A DNA stretch of 64,000 nucleotides, from assembly GCA_027605045.1 (NCBI GenBank), contig JAQFWX010000004.1, positions 1,498,683-1,562,682 on the forward strand, given 5' to 3'. Positions 1-64,000 of this stretch are shown one piece after another. The DNA is from Phallus indusiatus. Taxonomy: Eukaryota > Basidiomycota > Agaricomycetes > Phallales > Phallaceae. The translations under genes and the position numbers were made by a program. The notes below the pieces were generated by a model. The model ran no database searches. It saw only the letters and a list, made by a program, of their open reading frames with translations, and was not told where the DNA came from. Positions within the stretch are counted from its first letter, which is position 1; each line of letters begins with the position of its first letter.

Positions 1-1264
1 CTTGAGCCAACTGTGTGTTAGAATGTCCAATATAATACAGGATCATTGCTCTAGCGCTCATTTCAATAATGGCCCGAATCGATTGGAAGGCGGAGTTACC
101 TTTCGTAATACACCATAGCCATTCCACCATCACCTCCCTCGAGCCTTAGTCTTTCGTCGTCGACTATTCGTGCAGCGCATGCGAAAACGCCGAATAACAC
201 AGACACGTATCCAGCATCGGCTCTCTCACTAATGGACATATTCATGAGTTCTTCATACTGCCGCAAGAACGTGGGTTTATCAACCACTATCGGATACGTC
301 GTGAATATAACACGTGATTAATAGATAAAGACCAGTGACTTACCTGGTAATTGAAAATGTAAATGCTCAAAATATGCCTCCACCTATAGAGCATTATTGA
401 CTCGCTAATCTATAAGACAAACAAGCATACATACTAATTTATCAGCCAAATCACGATCAGGATATTCAACCTCTTGAGGGCCTGGCAAAGCTCTGACTTT
501 TCCGAAGCCCAAGCCGGAGGGAAAGTAAAGTAGATTTCCCATAGAATTGGCACCAAATATATCGTCAAAATTGGTATAATGATCCTCGGGTTCCGACATA
601 ACTGCACGAAATGATTGAATAAGAGACATGGTAGAAGAAGAGCCTATCCATCGTGGATGACCATGATCATCCAATGCAAGCTGTCCTAGTTGGTCTCGAA
701 GTTGAGCATCATCGTCTTCTTCGACTTTTACATGAGCGGAATCTGCGGGGGAGCTAGGAGTGGCTTGGGAAGAAGGCGACACCGCTATTGACGCTTGTGT
801 TTTGTTCTCAATAGGAACTTGGGGGGCTGGTTCTTCGCTGCGTTGTACCTTTGTCTCGTCTTTATTCTGGGAAACCACTTTGGCTAGCAATGATTCCATA
901 TGCAATAACCTCTGCTCGAGTTCTTGCACATAACTGTGAGATGTAGATGACGATAAGTGTTAACTTTTAAAGGACAAGGAAACATACTGTCTACTCAGGG
1001 CCGCTCTGTCTTTGGTTTGGATCCAGTTGCATGTAGCCTTGGACGAGATACACTGGCCACAAGTGGGTTCTTTGCCATCACATTTTATTTTCTTGCGCCT
1101 ACAATCAAATGAATACAATAATAAAAAGAGAATGCCTTATCTTACCGACAACTCTCACAAGCTCGCCATACTCTGCGTCTCTGTGACAATAGGGACTTGG
1201 GAGAATCATGTAGTTGTGGCTCGAGTGTAGCGTCCAGTTTGGGCTTCTTCGAAGGGTTCGTCAT
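1..1264 (-). CDS. Zn2Cys6 transcription factor with fungal-specific TF domain (C-terminus off left edge)
   Basis: Sequence-specific nuclear regulator of a fungal-specific family; its target genes cannot be read from sequence. The start is the ATG at 1262-1264 (MTNPSKKPKLD). A first intron splits the binuclear cluster: RACESCR is followed by RRKKIKCDGKEPTCGQC, giving the six-Cys Zn2Cys6 pattern near residues 35-60. A Ser/Pro-rich linker with an acidic stretch follows, then the fungal_trans region, where ADAGYVSVLFGVFACAARI is typical. A further intron of about 51 nt joins VVYER-type sequence to AMILYYIGHSNTQLAQ, which reaches base 1, so the C-terminal part is missing. Family assignment is firm; orthology is not. 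Confidence 0.85.
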
Positions 1265-1474
1265 TACGAAAAGCGCAAAATGGAGGATGAATCCTCTCAA
1301 GACTTGTTAGTGAGACGAAGCGGAGTCAAGTAATGGTAAGAGCGGAGTTTTTATTTGAAGTTGAAGCGTCTATTTACTGCTACTTCTACACTACGTTCCT
1401 TAATTGTCTGGGTTTCCTACAAGCTATCTCCAGCGAATTTATTTGTCTTCTTTTAGAGGAAAAAAGGTTTCAAT

Positions 1475-2380
1475 ATGGCTGAGACTGCCACGTCATTAAA
1501 GCACGATTTAACTGCCGAGGATGACGTTGCTCCTGGAGAACAAGTGAGCTGTTTATACCTCAGGATATTTTCATCTTTTGTAAACCCTTTTGTAACAGGA
1601 TGAGACTTTAGAGGCCATGAAAGCGCGTGTTGAACAAATGGAGAGAGAAGCAGCTCAACTGCGCGATATGCAGGCTGGGTATGCGCACAGCAATTCTCCT
1701 GCGGCAAGTATCCCTGGGGGACAACCATTACCTGAGGACTCCACTATGGAAGGAGAGGAGGATAAGGAAGCAGCGGATATGAGAAGTGTATATGTAGGGA
1801 ATGTAAGTGCAATTGTTAATTGTCTTGTTCTTGTTCTATTTGGATAGAAACTGATTGAGCGAATTAGGTCGATTATGGTGCGACACCGGAAGAGATACAA
1901 GCACATTTTCAATCATGTGGAACGATAAATCGTGTTACTATTTTATGTGATAAATTTACTGGACATCCGAAAGGGTAGGGAACGCATTTCATGTGATCAA
2001 GTCGAGATTTACATCCGCTGGTACAGATATGCCTACGTGGAATTCGCCGAACCGATGCATGTCCAACATGCCGTTGTTTTAAACGATTCAATGTTTAGGG
2101 GGAGGCTAATAAAAGTATTTGTCGACTGATCGTTTTGCGCGTGCGACCCACTAACAGGTATGAAAGGTGGTTCCTAAACGGACAAACATCCCTGGGTTCA
2201 ATAGAGGAAGGGGACGCGGACGCGGTGGTGGTGGTGGGGGTGGATATAGGGGTGGTTTCAGAGGATGGTCGGGTTATCAACCTTATCGTGCCCGGGGAAG
2301 GTCTGTCGTTCATTCTATGACTTTTGCTTGACACTCAAATGTGTTTCTTGGATTACAGGGGTCGAGGACGAGGGTTCTAA
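1475..2380 (+). CDS. Nuclear poly(A)-binding protein, PABPN1/Pab2 type
   Basis: Binds poly(A) tails in the nucleus and acts in tail-length control and RNA surveillance, as known for PABPN1 and fission yeast Pab2. Six exons can be joined cleanly (1475-1543, 1599-1802, 1868-1974, 2027-2114, 2167-2300, 2359-2380), giving about 207 residues. An acidic N-terminal helix ([19 protein letters not shown]) precedes one RRM with RNP2 RSVYVGN and RNP1 KGYAYVEF. The protein ends in an Arg/Gly tail ([16 protein letters not shown]), the site of arginine methylation in this family. The order coiled helix, RRM, RGG is diagnostic. Confidence 0.88.
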
Positions 2381-2570
2381 TGTATTTGCCACAACCCTAA
2401 AAAATTCACATTTTCTCCTCGCAGAAAATGAAATAGCGACAAGCGACGTTAGATGGGCTTCCTGTATAATTCTCAGTCGTATTAACACTGTGCCCAGCGC
2501 TTGAGCAACTCACTACGAAATAAAAATGTAATTACGTAATGGACATTTTTAAGGTCGTTTGACTTACGAC

Positions 2571-3104
2571 ATGTATAATCGAATACTGCCTCTTTCCCTA
2601 TGCCGACGAGCATCGACTGTGGCACGCTCTGAATACCCGTTCTCGAACAATGTTCTTACTCTTCCTTCGCCCGTTGCAAATCCAACGCCGTCGTTGTTGG
2701 CAGGAAAAGGACTAATGTCCGAACTGTACAAGAAACTACCTTCCGGACAAACACAAAAAATGTTGGCCACGCTTTTCCACAGACGGCATCCGAATCGCCT
2801 TTTACCTGGTTCAGTATTGACTGTGACCTCTGATCATGCACCAACAACGTTCACGGGTGTCCTGCTAGGGATACGACGTCGCGGGCCTGGAACTTCTTTC
2901 ATCTTGCGCAATGTCATTCAACGTACCGGTGTCGAACTTCAATTTTTCGTCGGCTCTCCTCATCTCAAACGTATTCAAGTAGTACAAAAGGCCACCGACG
3001 TCAGCGATAAAAACAGGAAAGGTGGCTTCCGACGCGCCAAGTTGTTCTATCTTCGAACCTCACCCGACAAAATGAGCCAAATCTCAACAAACATGAAAAG
3101 CTAG
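2571..3104 (+). CDS. Mitochondrial large-subunit ribosomal protein bL19m
   Basis: Structural protein of the mitochondrial 54S/39S subunit, homologous to bacterial L19 and yeast Img1. Intronless, 177 residues. The start is the ATG at 2571 (MYNRILPLSLCRRAS), which gives a basic Ser/Arg-rich presequence suited to mitochondrial import. The L19 core follows: LLPGSVLTVTSD, then FTGVLLGIRRRGPGTSFILR, VELQFFVGSPHLKRIQVV and FRRAKLFYLR. The length fits an L19 domain plus a leader. It lies between the PABPN1-like gene and the Ivy1-like gene on the same strand. Confidence 0.9.
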   Translation: MYNRILPLSLCRRASTVARSEYPFSNNVLTLPSPVANPTPSLLAGKGLMSELYKKLPSGQTQKMLATLFHRRHPNRLLPGSVLTVTSDHAPTTFTGVLLGIRRRGPGTSFILRNVIQRTGVELQFFVGSPHLKRIQVVQKATDVSDKNRKGGFRRAKLFYLRTSPDKMSQISTNMKS

Positions 3105-3301
3105 TGCTGAGGTGGGTGAAGCCACGTGGTTTTTTTTTTCAGGAATGACTTTAATTCGGAACATTAGATTGTATTATACCAGCTGTACTTAGAATAATAC
3201 ACATAATTTTACTCGTATACATATACTATAGTTGCCGAGGTGTGATCCCGAGCAAGCGGAGTTTGCCGTCCCGTTCCAGCTTTTAAATTGTGTCACCTCA
3301 A

Positions 3302-4916
3302 ATGGATACCCTCAGGAATGGCAAACACTCTACCACCAACAACAAAGGCATTTTAAGGGCCACGTCTCCGACGTTTTCAGCTACCACAGACGTCTCGCAG
3401 GTGCGTTATTTTCGGCCACGTATTTAATCACCTCCGCCTTCAACACTTTGATACTGTACCGATAGATGGATCTAGCCGGCGTTGAGACCATTATAACTCG
3501 GAAAGACCTTCGACATAGTATTCAAGCATATGACGATGTCAGAATATGATTAACTCCTACTTGTTCGATAGCCCATACTCATACTCTCTCTCAGTTAATT
3601 AGCTCGTGCTGCGCGTACAGGAAGGCATTGGTCGAAATGTCCCGGGCTACGTCGAACTTCGCTAACGCCCTAGATGTATGCTCAAGGTACAAATTTTGTC
3701 ATATTTTATTAGAAAAACGAGTTTCTGATGCTCGGTTTAGATTGAAGGGTGCTACAGACGAAGCTGGTCTGAATTTCCAAGCCGCCGGAGGGCTGCAATA
3801 CTTAATGGCGAACCATTGGGAAATCCTTGTATGTGTTCTGCAATCTGGTTTTACATTACTCAATACTATGTCCAGAGTCACACTCTGGAGCAGCAGTTTG
3901 AAGAACCTTTGAGAGCGCACATTTCGCAGTACAAGGCTGCGGTTGTCGTAAGGTCCATCAAATTCTACTGCTTCGTGCGTTTACCGAATCATGTAGGATC
4001 GTTCTGCTGCCTACGAACGTACTATCGTGGATAAAAGCCAAAACATTCGACGAATGGAGGCTGAAAACCTGTACTTGGGGAAGAACAAGCAACGAGGTAT
4101 ACTTTTCTTCATGGTCCAACTCACTACTTCACCATTTTACGTTGCCATCTCTATAGATTTACGCTCATTCAGACAAGCGTTGTCTACTCTACAGGCCGAG
4201 TTAGACGATTTGGATCGACTCAAAGTAACACATTATCAACAAGTATTAGATCACGAACAAGAAGTGTGGGATGTCGTCTCCGGGAAGGTTTGTCTTGTCG
4301 TACGTTCATCCCTGGAAGTGTTTGATAAGATAACCTCAAAATCGTACGCCAAAATTTCTCAAAACTTTCATCAGTTTTAATTTAACGTCTTAGAACTGAG
4401 CCTGTCCTTGAAGCAATGGTACAATCTATACCAGACCCATTCGACTCGTACGGACCCCCAAAGAAAGAAGGGCAGCTTTTCAGTATTCTCACGCCGCTTA
4501 TGACCCCTGACTCCAACGCAACCATTCCGTGGTCTGGCGCAGCTACCGTAGAGTTTCCAAAGACAGACCTCAGCACATCGGAATGGGAAGGGGTTTCAAA
4601 TCGAAATCGTCGTCATTCATCTCCTGTTGCTACTTCGTCGTCTCATAGCTCCAATCACACTATCATACCAGCACCGACACCCAGTCGACATCTCACTATG
4701 CCAACCATACTATCTGTAATTGATGAAAGTCGAAACCAGGATGAGAATCAGGCATCGACACCCGACAACGACAACTCTACTCTGGACCCTCCTAATTCAA
4801 TTCTGACATCGGAGACACAACCAGACTCAGAGCAGCAGCTTCCATCTTCGTCTTCCACACATACCTCAGATACCGGAAGCACTCCTGTATCAAACCCCGA
4901 GACCAAGGAAATGTAG
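3302..4916 (+). CDS. Ivy1-like phospholipid-binding BAR-domain protein
   Basis: Ivy1 in yeast binds phospholipids, Vps33 and Ypt7 at the vacuole; that role is inferred here. Eight exons join in frame (3302-3400, 3466-3537, 3595-3686, 3741-3828, 3876-3947, 3997-4096, 4157-4343, 4394-4916) to about 410 residues. The ATG at 3302 is chosen because it opens the first exon that splices in frame. The helical BAR-like core includes AYRKALVEMSRATSNFANAL, HWEILSHTLEQQFEEPLR, SFRQALSTLQAELDDLDRLK and EVWDVVSGKVCLVVRSSLEV, then SIPDPFDSYGPP, a typical Ivy1 boundary. The last 150 residues are Ser/Thr/Pro-rich and look disordered. The second intron has a non-consensus GTCAGA donor. Confidence 0.75.
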
Positions 4917-4981
4917 CAGGACATTTACAAGTTAATGGCATGTATTCGCTGTATTTTCAGATGATTTATAACGGAGGTACC

Positions 4982-7634
4982 TTATATTCCATTTGATTTT
5001 AATCCATATATTTCTAATGTGTCCTCACGAACCGGTGCGGGACTTTTGAGAAGTGGATCTACGCCATTCGCATTTTTAGGAAATGCAATAACGTCTCGAA
5101 TGGATTTGGCATCGCAGAGAATAGCCAATAAACGATCGAAACCTTTCATTTTAGTCAGCGATTAAACCAAATTGACGGTATCTGTATGTATACCAATTGC
5201 AATGCCACCATGCGGAGGTGCTCCGCATTTTAGTGCTTCTAGTAAATGATCGAAAGAGGCCCACTCAGATTCATCGAGCTGGTGTAGATCAGTATTGATA
5301 AAAGAGAACAGATAACCCCAAACATTACCTGTAAAATCTTACTGAAAACGTGCTCTTGCATCAAATAATCATGAATTCGAACAGAGCCCCCTCCGATCTC
5401 TACACCATTTAACACAAGGTCGTAGTGTTGACCACGGATCTGCCACAGACTTAATGTACAAAAAGAATGTTAGAATAGTATCGACAGCACCTCTTGAACT
5501 TGAGAATTCCAGAACGCCTCCAAGTCATCGACCATCGGAGCAGTGAAGGGGTGATGGGTGCTGCACCATCGACCACGGGCGACGAAATCCTTGTCGTTAT
5601 CGTCACGAGTGAACAGAGGAAATTCAGTTATCCATGTGAAATGAGGTTTGGATGATGGCTGATAGTGCCCTTTATCACCATAGTGAGTATTCAAGGAGTT
5701 ATAGAATATCGATGTCATACCAAGATCCTCCGCTAGGGACGCGAGTTTCAAACGCATTTGCCCAAGCAAGGTGGAAGCACTCTGGAAAAACCAATCAGAT
5801 GGTGCCTATCTACGTACGACGCTACGCTGACCTGCTTGTCTGACTCCCTCGTAGAAATCCAAATTACGTCGCCTGTTTTTAAGTTTAGTTGGGGTGAGTT
5901 CACGAGTGATGTGTGAGATTGGGTATTAAGGATGTTGCTATTTTCGTGCCACGAATTAAGATTATTTTCTTCAAGGATAAATCCTTCGACCTTCGAAATG
6001 AAAGTCAACGTGAGTTTATCAGCCAGAGACATGTATGACAAACATTTTCATCAGGCTTCGAAAGAACGAGGCTTTTAGCAGCTTCGGAGAAAACTCGATC
6101 GTCATTTCGTACTACTAAGCATTCGATGATATTATTATTAGATCTCGTAGTATGTCGCGGTGTAACATCAGTTAAAGTTAATATCTACAAATGCAATGAG
6201 TGGAATAAAACAATCTAACCGAAGATATGCTTACTTGAAGGGGTATACGTAGATCTGGTTTATCAGAGCCAAACTACTTCATTATAAGTCCAGTATCGAC
6301 GCGAAGAATGAATTTGGCAAACACCTTGGATATAGCTTCTTGATAAGTCAATATTGGAAAATCGAGGGAATCGACGTTCATGATGATCTTCCATATTTTT
6401 CGCATCAGACCTTCCACGATTTGTCGTATTTCTGAACCTCCTATCCGCCACGCATCTTTATGGTTTAGATCAAGAGACCCCCAGGATACATAAGCCATCT
6501 CCATATCAATCTGGGTGAATTCAGGTTGACGATCTTTACGACCGTCTTCGTCTCGGAAGCACCGGGCTACTTGATAATATTTATCCACGCTTCCCGAACA
6601 CATAAGAATTTGTTTTAATTGTTGAGGCGATTGAGAAAGAGCATAAAAGTGGGGCGAAGGTACGGACATGCGAGAAGGGACCAAAAATTCGCGGGCACCT
6701 TCGGGAGACGAACGCAATAACATAGGAGTTTCGACTTCACAGAAACCTATGGAATGTCGTGTACGTGAGCACAGTAATAAGACTGGTAATAGGGATATTA
6801 CCAAGATCGTTCAAGTAATTTCTAATCAAATGAGTGACCTGATGGCGTTTTTTGATATTTCTTGTCAGTTCATCCCTTCTTAGATCCAGATATCTGTGCT
6901 TCAATCGTATATCCTCATGCGGCTGTGTGATCCACTTTAGCAGGGAAAAAACATCTCAAACGCAACCAACCAGATTCTCCTCCTCCGACGGAAGGAATGG
7001 CAACTGTCCGGACACTGGATTCAGAAGTAAAGCCTTCTTAACTTCAACTTCAATTTCGCCTATCGGAGACTGGATGATCAAGTTTAGGATAGTGACATGA
7101 ATATGTCTACCACGATCTCACAGACTCGCCTCTTTTCGAGCGGAAGACGGACGTCGTTTTACTTCTCCCTCAATTAGCACAGATGATTCTGTAGGAATGC
7201 TGCGCAAAAACTGTCGAAGCTGTTCGCGGTCTACTCCAGGGACCACTAATTGGGTTGTACCGAACGAGTCCTTGATGTTGTAAAACGCGAGGTGCTTTGA
7301 TGCCTTGCTACGCCATACTTCATGAGGATTTTTTTTGATTCAGGAAGAGTGATCGCATTACCGTTCAGGCATTAACCAACCCGTTAGGACTACTTGACGG
7401 CTCACATCATCCGAGGTTAGCGAGCCGCAATTATGGGTTCTAGATGGATACGGTCCTGGAACGCGTTTGTCTAGCTTTGAAACACAAGAAGAAGACAAAA
7501 GAAACCAAACCTGAGTGTGCTCTAAGGCCAGCAAATGATCCTAGTCGACGTATGCTCAAAAATTTATGCATCATAGCAGTGCTATGCCGAAACTGACATA
7601 CGAAAGACGTTGTCGTTCTGGCGGCATACTTCAT
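4982..7634 (-). CDS. MSD1: Mitochondrial aspartyl-tRNA synthetase (class II, bacterial type)
   Basis: Charges mitochondrial tRNA with aspartate. The start ATG at 7632-7634 opens a basic leader ([19 protein letters not shown]) consistent with import. An anticodon-binding OB region follows ([31 protein letters not shown]), then [14 protein letters not shown]. The catalytic core carries motif 1 ([20 protein letters not shown]), motif 2 ([19 protein letters not shown]) and motif 3 (GGIAIG joined by an intron to FDRLLAIL). The bacterial-type insertion ([17 protein letters not shown] ... [17 protein letters not shown]) is present. The end is AIL ... [12 protein letters not shown] and LKSNGI. Many short introns; all conserved blocks are in frame after splicing. 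Tandem with the phosphopantetheinyl transferase upstream. Confidence 0.92.
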
Positions 7635-7883
7635 TGCTTTCCAGTTCCAACTAGACGCTCAGTTGCCGAGACTGGCATGATTGGCAAAGGTATTATAACA
7701 TTTAGGGTGGGTTTACTATACAATGCTCATGTTTTTTACGTTATATATGTGATCTTACACAGTTGCTAATAAAGAATCGTTATGAGTACAGATGCTATAA
7801 CAGGAAGTCAAAAGGTATATAGCCAGTAACCAGGAAAAAATACCCCGAGTTTTTTCCAACTTGAATGCACTGTAACAAATGTC

Positions 7884-8886
7884 CTATTCCACCCTTGTTA
7901 TTTCCGTTAATGGAACAAAGTGAAATAGAGGATCTCTTGCGGGATCGTCTACGAAAATTAATGATGACGTTGAGTCGTCTTCCTTGAAGTATGCAATGCA
8001 TCCTTGATACACGTCTGAACTTGAGGGAGACAACACTTCGAACATCTTGAAATGCCAGCCTTCGGCGGCTTTACCGTCTATGTGAACGGTATTGTTTGGT
8101 ATATGATACTCAATCCTTTGGAAGTCAAAGCCTAGACCGAGGCCTAAAGCTTTCGAATACGCTTCCTTCAATGTCCAAAGAAGAAAAATGTACTTTTCAG
8201 TTTCGTGAGACTCTTGTTGGGCTGCAAGTATGTCGAGCTCGGTTTTTGACAACTGGAGAAGTTAGGGTAGTCGTAGTCGTGACCGACCAAAATACATGAC
8301 ATACAGTGGAATCGATTGCTCGAATAAAAGTACGCACGGTTTCCCCTTGAGGTATTTTACGTCTCATCACATCAATCCCGATGTATGAAGCGTTCTGCCC
8401 GCTAGTTTCAACTGATGATATCATCGCTACCATCTGTTTGTCGTGTGAAACATTGAAGTCCATTCCAGTTGGGACTGTCTGCAGAATATCCCTTTCAGCA
8501 ATAAGCGAATATTCGAGAATGTGGCACACGTATACCAGGTACGGTTTACCAGAGCTTGTGCGGGAAAATTGCACGTTATCGGTTGGAAACCCGTATTCAC
8601 GCAGCGCTTGATAGGGCAACAACATCCCAACAAGACTACCTTTATGTGCGACAATAGGACCGTGTCTAGTCGAGAGTCATCAGGATATACAATACTCACG
8701 CCATGCGTCCTCACGATGGTAGAATCGCCTCACACGAGCTTGTGAAGTACTGTCTAGTCGATTCAAGCACTGCTGGAAAATCTATAACAACCTCGATTAG
8801 ACTTATTTAGGACTCTGATAGAACTCTGATACCTCATTAGTGAGTTCAGAGATTGACTCAGGCAGAAAAACTATTCTAACTTCCAT
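7884..8886 (-). CDS. 4'-phosphopantetheinyl transferase, Sfp/Lys5 type
   Basis: Transfers phosphopantetheine from CoA to a serine on carrier proteins: aminoadipate reductase for lysine synthesis, and polyketide or nonribosomal peptide synthetases. Exon 1 starts at the ATG at 8884-8886 (MEVRIVFLPESISELTNE) and splices to IFQQCLNRLDSTSQARVRRF. Motifs seen are SGKPYL, FNVSHDKQMVAM, the Mg-binding IGIDVM and the hallmark LLWTLKEAYSKALGLGLGF. About 250 residues, normal for the family. It is divergent from the PfkB kinase with 130 bp between start codons. It stands alone, without a secondary-metabolite cluster, so a housekeeping Lys5 role is the best guess. Confidence 0.9.
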
Positions 8887-9016
8887 TCGCGCAGTGACGG
8901 CTAGAGTGCAAGTACCAGTAGAGATAATGTAGAGGCTGCCGCCTTGAGGCAAATCTTATAGCCGCCATGCCTTTCACAAAGCTATAGCTCGTTTAAGCCA
9001 AAAATATCTAGGCGTA

Positions 9017-10441
9017 ATGGCGAAAGAGTTTATTTCCCTAGGTAAATTTATATGATTCACCTACAAAGTCATCAGCTATCATCTGACTATTCTGCAGGGA
9101 TGTTTATTATTGACAACGTAGAATACGTTGACCAGCCGGATAAAGAGGGAATTACTAAGTGATAACACAACGACGATTACAATCATTAAATATATTAATA
9201 TACGCAATATAGTCAGATTGGTGGAGGAGGTGAGTGATTTGTGTTTGCAAAGTCAATTAGAAACCTGAGGTCGTCGCTTTAGGAACGTACGCAGCAATAG
9301 GTGCTAGAATGTTTTTGGACTCTCGAGATATCGGTATGCTGGTAGATAAAGGCGAGGACTTCCCGAGCGGTCTCGAAGAAAAGCTTCTATCCTTCGGTGA
9401 AGATATGTGGTATTTTCGCACTAGGGAGGGTCCGACTACAAGAGCCGTAAATAAATATGTCGGTCAAAATAAACGGTAAGACTATTGCTTGACGTTGCTG
9501 TCAGGATTTTCATTGAATTCAATCAGTTTTGAATATCTAACGTCAACAATCCAAGTATATCCCAATGATTTGAATGGGAAGCAGAGCTTTGAGCAACCTA
9601 AAAGATTGCACTTTGTCTGCTCCCCGAAAAGAGCTCTTGAAATTATCTCCGAGATAAATTCCGTCCAAAATTGGGATCCTCTTACAATCTATGAGCCCAT
9701 ACCTGTCGGTTTATTATTCTTATCCTCTATTAGTATGCGGAATATATTCACTTGTTTGCAAATCACAGTATAGCTGTGTTCCTGAAGAGTTACCTGCGTT
9801 GACACAGGTTTTACCGTATATTGCCATCTTTAGGTAGGGTATATCTTTTAATGAATAATCTCATTCAGCTTATCATTGCTAGTCCTAACGCAGAAGAAGC
9901 ATTTAGCCTCCTCAATTTTACAGAGTCCATAACCAAAACCACAGTGGAGACAGCTTGTTATCGTTTTCTAAACCTCGTGAGCTCATCAGTATCACCGAAA
10001 AGATATATTATCATTCGTTGCGGTCCTATGGGTTCTTGCATGGCGAGTTCAGAAAATCCTGATTGTCAATGGGTCGAAGCACTTTGGCAAAGTAAGGACG
10101 AAGACAAGGTTGTAGACGCGACAGGTCAATTCCATAATCATCTTCTGCTATCTATCAGATGTAATTAAATCAATTCGTAGGAGCTGGAAATGCTTTTCTT
10201 GGAGGATTGGCTGCAGGGTTGACACTAACGAATAACAATGTTCATGAAGGTGCGTCGCGTCCACTATCTACGGATCGCTAGCACATTATAGCATTCAATA
10301 GCCATGTTCTATGCTTCTGTTTCGGCTTCCTTTGTTATACAACAATTCGGGTTGCCTTCCTACGACCCGAAAACCAACACATGGAATGGCGACTCTCCTC
10401 GACGACGAGTAGACTCATACTTGAAACAATGGCAAAGCTAA
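9017..10441 (+). CDS. PfkB-family carbohydrate kinase, MAK32-like
   Basis: Member of the ribokinase/PfkB superfamily; the substrate of the fungal Mak32 branch is not known. Starts MAKEFISLGMFIIDNVEYVD at the ATG at 9017. After splicing, NQIGGGGTYAAIGARMFL gives the substrate-side GG motif. Further blocks are LHFVCSPKRALEIISEI, IYEPIP, SPNAEEAFSLL, and the anion-hole/catalytic region VVDATGAGNAFLGGLAAGL, with the DTGAGD-like Asp replaced by Asn. The C-terminus is FYASVSASFVIQQFGLPSYD, ending KQWQS. Several introns have weak donors (for example GTCGGT near 9707). It shares a 130 bp divergent promoter with the phosphopantetheinyl transferase. Confidence 0.85.
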
Positions 10442-10951
10442 ATTCGACTTCATCGGCTCTCTTGCCTGACATAGCAGACGCATCATGTAACATGTATACC
10501 TAATCGGAATCTGCGATCATAATAATAGTGGCGTGTTTAAATGAGAATTGAAACGTAAAATACTCGCTAAAGCGTAGATATGTCACTCAGGTTGAAGCAT
10601 GTGGTTTCTATTAAGCACGATGCTCGTCGCACCACTCTAATTTACCTCAAGTTTGAAGAATGACGTATAGTTTTCATTCTCAGGGCTAGCTCAGCTCAGC
10701 TCAATCATGTTTTCCAAACAGTGAAGTTTGAGGCCTGGGTGTGAGTCAATGTATTACTATGCACATCAACGAGAAAATAATCCAGGGGAGATACACGTAC
10801 AAGTGTATATATACGCCTTGCATTTCAACGAGATGAAGAGTTGCGGCAGTCCGAATCGTCACAAGTAGGGTCGGATCAGCGTAACCGTGTCAAAGGCTTA
10901 TAAAATATGGACACACGCAGGATAGTGCAATGGCATAATTTCTCTCAGGGA
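10442..10951. other. Intergenic region without a clear gene
   Basis: This is the 3' flank of the PfkB gene. No reading frame here has conserved sequence on either strand. A short direct repeat (agctcagctcagctca) lies near 10690. The coding signal on the minus strand begins just to the right. Confidence 0.5.
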
Positions 10952-11192
10952 TTACCGATTAACAATTTCATGTTCGAGTGATTGGAAATACAACATTCTA
11001 GAGTCTTCTTTGGTGTCCAGGTCTAAACCTTCACGTCTCCATGTTTTACGGCCAAGTTGAGTATTATATAGGTGGCCTGATGCTGCTCGCAATTCGCCGA
11101 GAGCTAAAAACTGAGATACGCCAAGGTCACCAACGTACCCAACCTTTCCATACCGAATTCTTCAATAGATAGTCCATATAGGTCTATAACAG
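10952..11192 (-). CDS. Coding-like extension downstream of TAF8, one frame away
   Basis: Past the apparent TAF8 stop, the minus strand stays open in the neighbouring frame through VTIAVIDLYGLSIEEF. A 50 nt GTATGG...TTTTTAG intron then leads to ALGELRAASGHLYNTQLG and LEHEIVNR, stopping at 10952-10954. It has no start codon of its own. One additional base near 11200 (for example in the GG of RKRW) would make it the C-terminus of TAF8. This is the same one-base deficit seen in other genes of the window. I do not recognise a separate family in it. It is either the true TAF8 tail or an unassigned exon. Confidence 0.5.
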
Positions 11193-12189
11193 CTATCGTA
11201 ACTTCCAGCGTTTTCTGTCGGCACTCTGAGTACTTTTCCAATTTACGACACCACTTGCAAGTTCTAAATCACCCTTTCCCGAAACTTCTTCCGTGGCTTT
11301 CACTAGATGTCGAAGCGCTTGTTGAACCTTAGTGGCATTGTCGAGCTTTCTGTCGAGAGATGGTGCTTTGATTCGTTTTAACGTAGCAGGCTGGAAAGAT
11401 TACGTTAAAAGGGAACGGGCTTAGAAGAAAAATGAGACCGCATACGGCTGTATGAAGATAGGTATGCTTTGGCGGAAGAGAAGGCAAATAATCTGGAAGG
11501 TCTTGAAGGGTTTGAGGTAGAATGACTGGGACTGGAGGCGCGTCCTCCTCGTCAGACGGTAGAATATCAGGCGAAGGCTCTCTGGGAGGTGGAGAAACAA
11601 GTCTCGTCGACGGAGGAGGTTCTGAAATAGCACAATTCAATGTCATATAGCAGTAGAAAATGTGTTTATGGCTAGACCTTGTTTTCTTTTGCGCTTCTTA
11701 CTGGCTTTTCGAAGTTGCTCGGCCGTCAAACCATGGGTTTCGCAAACAGTGAATACGTCGTACACCATTGGCGTGGCTCGATTGCACAGTGTTGCTGCCT
11801 CTTTAGCATGCCTTAATAATGTTATCATGACTGGCAAAAAATTTGCAAAGGCTGAGTACACTATGGAGCCATGAAATTAGCGTGAAATACGCACACGCCA
11901 CAACCTCATTTTCGAATCTTTCCAAGGTATGACGTTCGTATGACTTGAAGCCAGCATTTCTCAATTGGGCCGCAAGTAAACGACGCATGGTTTGAGAAGC
12001 CACTGAAGCAGTTATTGTGGACGGCTGAACAACAGGCAGTGGTGCCTGGGGCGGTTCTGGAGGAATTGGAGGTGGAACGGCATAATAAGCACTGTAATCT
12101 GGATATGCATAAGGTGCGGGAGAGTATTGGTATTGCAATGGGACAGTAGGAATTGGCGGCGGCGCGTAGTTGTAGTTGTAAGATGTCAT
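11193..12189 (-). CDS. TAF8: TFIID subunit TAF8
   Basis: Histone-fold subunit of the general transcription factor TFIID, pairing with TAF10. The start ATG at 12187-12189 lies in good context and opens a Tyr/Pro-rich N-terminus (MTSYNYNYAPPPIPTVPLQ). The histone fold reads RRLLAAQLRNAGFKSYERHT, then FENEVVAFANFLPVMITLL after an intron, then CNRATPMVYDVFTVCETHGL. A KKRKRK basic patch leads to EPPPSTRLVSPPPREPSPDI and the TAF8 C-terminal signature LPPKHTYLHT, then KAPSLDRKLDNATKVQQALR. In the sequence as given it stops after RKRWKLR at 11193; a frame break may truncate it (see the segment at 10952-11192). Confidence 0.85.
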
Positions 12190-12285
12190 TGTTGTTCTTG
12201 CAAGAGAGTAATTATTATTAGTCAGCAATATTAACCAACCCATAAATAGACTCTATTGGAGGCTCTACTATATACAATGCAGGTT

Positions 12286-13009
12286 TCATTGCTGAAAGAA
12301 TGAATCATTCAAGAAAACACTATATGCTGGTCTATCTAAGGATTTGATTCCAACGCGTTTGTCTGTTTCGATGTCTTCTATCAGTGCTTCTGGGAAAGAC
12401 GAGGATATCAGATTCAGTAGGCTACAAGAAAATTCCTAGTGCTCACCTCGAGAGACATAATCCAATTCAGGTCTTATATATCCAAGAATAATAGCTCTGA
12501 GAGGCTGGCCGTAGAAGTCGGACGGATAATCATGCATGATATGAATTTCCTATCAATGGGTGGCTTGAATTTAGATTTTGAGGGCGATGTATGCGATGAA
12601 CTCTTACGGCAGAAATATTCCTGTTTTTGTAGAAGGGGTTCCGACCTAAGCTCATAACCATAGGCCTGATTTTGGAATCTTCCTTTGTCCAAGTGGCAGA
12701 GTCGTTTATCGGTAAAACTTGTGCATATCCGTAATATATACCGGGATCGGAAACGGCAGTCAACGTATCCAAAGAATCTTCAGACATATTCGCTGCAAAA
12801 AATTTCAATCCGAGGCTTTGGAAGATAAAGGTAAAGACCTACTAACCGGTTGGACAATTGAGATCTTTCCCCCCTCTGCCAAAACCCCGCTGGACTGTGC
12901 CAGCTAATCGTATAGGAAAGGGTGGACTTGGACCTGCATCGTCGCCGACAACAAGCGGTCTTGAGTCTCTGTACGTCTTTGACGACTGGGCAACAGCCTC
13001 TTCCCCCAT
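12286..13009 (-). CDS. FMN1: Riboflavin kinase
   Basis: Phosphorylates riboflavin to FMN, the first step of flavin cofactor synthesis. The start ATG at 13007-13009 gives [18 protein letters not shown]. The flavokinase barrel is clear: [99 protein letters not shown] and DIETDKR. The PTAN motif that binds ATP/Mg is rebuilt across an intron. Monofunctional, with no FAD synthetase domain, as in other fungi. It is divergent from the DUF2423 gene, with 204 bp between start codons. Confidence 0.92.
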
Positions 13010-13213
13010 GTGAGTTTTAGAACGAGTCAGAAAGATAAAGAGACGGTGATTTCACGGTGCCGAAAGATGCCTTCGCGGGAATGGGATGACTAAGCTCTAA
13101 TATTGGATCTTTTTTTTTTACACAAGTTTACACTCTTCCTTTTCGACACTCACCAAAGCTCAAGTATCCTTTTTCTCCATCTCTCTAATTTGTTATATAT
13201 CTCATTATTTACA

Positions 13214-13840
13214 ATGGCGAAGAGCTTACGGTCGAAAACAAAACGCAATTTTCGCAAGGTGAAGAGAACCTCCGGAGTCTACGCTGTGGCGGATGCAGCT
13301 CGTTTACAGCGGTTATCCTCCAAACTACGCCAAAAAATAGGAACTGACAAGGATGGGGATGTTGCCATAGAAGAAATTGTAGAGGGTATTGAGAAAAGTG
13401 ACGAGAATGATGAAGGTTGGTGCTGGTTTGCATTGTTTGGTTTAGTGCCACCCTCGCTGCTCCGGGGCTGACAGCGACGACGTCTCGTCTCTCTACATAT
13501 TTTAACCTAATTATTATATTTGTTTGACCCATGCTCATGTATCATTGTAATTATTCAGTCTCTATCCGCGACACCCTTACATTAAACAAGGAGACTAGTA
13601 TGTAGCTATGATTTCTTCACCCGTATTACTCTCAACGACTCAAATCTAGACCCCTCAAACCCTGAGCCCGATGCACCTCAAACAACAAAAATTTCGACCT
13701 CTGGCCCGAGATTCTCGAGACGTGATTCATGGAGATTATCCAAAGGATTACAACCCCATCGTAAAAACCCGGACAAAGTAAACAAGCTAGGTGTTGTGGT
13801 TGCCAAACGGAGAGCCGGACGGACGAAACGTCGTCGTTGA
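13214..13840 (+). CDS. DUF2423 (YBL028C/LLPH-like) basic nucleolar-type protein
   Basis: Small basic protein. Yeast YBL028C and animal LLPH of this family are nucleolar and linked to ribosome biogenesis; that role is inferred here. The start ATG at 13214 gives MAKSLRSKTKRNFRKVKRT, the DUF2423 signature, followed by GVYAVADAARLQRLSSKLRQ. Exon 1 ends after DENDE. A short middle exon (VSIRDTLTLNKET) and a final exon (NPEPDAPQTTKI ... KRRAGRTKRRR) complete it. Both ends are strongly basic, as in the family, with an acidic middle. Confidence 0.8.
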
Positions 13841-13940
13841 ATAATACCCTGTGTCAATGTAGTATTTAGTTAAAACAAAAAAAGGTGTCATTGATTTGAT
13901 CGTGTCGTGAAACTGCTTTTAGAGTGTTCGATGTTCAATT

Positions 13941-14022
13941 GACCTCTTAGCTCAGTGGTAGAGCGTGAGATTCCAGACTAGGAACCTCCTCAAGGTCGTC
14001 CGTTCAATCCGGGCAGGGGTCA
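13941..14022 (+). tRNA. tRNA, probably Trp (CCA), with a short intron
   Basis: An 82 nt gene folds as a cloverleaf. The acceptor stem is gacctct with aggggtc. The D arm is gctcagtggtagagc. The T arm is gtccg-ttcaatc-cgggc, and the discriminator is A. The anticodon arm is 10 nt longer than normal, which fits an intron after position 37. The loop starts TT, so the anticodon reads CCA, tryptophan. The anticodon stem tgaga/cctca has one A-C mismatch. A T-run follows at 14023-14032, as expected of a Pol III terminator. Confidence 0.72.
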
Positions 14023-14034
14023 TACTTTTTTCTT
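14023..14034 (+). terminator. Pol III T-tract terminator of the tRNA gene
   Basis: The bases tacttttttctt directly follow the tRNA 3' end. A run of T on the sense strand is the usual RNA polymerase III stop signal. Confidence 0.6.
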
Positions 14035-14245
14035 CCTCGTCTTATTTTATATTTTTCTTCGACAGGGATCTATAATTATCGACAATTACAGTGTGATTTT
14101 TGGGGTGGCTACTCCTATGCGGCTACATGCGTGAAACACGTTTCCATTCGCTGTCTATATGTACGCAATAATATCTTATAAATACCCTTGAGTGAGACAA
14201 TGAGCGCTGGCCCAGCTTTGCAGCAGGTGACTTCTACGCACCGCT

Positions 14246-14981
14246 ATGTCCAGTTTTGCTTCGTATAATCGTCGAGGCAATTCGAACGTGGGCTTCTACC
14301 CAAACGACTACCGAGATCAATACTCGAATAATAACGTCAGTGATTACGGGTACAACCGTAGTGATTATGAACGAGGACGAAATTATCGTGGGCAAAACTA
14401 CAACAATGCATACGGGAACAATTACAATACTTACGATCAAGATTATTATGAGGATGACCATACCAGATCGTATGGTCCTCGACGACGGAACAGCTATAAT
14501 AACCAGTACTACCCCGAGTCCACCGCCACTTACAGCAATGTTATCCCGTCAAGCCGTCAGTACGTAGACGGCGGAGTACAGTATACTACACGATCGTCTA
14601 GACGCAAACCGCTCATCGTATCAGGAAATGGTACAGCTTATACCGCCCGGCCAGCTGTCAAATACTTGAATCCGTCCAGCTCTACTAGCTCAGGATATCG
14701 AGCTCAAGGGGAACGTGGGGAACCCATTCCCATTTCTGTAGGTCTTTATTGTGTCATCAATGGTACCATTGTTTATTTTGTTTTCGTTACTCTAGAAAGG
14801 ACTGTCGTATTTTGATGAAGGAATATCTCTGTCCACTTGGATAAGACGATTGTTTGGTGTAGGTCCTAGGCGTTCGAGGGGTCATACCGGGCAGTCTGTT
14901 CACATAAAACGCTGGGATGTTGGCCGAGGATGGTTTTCTTCGCAATCTGGAAGATCAAATACGTCAGTATATACCATATGA
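14246..14981 (+). CDS. Hypothetical Tyr/Asn/Arg-rich protein
   Basis: I do not recognise the family. Exon 1 starts at the ATG at 14246 (MSSFASYNRRGNSNVGFYPN) and is very rich in Tyr, Asn, Asp and Arg (DYGYNRSDYERGRNYRGQNY), a prion-like composition. A basic RRNSYNNQYYPES block and a Ser/Arg stretch follow. An intron (GTAGGT ... CTCTAG) joins EPIPIS to a better-folded C-terminus, GLSYFDEGISLSTWIRRLFG, then HIKRWDVGRGWFSS, and a stop at 14979-14981. About 220 residues, no membrane segment. The conserved-looking C-terminal 60 residues argue that it is a real protein. Confidence 0.6.
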
Positions 14982-15050
14982 TCTCCTCTTTCGAATCCTT
15001 TCATCGTTGATGCTATTGTGTATTATTACGTGAATATATACTGTATACTT

Positions 15051-16236
15051 TTACTCGAACAATTCTTCTGGGAAATCTCCTTCATCTAAATCTTTTGGCT
15101 GTTGACAAGGTGAATATCACCCCTTCGATTCAGGGCTATTATGATCTCACCTCTTTTGGCTCTTCGTCTTCCCCAAACTGAAGTATATGGTCGATATGAC
15201 TCAGTGCATTTTCTAAGGAGTCCGTATTGGTTAAGTCAAGAGGTAAGAATTGCACTAGCGGATGATCTTCGATCTAAATCGAGATTAGGGGTCTAGATCT
15301 TGAGAAGACGTTGAGATTAACAAACCAGCTGGACAATAGCTTTGTTGAGTGTATGGAACCGTGAATTGCTATTATCCACTTCGTTTCCACCGAGTAATAT
15401 CATGGGGTCTGGATCCAGATAACTGCGTCTGTTCAGTCCATGGTCATAGCCTTTTCGGAAGGTATAGTTACCGTGCAATGTCGCGTTTTTTTCGTAACCC
15501 GTTCCTAGCCGCATTGGGATCGTCAGGATCTCCTCCACCAGTCACGAGATCCATTTTTGAAAGGATATTAATCCATGGAATTGATAAATTAACCATCGCG
15601 GACATAGCAGACAGCACACCGCTTGGCGGGAAACGCTTCAGCATACACATATTCCCCTTTTCCTGATGAATGACCTACCTGAAAAATTTGTACCGGTCTT
15701 CAATAAATTGAGACTCTACTAAATATACGGCGCATGTTCGGAATCCGAGATGATCTAGATGTTTCACTAACGACGGAAGTAGGGGGTGGTGTGTGTATAA
15801 CTCAATCTGACCTGAAACCATGAGCGATATATACAATCACGAAAGAAACGATGAAGCTTTTCTTACCGGGACAATCTATTAAAATGTAATCACTTTCATA
15901 CTCTCCCAATTCCTCGTCTAGCCAATCAAGGTTTTCAAGAAGGTATCTAATGTTTGGGAGTAAGAGACAGGGGCTCAACCAACAACGAAGAAATGCTTAC
16001 TCAAAACAATAGACGAGACCACCATTTGGGCCATAGTCCAACTCAGTCATGACATCTTCCAAGCTTATAAGCTGCTTTATGTCGATTGATGGTTCATATT
16101 CAAAGCGCTCCGCCGCTGGGTCGAGGTTCATCAAATGAGCTGTCCGATGCGATACTTGAAGATGTGTTATCATGGAAGAACAAAATGTGCTCTTTCCACT
16201 TCCAGCGGGGCCAGTGACAAATATTGCATGTCGCAT
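15051..16236 (-). CDS. GPN3: GPN-loop GTPase 3
   Basis: GPN GTPases (Npa3/Gpn1-3) help assemble and import RNA polymerase II. The start ATG at 16234-16236 gives [20 protein letters not shown] with the Walker A motif. [19 protein letters not shown], then LGPNGG-type sequence ([13 protein letters not shown]), provides the Gly-Pro-Asn loop. [20 protein letters not shown] is the switch II region. [20 protein letters not shown] and LSKMDLVTG provide the base-recognition region. The last exon reads [15 protein letters not shown]. Introns of about 50 nt separate all blocks. It is divergent from the PYM gene with 121 bp between start codons. Confidence 0.93.
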
Positions 16237-16357
16237 ATTCGTGGTGGGATGAGGGTGGCAAAAGACGCGGACGTGAGCTTATTATACTCGGTAAAGTCCG
16301 CCAGTGTCGGAGGCTTTGCCTTTTTGCCACCAATTCATCACATTCAGAGAACCAACA

Positions 16358-16891
16358 ATGTCGCTACCCGATCTTTTCCCAAGAAAACTAATGCTGGAAT
16401 TATTGTAAATCCAAATACCCTCACCAGAGTCGTTCCCGAGTCAAGACGTGCAGATGGAAGGTACGCCACAGCTATATTATGATCTCACGTGTCGGCGATC
16501 TTATCGAATTCAACATGATAGCGTTCGAAAAGAACTCAAAATTCGGCCAGGGTTCACGCCACAAGAGGACATAGGACGTTTCAAAACTTCGCGGCAAATA
16601 CAAAGGGAACAGAATGCTCTTCCGAAGGGTCATATCGTAGGATGGGTGCCACCAGAATCGGGCGCAGGCGCGAGCACGAGTGAAGGGCCCAAAAACCCAG
16701 ATAAGCCCAGTAAGAGCGCGAAGAAAAGTCAAAAGAAGAAGGAGAAGAAAGAAAAGGACAAGTTGGACTTGATTGCCGCAAGTTGGGAGGAGGATGTTCC
16801 CAAACCTGCGAAGACAAAGAAGACAGAGGAACCGAAGGATGACGATAAGGATGATGAACTCAATACAAAGTTAGATGCATTGAAAATCTAG
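16358..16891 (+). CDS. PYM (partner of Y14-Mago / WIBG) homologue, apparent one-base frame break
   Basis: PYM binds Mago-Y14, removes exon junction complexes from mRNA and contacts ribosomes in the cytoplasm. The conserved N-terminal motif is clear: GIIVNPNTLTRVVPESRRAD, then across an intron VRKELKIRPGFTPQEDIGRF. KGHIVGWVPP, a Lys-rich helix and the C-terminal DELNTKLDALKI motif follow. The natural ATG at 16358 begins MSLPDLFPRK but is one base out of frame with the conserved part. An extra A in the A4 run at 16384-16387 would join them. The only in-frame upstream ATG (about 16249) would start 13 bp from the GPN3 start, which is unlikely. Confidence 0.8.
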
Positions 16892-16981
16892 GTAAGGTAT
16901 TAAGGTATACATGGTTATTTATTTCCGTGGTATTAATCAAGAATATCATTGTAGATATGAACGGGAACTCATTTCCACGAT

Positions 16982-18132
16982 TCACTTCATCTGATCTTCA
17001 GCGTCGAGTTGAGCATTATGTGGAGGCACTTGGGAGGCGCTTTCTTGTTTTACAGGCGGTGGTTTTGATCTCGAAGACAAACCGCTCGCCTCTAAACCAA
17101 TAACAAGGAAGAGGGCGAACATGCCCAAATACACTATGTGTTTCAAATTTATTTGGTCTTCTTTTTCTTTCGATATGCTTAATATTTTGGGACTTACCAA
17201 CTGCTTGCCGCATATTGTCCCATTTCACCTTTTCCATGTCGGTCCTTAGATCACCTAGAGTAACGATACTCTTGTTGAGTAACTCCTGTAGATCCGTGAT
17301 CAATACCATGTATTCATTCTACGTGAATGGGGCATCCTACCTCTACCGTGATGTCTTGATCTTTCAAATCAGCTCGGGCTCATTCTTCCGATTGTCCACT
17401 TCCATTTGCATCCTGTTATGATAACAACGATAAATGTGACCCTCATTAAGACTACCCAAATAGGAATACACTCATGCTTCAAGGTCTGTATGTCCTCTTT
17501 TATTTTTCCGTCCAGGGCGTCGACATCTCTTCGTAAAGCAGCTAGCGATGCTTGGAGGTTGGCAGCCTCGCTCTGTGTGCTCATTGTAGCCTCGGCACGA
17601 AGCTCAGACAAAGCGGCACGAAAAAGATACGCTTGCTTGACAAAGGTCAACAGTGAATTATGCTTCCCCAAGACATGTAACTCACATTCTCCAAGTCCTC
17701 CTCCGTTAGGGCCTCCCGTTTAACTCGCCCAATACGATCTGCCAGCAAGGCTCTAGTTGCCCGCATGAGTTGTCCGGCGACGGGGGTTGGGAATGTCCGC
17801 TCAAGAGCGACGAAAAAGGCATGTGTATGAAAAGGAGGGTTAGTTAATGCACCATTTGAAGGTGCTGTTGGGGCTGTTTGCGGCGGTAAAGGAAGGGAGT
17901 GAGAATGCGATTCTGAGTCAGATCCAGGTTGAGCTTGGTCGTCATGTTGGTCTGCTGGTGGTGGCGGAGGCGGAGCTGCGATGTGCAGCGTTCTGAACGT
18001 CGCGGAAAGAGCGGCCTGGGAGATAGATGGCGGCTGCGAGGAAGACTCCGACGAATAATATCTGATAAATAACTGTGATCGCAGTGCCCTTTTATTGCAG
18101 TGGTGAAGACATTGTCGAGCTAGGCGGCGCAT
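16982..18132 (-). CDS. DUF1640 (MCUR1/CCDC90-like) mitochondrial inner-membrane coiled-coil protein
   Basis: The family includes animal MCUR1/CCDC90B and yeast Fmp32, with roles proposed in calcium uptake or cytochrome oxidase biogenesis. The start ATG at 18130-18132 gives a leader ([20 protein letters not shown]). A Pro-rich linker follows, then [20 protein letters not shown] and [21 protein letters not shown] coiled coil follows ([20 protein letters not shown]) and [20 protein letters not shown]. The C-terminal membrane segment is [19 protein letters not shown]. Near 17377-17381 the exon reads RKNEPELI then stop; one extra base restores the expected [17 protein letters not shown]. Start codons of this gene and the gamma-tubulin gene are 56 bp apart. 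Confidence 0.82.
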
Positions 18133-18188
18133 TAAAGCATTCTGGAGTGGTGGCGCTGGTGAGTTTCGTCCACAAACACCCACGCGTC

Positions 18189-21100
18189 ATGTCCTCCGAT
18201 CATTTAACCATTCCCCGCCCCGCCTCCAGTTTATCTTCCTCCAGATCGATTTCAAGAGCATCCCAGAGGCCGGTCTCGCGTTTTTCTCAGTATTCTGTCA
18301 CCAAACAAGCACGCGTAACGCCATGGCTAAAATTGCTCATTAAACAAGTCACCCACCTCGACGAGGAGCAAAGTCCGGAGGACTTTCAAGATGCTTTGGC
18401 CATTGCCGTCAAGCGCATCGACCAGTTGATACAGTCGTCTCCAGCGGATACGTCGCAAGTTGATGCACAGATACATGGTCGCGTCGAAAAGGCACGCATA
18501 AATGTGCAAAACATTTTGGCTGATACCCTTCAAAAGACCTATTCAAAACTGAGAGAATATAAAGATCCATCCACTAGCGCGGTCACAACATCAACTACCA
18601 TATCTGGTATCGTTGAATTCCTCGTCAGTATACTTATGTTGTCTTCATTCGCACGTCGCTGAGCGTGTTCAGCTGCATCTTTCTTCTGCACCAGACGCGT
18701 CGACACTGACTTATGCCCAATATATCCTACAAAGACAAGAATTACCAGACTCGCAATCCGAACTCACGTGGGCACAAATATTGAGTGAAGAACCATTTGA
18801 AGGCCAACACTGGCAAGGTGCTTATGGTCTTCCACCTCACAGTACCGTCGAGACTTGGGACAGTGAAGGTTCAGAAATGGACTTGTCAACAGGAGAAAGT
18901 GATGAATTCGAATTCGATGCATCCTTTTCCATAGACGAAAGCTCTAACGAAAGCAGTCCTCAACAGATTTCAGACAGCACTTCGCATACTTCTCTCTGTT
19001 CCCGAGATCAGTCTCTGAGAAACAGGGTTGTTACTGAGAACCTAAACGATCTTCAGTATTGGAGTAAAGGTGGTTCTCAGTATTCATGGGACTTGCAGTT
19101 TGATTTTAATCAACCGTGGACGTTGGGTAAATGTACCGCTTCCTGATTCGGAGCGAAGTGACTGAACGGGGACTACAGGACCTACTTCGGACAAGATATT
19201 TAAAGATCCTTCTACCTTGGAGAAGAATATTGTTGGTTTATTAAGTTCGCTATCCTTCAGAGCAGCTATCAATTTACATTAGATACCCATGAAAGAATTG
19301 GACGTTATCAGAGAAGTTCTGTTCCTTCTCCAGGGTTTGCCAAGTATATTATTCAAATATGACGCAGATATTATCAAAGTAAGGCTAATTGTTTCTCTAA
19401 CTATTTCTGCTCATCTATCACAGATTGAGACTCATTGGCGCATACATCATCTTACGCTTTCGGCCCAAACATCCATTTTGAACACATTTGCAACATTGGC
19501 GACTGTAATGTCACTTCGGTCCTTTGAATTGGTTGCTAAATCTGATCACTCCCCGACATTTCAAGCTTTCCTGGCAGGGATATTTCACCAACTTCGGCAA
19601 TTCGATATATGGTGTTCAAACATTGAAACTCAAATAAGCACAAAAGCTTTGCCGCGCACAGACTCTGCGATTGAAGTTATCAGTTTGTTACAATTGCAAT
19701 ATCAAGTCGAGAAACGGACGTCTCACACGTTCCATGATCTTTTGGGGTTGATTCGCGCGTGGCAGTCTCGGCCAACAACGTCTAGATATCCATCTCAAAT
19801 CATAAATATGCTGTGGAAATGTCTTCGAGAACGACAGACACTGCAGGACGCAGTAACTGCGCAAGCCTTATGGGAAGTTTTGAGGACGACTGCGGAACCT
19901 CTTTGGTTGAACCTCGGCCGGTGGTTAAAGGACGGCATCCCTATTGATCTGGGATTAGAAGAAGGAGAATCCAAATCAAATCCTACTTGGAATGTTGAGG
20001 AAATGTTTATCCGCATTAATCCGTTGATTGATGCTGCCGCACCCGATTTTTGGGAAGCTAAATATACCTTGAAAAGGATCCCAGCACATGCTGAAAATGC
20101 AGAAGATCCTGTCCCCTTATTTCTCACAAGTTATGCCAATGATATTTTGGCTGCTGGGAAAGCGGTAGGACTCATCCGTGCTATGGGGTTATACCATTTT
20201 TGGAACCTGGCTGGATCCAATCTTGGAACACGTTCGAGGTTGTAACAAATGGTATTCTGAGCCTCGAGGTAGAACTTCACTTGAGGGAAAAACTCTCCGA
20301 AATATTTACAGCGCCTTGTCAACGAGCTCAATCCACCCTTTCTCGAGTTTTAATTCACGAGATTCACTTATGGAAACATCTTCAAAATATTGAAACTATT
20401 TGTCTGACTACGAAAGGAGACCTGATGGATCAATTCGCTGAACAATTATGCAGTAAAGTATGTTTCCTTTCCCTCATGCCTTTCTTTTCTTTTTTCCTCA
20501 TTTTTTCTCATAGATGGATTCACCACGCTTTGTCTGGCATGACTATCACTTTATGAATGCTGCTTTTCGAAGCATAGCAAAGACAGATCCACTCCTAACC
20601 CTTCATTAGTAACGTTCAGCTATAAAACAGCCAGAGACCGGAAGTCAGACCGCACTGTCGAGGCTATAGAAGGCCTCACAGTCGAATATGCTGTTCCTTT
20701 CCCTCTCGTTTATCTTTTCGGATCAGAAAGCAGCATGTGTTATTCTCAGCTGTTTTGCTTTCTTTTACAGATTCGACGCGCGAAATTCGTTTTAGATCAG
20801 ATTTCTTTGAACAAAGTGAACATTCAATTCTCAAAACAAAGACCTTTCTTGGTGACGTTTTATCTTATCCGGTGGAAATTATCGTGGTTTATAAAGTGAA
20901 TATTCCTTTCTTCCAAATTTCGGCAATAATAATAACACGAAACGGCTTTCTAGCGTTCTTTCGACTTTCATCAAGATGCATGTAAGACGTTTACACTATT
21001 CCCGAAGCACTGGCTGATGGTTGTATTTCAAAGGTCATCGACGTTGCTATCCGAGAATTGCACAAATCTCTTCTCGGTGCCACTTCGTTAGATGAAATGA

Positions 21101-21649
21101 TAAGTTTTCATCAAATGCATCTCGAGCGCCTTTTACATCGCTTATTTCTTCAAGAAAATGTAAGTGAAACGTCGGGATTGTCATCAGATTTATTAATTTA
21201 TTTGACATACAGACATCTGCTCTTCATCGGGCCATACTGGCAGTATTGGACCTTGCCCTACGACTCAACGACTGTTTAATGCCCCATCAGCCAACGACAC
21301 GGACTTTATCCGCTCTTCAGACCTTTTTAAAAGCTCTCTATCAAAACGCTCGTTTCGTCCTAACCGTAAAAAGCCAGACGTCATAGGTTTTGTTGAGAGT
21401 CTTCAAGGACACACAACCGACGGGGATGAATCAGAAGAGGACGAGAACAATCTCGAGGAAACTGGTTTTGATAATTCTGAATTTATCAATGATGAAAGCA
21501 ATGTTTTTGAGCAAATGGAGTATATCAGTACAAGAATGGCGAAGTTGATAGATCTTGTACGACGCGAAGTGCAAAGTCTGGCCAGTGGGGTTACGGACGC
21601 TTCCGAGACGTTCGAAATTCTGGCATTTTTATTAGAGGGAGAGGTGTAA
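18189..21649 (+). CDS. Gamma-tubulin complex component, Spc97/Spc98 family (GCP5-like), three frame breaks
   Basis: Part of the gamma-tubulin complex that nucleates microtubules at spindle pole bodies. Starts MSSDHLTIPRPASSLSSSRS at the ATG at 18189. GCP features are LTYAQYILQRQELPDSQSEL, YGLPPHSTVETWDSEGSE, IPMKELDVIREVLFLLQGLP, LTLSAQTSILNTFATLATVM and DPVPLFLTSYANDILAAGKA. The grip-2 part is split by three sites, each needing one extra base: the T5 run at 20197-20201 (before GWIQSWNTF), A3 at 20579-20581 (before STPNPSLVTFSY), and T3 at 21275-21277 (before NAPSANDTDFIR). The end is FEILAFLLEGEV. GCP5 rather than GCP4/6 is a judgement from spacing and the ETWDSEGSE block. Confidence 0.82.
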
Positions 21650-21881
21650 TATGACCAGTAAACAGAAGTCAATACATAGATGCTTGATACATAAAACAGG
21701 AGTCTCAAGACGGAATGGTACTGAAATAGTTACATATATGCTTTTCAGAAAGGCTCAGATTTGATATGATTTTAACTTTGTGATGGGGGTGGTGTTTTAT
21801 GATTGTGGAAAGCGCACTGATACAACTAATATGAGATACAATACCTGAGAATACCGATAAATATGTATGTAAATTGTGTGC

Positions 21882-23038
21882 TCAGTTGTCCCAAGTTATA
21901 CGATCCACTCTTCGATTGATTCCTCCAAGAAGGATTTTGCCTAATAGGTCGGGATTCATGGCTTGACCTGTGTAAAGGGTTGTATCGACCATATCACGAA
22001 CGTTATATTCGACACTGAGATCATTGTCCAATTCTCTTAATGCTTCTGTTGCCCGCGGATCAGCGCCCAATTGAACGAATTGAATGCCTACTTGGGACTA
22101 TATATGCGCGTATATAAGATAAATTGAATGCATATTAATTTATAACGAGCACGTACTAGAGGGGCATGTTGAGCATCCAGTCTTCTTGCTGCAGTCACGA
22201 TGACGCTCAAAGGATCATCAGCTTCAGGGAAAAAAGTTTAGTTGACTTTTGTCGCCAAATTGTGAAAAATGACGACTCCTTACAAGGCGCACCATCGGTC
22301 AAAACTAAGAAGCTGACCGGTTTAGGTTTTGGTTCGGCTCCTTCGTATTTGGATAAGTAATCTAGGAGTAATTCTTCGAGTTTCTCTCCGGTAGGTGTGA
22401 TTCCTTCAGGATGCACGGAATCGAATATCCGTTCAACTTCGGCTGCGCTCTTCTCTCAAATTAGCAAACAGAAAAATGCAGTCAAAATTGTAACTTGTAA
22501 TACTCACTCTCAAATTTGTTCCCGTCACCCTCGAATTCAAGAAATAGAGATCAATGCCGTTAGTGTCGTATCGAGCGGCTAGAGCTGCAATTCCGGCTAA
22601 AGCATATTTAGCTTCGAACCATAATGCCCCTTCCATTGAGCTGGAATCGTCTACAACGATAACTGTATCAAATTTTCGAAGGAGTTCAAGTTGATCTTCT
22701 CGGTCAGATAACGACACTGAGTTGTTACGGTTCGCTCGTCTAGTTGTTGTCGTTTGAGAGTTTTGAGATTGACGTGTAGAAGAGCGATACAAATTTGTAG
22801 GTGATGAATCATCAATAGTATCGACAGGAGAAGCGGGTTGTAGACCATGATAACGCTGACTTGAGACTGAGAGCCGACTAGGGCGTCGAGAAGGCGACAA
22901 GGTTGTGTCACCACCGTATATACTATATGGGGGAGGTGAATCACTCTGTATTAAGGAGAGAGGTCTCTGTCTTGAAGGGGTATGAGACAGGGTACGAGAC
23001 GGAGCTTGGGAAGGGGAATGAGAAGGAGTATTTCCCAT
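21882..23038 (-). CDS. VWA-domain protein with N-myristoylation-type start
   Basis: Protein with a von Willebrand A domain; the fungal family has no settled function. Starts MGNTPSHSPSQAPSRTLS at 23038. Gly2 and Ser6 match the N-myristoyltransferase consensus, so membrane attachment is likely. The first 110 residues are Ser/Pro/Thr-rich and disordered. The VWA fold starts DTVIVVDDSSSMEG, a MIDAS DxSxS variant, then KYALAGIAALAARYDTNGID, HPEGITPTGEKLEELLLDY, FLVLTDGAP and SQVGIQFVQLGADPRATEAL. It ends NRRVDRITWDN. A (TG)10 tract lies 5 bp upstream of the ATG. It is convergent with the gamma-tubulin complex gene. Confidence 0.8.
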
Positions 23039-23400
23039 TGCTTGTGTGTGTGTGTGTGTGTGAAGGAGGTAAAAGTGGAAATCAGGAAACGAAGGGGAAA
23101 ATGAAATTAATATACTTTTCAGGGAGATAACAAAGCGGTGTGCACTCGAAAAGATTTGGCACTGTGCATTGAGGTTTCTCGAGGCTGTGAGAGTGGATTA
23201 TGAATCATATATATTAGGACTCGAGGCTGCCATGGGACTGCATTAGAGGCACTGTCATGGATGGTCCTTGTTCGGTCTGACTGCGGCACCGAAGCGCCGA
23301 GTATTCAAGAAAGTCATGCTCTGCTATGATGTCGTGTGGGCGGATTACCTACAATATCATCGCGTGACTATTACGTAATGAACGCGTACCACGTCCGCAC
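23039..23400. promoter_or_regulatory. Divergent promoter between the VWA and Cdt2-like genes
   Basis: This 362 bp region separates two start codons that face away from each other. It holds the (TG)10 tract next to the VWA gene and a tatatatt element near 23207-23214. I see no coding sequence in it. Confidence 0.5.
23043..23062. repeat. (TG)10 microsatellite
   Basis: Ten TG units sit 5 bp upstream of the VWA gene start codon. On the transcribed strand this is a CA tract in the 5' leader. Confidence 0.9.
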
Positions 23401-25390
23401 ATGTCTACTAATCCCATACGACGCGCATTTTTCGACCGCACCAATGTCAATACGGACACACAGAAACAAGTTCCATCGCGCAGGAAACTCGATGAAAATT
23501 CTTTGAGTTCCAACAAACGTCTCAAACACGCCGACTCTACAGCGATACCTCCGACGAAGAAACGCTTCCAGGATATTACCAACGTTACAAATTTAGAAAG
23601 CTAAAGCTTAATAAGAAACCGGGTTACCGTTCGAATATAGTGTCATCTCCTCGTAATTTACCATTCATTATTCGAGTAATGCACTGAACTGACGATTTCT
23701 TTGCAGTCTCTTCGCGATCAATTTTAACATCCCTCGTATCATCACAAAAGTCCGACAGATACTGCCTTCATTTACGCGACGATAACAGTGCTCTTGCGAT
23801 ACCCTTTTCTTGCGCATTCTCAAAAGGTATGCTTTGCAGATGTTAGGATTTAACTCGTTACCTTATATCATCTTTTCCAAGGTGCCAAACACGGGAAATC
23901 ATCATTACTTTCAATAGGAACACAGGATGGCACAATTGAAGTCCTAGATGTCAGAGCGAGGTTAGACTGGGAGCAGGTCTGTTTATCAGTTTTTTAACAC
24001 AGCCGCTTTTGATTCTATCACCATCAAACAGAACCTCAAAGATCTATTCTACGAATACATGATAGTGCAATTTTTGGTCTGCAATACCGATACGACGACG
24101 AATATATCGTATGACGTCAATTACCTTTCTTCTACGCCTTATCTCACTTACATGCTTTGATAAGGCGACCGCATCTCACGATTCAACTTGTCGAATAACA
24201 TCATTATCAACCCAGCAATGCACAGCCGTCCTGAGTGGTCATGTCGGTCCCGTCAAAACTATAGACTGGATTTCAAATCATAATAGTATGAGGTTCTCCA
24301 TTTGGAAAATCGACCGGTGATCTAAAAATTTTTTTAGGTTTACTATGTACCGGTGGGCGAGACGGCTCTGTTCTTGTGTGGGATATACGGTGTACGAACG
24401 GCGGCTCTGATGGTAAGCACTACATTCATGTTAGAGAGCGTAGGATGACAAGACGGCTGGCAGCTATATCACCCGTTTGCAAGATACAGGACGCGCACGC
24501 AGAGACTACGTCGGCAGGGAAAAAGAAAAAGGTACTTTTGAATGTCGGAACGTGTCATGCTATCTCGAATGTCCTCTTAATTTTCTTTTTAGACAACGAG
24601 CCTTAGAAGTATCACTTCCGTGGTGGCTGTTCCGGGAACGTTACAAATAATCTCCAGCTCGTCGTCCGACGCGTGAGTTCATATTACAATCGGAAGACAA
24701 ATCCTAATTGACTTCGATCTCTTCTCAAGGAAGCTACATCATTGGGATTGCCGATTCATCAACGATGATTTCTCGGTGACAGAGCTTGGAGGAAGTCTTG
24801 ATGATCCAACACTTGCCAATAGTTCCCGAAGTAGAGGGGTATCTGGTTTGGCTCTGGGCTCCAACCTAACAGCTGGCTATCTCTGGAGCATTGCGGCAGA
24901 TTCACGGTAAAGCATTTCTAGCTCCCATAATCCCACTACTGAAGTCCCTGGAAAAAGTATCCATAGGTATACAATTCCCCTCAGCGCACCATCATTATAT
25001 CAGCCAAAGGCACTATCGCATCCGAATCTGAAAGTCCAATCATTCCATGTCAAGTTAGCTACGAGTCCATGTGGTCGGTGGCTAGCCAGTGGTAGTTCTA
25101 ACGGTGGAACGTATGTTTGGGATATAAATGATCCTTCATCATCAGCCGCAGTTGAGTTGATTTCGTCGACAAAGGAGGTCGGACCTTTGGATTGGGGACA
25201 TAATATGGTGAGAAATTAATTTTTGTTTTCGTTCGCTTCCAGACATGAAGGTTTATAAATCAACTAGCTCGCCACATGTTGTGATGATGGAATCGTGAGA
25301 ATTTGGAGGCCCAATCTCGAGGTGGTATCTCAATGTAAAGCGAACCCGGAGGAAGAGAGTTGGAATTGGTTTTGGAGTAAAGGTTCATAG
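23401..25390 (+). CDS. WD40 protein, Cdt2/DTL-like CRL4 substrate receptor, apparent frame break
   Basis: Cdt2 recruits PCNA-bound substrates to the CRL4 ubiquitin ligase. The N-terminus (MSTNPIRRAFFDRTNVNTDT) ends in RFQDITN. A one-base deficit at the A3 run 23597-23599 separates it from KPGYRSNIVSSPRNLPF, which is in the next frame. Blades follow in many small exons: SIGTQDGTIEVLDVR, ATASHDSTCRI, CTAVLSGHVGPVKTIDW, LCTGGRDGSVLVWDIR, LRSITSVVAVPGTLQIISSS, WLASGSSNGGTYVWDIND and LATCCDDGIVRIWRPN, ending WNWFWSKGS. The RSITSVV block between two WDxR blades supports Cdt2; another WD40 scaffold cannot be excluded. Confidence 0.68.
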
Positions 25391-25445
25391 GACAATATAA
25401 TACTTAGGGAGGGGGCGAGCATCAATTAATGGAAAAAGACGTTAA

Positions 25446-26628
25446 TCATTGTTTTTGTAGAACATTGGCTATCCTGAGGGACATTTATATACACTTGGTT
25501 AATATTGGCACCGCTGAACAGACAAAAACTTTCCTTACCAGTCTAAACCATCCTCTAAGCCTTCACCTTTTAATGCAGAACATCCCCGGATGCTCCATTG
25601 TCGTGTCGTCTCGCCACCCGCCAATCCTAATTCCTCGCTGATTTTGGTTGGACTGAGAGCTCCCACAGCATCCTGTTTATTGCAGAATACAAGTAAGGGG
25701 ACCTCCCGTAGTTCCTCTTCGGCCAGGATTGTTAGCAGCTCTGCACGAGATGTGGACAGTCGATCCTGGTCCGCTGAATCTATAACAAAAATAATGGCTG
25801 ATGTTTGGGGGTAATAACAGCGCCAATACGGCCTGTTGAAAGTGCGAAGTCCCGAATAAACACGTTGAGTTAATGCAAATTGAGTGCACAAGCTAGTATC
25901 ACCGACCGAATACTCGATTGGCCTAAAACAAGGATGATGAGATGCAAGGCGAGGTTCGCGTTGAAAAAGGCAGGTTACCTCCTAAGTCCCAGACTTGGAA
26001 AGAAAGGTTTTTGTACTACACGAATAAGAATAAGTTCCATTATGTCCTTAGTTTCAGTGCCTGAAATTCTCACTTGAACAGTCTCCACATTAAACCCAAT
26101 TGCTAGATAGTGTGCTGTTAGGAAGGATAGACGTGTTATAATGAAATACTACCGACTTGGAATTGTTGATACGACTTCACCAATCTTTTAGAAAGAGGGT
26201 GAATAAGCTTCTAGCGGACAGGGTTGGGTAAGGATAGTGTTACGAACTTGCAGTCGATACAAGATGGTTGTTTTCCCCGCAGCATCTCTATTACAGGCTT
26301 AAGAACGTATAAACAGAAATGTACAACGTTTACCAACAAGCCTGAGTAAAGGTGAGTAAATGATATGATAATGTAGCGTGGGGACACACACCTAGCATCA
26401 ATATCCGCACGTCTCGACCTACAGACAATATTAATTAATTTTCTTTTGACAAGACCTTACTGCTGAATGTGTGCTAGACCTTTTCCCCATCCTGTTAGTG
26501 ATGCTAGTCTGTTTACAATTGAAGAGATAGTAAGACCCATTGGGTATAGAGATTTGACAAAGGGAAAACACAGGGTTTTCAGTGAAAGCTGTGATGCAAA
26601 TCTGGAAGGCCAAGGAGAAAGCGCCCAT
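25446..26628 (-). CDS. ARF-like GTPase, Arl1 type
   Basis: Small GTPase of the ARF family; Arl1 acts at the trans-Golgi in tether recruitment. At least six small exons. P-loop GLDAAGKTTILYRLQ is rebuilt over three exons after RDVRILMLG. IGFNVETVQ is switch I, FQVWDLGG switch II, then RPYWRCYYPQTSAIIFVIDS, ADQDRLSTSRAELL, VFCNKQDAVGALS and RQWSIRGCSALKGEGLEDGL. A last exon gives DWIANVLQKQ with the stop at 25446. NKQD and the C/SA motif bind guanine. The first exon is the weakest call: ATG at 26626-26628 (MGAFSLAF) would supply the myristoylated Gly2. The convergent gap to the Cdt2-like gene is 55 bp. Confidence 0.83.
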
Positions 26629-26831
26629 TCTCATATTTTCTAAGAACTCAAAGAGACACAGCATTATTGTTCAGTTGTTCAATTAATTATTTGAATTTTG
26701 TTCCCAAATAACAACCCAAAATCTTAAAAAGACATGTACGACACCAGTGCCAAGTAATTTTCCGCGTTCGCACTTTTCGGAGATCTGGCTATGGATGCAT
26801 GTGGGTCCAGACAGACGATCTTTAGGATGGC

Positions 26832-27558
26832 ATGTCTGTTCATCTTTTCATCCTTTCGCCGGTGGATTCACCGCTGTATAGCATAACGATTCCATCCTCA
26901 AAATCAGCCAGTCAGCAATTACCACTTTCGTCGAATCTGCCAACATGGAGCACGTCGGCATTCGCTGGAACCCTCACAGCACTTTCTGGAGCGTCGTCCG
27001 TCATGCATCCAGGCGCGACGGCGACAGGACAAAGACAAATAGGCAGCGGAACAGACCGTGCAGTAGTCCAGATGATCGCTAATGCAAGTTTGGACGCAGT
27101 TGAAGAAACTATGAGACTGAATAACGCCATGTGAGCCTGACGAGACTCTCATTCGGCTTATTGCGTAAAAAGCATGACTAACCTGGGCGACCTTGAGGTA
27201 TTTGAAAGCAGTTGACAAATTCAATGAGTGGACGGTGTCTGCGTTCGTAACGCCTGGAAGTAAGTTTTGCCACTCAATAATACATGAGAATACTCTGGTA
27301 AATCCAGTGTCAAAGACATGAAATTTATTTTGCTACACGAGGCTAAGAACGAAGATGGCATTCGAGCCTTTTTCATGGACGTGTGGGAACTTTATGTCAA
27401 GGTCAGCTGTTGTTCAGGGTATATATATTTATTTACTCCACTTTCTGAAATGCTATGCATGTGCAGACGATGTTGAATCCCTTCCACACGGCGCACACCG
27501 CAATCAAAGCTCCGTATTTGATCTTCGGGTGCGTGCCAGTGCCCGAAAACATTTGTAA
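26832..27558 (+). CDS. TRAPPC2/Trs20 (sedlin), apparent one-base frame break near the end
   Basis: Core TRAPP subunit that links the complex for ER-Golgi traffic. The start ATG at 26832 gives MSVHLFILSPVDSPLYSITI, the longin-fold start, then MIANASLDAVEETMRLNNAM joined to YLKAVDKFNEWTVSAFVTPG. After the next intron comes MKFILLHEAKNEDGIRAFFM, then DVWELYVKTMLNPFHTAHT. The final strand VFDLRVRASARKHL is typical of sedlin. It is one base out of frame with the preceding AIK; one more A in the A3 run at 27506-27508 repairs it. It is longer than human sedlin because of a Ser/Gly-rich insertion after residue 25. Confidence 0.85.
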
Positions 27559-28052
27559 AAGAAAAAAAACAAACAAACCATATGTCATAATTACAATATT
27601 CCAATAATACATATATCCATATATAAAACAATTTAATTGCTTTTGACTGAGATATACACTCCCTTAGTTGTCCACGTATAATTACCGATGGCCCTGGTGA
27701 TGGCTGTGGGCGTCTGCTTTATTGTCCCACCCATCAGCGGTCCTTCTTTCTTTTCCCTCTCCCTCATCCTCGTCCTCGTCCCTCCTCTTTTCTTATTCTT
27801 CTTATTCTTCTTCCTCTCTCCCCGGCTCAACGCTACTCTCTCTAATTATTTCCTGTCTTATTCTCTTTTCCATATCTTTCTCTCGGCTCATTTTCTCTCT
27901 CGTCAAAGAAATTTAACAGCCGTCACAATTCTCTTATTTTTTTCCCATACTCGCTCATCGTTGTCTCTCGTGTCTTTTCTCCTCGTATATCTAGGTGTAT
28001 TTTTCCTTCAGAGTCCCTGTTTTACCTATCTTAGCTTTTAATTACGTTCTCA
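27559..28052 (+). promoter_or_regulatory. Pyrimidine-rich leader/promoter of the Gln-rich protein gene
   Basis: From about 27735 to 28040 the plus strand is dominated by C and T (runs such as cttcttattcttcttcctct). CT-rich tracts just before start codons mark promoters and 5' leaders of well-expressed basidiomycete genes. No coding sequence is evident. Confidence 0.55.
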
Positions 28053-29531
28053 ATGGCCTCCTCCACCTCCAATCCGAGGGCATCTCTTCTCGCTGGCCTT
28101 CGCACCGGCGGCGTCCGCTCTGCTTCCCAGCCATTCCCCGCTCCGCACAGCACGGCCCCACTGAATGGCCAATTCAACATTCCTCGTGTTGTGTCTTCTG
28201 TCTATCCGAATTCTTATCCCGATGAAGAGGAGGAAATTGACCAACTCGCAGAGATGACCTCTCAGTTTACCTTCGAGCCTTACAACGATCATCAAGCTCC
28301 CCTAACAGCAAGCGCTATTGAATCCAACTTTCTCTTACAACAGCAACAGCAGCAACAACAACAGCAAATGCTTCTGAATCATATGGCTGCTCAACGTGCT
28401 GGTCTTACCGGGAATGTCTACAATGCCAATGGTCAACAAACTGATCTTAGGACCCAGATGATGCAAATGGAATTGCTCAAGTACCAGGTGAGAGAGAGAA
28501 AGAGAGTGGCGAGTTTACATGTGAAAGCTCAACGGTTTTTTTTTGCAGGTCATGCAACAGCAATCCCAATACCAGGCTGAATTCGCAGCTCAAGCGCAAG
28601 CGCAAGTTCAACGTCAACTGCAGTCCAACCAGTCGCACTACCCTCGTAACCTCGAACCTGTAACCGCTGCTCCAAACATTACATCCTTTGATCACCGTGC
28701 CAATGCTATCGCACAGCTTCGCGCCCGGCAATTGGAAAGGCTATCGATCCCCATGAACGACGAATTTATTTCGAGCCCTATTTCTGGTCCTATGACCGCC
28801 AGCATCGACGGTAAATTTGGCTCCCGCGCTCTTAACCCTCACGCTGCCTCTTTCATGAGCCGGTTTGGTGAGCAGGATGGATCGTTACTCTCGCCATTGC
28901 CGAGCGCATATCCTACCACTCCAAGTCGTACAACTGTGATTAGTGGTGGTACTTCTCTCGGATCCCCGGCCGTAGCTTCTCCTATGACACCTTCCAAATC
29001 TGATGCCGCTATCTCCTGGCGCAGAGGAGTTGCCTCGCCTGCTACGCCATCACGTGCTTCCCCAATAACAACAGGTTCCGCGCTCAGGTCCTTACGGGGT
29101 ATCTCCGAAGAAACCGGGAAGAGTCGTCCACAGCCCTTGAACCTTCACCAAGACAATTTCGAAGTCAACTCCAACGTACAATGCGACACAGTTAACGAGG
29201 ATGACCCTGCTTCAGGTTCCTCGAAAACAGGATCTCCCACATCCGCGAGCACTCCTGCTACGCCACCCCCGTCCAGCCTGTCTTGTCCACTGAGCCTAAG
29301 AAAAGCTACGAAAATCTGGGCGTTGGTCGACCCACTGTAGTCAATGTCGTCAACGCGCCGCGATTCGTAAGCCTGCCAAGCAGACAGCCTAAAGGGCCTC
29401 CTTCTGGCGCGGACGAGCTCGGACCTAGAAATTTTGCGAGTAGAATTAGGAGACAGGCGATCGGTGGTCTGGGTGCTCTCGTCAATGCTCGAGAACAACG
29501 AGAGTTGGCAGTGGAGGTACAAGCCTACTGA
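28053..29531 (+). CDS. Gln/Ser/Pro-rich protein of unknown function, apparent frame break
   Basis: I do not recognise a named domain. Starts MASSTSNPRASLLAGLRTGG at 28053. DEEEEIDQLAEMTSQFTFEP precedes a run of ten Gln. One intron (GTGAGA ... TTGCAG) joins LLKYQ to VMQQQSQYQAEFAAQ. A long Ser/Thr/Pro region with TPSR/TPSK repeats suggests proline-directed phosphorylation. After SASTPATP the frame shifts. One extra base in the CCACCCCC stretch at 29263-29270 leads into VQPVLSTEPKKSYENLGVGR, then a conserved-looking GPRNFASRIRRQAIGGLGAL and stop at 29531. Likely a regulator or RNA-related factor, but that is a guess. Confidence 0.6.
28338..28367 (+). repeat. CAA/CAG repeat coding for ten glutamines
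   Basis: Ten consecutive Gln codons, mixed CAA and CAG, lie inside the Gln-rich protein gene. Mixed codons make slippage less likely than in a pure tract. Confidence 0.9.
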
Positions 29532-30370
29532 AAAGGAGGAATTTTTAACTTCACGTTTTTTTGGGGTTTTTTTTCAATAGTCATCTTCTTGCATTCAATG
29601 ACAACCTATCCTGACGGTTGCAGACTTCTATGCCTTCGTTCCCTCCTCTTTCACAAAACATTTGTTTCTCGAGTCGTTTCCCTATCATTCCCATCGTTCA
29701 CAATTTCCCTTTCGTTGGTTGCCGATGTTTACGCCACATATGGAATGGAGAGACAGGTTCTTATTCTGTTCTTTTTTTTCTTCTTCCCCTTCGTTCGAAA
29801 TTTATAATCAAATCCTGCACGACGAGTTGGATTATAAAAAATATTTTATATCAATGGGATGAAAAGTATTCGATATTCAGTGAAACTTATACTTTCCTGG
29901 ACGAACTGTTCGAAATCCCCCCGATATGGAAATTGTAAACACTGTTTCCTAAACGGACCCAGTATCGTTTTTTTTTCTTCTCAGTCTTTTCCCTAAACCA
30001 TCTTATCCTCCCTGCATCTCTACATTCCTTCCTTGTCTGTCCTGTTTCCCTCCAATATCAACTGCTTCTCTCTCTAGCATGAGAAGTTCATGCGCATTAT
30101 GTGCATTTGGTTCTTGTTTTCCTGTTTATTCATCTCATTCGTCGTTATTCAATTCGACTTCAATCAGTGTACCTTGGTATATAGCACCTCTGTCCAAACT
30201 GAAATATATATATATCATATTTGTGTATTATGTGCAAAAGGCACGAATATTGAAATTGAGTTATGCAGTTCAAGTTGAAGCCGCCGCTCCGAGTCTTGAG
30301 AATGAAATGGTTCCGTCAGTTTTCGGAGTACGAATTTGCTCCATCTTCAGCCGCCATCCATACCTGAACG
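29532..30370. other. Long intergenic region, T-rich, no gene seen
   Basis: About 840 bp of T-rich DNA separate the Gln-rich gene from the Cwc21 gene on the same strand. It should hold the 3' UTR of the first and the promoter and CT-rich leader of the second (30005-30075). Open frames here have no conserved features. Confidence 0.5.
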
Positions 30371-31788
30371 ATGTATAATGGAATTGGTCTGACAACACCT
30401 CGTGGAAGGTGCGTCGTACATATTCTCATGATTATTTTGCTGTAATTGTTTGTACTAATTCATGCTGAAAACAGTGGAACGAGTGGATATGTTGTTCGCA
30501 ATCTTTCGCATCTTCGACATCACGAAACTGCCGTAGAGCGAGCTGCAGCTCTAGTTATTCATCCGCCCAGACACCGAGAGCCTGACGCTGCCATTTTGGA
30601 GCATGAACGTAAAAGAAAGGTTGAAATAAGGTGTTATGAACTCCAGGTTGAGTTGGAGGATAAAGGGTATGATTGCACGTTCTTTCTCAACATAACCCTT
30701 TTTTTCTCATTTTTCTTTTCCACAGGATGGATGAAGATGCTATTATGCAAGAAGTTAATGCATTGCGAGAACGTCTTTCGAAGAACATGTCTAGCTTGGA
30801 ACCCTCGGCAAAGCAGCTCAAATTGAATGACACGCATGGACGTGCGGCGGCGAAAAAAACAGAACTGGACAAAATGGCGCGTGCATTGGGTACAAGAAGG
30901 GATTATACCGAAGGAGAGGCGTTCGATCGCGATAAGCAAGAAGAATACAGACAACAACGGGCGATTGAGCGTGCAGAAAAAGATCGAAAAAGGGAAGAAG
31001 AGCGCGAGAAGCGGGAGAAGGAAAAAGAGAAATGGGAGGCGATGAGAAGAGAAAGAGAGCGGTTACGTCGTAGACAAGAAGATCAGGCTCGACAAGCGAG
31101 GGAAGAAGCTAGGAATAAAGAAAGAGATTTGCCTCCTAATGTTCCTACTGGTCCTCGAAGGAGGGAGCCTAGCCAACCGCGCCATTCTTCTCGACGATCT
31201 CAGACCCGTAGTCCTCCCCCAGCCCCATCTAGTCGACGCCCATCTCAAACCAGATATCGAAGTTCTTCCCGACATAGATCAACAGGTGTCAGTCGGCGAT
31301 CGCGCAGTCCTCCACCGTACCGTCGGGGGACCCGTAGTCCGCCTCCAGTCAGTCGTCACAGCCGCAGCCGTAGTCGTAGTCGTAGCACCACCAGGCACGA
31401 ACTACGTCGTTCGAGATCGCCTAGAAGACCACCTGCGTACGCAGGAAACGGCTATAGGCGTCGTCTTTCCCCTGTACGGAGCATCTCTCGCGACCGAGAC
31501 CGATCTAGAACGCCGCCCCCTCCTTCCCGTCGTCTCTCCTCACGTTCACCTCCCCATCGGCATATTTCGCCCTCTCCACCTCGACGTCGCGACAGGTCAA
31601 GGACACCACCGCGTGGAAAAGGGTTTGGAGAAAGAATCGTCGACGATAGATCCCCTACGCCTGAAGAATCGTCTAGAAATGGACGGTCTCGATCTCGATC
31701 TCGCTCTCCTACAGTCAAGTCAGGGAAACGTTCCGTTTCTCGAGGTAGTTCTGGATCGGAAATGTCTGTTTCAGGATCTGAAGACTGA
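30371..31788 (+). CDS. Pre-mRNA splicing factor Cwc21/SRRM2-like with RS domain
   Basis: Cwc21 sits in the activated spliceosome near Prp8 and Snu114; the animal homologue is SRRM2. The start ATG at 30371 gives MYNGIGLTTPRGS, and the intron joins to GTSGYVVRNLSHLRHHET, the diagnostic N-terminus. The cwf21 domain follows: HERKRKVEIRCYELQVELED, then EVNALRERLSK. A charged helix rich in Arg, Glu and Lys leads to a long RS domain of RSRS, RSPP and RTPP repeats, ending EMSVSGSED. About 420 residues. The RS tail is longer than in yeast Cwc21 and closer to animal SRRM2. Confidence 0.9.
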
Positions 31789-32043
31789 AAGAGGTAAAAA
31801 AAGAGTTCATATCTTTTACGCTCTCTCTCTCGTGTCCCTATGTACAAAAAATTTATGTATTGTTTTATCATTTACATATACAAGTAAAATATTGGACGTC
31901 AGATCAAAAATGACAACTGTAACCCAAGTAAGCGAGTCGCGCTGTTTACATGAATCACATTATAGGGTTGGTTTTCTTTCCAAAGCACATAAAAAGCACA
32001 CACCCTACTGCCTGCCAGCTGGCATTCGTTCTTGTTCTCTCCC

Positions 32044-33799
32044 ATGAACTCTACCAGTAGATCGCTCTCGCGCCTTATAACAAAGACGTTGTCGACGACC
32101 GGCAGCGGAATACGATGTGCATCGACTGTATGACCAAAATTTGACTCTTGTTCATTTTTTGTTCCATTTGCTTACCTGGTTTTTCATATTAGAAACCCTG
32201 CGATCTCTATTTGACGGCGACGCATGTCGGTTCCAAAGCTGGAGTGCCAAAAGAACAGATTGAGTTGCTCAAGAATGCTGAAAAGAGTCTTCTTCCCGTA
32301 TACGCTCGTCCCGAAGAAATTGTCCTTAGTCACGGCAAGGGGAGCTATGTGTTCTCGGTTAGCGGACAAAAATACTTGGATTTTTGTGCAGGCATCGCAG
32401 TCAACTCTCTAGGGCATGGGGACGAAGAGTTTGTGAAAGTAAAAAAAAACTTTTTCATTATAATACGTCAAGTTGACTATTCTACGCAGGCTCTCACGAA
32501 CCAAGCCAGTAAATTGATACATTCAAGCAATGTATATCACAACGAGTACGTAAAGAATTTTATTTGTATTCTCGACGCTACGGTTGGGAAGCCTGATTTG
32601 TAACATCGGGTTTGTTATAGGCACGCTGCAAAACTAGCCACTCTTCTAATAGAGCTTACCAAACGAGACGGAGGTCTAGGTTGGAAGACCGGAGACAAGA
32701 ATAATCACGATGACAGCAAGGGAGCAAAAGTATTTTTTAGCAATTCGGGTACGGAGGCCAATGAGGGTGCATTGAAGATCGCTCGGATGGCAGGAAAGAT
32801 GCGTTGGGCAGAGAAAACCGGACAACCCTGGGATTCACCTCATTCAAAATGCGACAAATATGAAATTGTATGTTTCGAACGCTCCTTTCATGGTCGGAGC
32901 ATGGGTGCATTGAGTATCACCAATACACGCAAATACCAAGCGCCTTTCGAGCCGTTGTTACCGGGCGTAAAAATCGGACGAATCAATGACCTGGCTTCGT
33001 TGGACGCCTTAGTGACCGATAAAACCTGTGCTGTGATCGTGGAACCAATTCAAGGCGAAGGTGGGATAAATGCCTGTGAAGAGAGCTGGCTGCGACGTTT
33101 GCGAGAACGATGCGACGAGACGGATGCGGTATTGATATTCGATGAAATCCAGGCGAGTAATATGGTCATCATCATTTGCAGAGTCGATTTCACTCACCGG
33201 AATCGGGGTGTAATAGTGCGGTCTATATAGGACCGGTTCGTTGTGGGCCCATAGCCAATATGAAATAGGATGTCACCCTGACATGATAACAATGGCAAAG
33301 CCATTGGCTAATGGTTATCCAATCGGTGCTATTATGATGCGAGATACAATCGGCCAGTATATGACTGCAGGTGGGACTTCTTCCATACTTAAACTCAGTA
33401 GACTCATCATTCGGATCAACAGGAACTCATGGGACAACTTTTGGCGGATCGCCTCTAGCTTGTGCACTAGGGACACACGTCCTGTCGAGGCTCTCTCACC
33501 CCGACTTCATGGAGAATGTACGTGCGACTGGGGAATATTTAGATCAACGACTACGGAGGCTTCCCGAGTGGTTTCCTCATATTTTGCACAAGGAAGTTCG
33601 AGGTCGAGGATTGATAAGGGGGCTTGGTTTTCTCGAGGGAAAATCTCCTGCAAAGCTGGTTGAGCTTGCCCGACAAAGAGGAGTGCTTTTATTGACAGGA
33701 GGAGCAGACGCTGTTAGAGTTGTGCCCAGTCTGACCATCGCAAGGGACGAGGTCGACAAGGCGGTGGATGTCATCGAAAGCTGTCTCATGGTTATGTAA
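32044..33799 (+). CDS. ARG8: Acetylornithine aminotransferase, mitochondrial
   Basis: PLP enzyme of arginine synthesis that converts N-acetylglutamate semialdehyde to N-acetylornithine in the matrix. The start ATG at 32044 gives a leader (MNSTSRSLSRLITKTLSTTG). Core blocks are RPEEIVLSHGKGSYVFSVSG, FCAGIAVNSLGHGDEEFVK, VFFSNSGTEANEGALKIAR (phosphate loop), FERSFHGRSMGALSITNTRK, VIVEPIQGEGGINA and VLIFDEIQ with the PLP Asp. The Schiff-base Lys lies in ITMAKPLANGYPIGAIM. The end is VRVVPSLTIARDEVDKAVDV. One intron, 33153-33216, has a GC donor (CAG/GCGAGT), required to give DEIQ-CGLYRTG. It lies 192 bp upstream of the ALAS gene on the same strand. Confidence 0.93.
33153..33216 (+). other. GC-AG intron in ARG8
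   Basis: Donor CAG/GCGAGT and acceptor TAATAG give DEIQ-CGLYRTGSLW, the expected protein. Using the nearby GTAATA donor would insert extra residues and lose the frame. Confidence 0.75.
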
Positions 33800-33917
33800 T
33801 CACATTGTTTTGGAATTTGCATATTTTAGACGTTCAGCCAATCGGAACGCTGGGATTGTAATTAGGGCGGCTAATTGATGTGTTAGCTTTTTGATGATTA
33901 TTTGAATTGGACCCTTC

Positions 33918-33923
33918 TATAAG
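33918..33923 (+). promoter_or_regulatory. TATA-like element of the ALAS gene
   Basis: tataag stands 74 bp before the ALAS ATG in the 192 bp gap after ARG8, with a CT-rich stretch (ctttccctccag region) between it and the start. Spacing fits a TATA box with a short leader. Confidence 0.4.
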
Positions 33924-33991
33924 AACTGGTCTCTTTACACTACGGTCTCGTTTCCCATCTTTCCCTCCAGTTTACTTTTCTCTTGCTTTCC

Positions 33992-36021
33992 ATGATTGAT
34001 AAACTTTCTTCTCTGGCCAAATTCAAGCGTGCTTGTCCCTTCCTGGGGCGCACGAAGATGAGTACACTCAGGACGCTCGCCACGTCTACCTCGTCTCGAG
34101 CACCCTCCATATCTCGTCTGACCGAGAAGGCGACCGAATGCCCTGTCATGGGTCCGGCTCTTGCCCTTCGCTCCTCTCAACTCGCTCATTCTACTAGGAA
34201 TTATGCGAGCGTGGCTCCTAACCACCCCCACCAGGAGGGTTTCTCTATCCCCCGCAGGGCGTTTGCCCCCACGCCAAAGCCGGTCAAGAAGCCGCCCGAA
34301 AGGCCGAAGCTCTCGCACAGCTCGTCAATTCAAACCGTGCTTCCAAAGCTTCGTCCGCTTCGACTTTCGGATATGAAGTGTTCTATGACGCTGAACTCGA
34401 CAAGAAGCACAAGGACAAGAGCTACCGCTACTTCAACAATATTAATCGACTTGCCGCCAAGTTTCCTGTCGCTCATACCACCAATTTTAAAGACGAAGTT
34501 GATGTCTGGTGCTCAAACGATTATCTCGGCATGAGCAAGAATCCAGTCGTCATGGATACTATGCAGTAAGTAGTGTTTCTGTCCAAAGTTTTGGAGCTCA
34601 AGTCTCACTTGATTCAACCCTCTCTTAGCCGCACCCTGAATAAATACGGTGCAGGTGCAGGTGGAACTCGTAACATCGCTGGCAATGGTGCCACTCACCT
34701 TGCTCTCGAGCAAGAGCTTGCATCACTGCACAGAAAGCCAGCAGCTCTTGTCTTCTCTTCTTGCTACGTCGCAAACGACGCAACTCTTTCCACTTTGGGA
34801 TCCAAGTTACCCGGATGCGTGATATTCTCCGATAATATGAATCACGCCTCCATGATTCAAGGCATTAGAAACTCACGCGCTGCAAAAGTCATTTTTAAAC
34901 ACAACGATATGCAAGACCTTGAGGCGAAGTTGAAACAATATCCCAAGGATACCCCAAAGATTATCGCCTTCGAAAGTGTTTACTCTATGTGCGGTAGCAT
35001 AGGTCCTATTGCCGAAATATGTGATTTAGCCGAAGAATATGGCGCTATTACTTTCCTTGACGAGGTACGTTTATTTTTATCCGAGTTAATTTTGTGTATT
35101 TCCGTCGATTGATCCATGATTTTCAAAAAGGTTCATGCTGTTGGCATGTATGGTCCACGTGGTGCTGGTGTCGCTGAACATCTTGATTTCGAAACTCACC
35201 TTCGTGCTGGACAAAGCGCCGAGCCAATCAAAGGAACTGTAATGGACAGAGTCGATATCATCACTGGCACTCTTGGAAAAGCTTATGGTGTTGTTGGAGG
35301 CTACATCGCTGGTTCCAATAACTTGGTCGATATGATTCGCTCTTACGCTCCCGGTTTTATCTTTACGACTTCACTCCCTCCCGTCATTGCTGCTGGTGCC
35401 CAGGCTAGTATTGCGTATCAAATGCGTTATATGGGTGACCGTAGACTGCAGCAATTGAACACTCGCGAACTCAAACGTCAACTTGAAACCAAGGATATTC
35501 CCGTCGTTCCCGGTCCTTCTCACATTGTCCCTGTCTTAGTCGGAGATGCTGCCTTGGCAAAAGCTGCTTCTGATTCTCTCCTTTCAGACCACGGTATTTA
35601 CGTTCAAAGCATTAACTATCCTACGGTTGCCGTTGGAGAAGAACGTCTCAGGATTACCCCTACCCCCGGTCATACTGCAGAACAACTGTCTAAGATTATC
35701 AATGCTGTCGATGAAGTTTTCACTCGGCTCGGTATTCGTCGTAAAAGCGAATGGGTCCGACTTGGTGGACGCGCTGGTGTGGGAATAGGCAAAGATGTTG
35801 TCGAACCCCTCTGGACTGACGAGCAACTTGGCTTGAACGATAATACTGCACCGGTTATGCTCTCTCAAGGTGCTAAAGCTGTCGTGGATATTAAAGCAGT
35901 GAAGCAGGCTCAAGATATCATCGATAAGCTTCTTGGAACCGCAGTTAAACCAATTATCATCTCGGCCAAGGTAGCACTGGATTATTCAATCCGACTGCGA
36001 TTCATGCCCCCAAGGCCGTAG
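33992..36021 (+). CDS. HEM1: 5-aminolevulinate synthase, mitochondrial, apparent frame break in leader
   Basis: Condenses glycine and succinyl-CoA, the first step of heme synthesis in the matrix. The start ATG at 33992 gives [20 protein letters not shown]. Heme-regulatory CP motifs lie at Cys15-Pro16 and Cys50-Pro51 (ECPVMG). Near 34249-34253 (C5) one extra base is needed to continue into [20 protein letters not shown], a third CP motif, and [20 protein letters not shown]. The catalytic domain is intact: [60 protein letters not shown], and the PLP Lys in [19 protein letters not shown]. The last 20 residues may also be shifted. Two clear introns. Confidence 0.92.
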
Positions 36022-36313
36022 TTACCATGGCTTAACAAGTAGTATTTTGTTTTTGAAAGTTTTGAAATATTTTATATGTTGTAGTTACCTTGTTTCATTA
36101 TTACAAAGACTACACGACCACGTTTGCTCTATTCGCGTCCAGTGGTCCAATACTTGTTCGCCATACTGTGACACTAGCGCGCGTGTCATGATTCCGCCTC
36201 TGCCTTAAATGGTAACCCTGAACAGCTAGTCATCGCCTTAGATCGAAACTTCAGTTCTTCTAAATTTCTGCTTAAACAATCTTCGTTATCGTTCACTCTC
36301 TTCTTCCTACGTC

Positions 36314-38709
36314 ATGACAACTTTATCTCCTGAGATTGGCACGCTCATTGTAGTTGTTCTCAAAGCAGTATGTCCGTTTTTGTTTGGCATCACAGGCATT
36401 TGCAGTAAGATTGGATCTAGAAAAACCTTCCAAATAAAAGACACATCGGAAAGCAAGATCCTTATTGTACACTTCGTCATGGCGAAAGTACTAAACGAAC
36501 GAAGGCCTTGAAGCGCGGTGGTCAGCACCCAGAGTGGGACGAAGAACTGCGATTCACAATTTACGAAGATATGGAGGACGATTGGGCAAAACTTACAGAG
36601 ACTGCAAATGATCAACCTCCGCCACCTCCTCCCAAAGATAAGAAAAAGAAGCGGAAGATTAGAGGAGGACTGAAAATGCTCGTAACTTGTTTTGCGGATG
36701 ACCCTAGAGAACCGGTGTATATTGGAGAAACAACCGTAGATCTTAATGAGGCATTAACAAAGGGTGAAACGGACGGTGAGATAAAAGCAAATCTGATCTC
36801 GAAAGAGATTTCTTTGTGCTTATGTTTCCTTCGCTAGAATGGTTTACTCTCACGAACAAAGAGAAGTATTGCGGCGAGGTCTACCTTGAGCTTACATTTT
36901 GGTCTAACGTGCGTTTTTTTCATTAACGTCCTTAAGCGACTGATATTCATAGTTCTTATATAGGAAAAACCACCAGAAAAGAAAGCCAAACGGCCTTCTA
37001 CCTCCAATCCGCAGTATGGAGGTCCTGGCTCTTTCACTCCTTCGTCGGATGGAACACCTCAACCTATCAATGGCAGTAGTCCTTCTCGCACAGATGGCTC
37101 TTCCATTACCCCACTGAAAGCCTCAGGCTCTATAGCCTCGGTGAATCTGTATCAACCTCCGTACGAGCGGCAATCCCGTCACAGTGATGTTGATCAGTTA
37201 GCAAACCGCGTTGCAGATCTTGTAGTTGACTCTAATTCACGAAGAGAAAGTCTTCCAGTGCGTTCCTTTATTTGCGTTGTATTCTCTTCCCCTAAAGATT
37301 TACGTTCGTAGCCACCTGGTAACGCTGGCCTGTCCGAGTTCGGCTACAGTGAATCGCCATCTCGAATAAATGGAACTTATACTAGTACACTTTCCTCGTC
37401 TGGTTCCATTTCTTCGGTGCATAGCATACATACCCTACCTCCGTCTCTCAGTCCGCACCATCGAAACACTCTTTCTGCGCGTCCAGAATCATCCCATTCT
37501 TCTAATGGTGCAACGACGCCGTTAAGAATTCCCTCTGCGTCGTATCACTCGCCCCATTCGCCCCATCGATATGATTCCATCCCAGTAGCAGACAACTACT
37601 CAGCTTCATCCTCAGGCTTTTTGTATAACACGGCTTTTCCTGAGCCAGAAATCCCTACGCCTTCACCTGTTTCGTACCCTTCCTACGACCCTCCCTACGA
37701 CCCTACGCCCACACCGGTCGCTTCATCTGGATTTGTTCTACCACAGTCAACGCCAGCAAGTTCAGATTATGGTTCCCCACCAAGCTTTCCTTATCAGCCA
37801 CAGCCTTCTCATCTATCTTATCAACCTCCGCCAGTCGCACCTCCAGCTCCTCAGACTCCCCAGCCTCTGCAACCTCCTCAAACTCCTTTCCCGTCACTGC
37901 AAACGCCTCCACCTCCACTGAATTCATATCCAGTCACACCATCTTCTCACTCTTCGGAAGACTATGGCGCTCGAGGCAATTCGCCGGGTGGAGCTGCAAA
38001 TCATAGAGATTCGCAAAATCATACAACACCTTCTCCCCAACCTCCACCTGTTAATGCCTTTCAACAGCTTCAAGGTGTGGCTCCTCAAGGCTCACGTCCA
38101 TTACCCTTTCCTCAGGTTAAATCCGATCAACCAACTTCATCGGGCTTCTCAACAGTCTCGCAGCCAGGATTGCCATTTTCTCCTCCAGGTCCACCCCCAC
38201 CTCTTGTGCCGCCTCCGCCGCCTCCTCCACCTCCCCGGCATCGGCCTTCACTTCCTCCAACACCATCCTTGACACCTTCTGCAAGCTACCCGCCTTCCGC
38301 TTTACCATCGTATCCAAATAGCACATTCAATACGCCACCGGCTCCACCCCCCTCGCAGTTCTACAATCACACATCTCCATCACCAAGTCATCACTCACAA
38401 TCATCCTTCAGTTCTCCATATTACAATACACCTGAAACTCTCCCCAATGCTGCATTACCACGTCAACCTTACCCATATGCTACGCCACCACCGCCGTCGC
38501 GGACGCCCACATTACCTTACCAATCTCCTCCGCAGTGGCAGACGCCTCCATATCCTTCTGGATATGTGAATACGCCTCCGCATCCACCTCAAGGTTACTC
38601 ATCTCCACCTCCACCCCAGCCGTCAGTGATGCCTACGCCAAATTTCTATGTAAACACCCCTACAGCGCCGCCGTACGGATACCCACCATCCAATCCGTAC
38701 GGATGGTAG
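36314..38709 (+). CDS. Fic1/Inn1-type ingression protein (C2 domain plus Pro-rich tail)
   Basis: Inn1 (budding yeast) and Fic1 (fission yeast) couple the actomyosin ring to septum formation by binding SH3 domains of F-BAR and Cyk3-like proteins. Starts MTTLSPEIGTLIVVVLKA at 36314. After the intron, KNLPNKRHIGKQDPYCTLR and KRGGQHPEWDEELRFTIYED complete a C2 domain, interrupted by a PPPPPPKDKKKKRK loop. GEVYLELTFWS ends the domain. The remaining 500 or so residues are Pro/Ser/Tyr-rich with many PxxP motifs (PPPPLVPPPPPPPPP) and end YGYPPSNPYGW. About 720 residues. Five exons join in frame. C2 loops lack most acidic calcium ligands, as in Inn1. Confidence 0.85.
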
Positions 38710-38850
38710 TGGTTGAGGGAGAGAAATTTTTTCTTGGACCCCACGCATCCGAATCAATTTATCCTTTTCATTTCTCTCAAATGTTCACACATTTATTCGT
38801 GCAGCCGATTTTAAATTATTATCATTAGTGCGAAATTTTCTCATGGGTAT

Positions 38851-39436
38851 CTAACTGTCAGCTGCGTCCTGCTTTCTTTTGGATGACTCTGCTTCTTCTC
38901 TCTGCGCCATCCAGCGAGCAATTTCGGGCTCTGTGCCAATTTTGCCTTGTCTGGCAAGCTGGATACGGGCTTCCCGTCGTAGTCGATCGTCAATAACCCT
39001 TTGGTCCATTTCGTGTCGTAATAATGCTGTATCTGCTCCGATCATTAACCCAAAGATTGTACCTATAAAAGGACGAAGGAATCTTAATAATAAATCTTTC
39101 ACAATGGACACGAAACGGTGTATATGTACATGTAGACACCAGAAACCCTTTGAAGGCCAACGTTTGCCGTCTTTTTTTTGCTTGAATCAACGCGAATGGG
39201 GAAGAATACATATATGTATAAATTCGTACCGGAACGAAGGCCATGTATGGTGAAAGAGCGCAATCGCTGTTAATCCTATGGCCGTTGCTTTCAGAGCCCC
39301 TGCGCAAATTTGCAATGAGTCACAGCTATTATCTTCACAATGACCTTTGCAAAACTGGTCACTTTACATATGTTCCCGACTTTATTTGAAGTTCATGGGC
39401 TTTATCGGCTTGTAATTTCCTCCTCTCGCGGTCCAT
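38851..39436 (-). CDS. Small two-segment membrane protein, conserved fungal type
   Basis: Family not named with confidence. The start ATG at 39434-39436 gives MDRERRKLQADKAHELQIKS. Splicing then gives YGALKATAIGLTAIALFHH, a first hydrophobic segment, WPSFRRQTLAFKGFLVSTC, then TIFGLMIGADTALLRHEMDQ, a second one. The C-terminal half is a charged helix (RLRREARIQLARQGKIGTEP, EIARWMAQREEAESSKRKQD). About 130 residues, four exons. Size and two-segment topology recall mitochondrial inner-membrane assembly proteins such as the HIG1 group, but no diagnostic motif is present. Start codons of this gene and the next on the plus strand are only 83 bp apart. Confidence 0.65.
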
Positions 39437-39519
39437 TTGAAGTTGCTTGGCGGTTTGCCGGGGGTTTATATAGAGTCAAAGTGTGATGTCACATGCACCG
39501 TACCTTTTCGTTTTGATTG

Positions 39520-41083
39520 ATGCCTGCCAGTGCAGGGTCGCCAAACGGGGAAGACACGCTCTCAACTACACTCATTACAATTCCAGAAGAACTAATAAAT
39601 GAAAACACTTCTGATAAAAAAATCAAAACGTTCATTTTAAAACAGAAAAAACAGCTGCTTCTGACGGGGAAGTTTGTCGCAGCGGGCTACGAAATATCGT
39701 AAGTACAATTTCTATAATTGAGTATGGGGAACACAAGAATTTGATACTTCCAATTTGCAAGAGGAAATGAATTAATTTTGCGCTGGTAGGTCATTATATA
39801 TGAACTTAGTACGGCCGATATTCATTTCTTTAAAATGTCGATAGGAAACCCGGGACAATTAATTCTATTGCAAACCCGATTATTATTGAAGACTCAGAGG
39901 AGGAGCCTTTAAAATCATCGTGCAAGACCTCGCCTGGCGGCCAGTCCGAAGTTTGTATAGATAATACTAGGCATATATTACTGGAATATACGGTCTCTCG
40001 CGATCATTCTAGACGAGTCGTGGCCAAAAATAATGCTGTTTATACTGTCTCAATGTTTGGAGACCTCCAAACAGTTGATCTGAAAAGGTAGTCCATCTGA
40101 CTTTCTCGCTTATAGACCCACCGTATGGTATAATTAGATCAACGACAGAAGTATTGAAAGTAGGCACGAAAGGCACGAATATACAGGATGCCCTCCTGAT
40201 TGATACCTCTGTGGTTTGCGCTAGTAACCACGGTATCTCTATATATGACGTGTCGAAGGTTGGGTTTGTTCATACGGTACAACTCTCGAACGCTGATATA
40301 GATTGCAGGGAGACGAAGTCAACTTTCCAACAAAACTTAAATTGACTTGCTTAGCACACCTTAAAGGCCCAGGCAGAGAAGACCTTACCCTGATTGCGGG
40401 AACGGAAAATGGTCTCGGTCATTTTCGAATATATAACGACAAACTTAAATATCGAAAGATTGATAATATAAAGACAAGGATAAGTGCTGTAGCACTTCAG
40501 CGCGAGGAAACAGTGGTCTCATCGTCGGGACGAAAGCTGCGTGTTTTCGACATGACGGAATCCAAAACGGTCGTTGAGGGAATAATGTCATCGCCGGTTT
40601 GCCAATTAAAGATAGATTCTGATTCTCCCCAACTACTGGCCATGGAGGTATGTGATTTGCTTATTAAACAGCGTTCATCTCAATGAATCGTGTTGCAGGT
40701 ATCACATCTGGATCGGCAGATCCATCTGTTCGACTTACGAACACCCTTATTCACAAAGCCGCCCGTCTTAGAGATGGGCTACAGAATATCAGATATTAAA
40801 AAATCTAAATATTCAAAGTTCGTTAAAGGCGATATGCACCAAAATTTGTATGTCAGAGGGTACGAGGATGGTACCATCAACCTCTTCGATATACGCAGAC
40901 CCGATGTAAGTAGGCTGCGTCGAGACATTTCCACAAAAATTAACAAGACTTATCAATCAGGAAATCGTCACCACGCAATTGACGAATAGGAAATCTCCAA
41001 TCACTCACTGTACTTTACAGAACGCCTCCGCTTATGGCGTTGGTAAAAACACCCTCTCTTGCGTCGATTTTAGCCTTAGCTGA
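39520..41083 (+). CDS. WD40-like repeat protein of unknown function
   Basis: Starts MPASAGSPNGEDTLSTTLIT at the ATG at 39520, with a SAP-like or coiled N-terminal helix (IKTFILKQKKQLLLTGKF). Six or more exons. Beta-propeller-like strands follow: RRVVAKNNAVYTVSMFGDLQ, VVCASNHGISIYDVSK, LIAGTENGLGHFRIYNDKL, ETVVSSSGRKLRVFDMTESK, RQIHLFDLRTP and GYEDGTINLFDIRRPD. The last exon, after a donor at 40905, continues EIVTTQLTNRKSPITHC to a stop at 41081-41083. Repeats are degenerate and no orthologue comes to mind. Likely a scaffold protein. Confidence 0.6.
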
Positions 41084-41193
41084 GAGCAGGGCTGAAATCC
41101 GTTTATATAGCTAGATCATACCCAGACGTTATACCCTTAGATTAGACTATACAACCGAACTTAATATGTAGCATATATATATACTAAATTCGC

Positions 41194-43087
41194 TTAATCA
41201 TCCAACTCGCTGAGCTCAATGGCGAAAGCTGTCGCTAATTTAGAGAACTGAAGCATGTGTTCAAAACTAAATTCAGAAGATATGTCGATTTTGCTAAAAA
41301 AAAATTACAGTAAAAATCGTTCATTAGCAAAAGAGATGCGTATGACGTACTCGCTTCCGCTGTGAATATTAGGGTTCATGTTCTCGAAAGCGCTCTCACT
41401 ATTAAATGAGCATCAATGTGAGGATATTACTCTAAAAAGTGACTTACAAAGCTGTGCAACTCGGGAAGCCAGCTTTGTTCCAACTTGCGCTAATGAACAA
41501 TGAATCGCATATTCTCACGTGTTTGTACTGAAGCATAACTTACTGATCTGAACAACCATACCCACACTGAGTGTCAACGAATGGCAGGTCGGTATAAGCT
41601 TGAACAAGCTCTTTCAACGTCTCGCTAAGTCTAAGCAAATATGGTCGAATTTGAATCTCGGCTTAGAAGATGGATAGAACTTACGCGGGGTCGACGTAGT
41701 CACCCACGATGCCTACGTAGTTTGAGTAAAAACTAATGATAAAGAGCAATAATGGACCATACCGATCTCTTCCCTGGTGCCTTTCTTGACCCAAGCAGTC
41801 ATATCGAACTTGAACAAAGTTCAGTACTGAAAGAGCGCCGATGCGCTTGATATTGTCATTACCTGAATCATGGCTACTACGTTTACTCGATCACTGCTAT
41901 AACTTTGAGCAATAGCTTGAGAACCTAAAAGACCACCTTCCTGAAAACCAAAGTAGCTTAGTTCCGTGCACGGTTCATATAAATGGCTTGACAGACCTCC
42001 GCTGAGTACCAATGGAACTCGAGGTTCCTCTTTGGTCGGATTCCATGGACAATGAGGCCTCGATAGGCTTCCAAAATGGTGACCGACCCAGAACCATCGT
42101 CGTCCGCTCCAGGCGCTGCAAGGAAAGGGAATATATGTGTACTAAACCCGACATTGAGTGCTCAACCCACTACGGGTGGAAAAGCCAGTTACCTATCCTG
42201 ATGAGCTCCAACAATGACAGTCTCGTTGTTGAGAGATCCACCTGCTATTCTCAGAACTATGGATTTTTGACTCCATGGATGGTCGAATTCCTTGACAGAA
42301 ATGAATTCACGTATATCCGAGGAAGCGAATTCATTGGTGATCTACAAGTTGGAATATCAGGCTTACAATGGTAACAATCCGAGAAAAAAAAAAGCAGACC
42401 TCATTGATACGGTTAAGGAGCCACAATTGACTCTGTCTGCCACTCTGGGATTACATGTTATCAACAAGCGAAAACCGCGCAGCAGGCTAAAGTGGCTCAC
42501 ATCTGCTCTGTAGTCTATGAGATGTTATTTAGTTTGATGTGAATAGTAAGGCAAGTGAAACCCACGAAAACTTACATCTATTATAAAAGCTTGTGAATTT
42601 CTGTAAATTTGCTTTGGGATCCTCGGTGGACAATGTCTTGGTGACGCGGAAAATGGTTTCATTATACTTCAACGAGGTAATCGTCGCTAATTAAGGGGGT
42701 TAACTTCAGTCCATCTGTACGAGATTTAAAGGCATAATTACTGACGTGCGGAAGTAAACGGACGAGTTGACCCAAGGTCAGGGGTATCCGTGCTGTTATA
42801 ATAGCGTCACTCATTTCAAACAGATACAGCGAATGACGCTGAAGTAAAATGCGAACATACACGTCAAAGAACCTCGCTCCTTGACCTTTAAGCTGTATTT
42901 TTTCCAGCTCAGTTTTCCAAACTCTGGAGCCGTCTTCAAATTCAAGCAGTCTCTCTTCATTCACGGCATACTCTGGTGGGAATTGAGAAGCGTCTAGTGA
43001 GCTACCCTGAAGAACGATCTGTCCGGCGGGACCGGCAAATGTTCGCAGTACCAAGGTGAGCGCAACTAGAGAAATGTTGATCTTCAT
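41194..43087 (-). CDS. Secreted/vacuolar leucine aminopeptidase, peptidase family M28
   Basis: Zinc aminopeptidase of the LAP1 type. The start ATG at 43085-43087 gives a signal peptide ([20 protein letters not shown]). A propeptide follows ([25 protein letters not shown]), then [18 protein letters not shown] and [15 protein letters not shown]. Metal and catalytic residues are visible: His-Asp in VIVGAHQD, the bridging Asp in [17 protein letters not shown], and Glu-Glu in [19 protein letters not shown], split by an intron. VVAMIQFDMTAW-type sequence follows. The end, [20 protein letters not shown] ... SELDD, matches LAP1. Splicing in the propeptide (about 42660-42850) is not resolved. Divergent from uL11m with 133 bp between start codons. 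Confidence 0.87.
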
Positions 43088-43220
43088 CTTGAAAGGTATA
43101 TGAGAAGTAGTGTAAAATGCGATAATGAAACAAAGTAAATCGTCACGCGAGACAGTCGAGAGACGATTACGCAGACTATTATGGCGTGACACAGTTCGGA
43201 ATTGTGTCACGCAACTTGAG

Positions 43221-43724
43221 ATGTCAAAGGCTGCAGCGGCAGGAAGAGCCCAATTAGTCGTACGTTACTCAATCTTCTGGAATTTCTCAGGTGTTCAATA
43301 AGCTTTTTTTAAATAGCGTTTGCTCCTATCTGCTGGAAAAGCAACTCCGAGTCCGCCAATTGGTCCAGCTCTGGGAGCTCGTGGTGTCAAAGCCATTGAT
43401 TTTTGCAAGGAATTCAATGCAAGAACAGCACATATTCAACCCGGCGTTCCGGTTCCCACTTTGATAACTGTTCAACCCGATCGGTCATTCAGTTTCGTTA
43501 TCAAAACACCACCCGTAGCATATTTTTTGAAGCAAACTGCCGGAATTGAGCTCGGTGCCGCTAAACCTGGGCATCAAGTTACGGGAACGATTAGTCTAAA
43601 GCATGTCTACGAGATTGCCAAAATTAAGAAGACAGATGAACATATGAATCATCTTCCATTGGAGTCTATCGCGAGGATGGTCGTAGGTAGCGCTAGGTCT
43701 CTTGGCATTCAGGTTGTACCATAG
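43221..43724 (+). CDS. Mitochondrial large-subunit ribosomal protein uL11m
   Basis: Forms the stalk base of the mitochondrial ribosome. The start ATG at 43221 gives [13 protein letters not shown], and a single intron (GTACGT ... AAATAG) leads to [21 protein letters not shown]11 motifs follow: [60 protein letters not shown], and the rRNA-binding C-terminal domain [16 protein letters not shown] ... [18 protein letters not shown]. About 147 residues, normal. The leader is short, as in other fungal uL11m proteins. Confidence 0.93.
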
Positions 43725-44178
43725 CGGAAACTTCACCTGTAAGTAGTTTCATACGGGATTGTAAACAGATATTGATGTTTATATCAACAGAATCTCTATC
43801 TATTTCAAAAAAATACGTCGTTTGATCCCCCGGTTTACATTTGCGTCGTAATACCTTGTCACCTGAGAGCTATGTTTTACCTTGTTACCTTTGTACGTTC
43901 TTAATATTCTGAACATTTTGTCCGTTTAACATATTCACAGCATCCTTATTTATATGGCATGCATATTTCTTCAAAAAGATTGTATGACTATCACCTCCAT
44001 AAGGGCCCGTCAGCCGTTCTCTCTTCGAAATCTCAGTTTACGTCCAATGTAAATGGTGTGGTTCAGACGTTGTTACTTCCTCCTCACTTGACAGCATCTT
44101 GAAGCTGTTTCATGAAAGTGTCTAAATGTATTCCATTTTTTAGATATAATAATAATCCAGGAGCGTTAGAAGCTTTCT
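43725..44178. other. Convergent 3' region, no gene seen
   Basis: This 454 bp region lies between two converging genes, uL11m and the AhpD-like gene. It is AT-rich with no conserved open frame. Confidence 0.5.
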
Positions 44179-45277
44179 TTAAAGCTTGGCCTTGAGTTCA
44201 GGATCGACAGCGCTGCGAGCAACATCGCCAATCTGGTCGATGGTTTCAATAACCCATTCGACACCTTCATCACTCACAAGCCACCGATCCCCTTCAGTCA
44301 CCTTCTCTCCTTGATACTCATCTATGTTGGATTTCAACAAGCCAAATACATGGCTTGTCAGCTGAGGTCCTACGCCAGTTTCCGTACGGAGACAGGCGAC
44401 GCCCACAATAGAGCCAACAGTTCGACTGAGATTGCCGGGACCATAGCCCGGATCACCTTTAAACCAGGGACTGAATACAGCACCATAACTAGTAGTGATG
44501 AAAGCTGACAAAAAAAAATCCATAAATGGTATAATTCAATTTAAATATCAAACATACCCATGAAATCGGGGTGATAGCTGGCAAGCTTGTTAGCTAGCTT
44601 GACGTCATGTGGAGCATAAATATGTTCCCATAGTGCCCGACCACGACGAGAAAATTCTTCAATGTTCTCGACGTTAGCAGCTCTAAAATAGTTTCAATAG
44701 GGTGTGATGGGCAATTTGAATTCGTTTTCACTTGCCTCAAAGGCTCCTTACGGAGGGAAGATTTGACGTCATCCTCCAAAGCTGTTGAAAGACCCTCAAG
44801 ACTTAATATAACCTTGATTTCATATCAAATGTTAATTGATTAAAGAGACAGATTATTAGCACATTAAAACTCACGCGGGGCACACCGACGAAGATCGTAG
44901 ATTTTAAAGCGGCTTCTCTCATCAAAGCTGCTTGCGCCGTCCTTTCTTGGGTTGAGAGAAGACTTGCTGCGCTGTCAGATAAAGGCTCGCGACGAGATAC
45001 ATATCGGTATAGATGGGCTACGGCCGATGGAACATTTGCAGTCAAGAGAGTGGACGTCTAAAGCAACACAGCCAGAAGGCAACTTGAGATTTCACAAAAA
45101 AACACCGAGCACTCCGATACATACCGCGAGTGCAAGCCAACCGTCACGAGCATTGTGCTGTTCAGCCTTGCGCAAAGTGAGCGTAAACACGCCATGCAAT
45201 TTCTCCCAAGACGGAGATGGATTTGCTTGCGGCCTACGCAATGTCAACAATTGCTTGACGGCAGCAGGCAATTTCAT
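44179..45277 (-). CDS. AhpD-like / carboxymuconolactone-decarboxylase-fold protein
   Basis: All-helical AhpD-like fold, known from peroxidase and decarboxylase enzymes; the fungal group is uncharacterised. The start ATG at 45275-45277 gives MKLPAAVKQLLTLRRPQANP. Exons then give VPSAVAHLYRYVSRREPLSD, RTAQAALMREAALKSTIFVG, LEDDVKSSLRKEPLRQ, EHIYAPHDVKLANKL (in the frame at 44570-44630) and FITTSYGAVFSPWFKGDPGY. SIVGVACLRTETGVGPQLTS and a final helix ending VDPELKAKL complete it. No CxxC of true AhpD is visible, so peroxidase activity is doubtful. Tandem with the GH128 gene, 277 bp apart. Confidence 0.7.
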
Positions 45278-45554
45278 GTCAGAATGTCAAGTCAAAACAA
45301 TTTTTCAAAATTCACGCAGTCAATGAAGTCACATGACAATGCATCCACTTTGGGAAAAATTTTAATTCTAAAACGTAAATCCGAGGAGATCCAAGCTCTC
45401 TCAAACGGAGTTGTCTAGGTAACCATCTAACTAGTAGACCGGCAAAAAAAAGGATGCCGTAGATCCTACATCATGAAAGGGTATAGTGGATTTCAAACCC
45501 GCCTTAAACTAAATAAAAAAGGTAAAAAAAAAAAGATTTGACCCGTTAACCCGC

Positions 45555-46985
45555 TTAAATCCCTGGATAGTAAAGCTCTGCTAGGGCGTTAGGACTGCCA
45601 TCGCTGTTCATCAAGCCGTTTTCCGGATTGACATTCCCGAGGTCAAGCATCAAACCTAGAAAGAAAAAGGGGTCAAATCGAAATTTTTTAAGGTTACGTG
45701 TGGCTGAACAACATACCGAAAGGAGAGTATGCCGCGATGTAGTCGGTAGATTGGAAGAACTGTGTCATTGTGGTTGCAAATGCAGTGATCTGTGCCGGGT
45801 CGCACTGTTGACCATTAGTGAAACTCTGTCGAAATGCTTTAGTTATTGGTACGCTTTGATTAAGAGGATAAAAGTGACCTCGCAAGCGAACTCCGATACA
45901 ATCATTGGCATTGGGAATTGCTTCTGCATGCCCTGAATCCAGGTTATGAAATCCGCTGAAACAGTGCCATAATAGTGCACGTCTATGAAGGAACACTAAA
46001 AAGACAGGATATTCAAACCATGCATTTGAATCAAAAGGAGAAGAAAAACCATACTCCACAGTTTGCATGACCATTATTACAGGATGAGAAAAACGACTCG
46101 AGCCAAGCCGGCGCACCAGGATCCGATGTGACGGCTGGGCAACCGACCAGAGTGCCTTTTTCAACTACGGACAACACATTTGCGTTCCAGAAGCTGGCGG
46201 CGTCCTGTGGAGACAAATTGCATTGCGATGAAATTTCACACCTATGAAGGAAACAGTCATGATCTCCGGGGAGAATACAAGAAAGAACAGAGACACATAC
46301 TCGTTGTATGTCTTGACAATCTGTGGTGGTGTCTGGGCATTCACGACGTTAGCTTGCCACGAGGCCTGGTTTTTGGTACCCCATAGGGTCGGAATAAACT
46401 TGGGTCCTCCTGAACCGCTGGAAGTTACGCCCCAGTTATAGTAACTAGACATTGAACGTTTAGTCGAGAACCAGGCCGAAATCACCAGAGAAAAACCTAC
46501 GCGTCCAGACCTGTCCAGTCTCCCAATTGACTAGGCGAACCACCGTAAGCGCCGAGATACTTGCGAGGGAAGATTTCCTTCAAACGTTGAGCAACGCTGC
46601 CGGAGGATGTGGACTGAGATGCCGCGGGTGCTGGAGCAGAGGACTGAGGCTTGGGGGAAGAAGAGGGTGGTGGGGGTGCAGGTGCAGCCGAAGATTGTTT
46701 TGCGGGAGCAGCCGAGGTACCCGCGGCAGCAACTTTGTTTGAAGATGCCGAGGAGGCAGGAGAAGAGGCAGACGCCGGAGCAGACGAGGGAGTGGGACGG
46801 GACTTGCAACGCTTTTGCTTAGTCGATCGCTTCTTAGCGAGCAAGTTGTGTTGATGTGTGTTGCGGGTATAATGATGGCTGTGTTCGAGCGAGAGGGCAG
46901 TAACGGGGGTAGACTGGAAGGATGCAAGAACGACTGCGAGAGATAGGAAGGAGAAGAGGGAGAAGAGATGCTTGTGGACGACCAT
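45555..46985 (-). CDS. Secreted glycoside hydrolase family 128 (Asl1-like, beta-1,3-glucanase fold)
   Basis: GH128 enzymes act on beta-1,3-glucan, and Asl1 is a wall protein. The start ATG at 46983-46985 gives a signal peptide (MVVHKHLFSLFSFLSLAVVL). A Lys/Arg patch and a Ser/Ala/Pro linker follow. The catalytic core has YYNWGVTSSGSGGPKFIPTL, then LWGTKNQ, LSPQDAASFWNANVLSVV, GCPAVTSDPGAPAWLESF, IDVHYYGTVSADFITWIQGM and the nucleophile motif IVSEFACE. The acid/base motif, usually GFNEPD, reads TYNE-CEISSQCN across an intron: the Asn-Glu is kept but the Pro is replaced by Cys. It ends LAELYYPGI. A TATA-like tataaaaag lies 130 bp upstream. Confidence 0.85.
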
Positions 46986-47345
46986 GCCGATAAAGATAGA
47001 TGTGTTTCTGCAAAGGAATGTGGCTGAGAAAAGATTGGACGGTGAGGAGGAGGATAAGAGAGAAAAAGAGAAGGGGAGTTCTTGCTATTGTCGGCCATGG
47101 TTACCCAGTCACCATGGCTTTTTATACGAGGTTCCTGATTTTTTCAGGATTTAGACTCCGCGCTTAACTCAGCGGGCGCCTTTGAGCTATTTAGGGAGAG
47201 CGCGCGCGGAGACAAACTTCTTTTTTTCTTCTCTCCTTTCCTTTAACCCATCAAAAGTTTTTTCCAAGCACACAAAAGAAAAAAACCTCCGGTTCATTTC
47301 CACTCGCGTTCATCTGCCCAGCGTCCATCCCGCTCGCTCCTCATA
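46986..47345. promoter_or_regulatory. Divergent promoter between GH128 and the two-RRM gene
   Basis: The 360 bp region holds tataaaaag on the minus strand (47118-47126), serving the GH128 gene, and a T/C-rich tract (47219-47245) before the plus-strand RRM gene. An ATG in strong context at 47096-47098 on the minus strand opens a frame overlapping the GH128 start. Confidence 0.55.
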
Positions 47346-48531
47346 ATGTCTGACGCTCCTCCTTCCGTCACACAAAACGGCGACACTCAAGTCGAAGAGG
47401 CTCCCAGCCACAAGGTACGAATCGTGTTTGATGTTTCTTTTTGATGGTCGTTGCCTAGGATCGTGGCAAAACTGACTGTTGATCGTTTCTCTCCGCGCTC
47501 TTTCGCAGGTCTTCACCGGTAATCTTGCCTACTCTACTACCGAGAGTGGTCTCAAAGAGCTTTTCCAACCCTTTGCCTCTGATGTGTAAGGACTCCGTAT
47601 TCTTTTAACCCCTTTTTCTAATAATAATAATAAACTTGGTTTCTTGTAGCGTCTCTGTTCAAGTCATTAATCGTGGTAATCGCTCTGCTGGTTATGGTTT
47701 CGTAGCCTTCTCTTCTCTCGAGGCTGCTGAACAGGCGGTTGCCGCTCTCAACAAGAAGGAGCTCGACGGTCGCACTATTATTGTCGAAATTGCCAAGCCC
47801 ACAGACCAGAAGGACAAGGACAGGTCCCAGAAGAGGACCAAGAGAAGGGTTGGCAGACGCGGTGCCAAAGCTCCTCCCGGCGAGGTTACCGAGGCCGAGG
47901 CTAACGGCGACTCGGACAAACCTGAAGGCGCTGCCGACACTACAGCGTCCACCAAACCTAGAAAGAGGCGGTTCTTCGTGAGTTTTTCCTTTTTTTGGCC
48001 TCGTATCCCTATCACTAAGTGACTATATGCTAATGTTTTCTCCCGCTTACACAGAGAAGGAACCCAAAGAAGGCTGCAAAGGACTCTGCTACCGATGACA
48101 ATGCTCCCGCTGCTGAAGCAACCAACAATGGAGAAGATGCCCCCAAAAGGGCACCCCGTCAGCCTCGCAAGCGTCCTACCCGTGCCTCAGGCGAACCCCC
48201 GGTCGGCGAACCTTCCCCCAATGTTCTGTTTGTTGCCAACCTCGGTTTTAATGTTGATGATGAGGGTCTCGCCGAAATCTTCACTTCTAACTCGATCAAT
48301 GTCGTCTCAGCTCATGTTGTCAAGAGAAGATGGGGCAAACCCAGGAAGAGCAAAGGCTACGGTTTCGTTGATGTCGGTTCGGAGGAAGAACAGAAGAAGG
48401 CCATCGACGCTCTTCAGGGCAAGGAATTTAATGGTCGCGAAATTGCTGTGAAAATTGCCGTTAACGCACAGGATAAAGAAGATGATGCGGAAGGCGAGAA
48501 GGTCGAAAATGGTGCTACTCCTCCTGCGTGA
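47346..48531 (+). CDS. RNA-binding protein with two RRMs
   Basis: Likely nuclear or nucleolar mRNA/rRNA-binding protein; the exact orthologue is not identified. The start ATG at 47346 gives MSDAPPSVTQNGDTQVEEAP. RRM1: VFTGNLAYSTTESGLKELFQ, then RSAGYGFVAFSSLEAAEQAV (RNP1 GYGFVAF) and GRTIIVEIAKP. A basic linker (KRTKRRVGRRGAKAPPGE, RKRRF) and an acidic stretch follow. RRM2: NVLFVANLGFNVDDEGLAEI, KSKGYGFVDVGSEEEQKKAI, NGREIAVKIAVN. The tail is acidic. Four exons. The spacing of two RRMs around a basic linker resembles fungal Rnp24-like proteins. Confidence 0.8.
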
Positions 48532-49043
48532 AAAAACAAAATTCAACAAAAACGATTTGATCCTCCCCTTTTCTCTCTCTCCTCGAATGTCATTATTTCG
48601 AAGAGCTAAAGGCGGTTTTCACGGTTCCCAACTCCCCCTTTCGTTTTTTTCTTTGCTCCACCAACGCTTATTCACGGGACGGTTTCCAACTTCTAATAAT
48701 CTCTAATGTTTCTCTTTCTCTCAGTGATTTCGGCGGATTGCCTTTTTTCTTATCTCTGCTCCACGAATTGGCTCCACATAGTTCCTGTTCTCTCTCGATT
48801 ATAACTGCTGATGTCACTTGAGTGTGATGAAGTTTGTTTCTTCTTATTCCGTCCTAACGTGTTTTTGACGTCTTTTTTAAACCTATTTATATCCTGTAGG
48901 GTTATTTCACAACATGAGCACTAGGAATTCATTTTTTCGATGTTTTGGTGAAATCCCAACCCGTGCCTTTAAGTAGAAAAGCGTGATAACCCCTTTTACC
49001 TTTTCCCTGAGAGATCGTCGATTACATAAGGGTCAAACGAAAC
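48532..49043. other. Intergenic region, T/C-rich, no gene seen
   Basis: About 510 bp between two plus-strand genes, with T- and C-rich runs expected of a 3' UTR. No conserved frame is present. Confidence 0.5.
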
Positions 49044-50427
49044 ATGTCTGATGCGGAAGACGATGACTATCTCTCTGATAAGTTCATCGCTGCGAGCTCA
49101 GCAGCAGTTTCAACGACCAATTTGAGTCCGTCTACGACATACACTGAGCGTCGACGTCAAGCACTACGTGTTTCTGAGCTCAAGAATGCTCAAAATCGGA
49201 AAAAGAGCAGACGAGAACTGGAAGAAGAATCTCTCAAGGAAGGGTTGGGCAAGAGTCTTTTTGAGAAGGCTGCTGAGAATGCAACCTCTCAGAATGGGGA
49301 TGGCAATAAAGCTATGAAAATGATGCTCAAGGTCGTTCATCTTCTACTTGTGTGGGCTAATTGAGTTCAAGTTCTAATGCTTTGGGCTTATGTGCAGATG
49401 GGTTTCAAACCCGGTCAATCACTTGGTGTCGCGGCTAAAGGCGGCGAAGATGAGATTCCTGTTACAGCTCAGGATGCTACCGAAACAGAAACAGTACCAT
49501 CCCGAGGCCAGCCAGGACATCTTGTTGAACCCATCCGCGTCGAATTGTGGTCAGGTGAGCTGCACTCTCGAATCTCACACTCTGTCTAATTAATCGTCCT
49601 TTCAAGGTCGAGAGGGTGTGGGAAAACGGAAACGCAACGTTTCACCAGGTGTAGCTGCTAAACTCGCGAAGCTGGTGCAAGATTCTGCTGAAGAGCAGAT
49701 GCGAGGGTCGTATCGTGAACGAGCGAGAGCAGAGTACGAAGAAAAGCGTGCTGAAGGACGTCTTCGTGCTGCCAGGCTGACATGTATCACTCTAGACGAA
49801 GAAGCCGGTAAAAAGGTATGCGTGGCGCATGCATACGCTGAGGTTCAGCTCATATTTCTGACGTTTCCTGTTCAGTTCAACGTGTATTGGCTGGATCCAC
49901 AAGATCCCGAAACATTCCCTTCAGACTTGTTGGAAATCTTGACTTCCCATCCATCGCTCTTACAACAAAGTTCGGCGGGTGGATCTATCATGTCACAAGA
50001 AGAACGGTTAAGAAGACAAATGCGGATTGATGCGCTTCAGTCCCCGCGCTCGATCTCCGGTCCAGAAGGAAGAGAAGAAGACGACGATGAAGTGGCGGAG
50101 AACATCGTCATACAAGATGAATTACCAAAGGTTCGAGTAGCCGAATGGCCGGAACACGTTGTGCAAGAAGTGAAGTCGTATATATCAGCCGACGTCAGTC
50201 ATCTCGCCCGATGATTATTACTTTATTATTATTAAATTCTCAATTTCTTTTTTCTTTTTCTTTTTTTCATTTTACATGAATTCCTTTAGGCACGCGCGCG
50301 ATTGAAGATGACTCTCGAGTACTTGCGATCGACGCATTTGTATTGCTTCTGGTGTGGAACGAAATATGAAGATGCCGAGGATCTTAAAAAGAATTGTCCG
50401 GGTTTGGAAGAGGAAGACCACGACTAA
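49044..50427 (+). CDS. GPATCH11-like G-patch protein with DUF4187
   Basis: GPATCH11/CCDC75 homologue, a nuclear protein thought to activate a DEAH helicase. The start ATG at 49044 gives MSDAEDDDYLSDKFIAASSA. A charged coiled region (RRRQALRVSELKNAQNRKKS) precedes the split G-patch: MMLK-MGFKPGQSLGVAAKGG. Then HLVEPIRVELWSGREGVGKR and SYRERARAEYEEKRAEGRLR, the typical linker. The C-terminal DUF4187 spans the last intron: ARARLKMTLEYLRSTHLYCF, then WCGTKYEDAEDLKKNCPGL and a stop at 50425-50427. The CxxC and final Cys may bind zinc. The whole architecture matches the family. Confidence 0.88.
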
Positions 50428-50660
50428 TTCATCATTCGTTTTCTTGTGGTATAAAAAAAACTGTTTTGAATTTGATTTGCTGTTGCTACAGAAAAGAAAA
50501 GGGCAAGAGAACAAGTACAAGTGGAAAAAGAGCGAAGGACGAAGAGAGTGAAGGAGAAGAGCAACGATATTTGTCAGAACACAAATGGCGAGGGGGGTTA
50601 TATATGATGATATGGGGAATGATGGTATAAGAAGACGAGGGGATGGATCAATATCACACT

Positions 50661-51881
50661 TCAAAGACATGGCGTGCCGATCGTTGACCTCGATCTAGAT
50701 ATGTAAAAAGAACGATAAGAAGATAATCGAAGACCATGTTGTCGGACAACACGTGGATTGCTCTCTGTAGCTGTCAATGTAGCAACGGCTTCACAGGGGA
50801 CATTTTCTGAATCGGAAGAGTGGACTGGATGAAGACCCGGAAGAAGTCTAGGAAGAAGAACAGGCGAAAGGGATGCGAAACGTCTTTTCTGACGGAAGTT
50901 GGTCAGCGTCGGAGATGATTGAGGAGTTTTCCGGCGAGCGAATGATGAAATGGGCACGTCTGGTCGATTCTCTATGTCGATGGGCATGAGTTTCTGTTGT
51001 GGAGCGAAGGGAGGAGAAGAAGAAGAATGATGATGATGATGATGAGATTGTGGATGTGAGGAAAGAGATAGCGATGGAGACGGTGATGGAGACGGTTTAT
51101 CAACCACAATGTTGGTATCTATGTTCTCAAGCTGGAGTCCGGAGGTCAGCAATCGCGGGGATACAGTCGATGGCTACACGTATGTGAGATATTTCGTATC
51201 ATATCATTAATTTAAGATGGACCTACTCGATCTGGTATTTCTAATTCAGGTGTAGGTTTGGCTGCATCCTGCAGGTCGTCCGGTAAACTAGATCTCCGGA
51301 TATGAACCTAAACATTAAATGAATTAAGAACTATTAGAGAACAAAAAACCCAAAAAGAATTCGAAAATTCAAAATCTTTCTTACAGAGTTAGAAGCACCT
51401 GAATAAGGTGTAAATCTCTTGATTGAGCGCGTGGAATGCCTTGTTAGTCTGATATGATTATTGGGTGCTTCTCCGGGATCGGCGATGCAGGTGTCGAAAG
51501 AAAGTGTCGAGTTATCAAGTGTGTGGTGGTCATTGGTGACGACGATAGAAGGTGAGCTTGAAGGAAAGTGTTTGGCTGATGCAGAGGACGATAATGAAGA
51601 GAAAGACGAAGTGCAGCGAATGTGCCTTGTTGGGGACCGTGCCTGTGTCCCTGACGCGCCGGACGACGGCGCCGGCTGGTTCAAGTTGGCGGTGTTAATG
51701 GCCAGGGGACACTGTGCTCTTGCCTCTAGTATTAAATCTGACTCTGCGTTAATGACCGGCGAGTCTGCATTGCTAAGATGCAACGAGGCAAGCCTGTATA
51801 AAATTAACAATATTCTTCGATAATACAAGAATGCTCCAGACAGACAGATACGTACAGCTCAGAAAACGTCGGGAGTGTCAT
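50661..51881 (-). CDS. Ser/Pro/His-rich hypothetical protein
   Basis: No domain recognised. The start ATG at 51879-51881 gives MTLPTFSEL, spliced to LASLHLSNADSPVINAESDL, the only part with folded character. LNQPAPSSGASGTQARSPTR and long Ser runs follow. A middle exon (VHIRRSSLPDDLQDAAKPTP) and a last exon (PSTVSPRLLTSGLQLENIDT) continue it. The latter holds a His6 run (PQSHHHHHHSSSSPP) and several basic RRKTP-like phosphorylation-type motifs. Stop at 50661. The clean splicing of three exons supports a real gene. Likely a disordered regulatory protein. Confidence 0.55.
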
Positions 51882-52223
51882 GCAGAAGTAGAGCAGCGAA
51901 CAAGGCAGTAAAACAAAGAAAACGAAAACATAGAAAAGAGTCTGGAAAGGGGCACCGTGGCAGGGTGATTAAATATATATCCAGAACGACAGAGATACGA
52001 CAACCATTTATTTCTGTAGAACGGACGACGTTGTTACCCGGTCGTCTCAGTTACCATTTGGCAACTGGCGCGGCGCGTACACACGACTCGGACTCGGACA
52101 TCACTGACTGATGTTCCCTCGTGGTGCTAGGCTGAGCCAGCATTTTGCTATGTAGAATATATATCACGCATGTACATGCACATAGCATCTATAAAAGTAA
52201 AGCTTGGCAACCCGACATTCTTA
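51882..52223. other. Intergenic region, no gene seen
   Basis: About 340 bp between two minus-strand genes. It includes a tatatat element near 51972 and acatgtacatgcacat near 52170. No conserved open frame. Confidence 0.45.
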
Positions 52224-53141
52224 TCACCAACGACCCATCGACAACGCCCAGCGATGCAGGAGACAGGTCAATACAACCTGTAATATTAATCTCTATCTTG
52301 TAGTAACATTGATGCTGTGGTGCTGTGGTTACTAACCTGATCTAGCATACCCTGTCCGCGATCTGCAACGACCAATTCCAAACCGTGGTCGTCGTAACTC
52401 GCGACAACGCGTTTTCTCCAGTCCAGGCACTGCAATGCAAAACGTAATAATTAATATTACATGTATACACACAGTGTTCATTATACACCTTCGACAACTA
52501 ATATAAACTCACCCGAAGAGAATTATTATTATTACCATCATGCTTCCATTTGTATTCAACACCGTTCCAACGGAACCTGCGGGACCTATATGGAAGTACT
52601 AATTTAAGCAAAATTCGGCGGTCCCTGCACTACGCCACGCTATTAAACGACTCACCGGCTGGTGGTACTCTTCGACCGTCGCAAGTCCGAGATTGGTACC
52701 TGACGACAGCCGTCATTCATGCATTCATTCAATCATTCAATCATCGACTCAGGGGGGTCTAAAAAAGGCCCTATGTAGATAAAAAAGGCTGTGCCTACAC
52801 GTAGGGCTCCGAAGGTAACGACTCCATTCATCTCTCCTCTCCACTCGATACTCCCCGCTACCTCGTACCGGTGAGTGAATTTATTGTATCGAGTAAATTC
52901 TGTTGCCGTCGTATTGCCAGCTGTGAACGTCTGTATCTAACATGATGATAGTAATAATTATATTGTAACATCAATATCGCGTCGTCTGATAGTTACCGGT
53001 ACATACTACGCTCTCACTCACCTGCATGATCTCAAGCATTTCTCCATCTTCTTGAACTTCAATAACATTGCACGTGCGCAGGTCGCCAGTGGTGCTGTTG
53101 TCCGCTGTCAAATTTGAACGCGTGAACTGGAGACGAACCAT
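52224..53141 (-). CDS. DUF6593-type small protein
   Basis: DUF6593 proteins are common in Agaricomycetes and of unknown function. The start ATG at 53139-53141 gives MVRLQFTRSNLTADNSTTGD, then LRTCNVIEVQEDGEMLEIMQ. Exon 2 reads TFTAGNTTATEFTRYNKFTH. After a long intron of about 300 nt, FRWNGVEYKWKHDGNNNNSL gives the family block (RW..G..YKWK). CLDWRKRVVASYDDHGLELV and GQGMLDQVVLTCLLHRW follow, matching the GxxMLDxIVVT end. Stop at 52224. About 130 residues, five exons. Assignment rests on the YKW and MLD blocks. Confidence 0.62.
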
Positions 53142-53559
53142 AAACAAAAATATTTTTCCAAAGCTGGGGCACACAAACCGTGTGAGTTTTGTCTGTATCA
53201 GCTACTATTTATCAAAATCAAACAACCTCTTTGAGGATTCTTTTTTTTTTTTTGATTCTTCTGTGAATTGAATCGCGAATGTAATCAAAATCATGACGAA
53301 GGCTGCAATTGTGGCCCTTTACAGCAAACCTTTGGTTGCTGCTGACCAAGCTGGTTGTCGAGAGGGACACTGGTTACATAAGCCCGGGCTTTCAAGCATG
53401 GCTTTGACACATTTAAATGTGGTAATACTATTCTTGATTTCTTTTATTTCATTCTAACAATACTACATAAATTTCTAAAAGATGCAACAATAAACACGAG
53501 TGGAGCGGTGGTTTCGTTTTTTTTTCACTTATTCATAAAAGCTCCAACTTGAAAAATTT
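53142..53559. other. Intergenic region, no gene seen
   Basis: About 420 bp between GAPDH and the DUF6593 gene. One 52-codon frame starts at 53294 on the plus strand but has no conserved feature. T-runs at 53241-53251 and 53517-53525. Confidence 0.45.
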
Positions 53560-55116
<1,557 letters not shown>

Positions 55117-55180
55117 GTTGTTTGTTGTAGAGTGGAGATAGAGAGGATGAGGTACTGAGAGAGAAGGGGAGATGGAGGGG
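55117..55180 (-). promoter_or_regulatory. CT-rich leader of the GAPDH gene
   Basis: On the minus strand the 60 bp before the GAPDH ATG are almost all pyrimidine (cctccatctccccttctc, ctcagtacctcatcctct). Such tracts are typical of strong basidiomycete gpd promoters and sit at the transcription start. Confidence 0.6.
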
Positions 55181-55535
55181 TAGATAAAGAAACGCCGCGC
55201 GCCAGTTACATCATCGGGTATTTCCTTGCCATCGGACTTCCTTCCTTTGGGCCGCTTTGGGGTTGATCTCGGAAAAACAAAATGTGTGACTCGACAATTG
55301 ACACTAACACTGGCAATGAAGCACGTTCCAATTATTCAAATATACTCTGCTCTCCAATCAGATATCTGGTTAATAGTACACGCTGTGGTGCTATTAATTA
55401 CATACCACCACAACTTACAAAACAAGGAATTGTACACGACAGTCTCTTGGTATTATACCGTCCCGCAAAGACAATTGCCCCGACGTGGCCTGCTACTCCA
55501 TCTTACAACCTAACGCCAATGATAGCGTAATAACT
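55181..55535. other. Rest of the GAPDH upstream region
   Basis: No coding sequence is evident between the CT tract and the Asf1 stop at 55536. It should include the GAPDH core promoter and the Asf1 3' UTR. Confidence 0.45.
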
Positions 55536-56330
55536 TTATGAAACAGCAACTCCATTAGGCGATCGTTCGGGGCTTGTAGCACTCGGTGCACTGTTCGCGG
55601 TCGTCGTGACATAATCGTTTGCTGACGGAACAGACGCAGATTGTGCAGGTCCTCCTTGGACCGCCACTTGTGTAGTCATCTGTGGTATAACATCCCTAGC
55701 AAAAAAACAAACAAACAAAAGCAAGCGTCAACTCAGAAACCAAAGTCTGGTACCACCCAAAACACCCACCATTTGATATGAAATCTCGTCACTCGCGGCT
55801 TATCCGACAAATTCCTCACTAGCCTGTCAAACTGAATACTCTCCGGCGGATTGAGTTGCATCTCTTCATTATCATACTCCGTGTTTTGATAATACCCAAC
55901 ACGGACAAACTCCTGGTCGTTATAGCTTCCTGTTAGAATCAGCGCTGCAACGCCGAGCACGTCTTTCGGGGGTATACGTGATGGCTGCACAGGCGATCCT
56001 TGGAACTCGAATGAGCTGACCCCAACGGGTACAGGTCCGACGAGACAGTCATCCAGCTCTTGATCGAGTGATAAGTTGTCCGGTGACGAGACGTAGATGA
56101 GTTTCCATTCAAGGTCTGGGTGGTGAGATGCTTAGACATAAACGAGATCTCTTTCATCTTTTTCTTACCGTCTTTGAGAGGTGCCATACATTCAAAGGTA
56201 ACTTGAAATCGGTACGGATCGAGAAACCGCGCAGGATTATTTAAAAACTGTGTTAATCAACAAAAGTTACTTTTCTCGTAGCAGTTTGATACAACTTACG
56301 CGGACATTCTTGATTGAAACGATCGACATT
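55536..56330 (-). CDS. ASF1: Histone chaperone Asf1
   Basis: Binds H3-H4 and acts in nucleosome assembly during replication and transcription. The start ATG at 56328-56330 gives MSIVSIKNVR, spliced to FLDPYRFQVTFECMAPLKD and then LEWKLIYVSSPDNLSLDQEL. DDCLVGPVPVGVSSFEFQGS, PSRIPPKDVLGVAALILTGS, YNDQEFVRVGYYQNTEYDNE and DKPRVTRFHIKW follow. All are highly conserved Asf1 blocks, including the V94-region and the D-rich loop. The C-terminal tail is short and Ser/Thr/Pro-rich, ending SPNGVAVS. Four exons. Tandem with GAPDH on the same strand. Confidence 0.95.
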
Positions 56331-56733
56331 CTTTCGGCGAGATGAGGATACTAAGGGATGGCTTCAAATTGTGGTGTCGCGTTTTCAGACTCCGCGTGTG
56401 GCCTGCACGTCACGCGTCACGCGTCTTTAGTAGCCATTAAAGTTTTTGGACCAAGTCCAGTATTTGATGACAGCTTGAGGAATCAATTAATTACGCGCAG
56501 CGAGCGATGGTATCCCTTGACAACGCACGCTGCAACCCGAATCTTTCGCCTTAGACCCCCAAATGGGTTTCTGTCCAGTCGCCATCGTATTGCCATCGTG
56601 CGAGCCATGACAACAGGAGAGGCGGGCTGGATATGCCCTTAATCTTCGCAGGATGTTGAACTAGTCGTCGGAAGCCTTGAGCGTGCCTTCTTTAGCACAG
56701 CGTTAGGAGGAAAAGTGATGGGGTAAAGTGCAG
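56331..56733. other. Upstream region of Asf1 and of the bZIP gene
   Basis: Divergent region of about 400 bp. A frame of 94 codons at 56358-56642 shows no conserved feature. It may hold the unresolved first exon of the bZIP gene. Confidence 0.4.
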
Positions 56734-58882
56734 GATCCGAAGCCGAAGTTGAAGCTGGAGAGTCGGACTCCGATTCGTCGGCACCCGCAACTGAGATCGG
56801 TTTATACTTCCGCGTCTTTGACAGACCAGGGACTGGTGTTTGTCAGCTGTGGTTTTGAATTCACTCTCCAATCACTCTGTGTTTTTTGTATGTCAGAAAC
56901 CCGAAAACGCACAAGAAGTATTTCTGGAGAACTGGTATTACTCATAATCTCTTCTGGTTTGGCTGATTTGTGGTTGCTGATGATACACACTTTCACGCTT
57001 ACTAGGAATCTGATGGTGATTATGAGGACGACAACCATACAATACCGGAGGACGGACAGGCTGGTCGACCGGGGAGAAAGAGAAAGTCCAAGTAAGTTGT
57101 AACCTTATTTGTCCATGTCTCGATCAAAAACTCTTGCCAACAATTCCGTGATAGCTCCCAGGCTGCGAGAAGAGATCAGAACCGTATAGCCCAAAGAGAG
57201 TTCCGGCTTCGAAAACAGCAACGGGTTCGTATCTGATTACGTCCCTATAGTTATCATCATGTAACTCTTAGTTCTGTTCTTTTGCATAGATCCGTGATCT
57301 CGAAGCTCGCGTTGAACTTCTTTCCGGGAGCAAAGACGAGACCTACCTTCAAATGCGTGACATCATTCGAGGTCCCACATAGATCGTCCTCTTCTCAAGC
57401 TTTTGCTGAATTCACTGACATTTATATATTATATTATAGAGTTGATTTCTGAGAATTACACTCTTCGTACTCTTGTCCGCAACCTCAGCAATTTCATCGG
57501 CGAAGGTGCTGGCGGTGTGCTTCCTACCTTAGGATGGACACTGGAAGAATTCGACACGTTCATCAAGAAAGCCGACACCGATACTGCTTTCGAAGCGTTC
57601 ATGAAACATCGAAAAACTAACATGGGAGGGTTGAAATCTCAGTTAATTAACACTGATAACAATCATGTCGAGCAAGACCAGAACAGGAATCAACAAGCCT
57701 CAAGCTCTAATTCCGCTCAGGTCGATAGACACGAACGGACCGACAGTCTGCCTAGTAATAATAATAGTCTTCACTATCCAACAGCTGGTGCTACTCCTGG
57801 TTATACCTCTCCTTCTGTGTATTCCCCGCAATCACTATCCATCTTGTCAGGTATACGAGGGTCTTTCAACTCGCCTTTCATGAACGGACTTCCAGTCCAT
57901 ACCACCTCCCCAACTAATGGTTATCCCAGCCCGTCCTTTGACTTTTCGCCTCAACCTCCTCCATCTCAACCTCACCCCCAACCCCAACCACAGCCTCAGT
58001 CTCAGTCTCAGTCTCAACCTCAACCTCAGCCTCAGCCTCAAACGCAAAATCTGTCGCCAACACAACCAACACAACCACAACCGTCAATGAGAATCTCTGA
58101 CAGCCAAAGGAGTATCTCTTCATTTCAGGCTCCAACTCCTTCGTCTTCACACCACGTAGCAAACCCGTTGTCAGGTGTATCCTTCCCATCTTCAACTGAT
58201 GCAGACAACTTAGCAAACCATGCCTTTGGTGCGCCAGCTGTCCAGGATGCATGCAAACTTATCTCGTTGGTTTTCGTTTTTGCTTCAAAGAGACATTAGA
58301 TGTTTAACGTCTCGCTTGAACCTACCGGACAGATATCATTTGGAACATTTCCGTCGTAATTCGGCGTATTGCCTACCATTGTCTCTTCGGCCAACTCTTA
58401 TTCAGCGGACGGTAGATCATGGTACATTTTTTTCTTAAAATACATTCTGAGCTTCGATTCAACTTTCCATTTGTTGTGTCTAGACAGACTTATTGACGGT
58501 ATCCCCCATTCTGAGATACGGAACCGTATGATTTTATTTAAAGGTATATCGTTCTGTGTCTTTTTCATTCTCAAGGAGGATGATTCATCATAATCAAGAT
58601 CGGTTCAACTTGATCGATTGTGTTCAAAAGTATTTGAAATGCACCGATATTCACGGGGACGATGTTTTGGATCATACCAATTGGGAAATACACGATATCT
58701 GGTTAAAAGAATTCGGGCATGTTCATTTCTTTCATGTTAATTGTAGGTTATCTTTAAAAGAATTCTCTTTTTACAGGTTTCTTGTCGATCCGATTACCTT
58801 GGGAATTGTGAATCGTTGGCGAAAGGAACGCGGCGAACGCGAGGTAACAATGGCAGAAACATGTCCGAGTGGGCACATTTAA
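56734..58882 (+). CDS. bZIP transcription factor with C-terminal DUF3425 (5' end unresolved)
   Basis: AP-1-like fungal regulator. The start is not settled: the first supportable exon (from 56734) has no ATG in its splicing-compatible frame, so an upstream exon is missing. Clear exons: ESDGDYEDDNHTIPEDGQ, then the basic region NSQAARRDQNRIAQREFRLR with NxxAQREFR, and the zipper IRDLEARVELLSGSKDETYL followed by ELISENYTLRTLVRNLSNFI. The middle is Ser/Pro/Gln-rich with PQPQ/SQSQ repeats. DUF3425 at the end: RNSAYCLPLSLRPTLIQRTV, DRLIDGIPHSEIRNRMILFK, FNLIDCVQKYLKCTDIHGDD and FLVDPITLGIVNRWRKERGE. Stop at 58880-58882. Confidence 0.78.
57961..58044 (+). repeat. PQ/SQ dipeptide-coding repeat in the bZIP gene
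   Basis: About 14 units of CCT-CAA/CAG and TCT-CAG code for alternating Pro-Gln and Ser-Gln. This resembles Gln-rich activation regions. Confidence 0.85.
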
Positions 58883-59092
58883 AATATGGGAGCTGTTGGA
58901 CACGTGCCCAGGAGATCTATTACCGTGCCACTAGCCATATATATATACTACTACTACTAATATATATATTCTGTATCTGTATTACTGCATTTGTGCTACT
59001 GTTATTAAGGTCACCGTCACCGTTCGTTGGCAAACATGTTGTTAGTGCGTCGCCAAAATGGTTCGCGTCTCCACACCAAACTTTTAGTGATA

Positions 59093-59465
59093 TCACCAGG
59101 ATGCTTTTCGAACGCCAGGTAACTCGTTGTTTAGTGCTTTTAGTCGGAATTGAAACTAAAAAACACGGAGGGTGAATAAAGGATGAAAAAAATAAGGAAA
59201 GCAGGCAGGAGGCACAAATACGTACACGACATAGCCCAAATTCACTGATAATACCTCTTCCACGACCGGATTCAGTACATCGATTTTTAACCGTCGTTGG
59301 ACGAGTATATCGACCGAATGTGTTCAATTGTAATTGAGCCTGGTATCGGACTTGAGCGGGTAAGGACTCGTTTCTGGCAACGAAAAGATAGGCTCTCCGC
59401 AGTATTTCATTTTCGGCTACCCCTTTGCGGGCTTTCATGTCTCTGAGAATACGTATTTTCGTCAT
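59093..59465 (-). CDS. Mitochondrial small-subunit ribosomal protein uS14m
   Basis: Component of the mitochondrial 37S subunit (yeast Mrp2). The start is the ATG at 59463-59465 (MTKIRILRDMKARKGVAENE), the usual family N-terminus. The longer in-frame start about 90 bp upstream adds non-conserved sequence. ILRRAYLFVARNESLPAQVR, YQAQLQLNTFGRYTRPTTVK and NRCTESGRGRGIISEFGLCR follow. The intron (GTACGT ... TTTTAG) leads to FQFRLKALNNELPGVRKASW, then stop at 59093. About 100 residues, normal. Start codon 119 bp from the divergent gene at 59585. Confidence 0.92.
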
Positions 59466-59584
59466 GGTTTGTAAGATAGAGTGCGAATGACAAGGGTTCG
59501 CCGGTTTAGTGGGTCGCTGGGCGGAGTTTGAACAATGTGGATGGTTGGCATCCATCGCTTTTTCTTCATCCGTGTTCCGTTAGA

Positions 59585-60079
59585 ATGGGTTTATGGTAAG
59601 TTTTATCTGTCTCTGTCGTGGATGATATTAACGTTAAACCGTGAATAGAACATACCCAGCATCCCGATTAGACATAAGAAGAAGAAAAAACAGACGAAGC
59701 AAAAACGGAGCAGACATTATACCAAGCACAAAAGACATATGCCTTCACCCTGGCATTTCCGGGTCACAACACGGCAACAGCGTTCAGTAGTAACTCTTTA
59801 TTTGGAGTAACATTTTTGGCCTCGATAGTAACAGTTGTCGCGTCAACGATCATTCCATGTCCTGCCCGACAAAATAATAGAGGTCGTTGGCTCGAATACG
59901 CCGACGGAAGGAGCGGTAGCAGCAGCAGTGCGTCCTCCTCGGCCGCCACTGATATTTCTCTTCCTAAGAGACCGAGGAAGTGGATAGAGGAGAAGTTACC
60001 CCAAACATCATCAATATCGCTGTCGTCGTCATCGTCACCACCATCATCATCGTCATCAAATGGATCATTCACATCGTGA
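59585..60079 (+). CDS. Small membrane protein with Ser-rich tail, apparent frame break
   Basis: Family not recognised. Exon 1 (MGLC, 59585-59595) splices at 59660 into IPIRHKKKKK. The A6 run at 59685-59690 then lacks one base relative to the open frame TDEAKTEQTLYQAQKTYAFT, LAFPGHNTATAFSSNSLFGV and FLASIVTVVASTIIPC. That last part is a single hydrophobic segment, followed by PARQNNRGRWLEYADGR, a Ser run, LPKRPRKWIEEKLPQTSS and a Ser-rich end at 60079. Gly2-Cys4 is a myristoyl/palmitoyl-type start. The acidic frame on the opposite strand here is a shadow of the Ser codons. Moderate trust in the first exon. Confidence 0.5.
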
Positions 60080-61587
60080 TATGATAAGAAGAAGAAAAGC
60101 AAAAAAAATCAATCGCAGTACCGGCTCCGTAAACATGAAAGATCTACACGGTCGTTCTGGGATTATCGTGGAAAGATGCGATTTGGGGGGGAACGACGTT
60201 TTCTTCTTCTTCTCTGCATTTCTTGATCTTTGGGGAAAGACTTGTCTTTTTTTGGACCTTGGGTATGAGAAGCCAAACCGCGATTCTGCATATAACAAAC
60301 AACTCTTCTACAAATAGTTTAAAAGTTTAACCAGGCAATCAATAGTAATGTGGCACCTTGGCGGTGTTTCGTCTTCTTGAAACATGCCCGATATGGAGAG
60401 TGGAAGCGACCTTTCGACTACTCCGTTTACGTGTTCTATTTATATGCAACCTTGAACGTTTTGCGCGACGGTTTTCTTTTTACTTCCAGGTTGTGATGTA
60501 TAAGATTTAGTATGTATGTGGGAAAGTGATATAACAAGGGCAAAGATCCATTTCAAGGAACGAGGGGAAGATGCTATCAGTAGTGTACAAGTTCATATTA
60601 GGTTCAGTTACGGGTGTCAAACTAGGGGCTAGCGTGCATGGGGCGAGAGCTGTTTTAGGAACCGATGCCCCTCACGCCCATGAATTTTTTAATCTCTCAA
60701 AGTTTGGGTCTGATGATGGGGGGTATTCATTTGTAGACACAGTGAAAAACGCCAATTAGGATGGATTTCTCATGATCAAGAAACGAAGTGGTACTTCGTT
60801 AGTGGTGCGGCTTTATTCGTGCTTTGTAATGAGAAAGTCCCGCGATGTGGTATGTGCCAATAAGGGAGATGATACTAACGACCCATGAGCCTCGTGTTCG
60901 CGCAAAAAAATAAATCTAAAGAAATTTAAATTTATCACAGAAATGATGACAACCACTTGACGTCCTCGAAATGGTGGAACAATTCCGGATATAACCAAGT
61001 TGATACATGTGCAATATATGATCACTATTAAAAATGAATTATATGTATGTACTGTTAATCACCCAAAGCTGCGAGGACGTAATCGAAATGTATAGCACGT
61101 TCAACCACCATTTGGGTGAAACAGTTCCATTTGAAGCTAATTTACTCAAGAAGGAAGTGTGTTCTCGGAGATGACACGTTGACACTCTTCTTCTGGTTTC
61201 TTGGTTTGAAGTGAGGTAACTGAGTTAAAGACGCATATGAGGAGTGTCACGTTGTCACACATATCACGTGCGTTGCGACCCCATCAACACGGCCAATTTA
61301 TTCAACGACGCAACCGATCCGGAGCGCTGTGAAAAAGCTGCTAGAACTAGACACGGAGGGGAGGGATTCTTCTTCTTCTTTGAGAATACAAATGTCGAAA
61401 CATTTGAGATTTAAGGTATGACTAGAAGCAGTCTAGTTCACTGACGGGCCATTGCCTTTCTGTCTCGAGATAATGGCAGTTGTGGCGTTTTGATCCGTAT
61501 AATCGTAATCATTATTAGGTAGTTTGTTAGTTAGTTAGTGAGATTGAGATTATTGTTTACGTTTTAATAAATGAACAGACACTAAGC
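60080..61587. other. 1.5 kb with no supportable gene
   Basis: Frames on both strands are short, of unbiased composition and without known motifs. A perfect 7 bp hairpin (acgaagt-ggt-acttcgt) lies at 60782-60798. A 62-codon plus-strand frame at 60571-60759 (MLSVVYKFILGSVTGVKLGA) is the best candidate but is weak. Confidence 0.45.
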
Positions 61588-61824
61588 CTATTTGAATTTG
61601 GCGATCTCGGAGCCATGGCATTCGAACACCGCCATGGTGTGAGGATGTTTTATCTCATCTGAGAATGCATGTCCTGAAAAAGAGGAAAAATAAGGATCAA
61701 AAAAATTGAATCTTCCAGTGTTTTTGTGTTTTGTTTGAGCTGGTGCACGTTTGTCCACCGTAGAGTCGTCTGAATATAATCTTGTCAGGCTAACGACAGC
61801 CCACAAACGCCCATGCGACAACAT
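61588..61824 (-). CDS. Possible small protein (78 codons), low confidence
   Basis: The open frame starts at a true ATG at 61822-61824 (MLSHGRLWAVVSLTRLYSDD). It ends GHAFSDEIKHPHTMAVFECH and SEIAKFK. The second half follows a cctctttttcag that would serve as a 3' splice site, so it could be a last exon. No family is recognised. It is the only frame in the 2.1 kb gap with protein-like composition. Confidence 0.28.
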   Translation of the reverse strand: MLSHGRLWAVVSLTRLYSDDSTVDKRAPAQTKHKNTGRFNFFDPYFSSFSGHAFSDEIKHPHTMAVFECHGSEIAKFK

Positions 61825-62227
61825 AAAGGGAAGAGGGCTCCAATTGCTTAGTCAGCGTGCCTGGTAACAGGAAACAACAAGAACAAAGCTAATAATTCTT
61901 TTCCATCCCATCCTCCCTCGCTCTCACTGGCTTTGACCAAAGGTTGAGTTTACGACGACGACGACGACGAAACGAGCACTCTCGCTCTCGAAGTGCTTTT
62001 TTCTTCTTCTTTTTCTCTTCTTTTCTTCCGTTTCGTTTTTCTTACTTTCTCTGTGTCACGCTTTGCTTTGCTCTCTCTCGTCTTTCTCTCTCTCTTCTCT
62101 CTCTTTTTTTTACCATCTTTTCCTCTCTCTCTCTCTGTCCGGCATTCATCGGTTCGTTTCTCCCTGGCGTCTTTTTTCCGTGCTCTCTCTGTCCATGCCT
62201 GCAAATACCATTTCACAAGTGTACACC
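61825..62227 (+). promoter_or_regulatory. CT-rich promoter/leader of the AGC kinase gene
   Basis: Bases 61995-62190 are dominated by C and T, with long ctctct and cttctt runs. A (GAC)n-like gacgacgacgacgacga stretch lies at about 61952-61968. It precedes the kinase start codon directly. Confidence 0.6.
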
Positions 62228-64000
62228 ATGTCTCCCATCACACCAGTATCTCCAACACCCTCTTGGAAAAACATCTTTAAAGTTTCTTCCAAAAAGTCGA
62301 GCCGGCCACAAACCGCAGTCGAACCGCGCCAACATCTCACTCTAGAGACCCATCACGATGACTTTATGGCCACGTTCGATATTCACGCCGACTCCAACGT
62401 CATCCATCCTCCTCTAACCCCAGCATCAAGCAATCGATATTCTTATAATTCATCGGATACGCGTTCTAGTGATTCTAATGGCGGGGGAGGAAGACAAAAC
62501 GCTGGCTCGTTAGGACCGACTGGTGACACCACCACCCGATCCAATTCTCCAACCTACATAAATCCTTCCGTCTCATCGCAGTCTATCCTTTCAGTCCGTT
62601 CGCGTTCACAACTAAATCCGGCGACAGCAGTCAACGGTAGCAGTAGTTACAAAGGGGGAAAGAAGCCCGGAAAGTCTCAGCCCTCGCATCAACATCGTGA
62701 TCAGGCGCCTGCGAGTTCGTCCCAGCAGTCCCTCAAAATCAACAGTGGCAGCGGGAACAGCAATACACTGTCTTCCCGCAGTAACTTGATGAGCCCGCTA
62801 TCACCTCGAAGCATGTCTGCGAGCGCGTCTCGATTTATACGTCGCGTTGCTTCCGCTCCGAGCACTAAATATTTGTTTGCTAAAGACGCGCGGCAGTCTC
62901 CGGCGCACGGAGGATTCAAGAATGGTTTTCTCTCACCCTCCACGGAAAGGCACATGCCTCCCCCTCCAGTTCCCGAAACACCCACTCGTCAGCGCCACAG
63001 TCCCCCACGCTATCCCTTTGATCAATATCAAAGGCTAGCCGATAATACTACTCAACAACCTTCAGTTTCTCGATCCCGTGCGCATACCACCCAGTTCAAC
63101 AAATCAACACCGATATTGGAATCTCCTCCGCAAAGGATAACTCCCCGGCGGACGTATTCCAGTAATTCCATCAAAGTTTCGCAGGCAAGTGTCTTCTCAC
63201 TTTTTATCTCCCTGCATGCACGGTCGCAGTGTGTAACCTATATGTTCTATAAAGCTCGAGGTAGGACCGAACAGCTTTCAAAAGATCAAATTATTGGGTC
63301 GAGGCGATGTTGGCAAGGTATATCTAGTCCGTGAGAAAAGAACTGATAAACTGTTCGCGATGAAAGGTAAATTGAAACATCTTCTCACTGTAGTGGACAC
63401 GAATTTTTATTTATTTATCTATTTTACTAGTCTTGTCCAAAAAGGAAATGATTGCACGAAAAAAGATTAAACGGGCATTGGCCGAGCAAGAGATTCTGGC
63501 GACGGCGAATCATCCATTCATTGTAACCTTATACCACTCGTTTCAGTCAGAGGAATATCTCTACTTTTGCATGGAATATTGCATGGGAGGAGAGTTTTTC
63601 CGAACGTTACAATCACGGCCCGGCAAGTGCCTTGCGGAGGACGACGCTCGGTTCTACGCGGCAGAAGTGACAGCTGCCCTGGAGTATTTACACCTGATGG
63701 GATTCATATATCGCGACCTCAAACCGGAAAGTGAGCATCTAGTCTCGTATTTTTCCGAATAAGCATATGCTGACATGGGCGTATTTTTTTTTATCTCCTC
63801 TCATTAAAAAAAATCTTTTTTTTTGTTTGTTTGGAAAATTTGTTTTTTTTTCAGACATTTTGCTTCATCAGTCTGGTCATATCATGCTGTCAGATTTTGA
63901 TCTTGCGAAACAGTCTGATAGTGTGGCGCAGCCAACAGTGATCACACGTCCTGGGACGGATGCCAATGGCGTAAGTGCTACAATCGCAATCGCGACTGGT
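62228..64000 (+). CDS. AGC Ser/Thr kinase, Kin82/Fpk1/nrc-2 type (3' end off right edge)
   Basis: Flippase kinases of this group phosphorylate lipid flippases and affect polarity; nrc-2 of Neurospora is a relative. The ATG at 62228 ([20 protein letters not shown]) is chosen for its caccatgtc context; an in-frame ATG at 62195 is possible. A long Ser-rich N-terminus follows. A GC-AG intron (63185-63254) precedes [20 protein letters not shown], then [56 protein letters not shown] and [19 protein letters not shown] follow. The catalytic loop is YRDLKPE/NILLHQ, and LSDFDLAK has DFD in place of DFG, as in this subgroup. The window ends in the intron after DANG. Confidence 0.9.
63185..63254 (+). other. 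GC-AG intron in the AGC kinase gene
   Basis: Donor CAG/GCAAGT is the perfect GC-type consensus. The acceptor TATAAAG restores [12 protein letters not shown], the conserved entry into the kinase domain. Confidence 0.78.

Follow-up and report, generated by a model that had tools for sequence, protein, structure and literature searches.

The window analysed here is a stretch of 64,000 nucleotides (C140:1498683-1562682) of a basidiomycete assembly of 67.2 Mb in 206 contigs, the largest of which reaches 3.4 Mb. On its plus strand lies a gene for the gamma-tubulin complex component GCP5/Mod21 (18192..21649), which is interrupted near 20197-20201, 20579-20581 and 21275-21277, with one base short at each place. 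At the first of these, the frames of three relatives, P0121 (89% identical), P0122 (68%) and P0123 (41%), all continue across the break, and the end of residue 232 and the start of residue 233 of P0121 fall on the same base. For the other two, the pieces joined with X match the GCP_C_terminal profile (positions 1-251) over residues 57-319 with 93.8 bits, and the match covers both X (positions 106 and 288), whereas the best single frame scores only 31.5 bits. All three breaks had been proposed in a first-pass annotation, and these data bear them out. A further apparent frame change in the gene, near 18640 and of the opposite sense, was discarded as a break. It is best read as an intron, because the matches of the relatives start just downstream of it, in the downstream frame.

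The 5-aminolevulinate synthase (ALAS) gene (34050..36034, plus strand) takes its name from the names that sources give to its relatives, which include those of Ceratobasidium and Serendipita. It is one base short near 34223-34253 and again near 35949. The second break was located with P0001 and P0002, in which the residues on either side are contiguous and none is missing. A weak site had been suggested at 35972; the break is real and of the suggested sense, but the two relatives place it near 35949. The first break, listed as a strong site at 34249-34253, is backed by coding signal on either side with a change of frame (12.4 and 6.8, at a penalty of -5). These values come from a coding model built for this analysis, with states for splicing and for frameshifts, which makes many false calls and was used for leads only. 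The model locates this break at 34223, and does so at the laxer penalty only.

Three more of the proposed breaks, each one base short, were accepted. The TRAPPC2/sedlin gene (26830..27547, plus strand), recognized by a Sedlin_N match, is broken near 27506-27508; when its exon pieces are linked through X, the alignment to sedlin (PDB 1h3q) extends up to the C-terminal end. The CCDC90-like gene (PF07798; 17196..17832, minus strand) is broken near 17377. Its domain scores 146 bits when joined and 104.9 bits when cut at the break, and the coding-model call at this site falls below the filter. In a gene without a name (28053..29530, plus strand), the break proposed at 29263-29270 lies near 29263-29275, with coding log-odds of 13.4 and 11.4 on either side and a change of frame between them.

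Two other sites, also on the plus strand and one base short, were accepted, although as probable rather than strong breaks as they had been listed. One lies near 16384-16387 in a gene (16358..16891; frames mod 2 then mod 1) that is presumably PYM/WIBG-like, with a Mago-bind match (E 0.035) below the cut-off. The other lies near 23597-23599 in the 5' part of a WD-repeat gene (23401..23850; frames mod 1 then mod 0) that we take to be CDT2-like, with a WD40 match below the cut-off. Both are called because the sole suitable ATG belongs to the frame that precedes the break. A new break outside the earlier list, near 44677 in a gene without a name (44550..44800, minus strand), was found by the coding model, passed vetting and is likewise one base short. 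No relative was seen for 16384, 23597 or 44677. The remaining two proposals were not accepted. In a COA2-like frame (59678..60076, plus strand; match E 0.0013, below the cut-off), the upstream frame at the supposed break at 59685-59690 contains stops and is ambiguous, and the site is doubtful. The weak site near 11200, in a gene that we assume to be TAF8-like (11190..11888, minus strand), was rejected: an ordinary intron together with a natural stop accounts for the frames. Of the twelve sites originally claimed (ten strong, two weak), ten are thus accepted, and of the nine genes claimed, seven contain an accepted break, to which one new gene is added.

The case of 11200 raises the question of whether the other genes, too, are unbroken and merely shifted in frame by unrecognized introns. 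Introns are common, at a length of about 50 bases, and they explain the apparent breaks at 18640, 11648, 11200 and, elsewhere, L043:5868; such introns, together with the named relatives Ceratobasidium and Serendipita, also mark the genome as that of a basidiomycete. A GT-AG segment that restores the frame without loss of residues was found at 18640 and 11200, but not at 20197 or 35949. At these two sites the contiguous residues of the relatives refute the explanation, since excision cannot add an absent base without losing residues. As a general account of the breaks, introns are therefore very unlikely.

The window also contains a tRNA-Trp(CCA) at 13941-14022, whose intron is 10 bases long and whose anticodon stem has one mismatch. 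A bacterial-mode scan gave it a two-base anticodon, which suggested damage, but it folds as tRNA-Trp. Clustered tRNA matches are found on contigs C206 and C200, which are possibly organellar.

All 11 accepted breaks in the window are one base short, as the first-pass annotation had claimed for its own list (one-sided sign test, 0.0005, or 0.012 if losses are assumed to be twice as frequent). The size of one base is indicated by contiguous residues with a one-base shift at 20197 and 35949, by offsets of -1 at two sites elsewhere, and by one-base gaps in three pairs of broken and intact twins. The sense is the same outside the window, in CCT2, in HSP70, and in genes on C10 and C72 (the latter in L025). 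A run of at least three identical bases is present in 11 of the 11 site stretches, compared with 4.6 expected by chance, but this test is weak and partly circular, as the stretches were drawn around runs. The proposed homopolymer context is better supported by the three twin pairs. In the 8 kb from 16001 to 24000 there is no A/T run of seven or more, where about 6 to 7 would be expected from other loci; this is suggestive only, and may reflect under-calling or coding content.

A uniform sense would also be compatible with programmed -1 ribosomal frameshifting, or with insertional RNA editing, restoring the frames. When the site stretches were extended by 12 bases at either end and scanned in any phase, XXXYYYZ heptamers were seen in two of the 11 (23597 and 34249) and were absent from the other nine. 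Three breaks fall in one gene, and the base in question is encoded in the DNA of relatives and of twins in the same genome, so that recoding of either kind is barely credible.

To place the window breaks in context, frame offsets were derived from the distances between neighbouring family matches in eight conserved families, chosen regardless of the window. Cpn60, HSP70, RPB2 and GCP contributed 47 gene copies or pieces, 56,646 bases and 89 junctions, and MCM, aminotransferase I/II, tRNA synthetase I and HSP90 contributed 32 copies or pieces, 21,996 bases and 35 junctions (in total 79 copies or pieces and 78.6 kb, with the GCP5 and ALAS matches of the window excluded). The survey joins matches up to 600 bases apart and misses breaks that leave too short a piece, so that it would miss those in GCP5 and ALAS, and its copies are partly near-identical twins and hence not independent. 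Among the 124 junctions, 118 are at least 40 bases, four are 37 or 38, two are -1 and none is +1. Both -1 breaks have intact twins.

The coding model gave a less uniform picture. At a penalty of -6 it called 11 losses and 2 insertions in 197.5 kb after filtering (17 and 5 unfiltered), some of them duplicates. For 60 kb elsewhere, raw losses and insertions stood at 7 to 7 at -6 and at 16 to 10 at -5; filtering left, in these 60 kb (27 kb of them called coding), 2 losses and 1 insertion, all in L048, and 2 and 2 at -5. The L048 cluster is repetitive and contains both senses. In an injection control, which used selected high-scoring positions only, the model recovered 37 of the 38 losses that had been introduced and 36 of the 39 insertions. 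A bias towards losses, which a wider count had been predicted to show, agrees with the survey (two short, none long) but is absent from the raw model calls elsewhere; raw calls run in both senses. Vetting by eye rejected the calls at 11648, 46948, 54632 and 33674 in the window, the last being antisense to a class-III aminotransferase, and L005:2234, L043:5868 and L055:9286 (= L041:877) elsewhere; L043:2612 was ambiguous, and the vetting left out L031:648, L045:443, the L048 cluster and additional calls made at the laxer penalty. Among the loci, L038 contains 1,489 N letters.

The window may be more densely broken than other parts of the assembly, and the defect may accordingly be locally concentrated rather than uniform. 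The window, in which the model calls about 31.5 kb coding, has 11 accepted breaks, and the 78.6 kb of the survey have two, but the methods differ. By the same method, vetted coding-model calls number three in the window and two in about 90 kb elsewhere (P 0.11 by chance), with several calls elsewhere lying outside the vetted set. Since all 11 breaks fall between 16 and 45 kb, one might think of a local segment decaying into pseudogenes. Decay would not be expected to produce a single sense and a single size, and it sits badly with a GCP5 stretch (19283-21660) that occurs as a single copy in the assembly and with open stretches of ALAS and GCP5 that are still 68-95% identical to relatives. In addition, the matches of the adjoining class-III aminotransferase lie in consecutive frames with intron-sized gaps (offsets determined by hand). 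Decay, which the first-pass annotation also regarded as unlikely, is highly improbable.

Evidence on the origin of the breaks also comes from genes outside the window that are present in the assembly both broken and intact. The CCT2 copy on C140, the contig of the window, is broken and shifts frame, while its twin on C204 stays open throughout and can be aligned to CCT subunit beta. Over 1,921 bases the two have no substitutions and one single-base difference in a short homopolymer, where the C140 copy is shorter. HSP70 on C113 is broken and one base short compared with its intact twin on C162, with no mismatches in 201 bases. A gene on C10 is broken and its twin on C189 reads through; these contigs differ by 127 mismatches in about 9.97 kb. 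In all three pairs a short homopolymer has one base fewer in the broken copy than in the intact one; in two of the three the compared stretch is free of substitutions.

Such pairs would also arise if the base were truly lost in one nucleus of a heterokaryon and intact copies in another nucleus complemented the defect. One nucleus would then accumulate null alleles of essential genes, with the other supplying the product. Parts of the genome are indeed found on two or three near-identical contigs (the triples being deduced from equal scores), as in a partly separated heterokaryon, while others, such as the GCP5 region of the window, are found once. The pairs L043/L044, L053/L054, L055/L056 and L057/L058 are 98.4-99.8% identical over about 10 kb, and the intact twins could be real alleles. 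Four 10-kb twin pairs contain 16 single-base indels, of which 14 fall within runs of at least three (read by eye from the contexts). Likewise 14 of the 16 are in called non-coding sequence, though about half of the sequence is called coding; this is the pattern expected of real polymorphism under selection, and the indels may be just that. The breaks called by the coding model in L043 recurred among its calls for the twin L044, though the best-examined one proved to be an intron. The indel pattern, the raw model calls elsewhere, the two slippery-type heptamers and the excess of insertions in a published nanopore fungus (PMC7500977) all leave unexplained the substitution-free twins of which one has a broken housekeeping gene. 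The GCP5 region of the window occurs without a twin, two of the broken twins show no substitution in the compared stretch, and every accepted loss is of a single base; nuclear complementation is unlikely.

We therefore conclude that the breaks are very probably consensus errors, in which the length of short homopolymers has been under-called by one in places. This reading, which the first-pass annotation had favoured, is supported by the common sense of all 11 accepted window sites, by the continuous frames of relatives at two of them, and by the three broken genes with intact twins elsewhere in the same assembly, and it gains from a family survey in which the only breaks are one base short. 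Under-calling in the consensus is the best fit, and it is a strong inference that we are dealing with a long-read assembly error rather than with new biology. Presumably, long noisy reads were assembled, the length of short homopolymers came out one base too low in places, and the frame was shifted as a result; the DNA molecules themselves would carry the base that is absent from the consensus, and long-read data with incomplete polishing would be the cause. For users of the assembly, this means that genes including those for a chaperonin and a heat-shock protein are truncated in the consensus, and that annotation, gene counts and pseudogene claims based on it need checking at the level of reads.

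Errors of this type have precedents. PMC8812927 and PMC12007338 describe homopolymer-length errors in long-read-only assemblies, in which single-base errors in runs fragment genes, as they appear to do here. A fungal parallel is the nanopore assembly of Drechmeria coniospora (PMC7500977), in which about one fifth of conserved genes were incorrect after long-read polishing. In that fungus insertions outnumbered deletions on polishing, while all accepted breaks in our window are losses; in both cases, conserved genes of a fungal genome appear to be broken by homopolymer errors.
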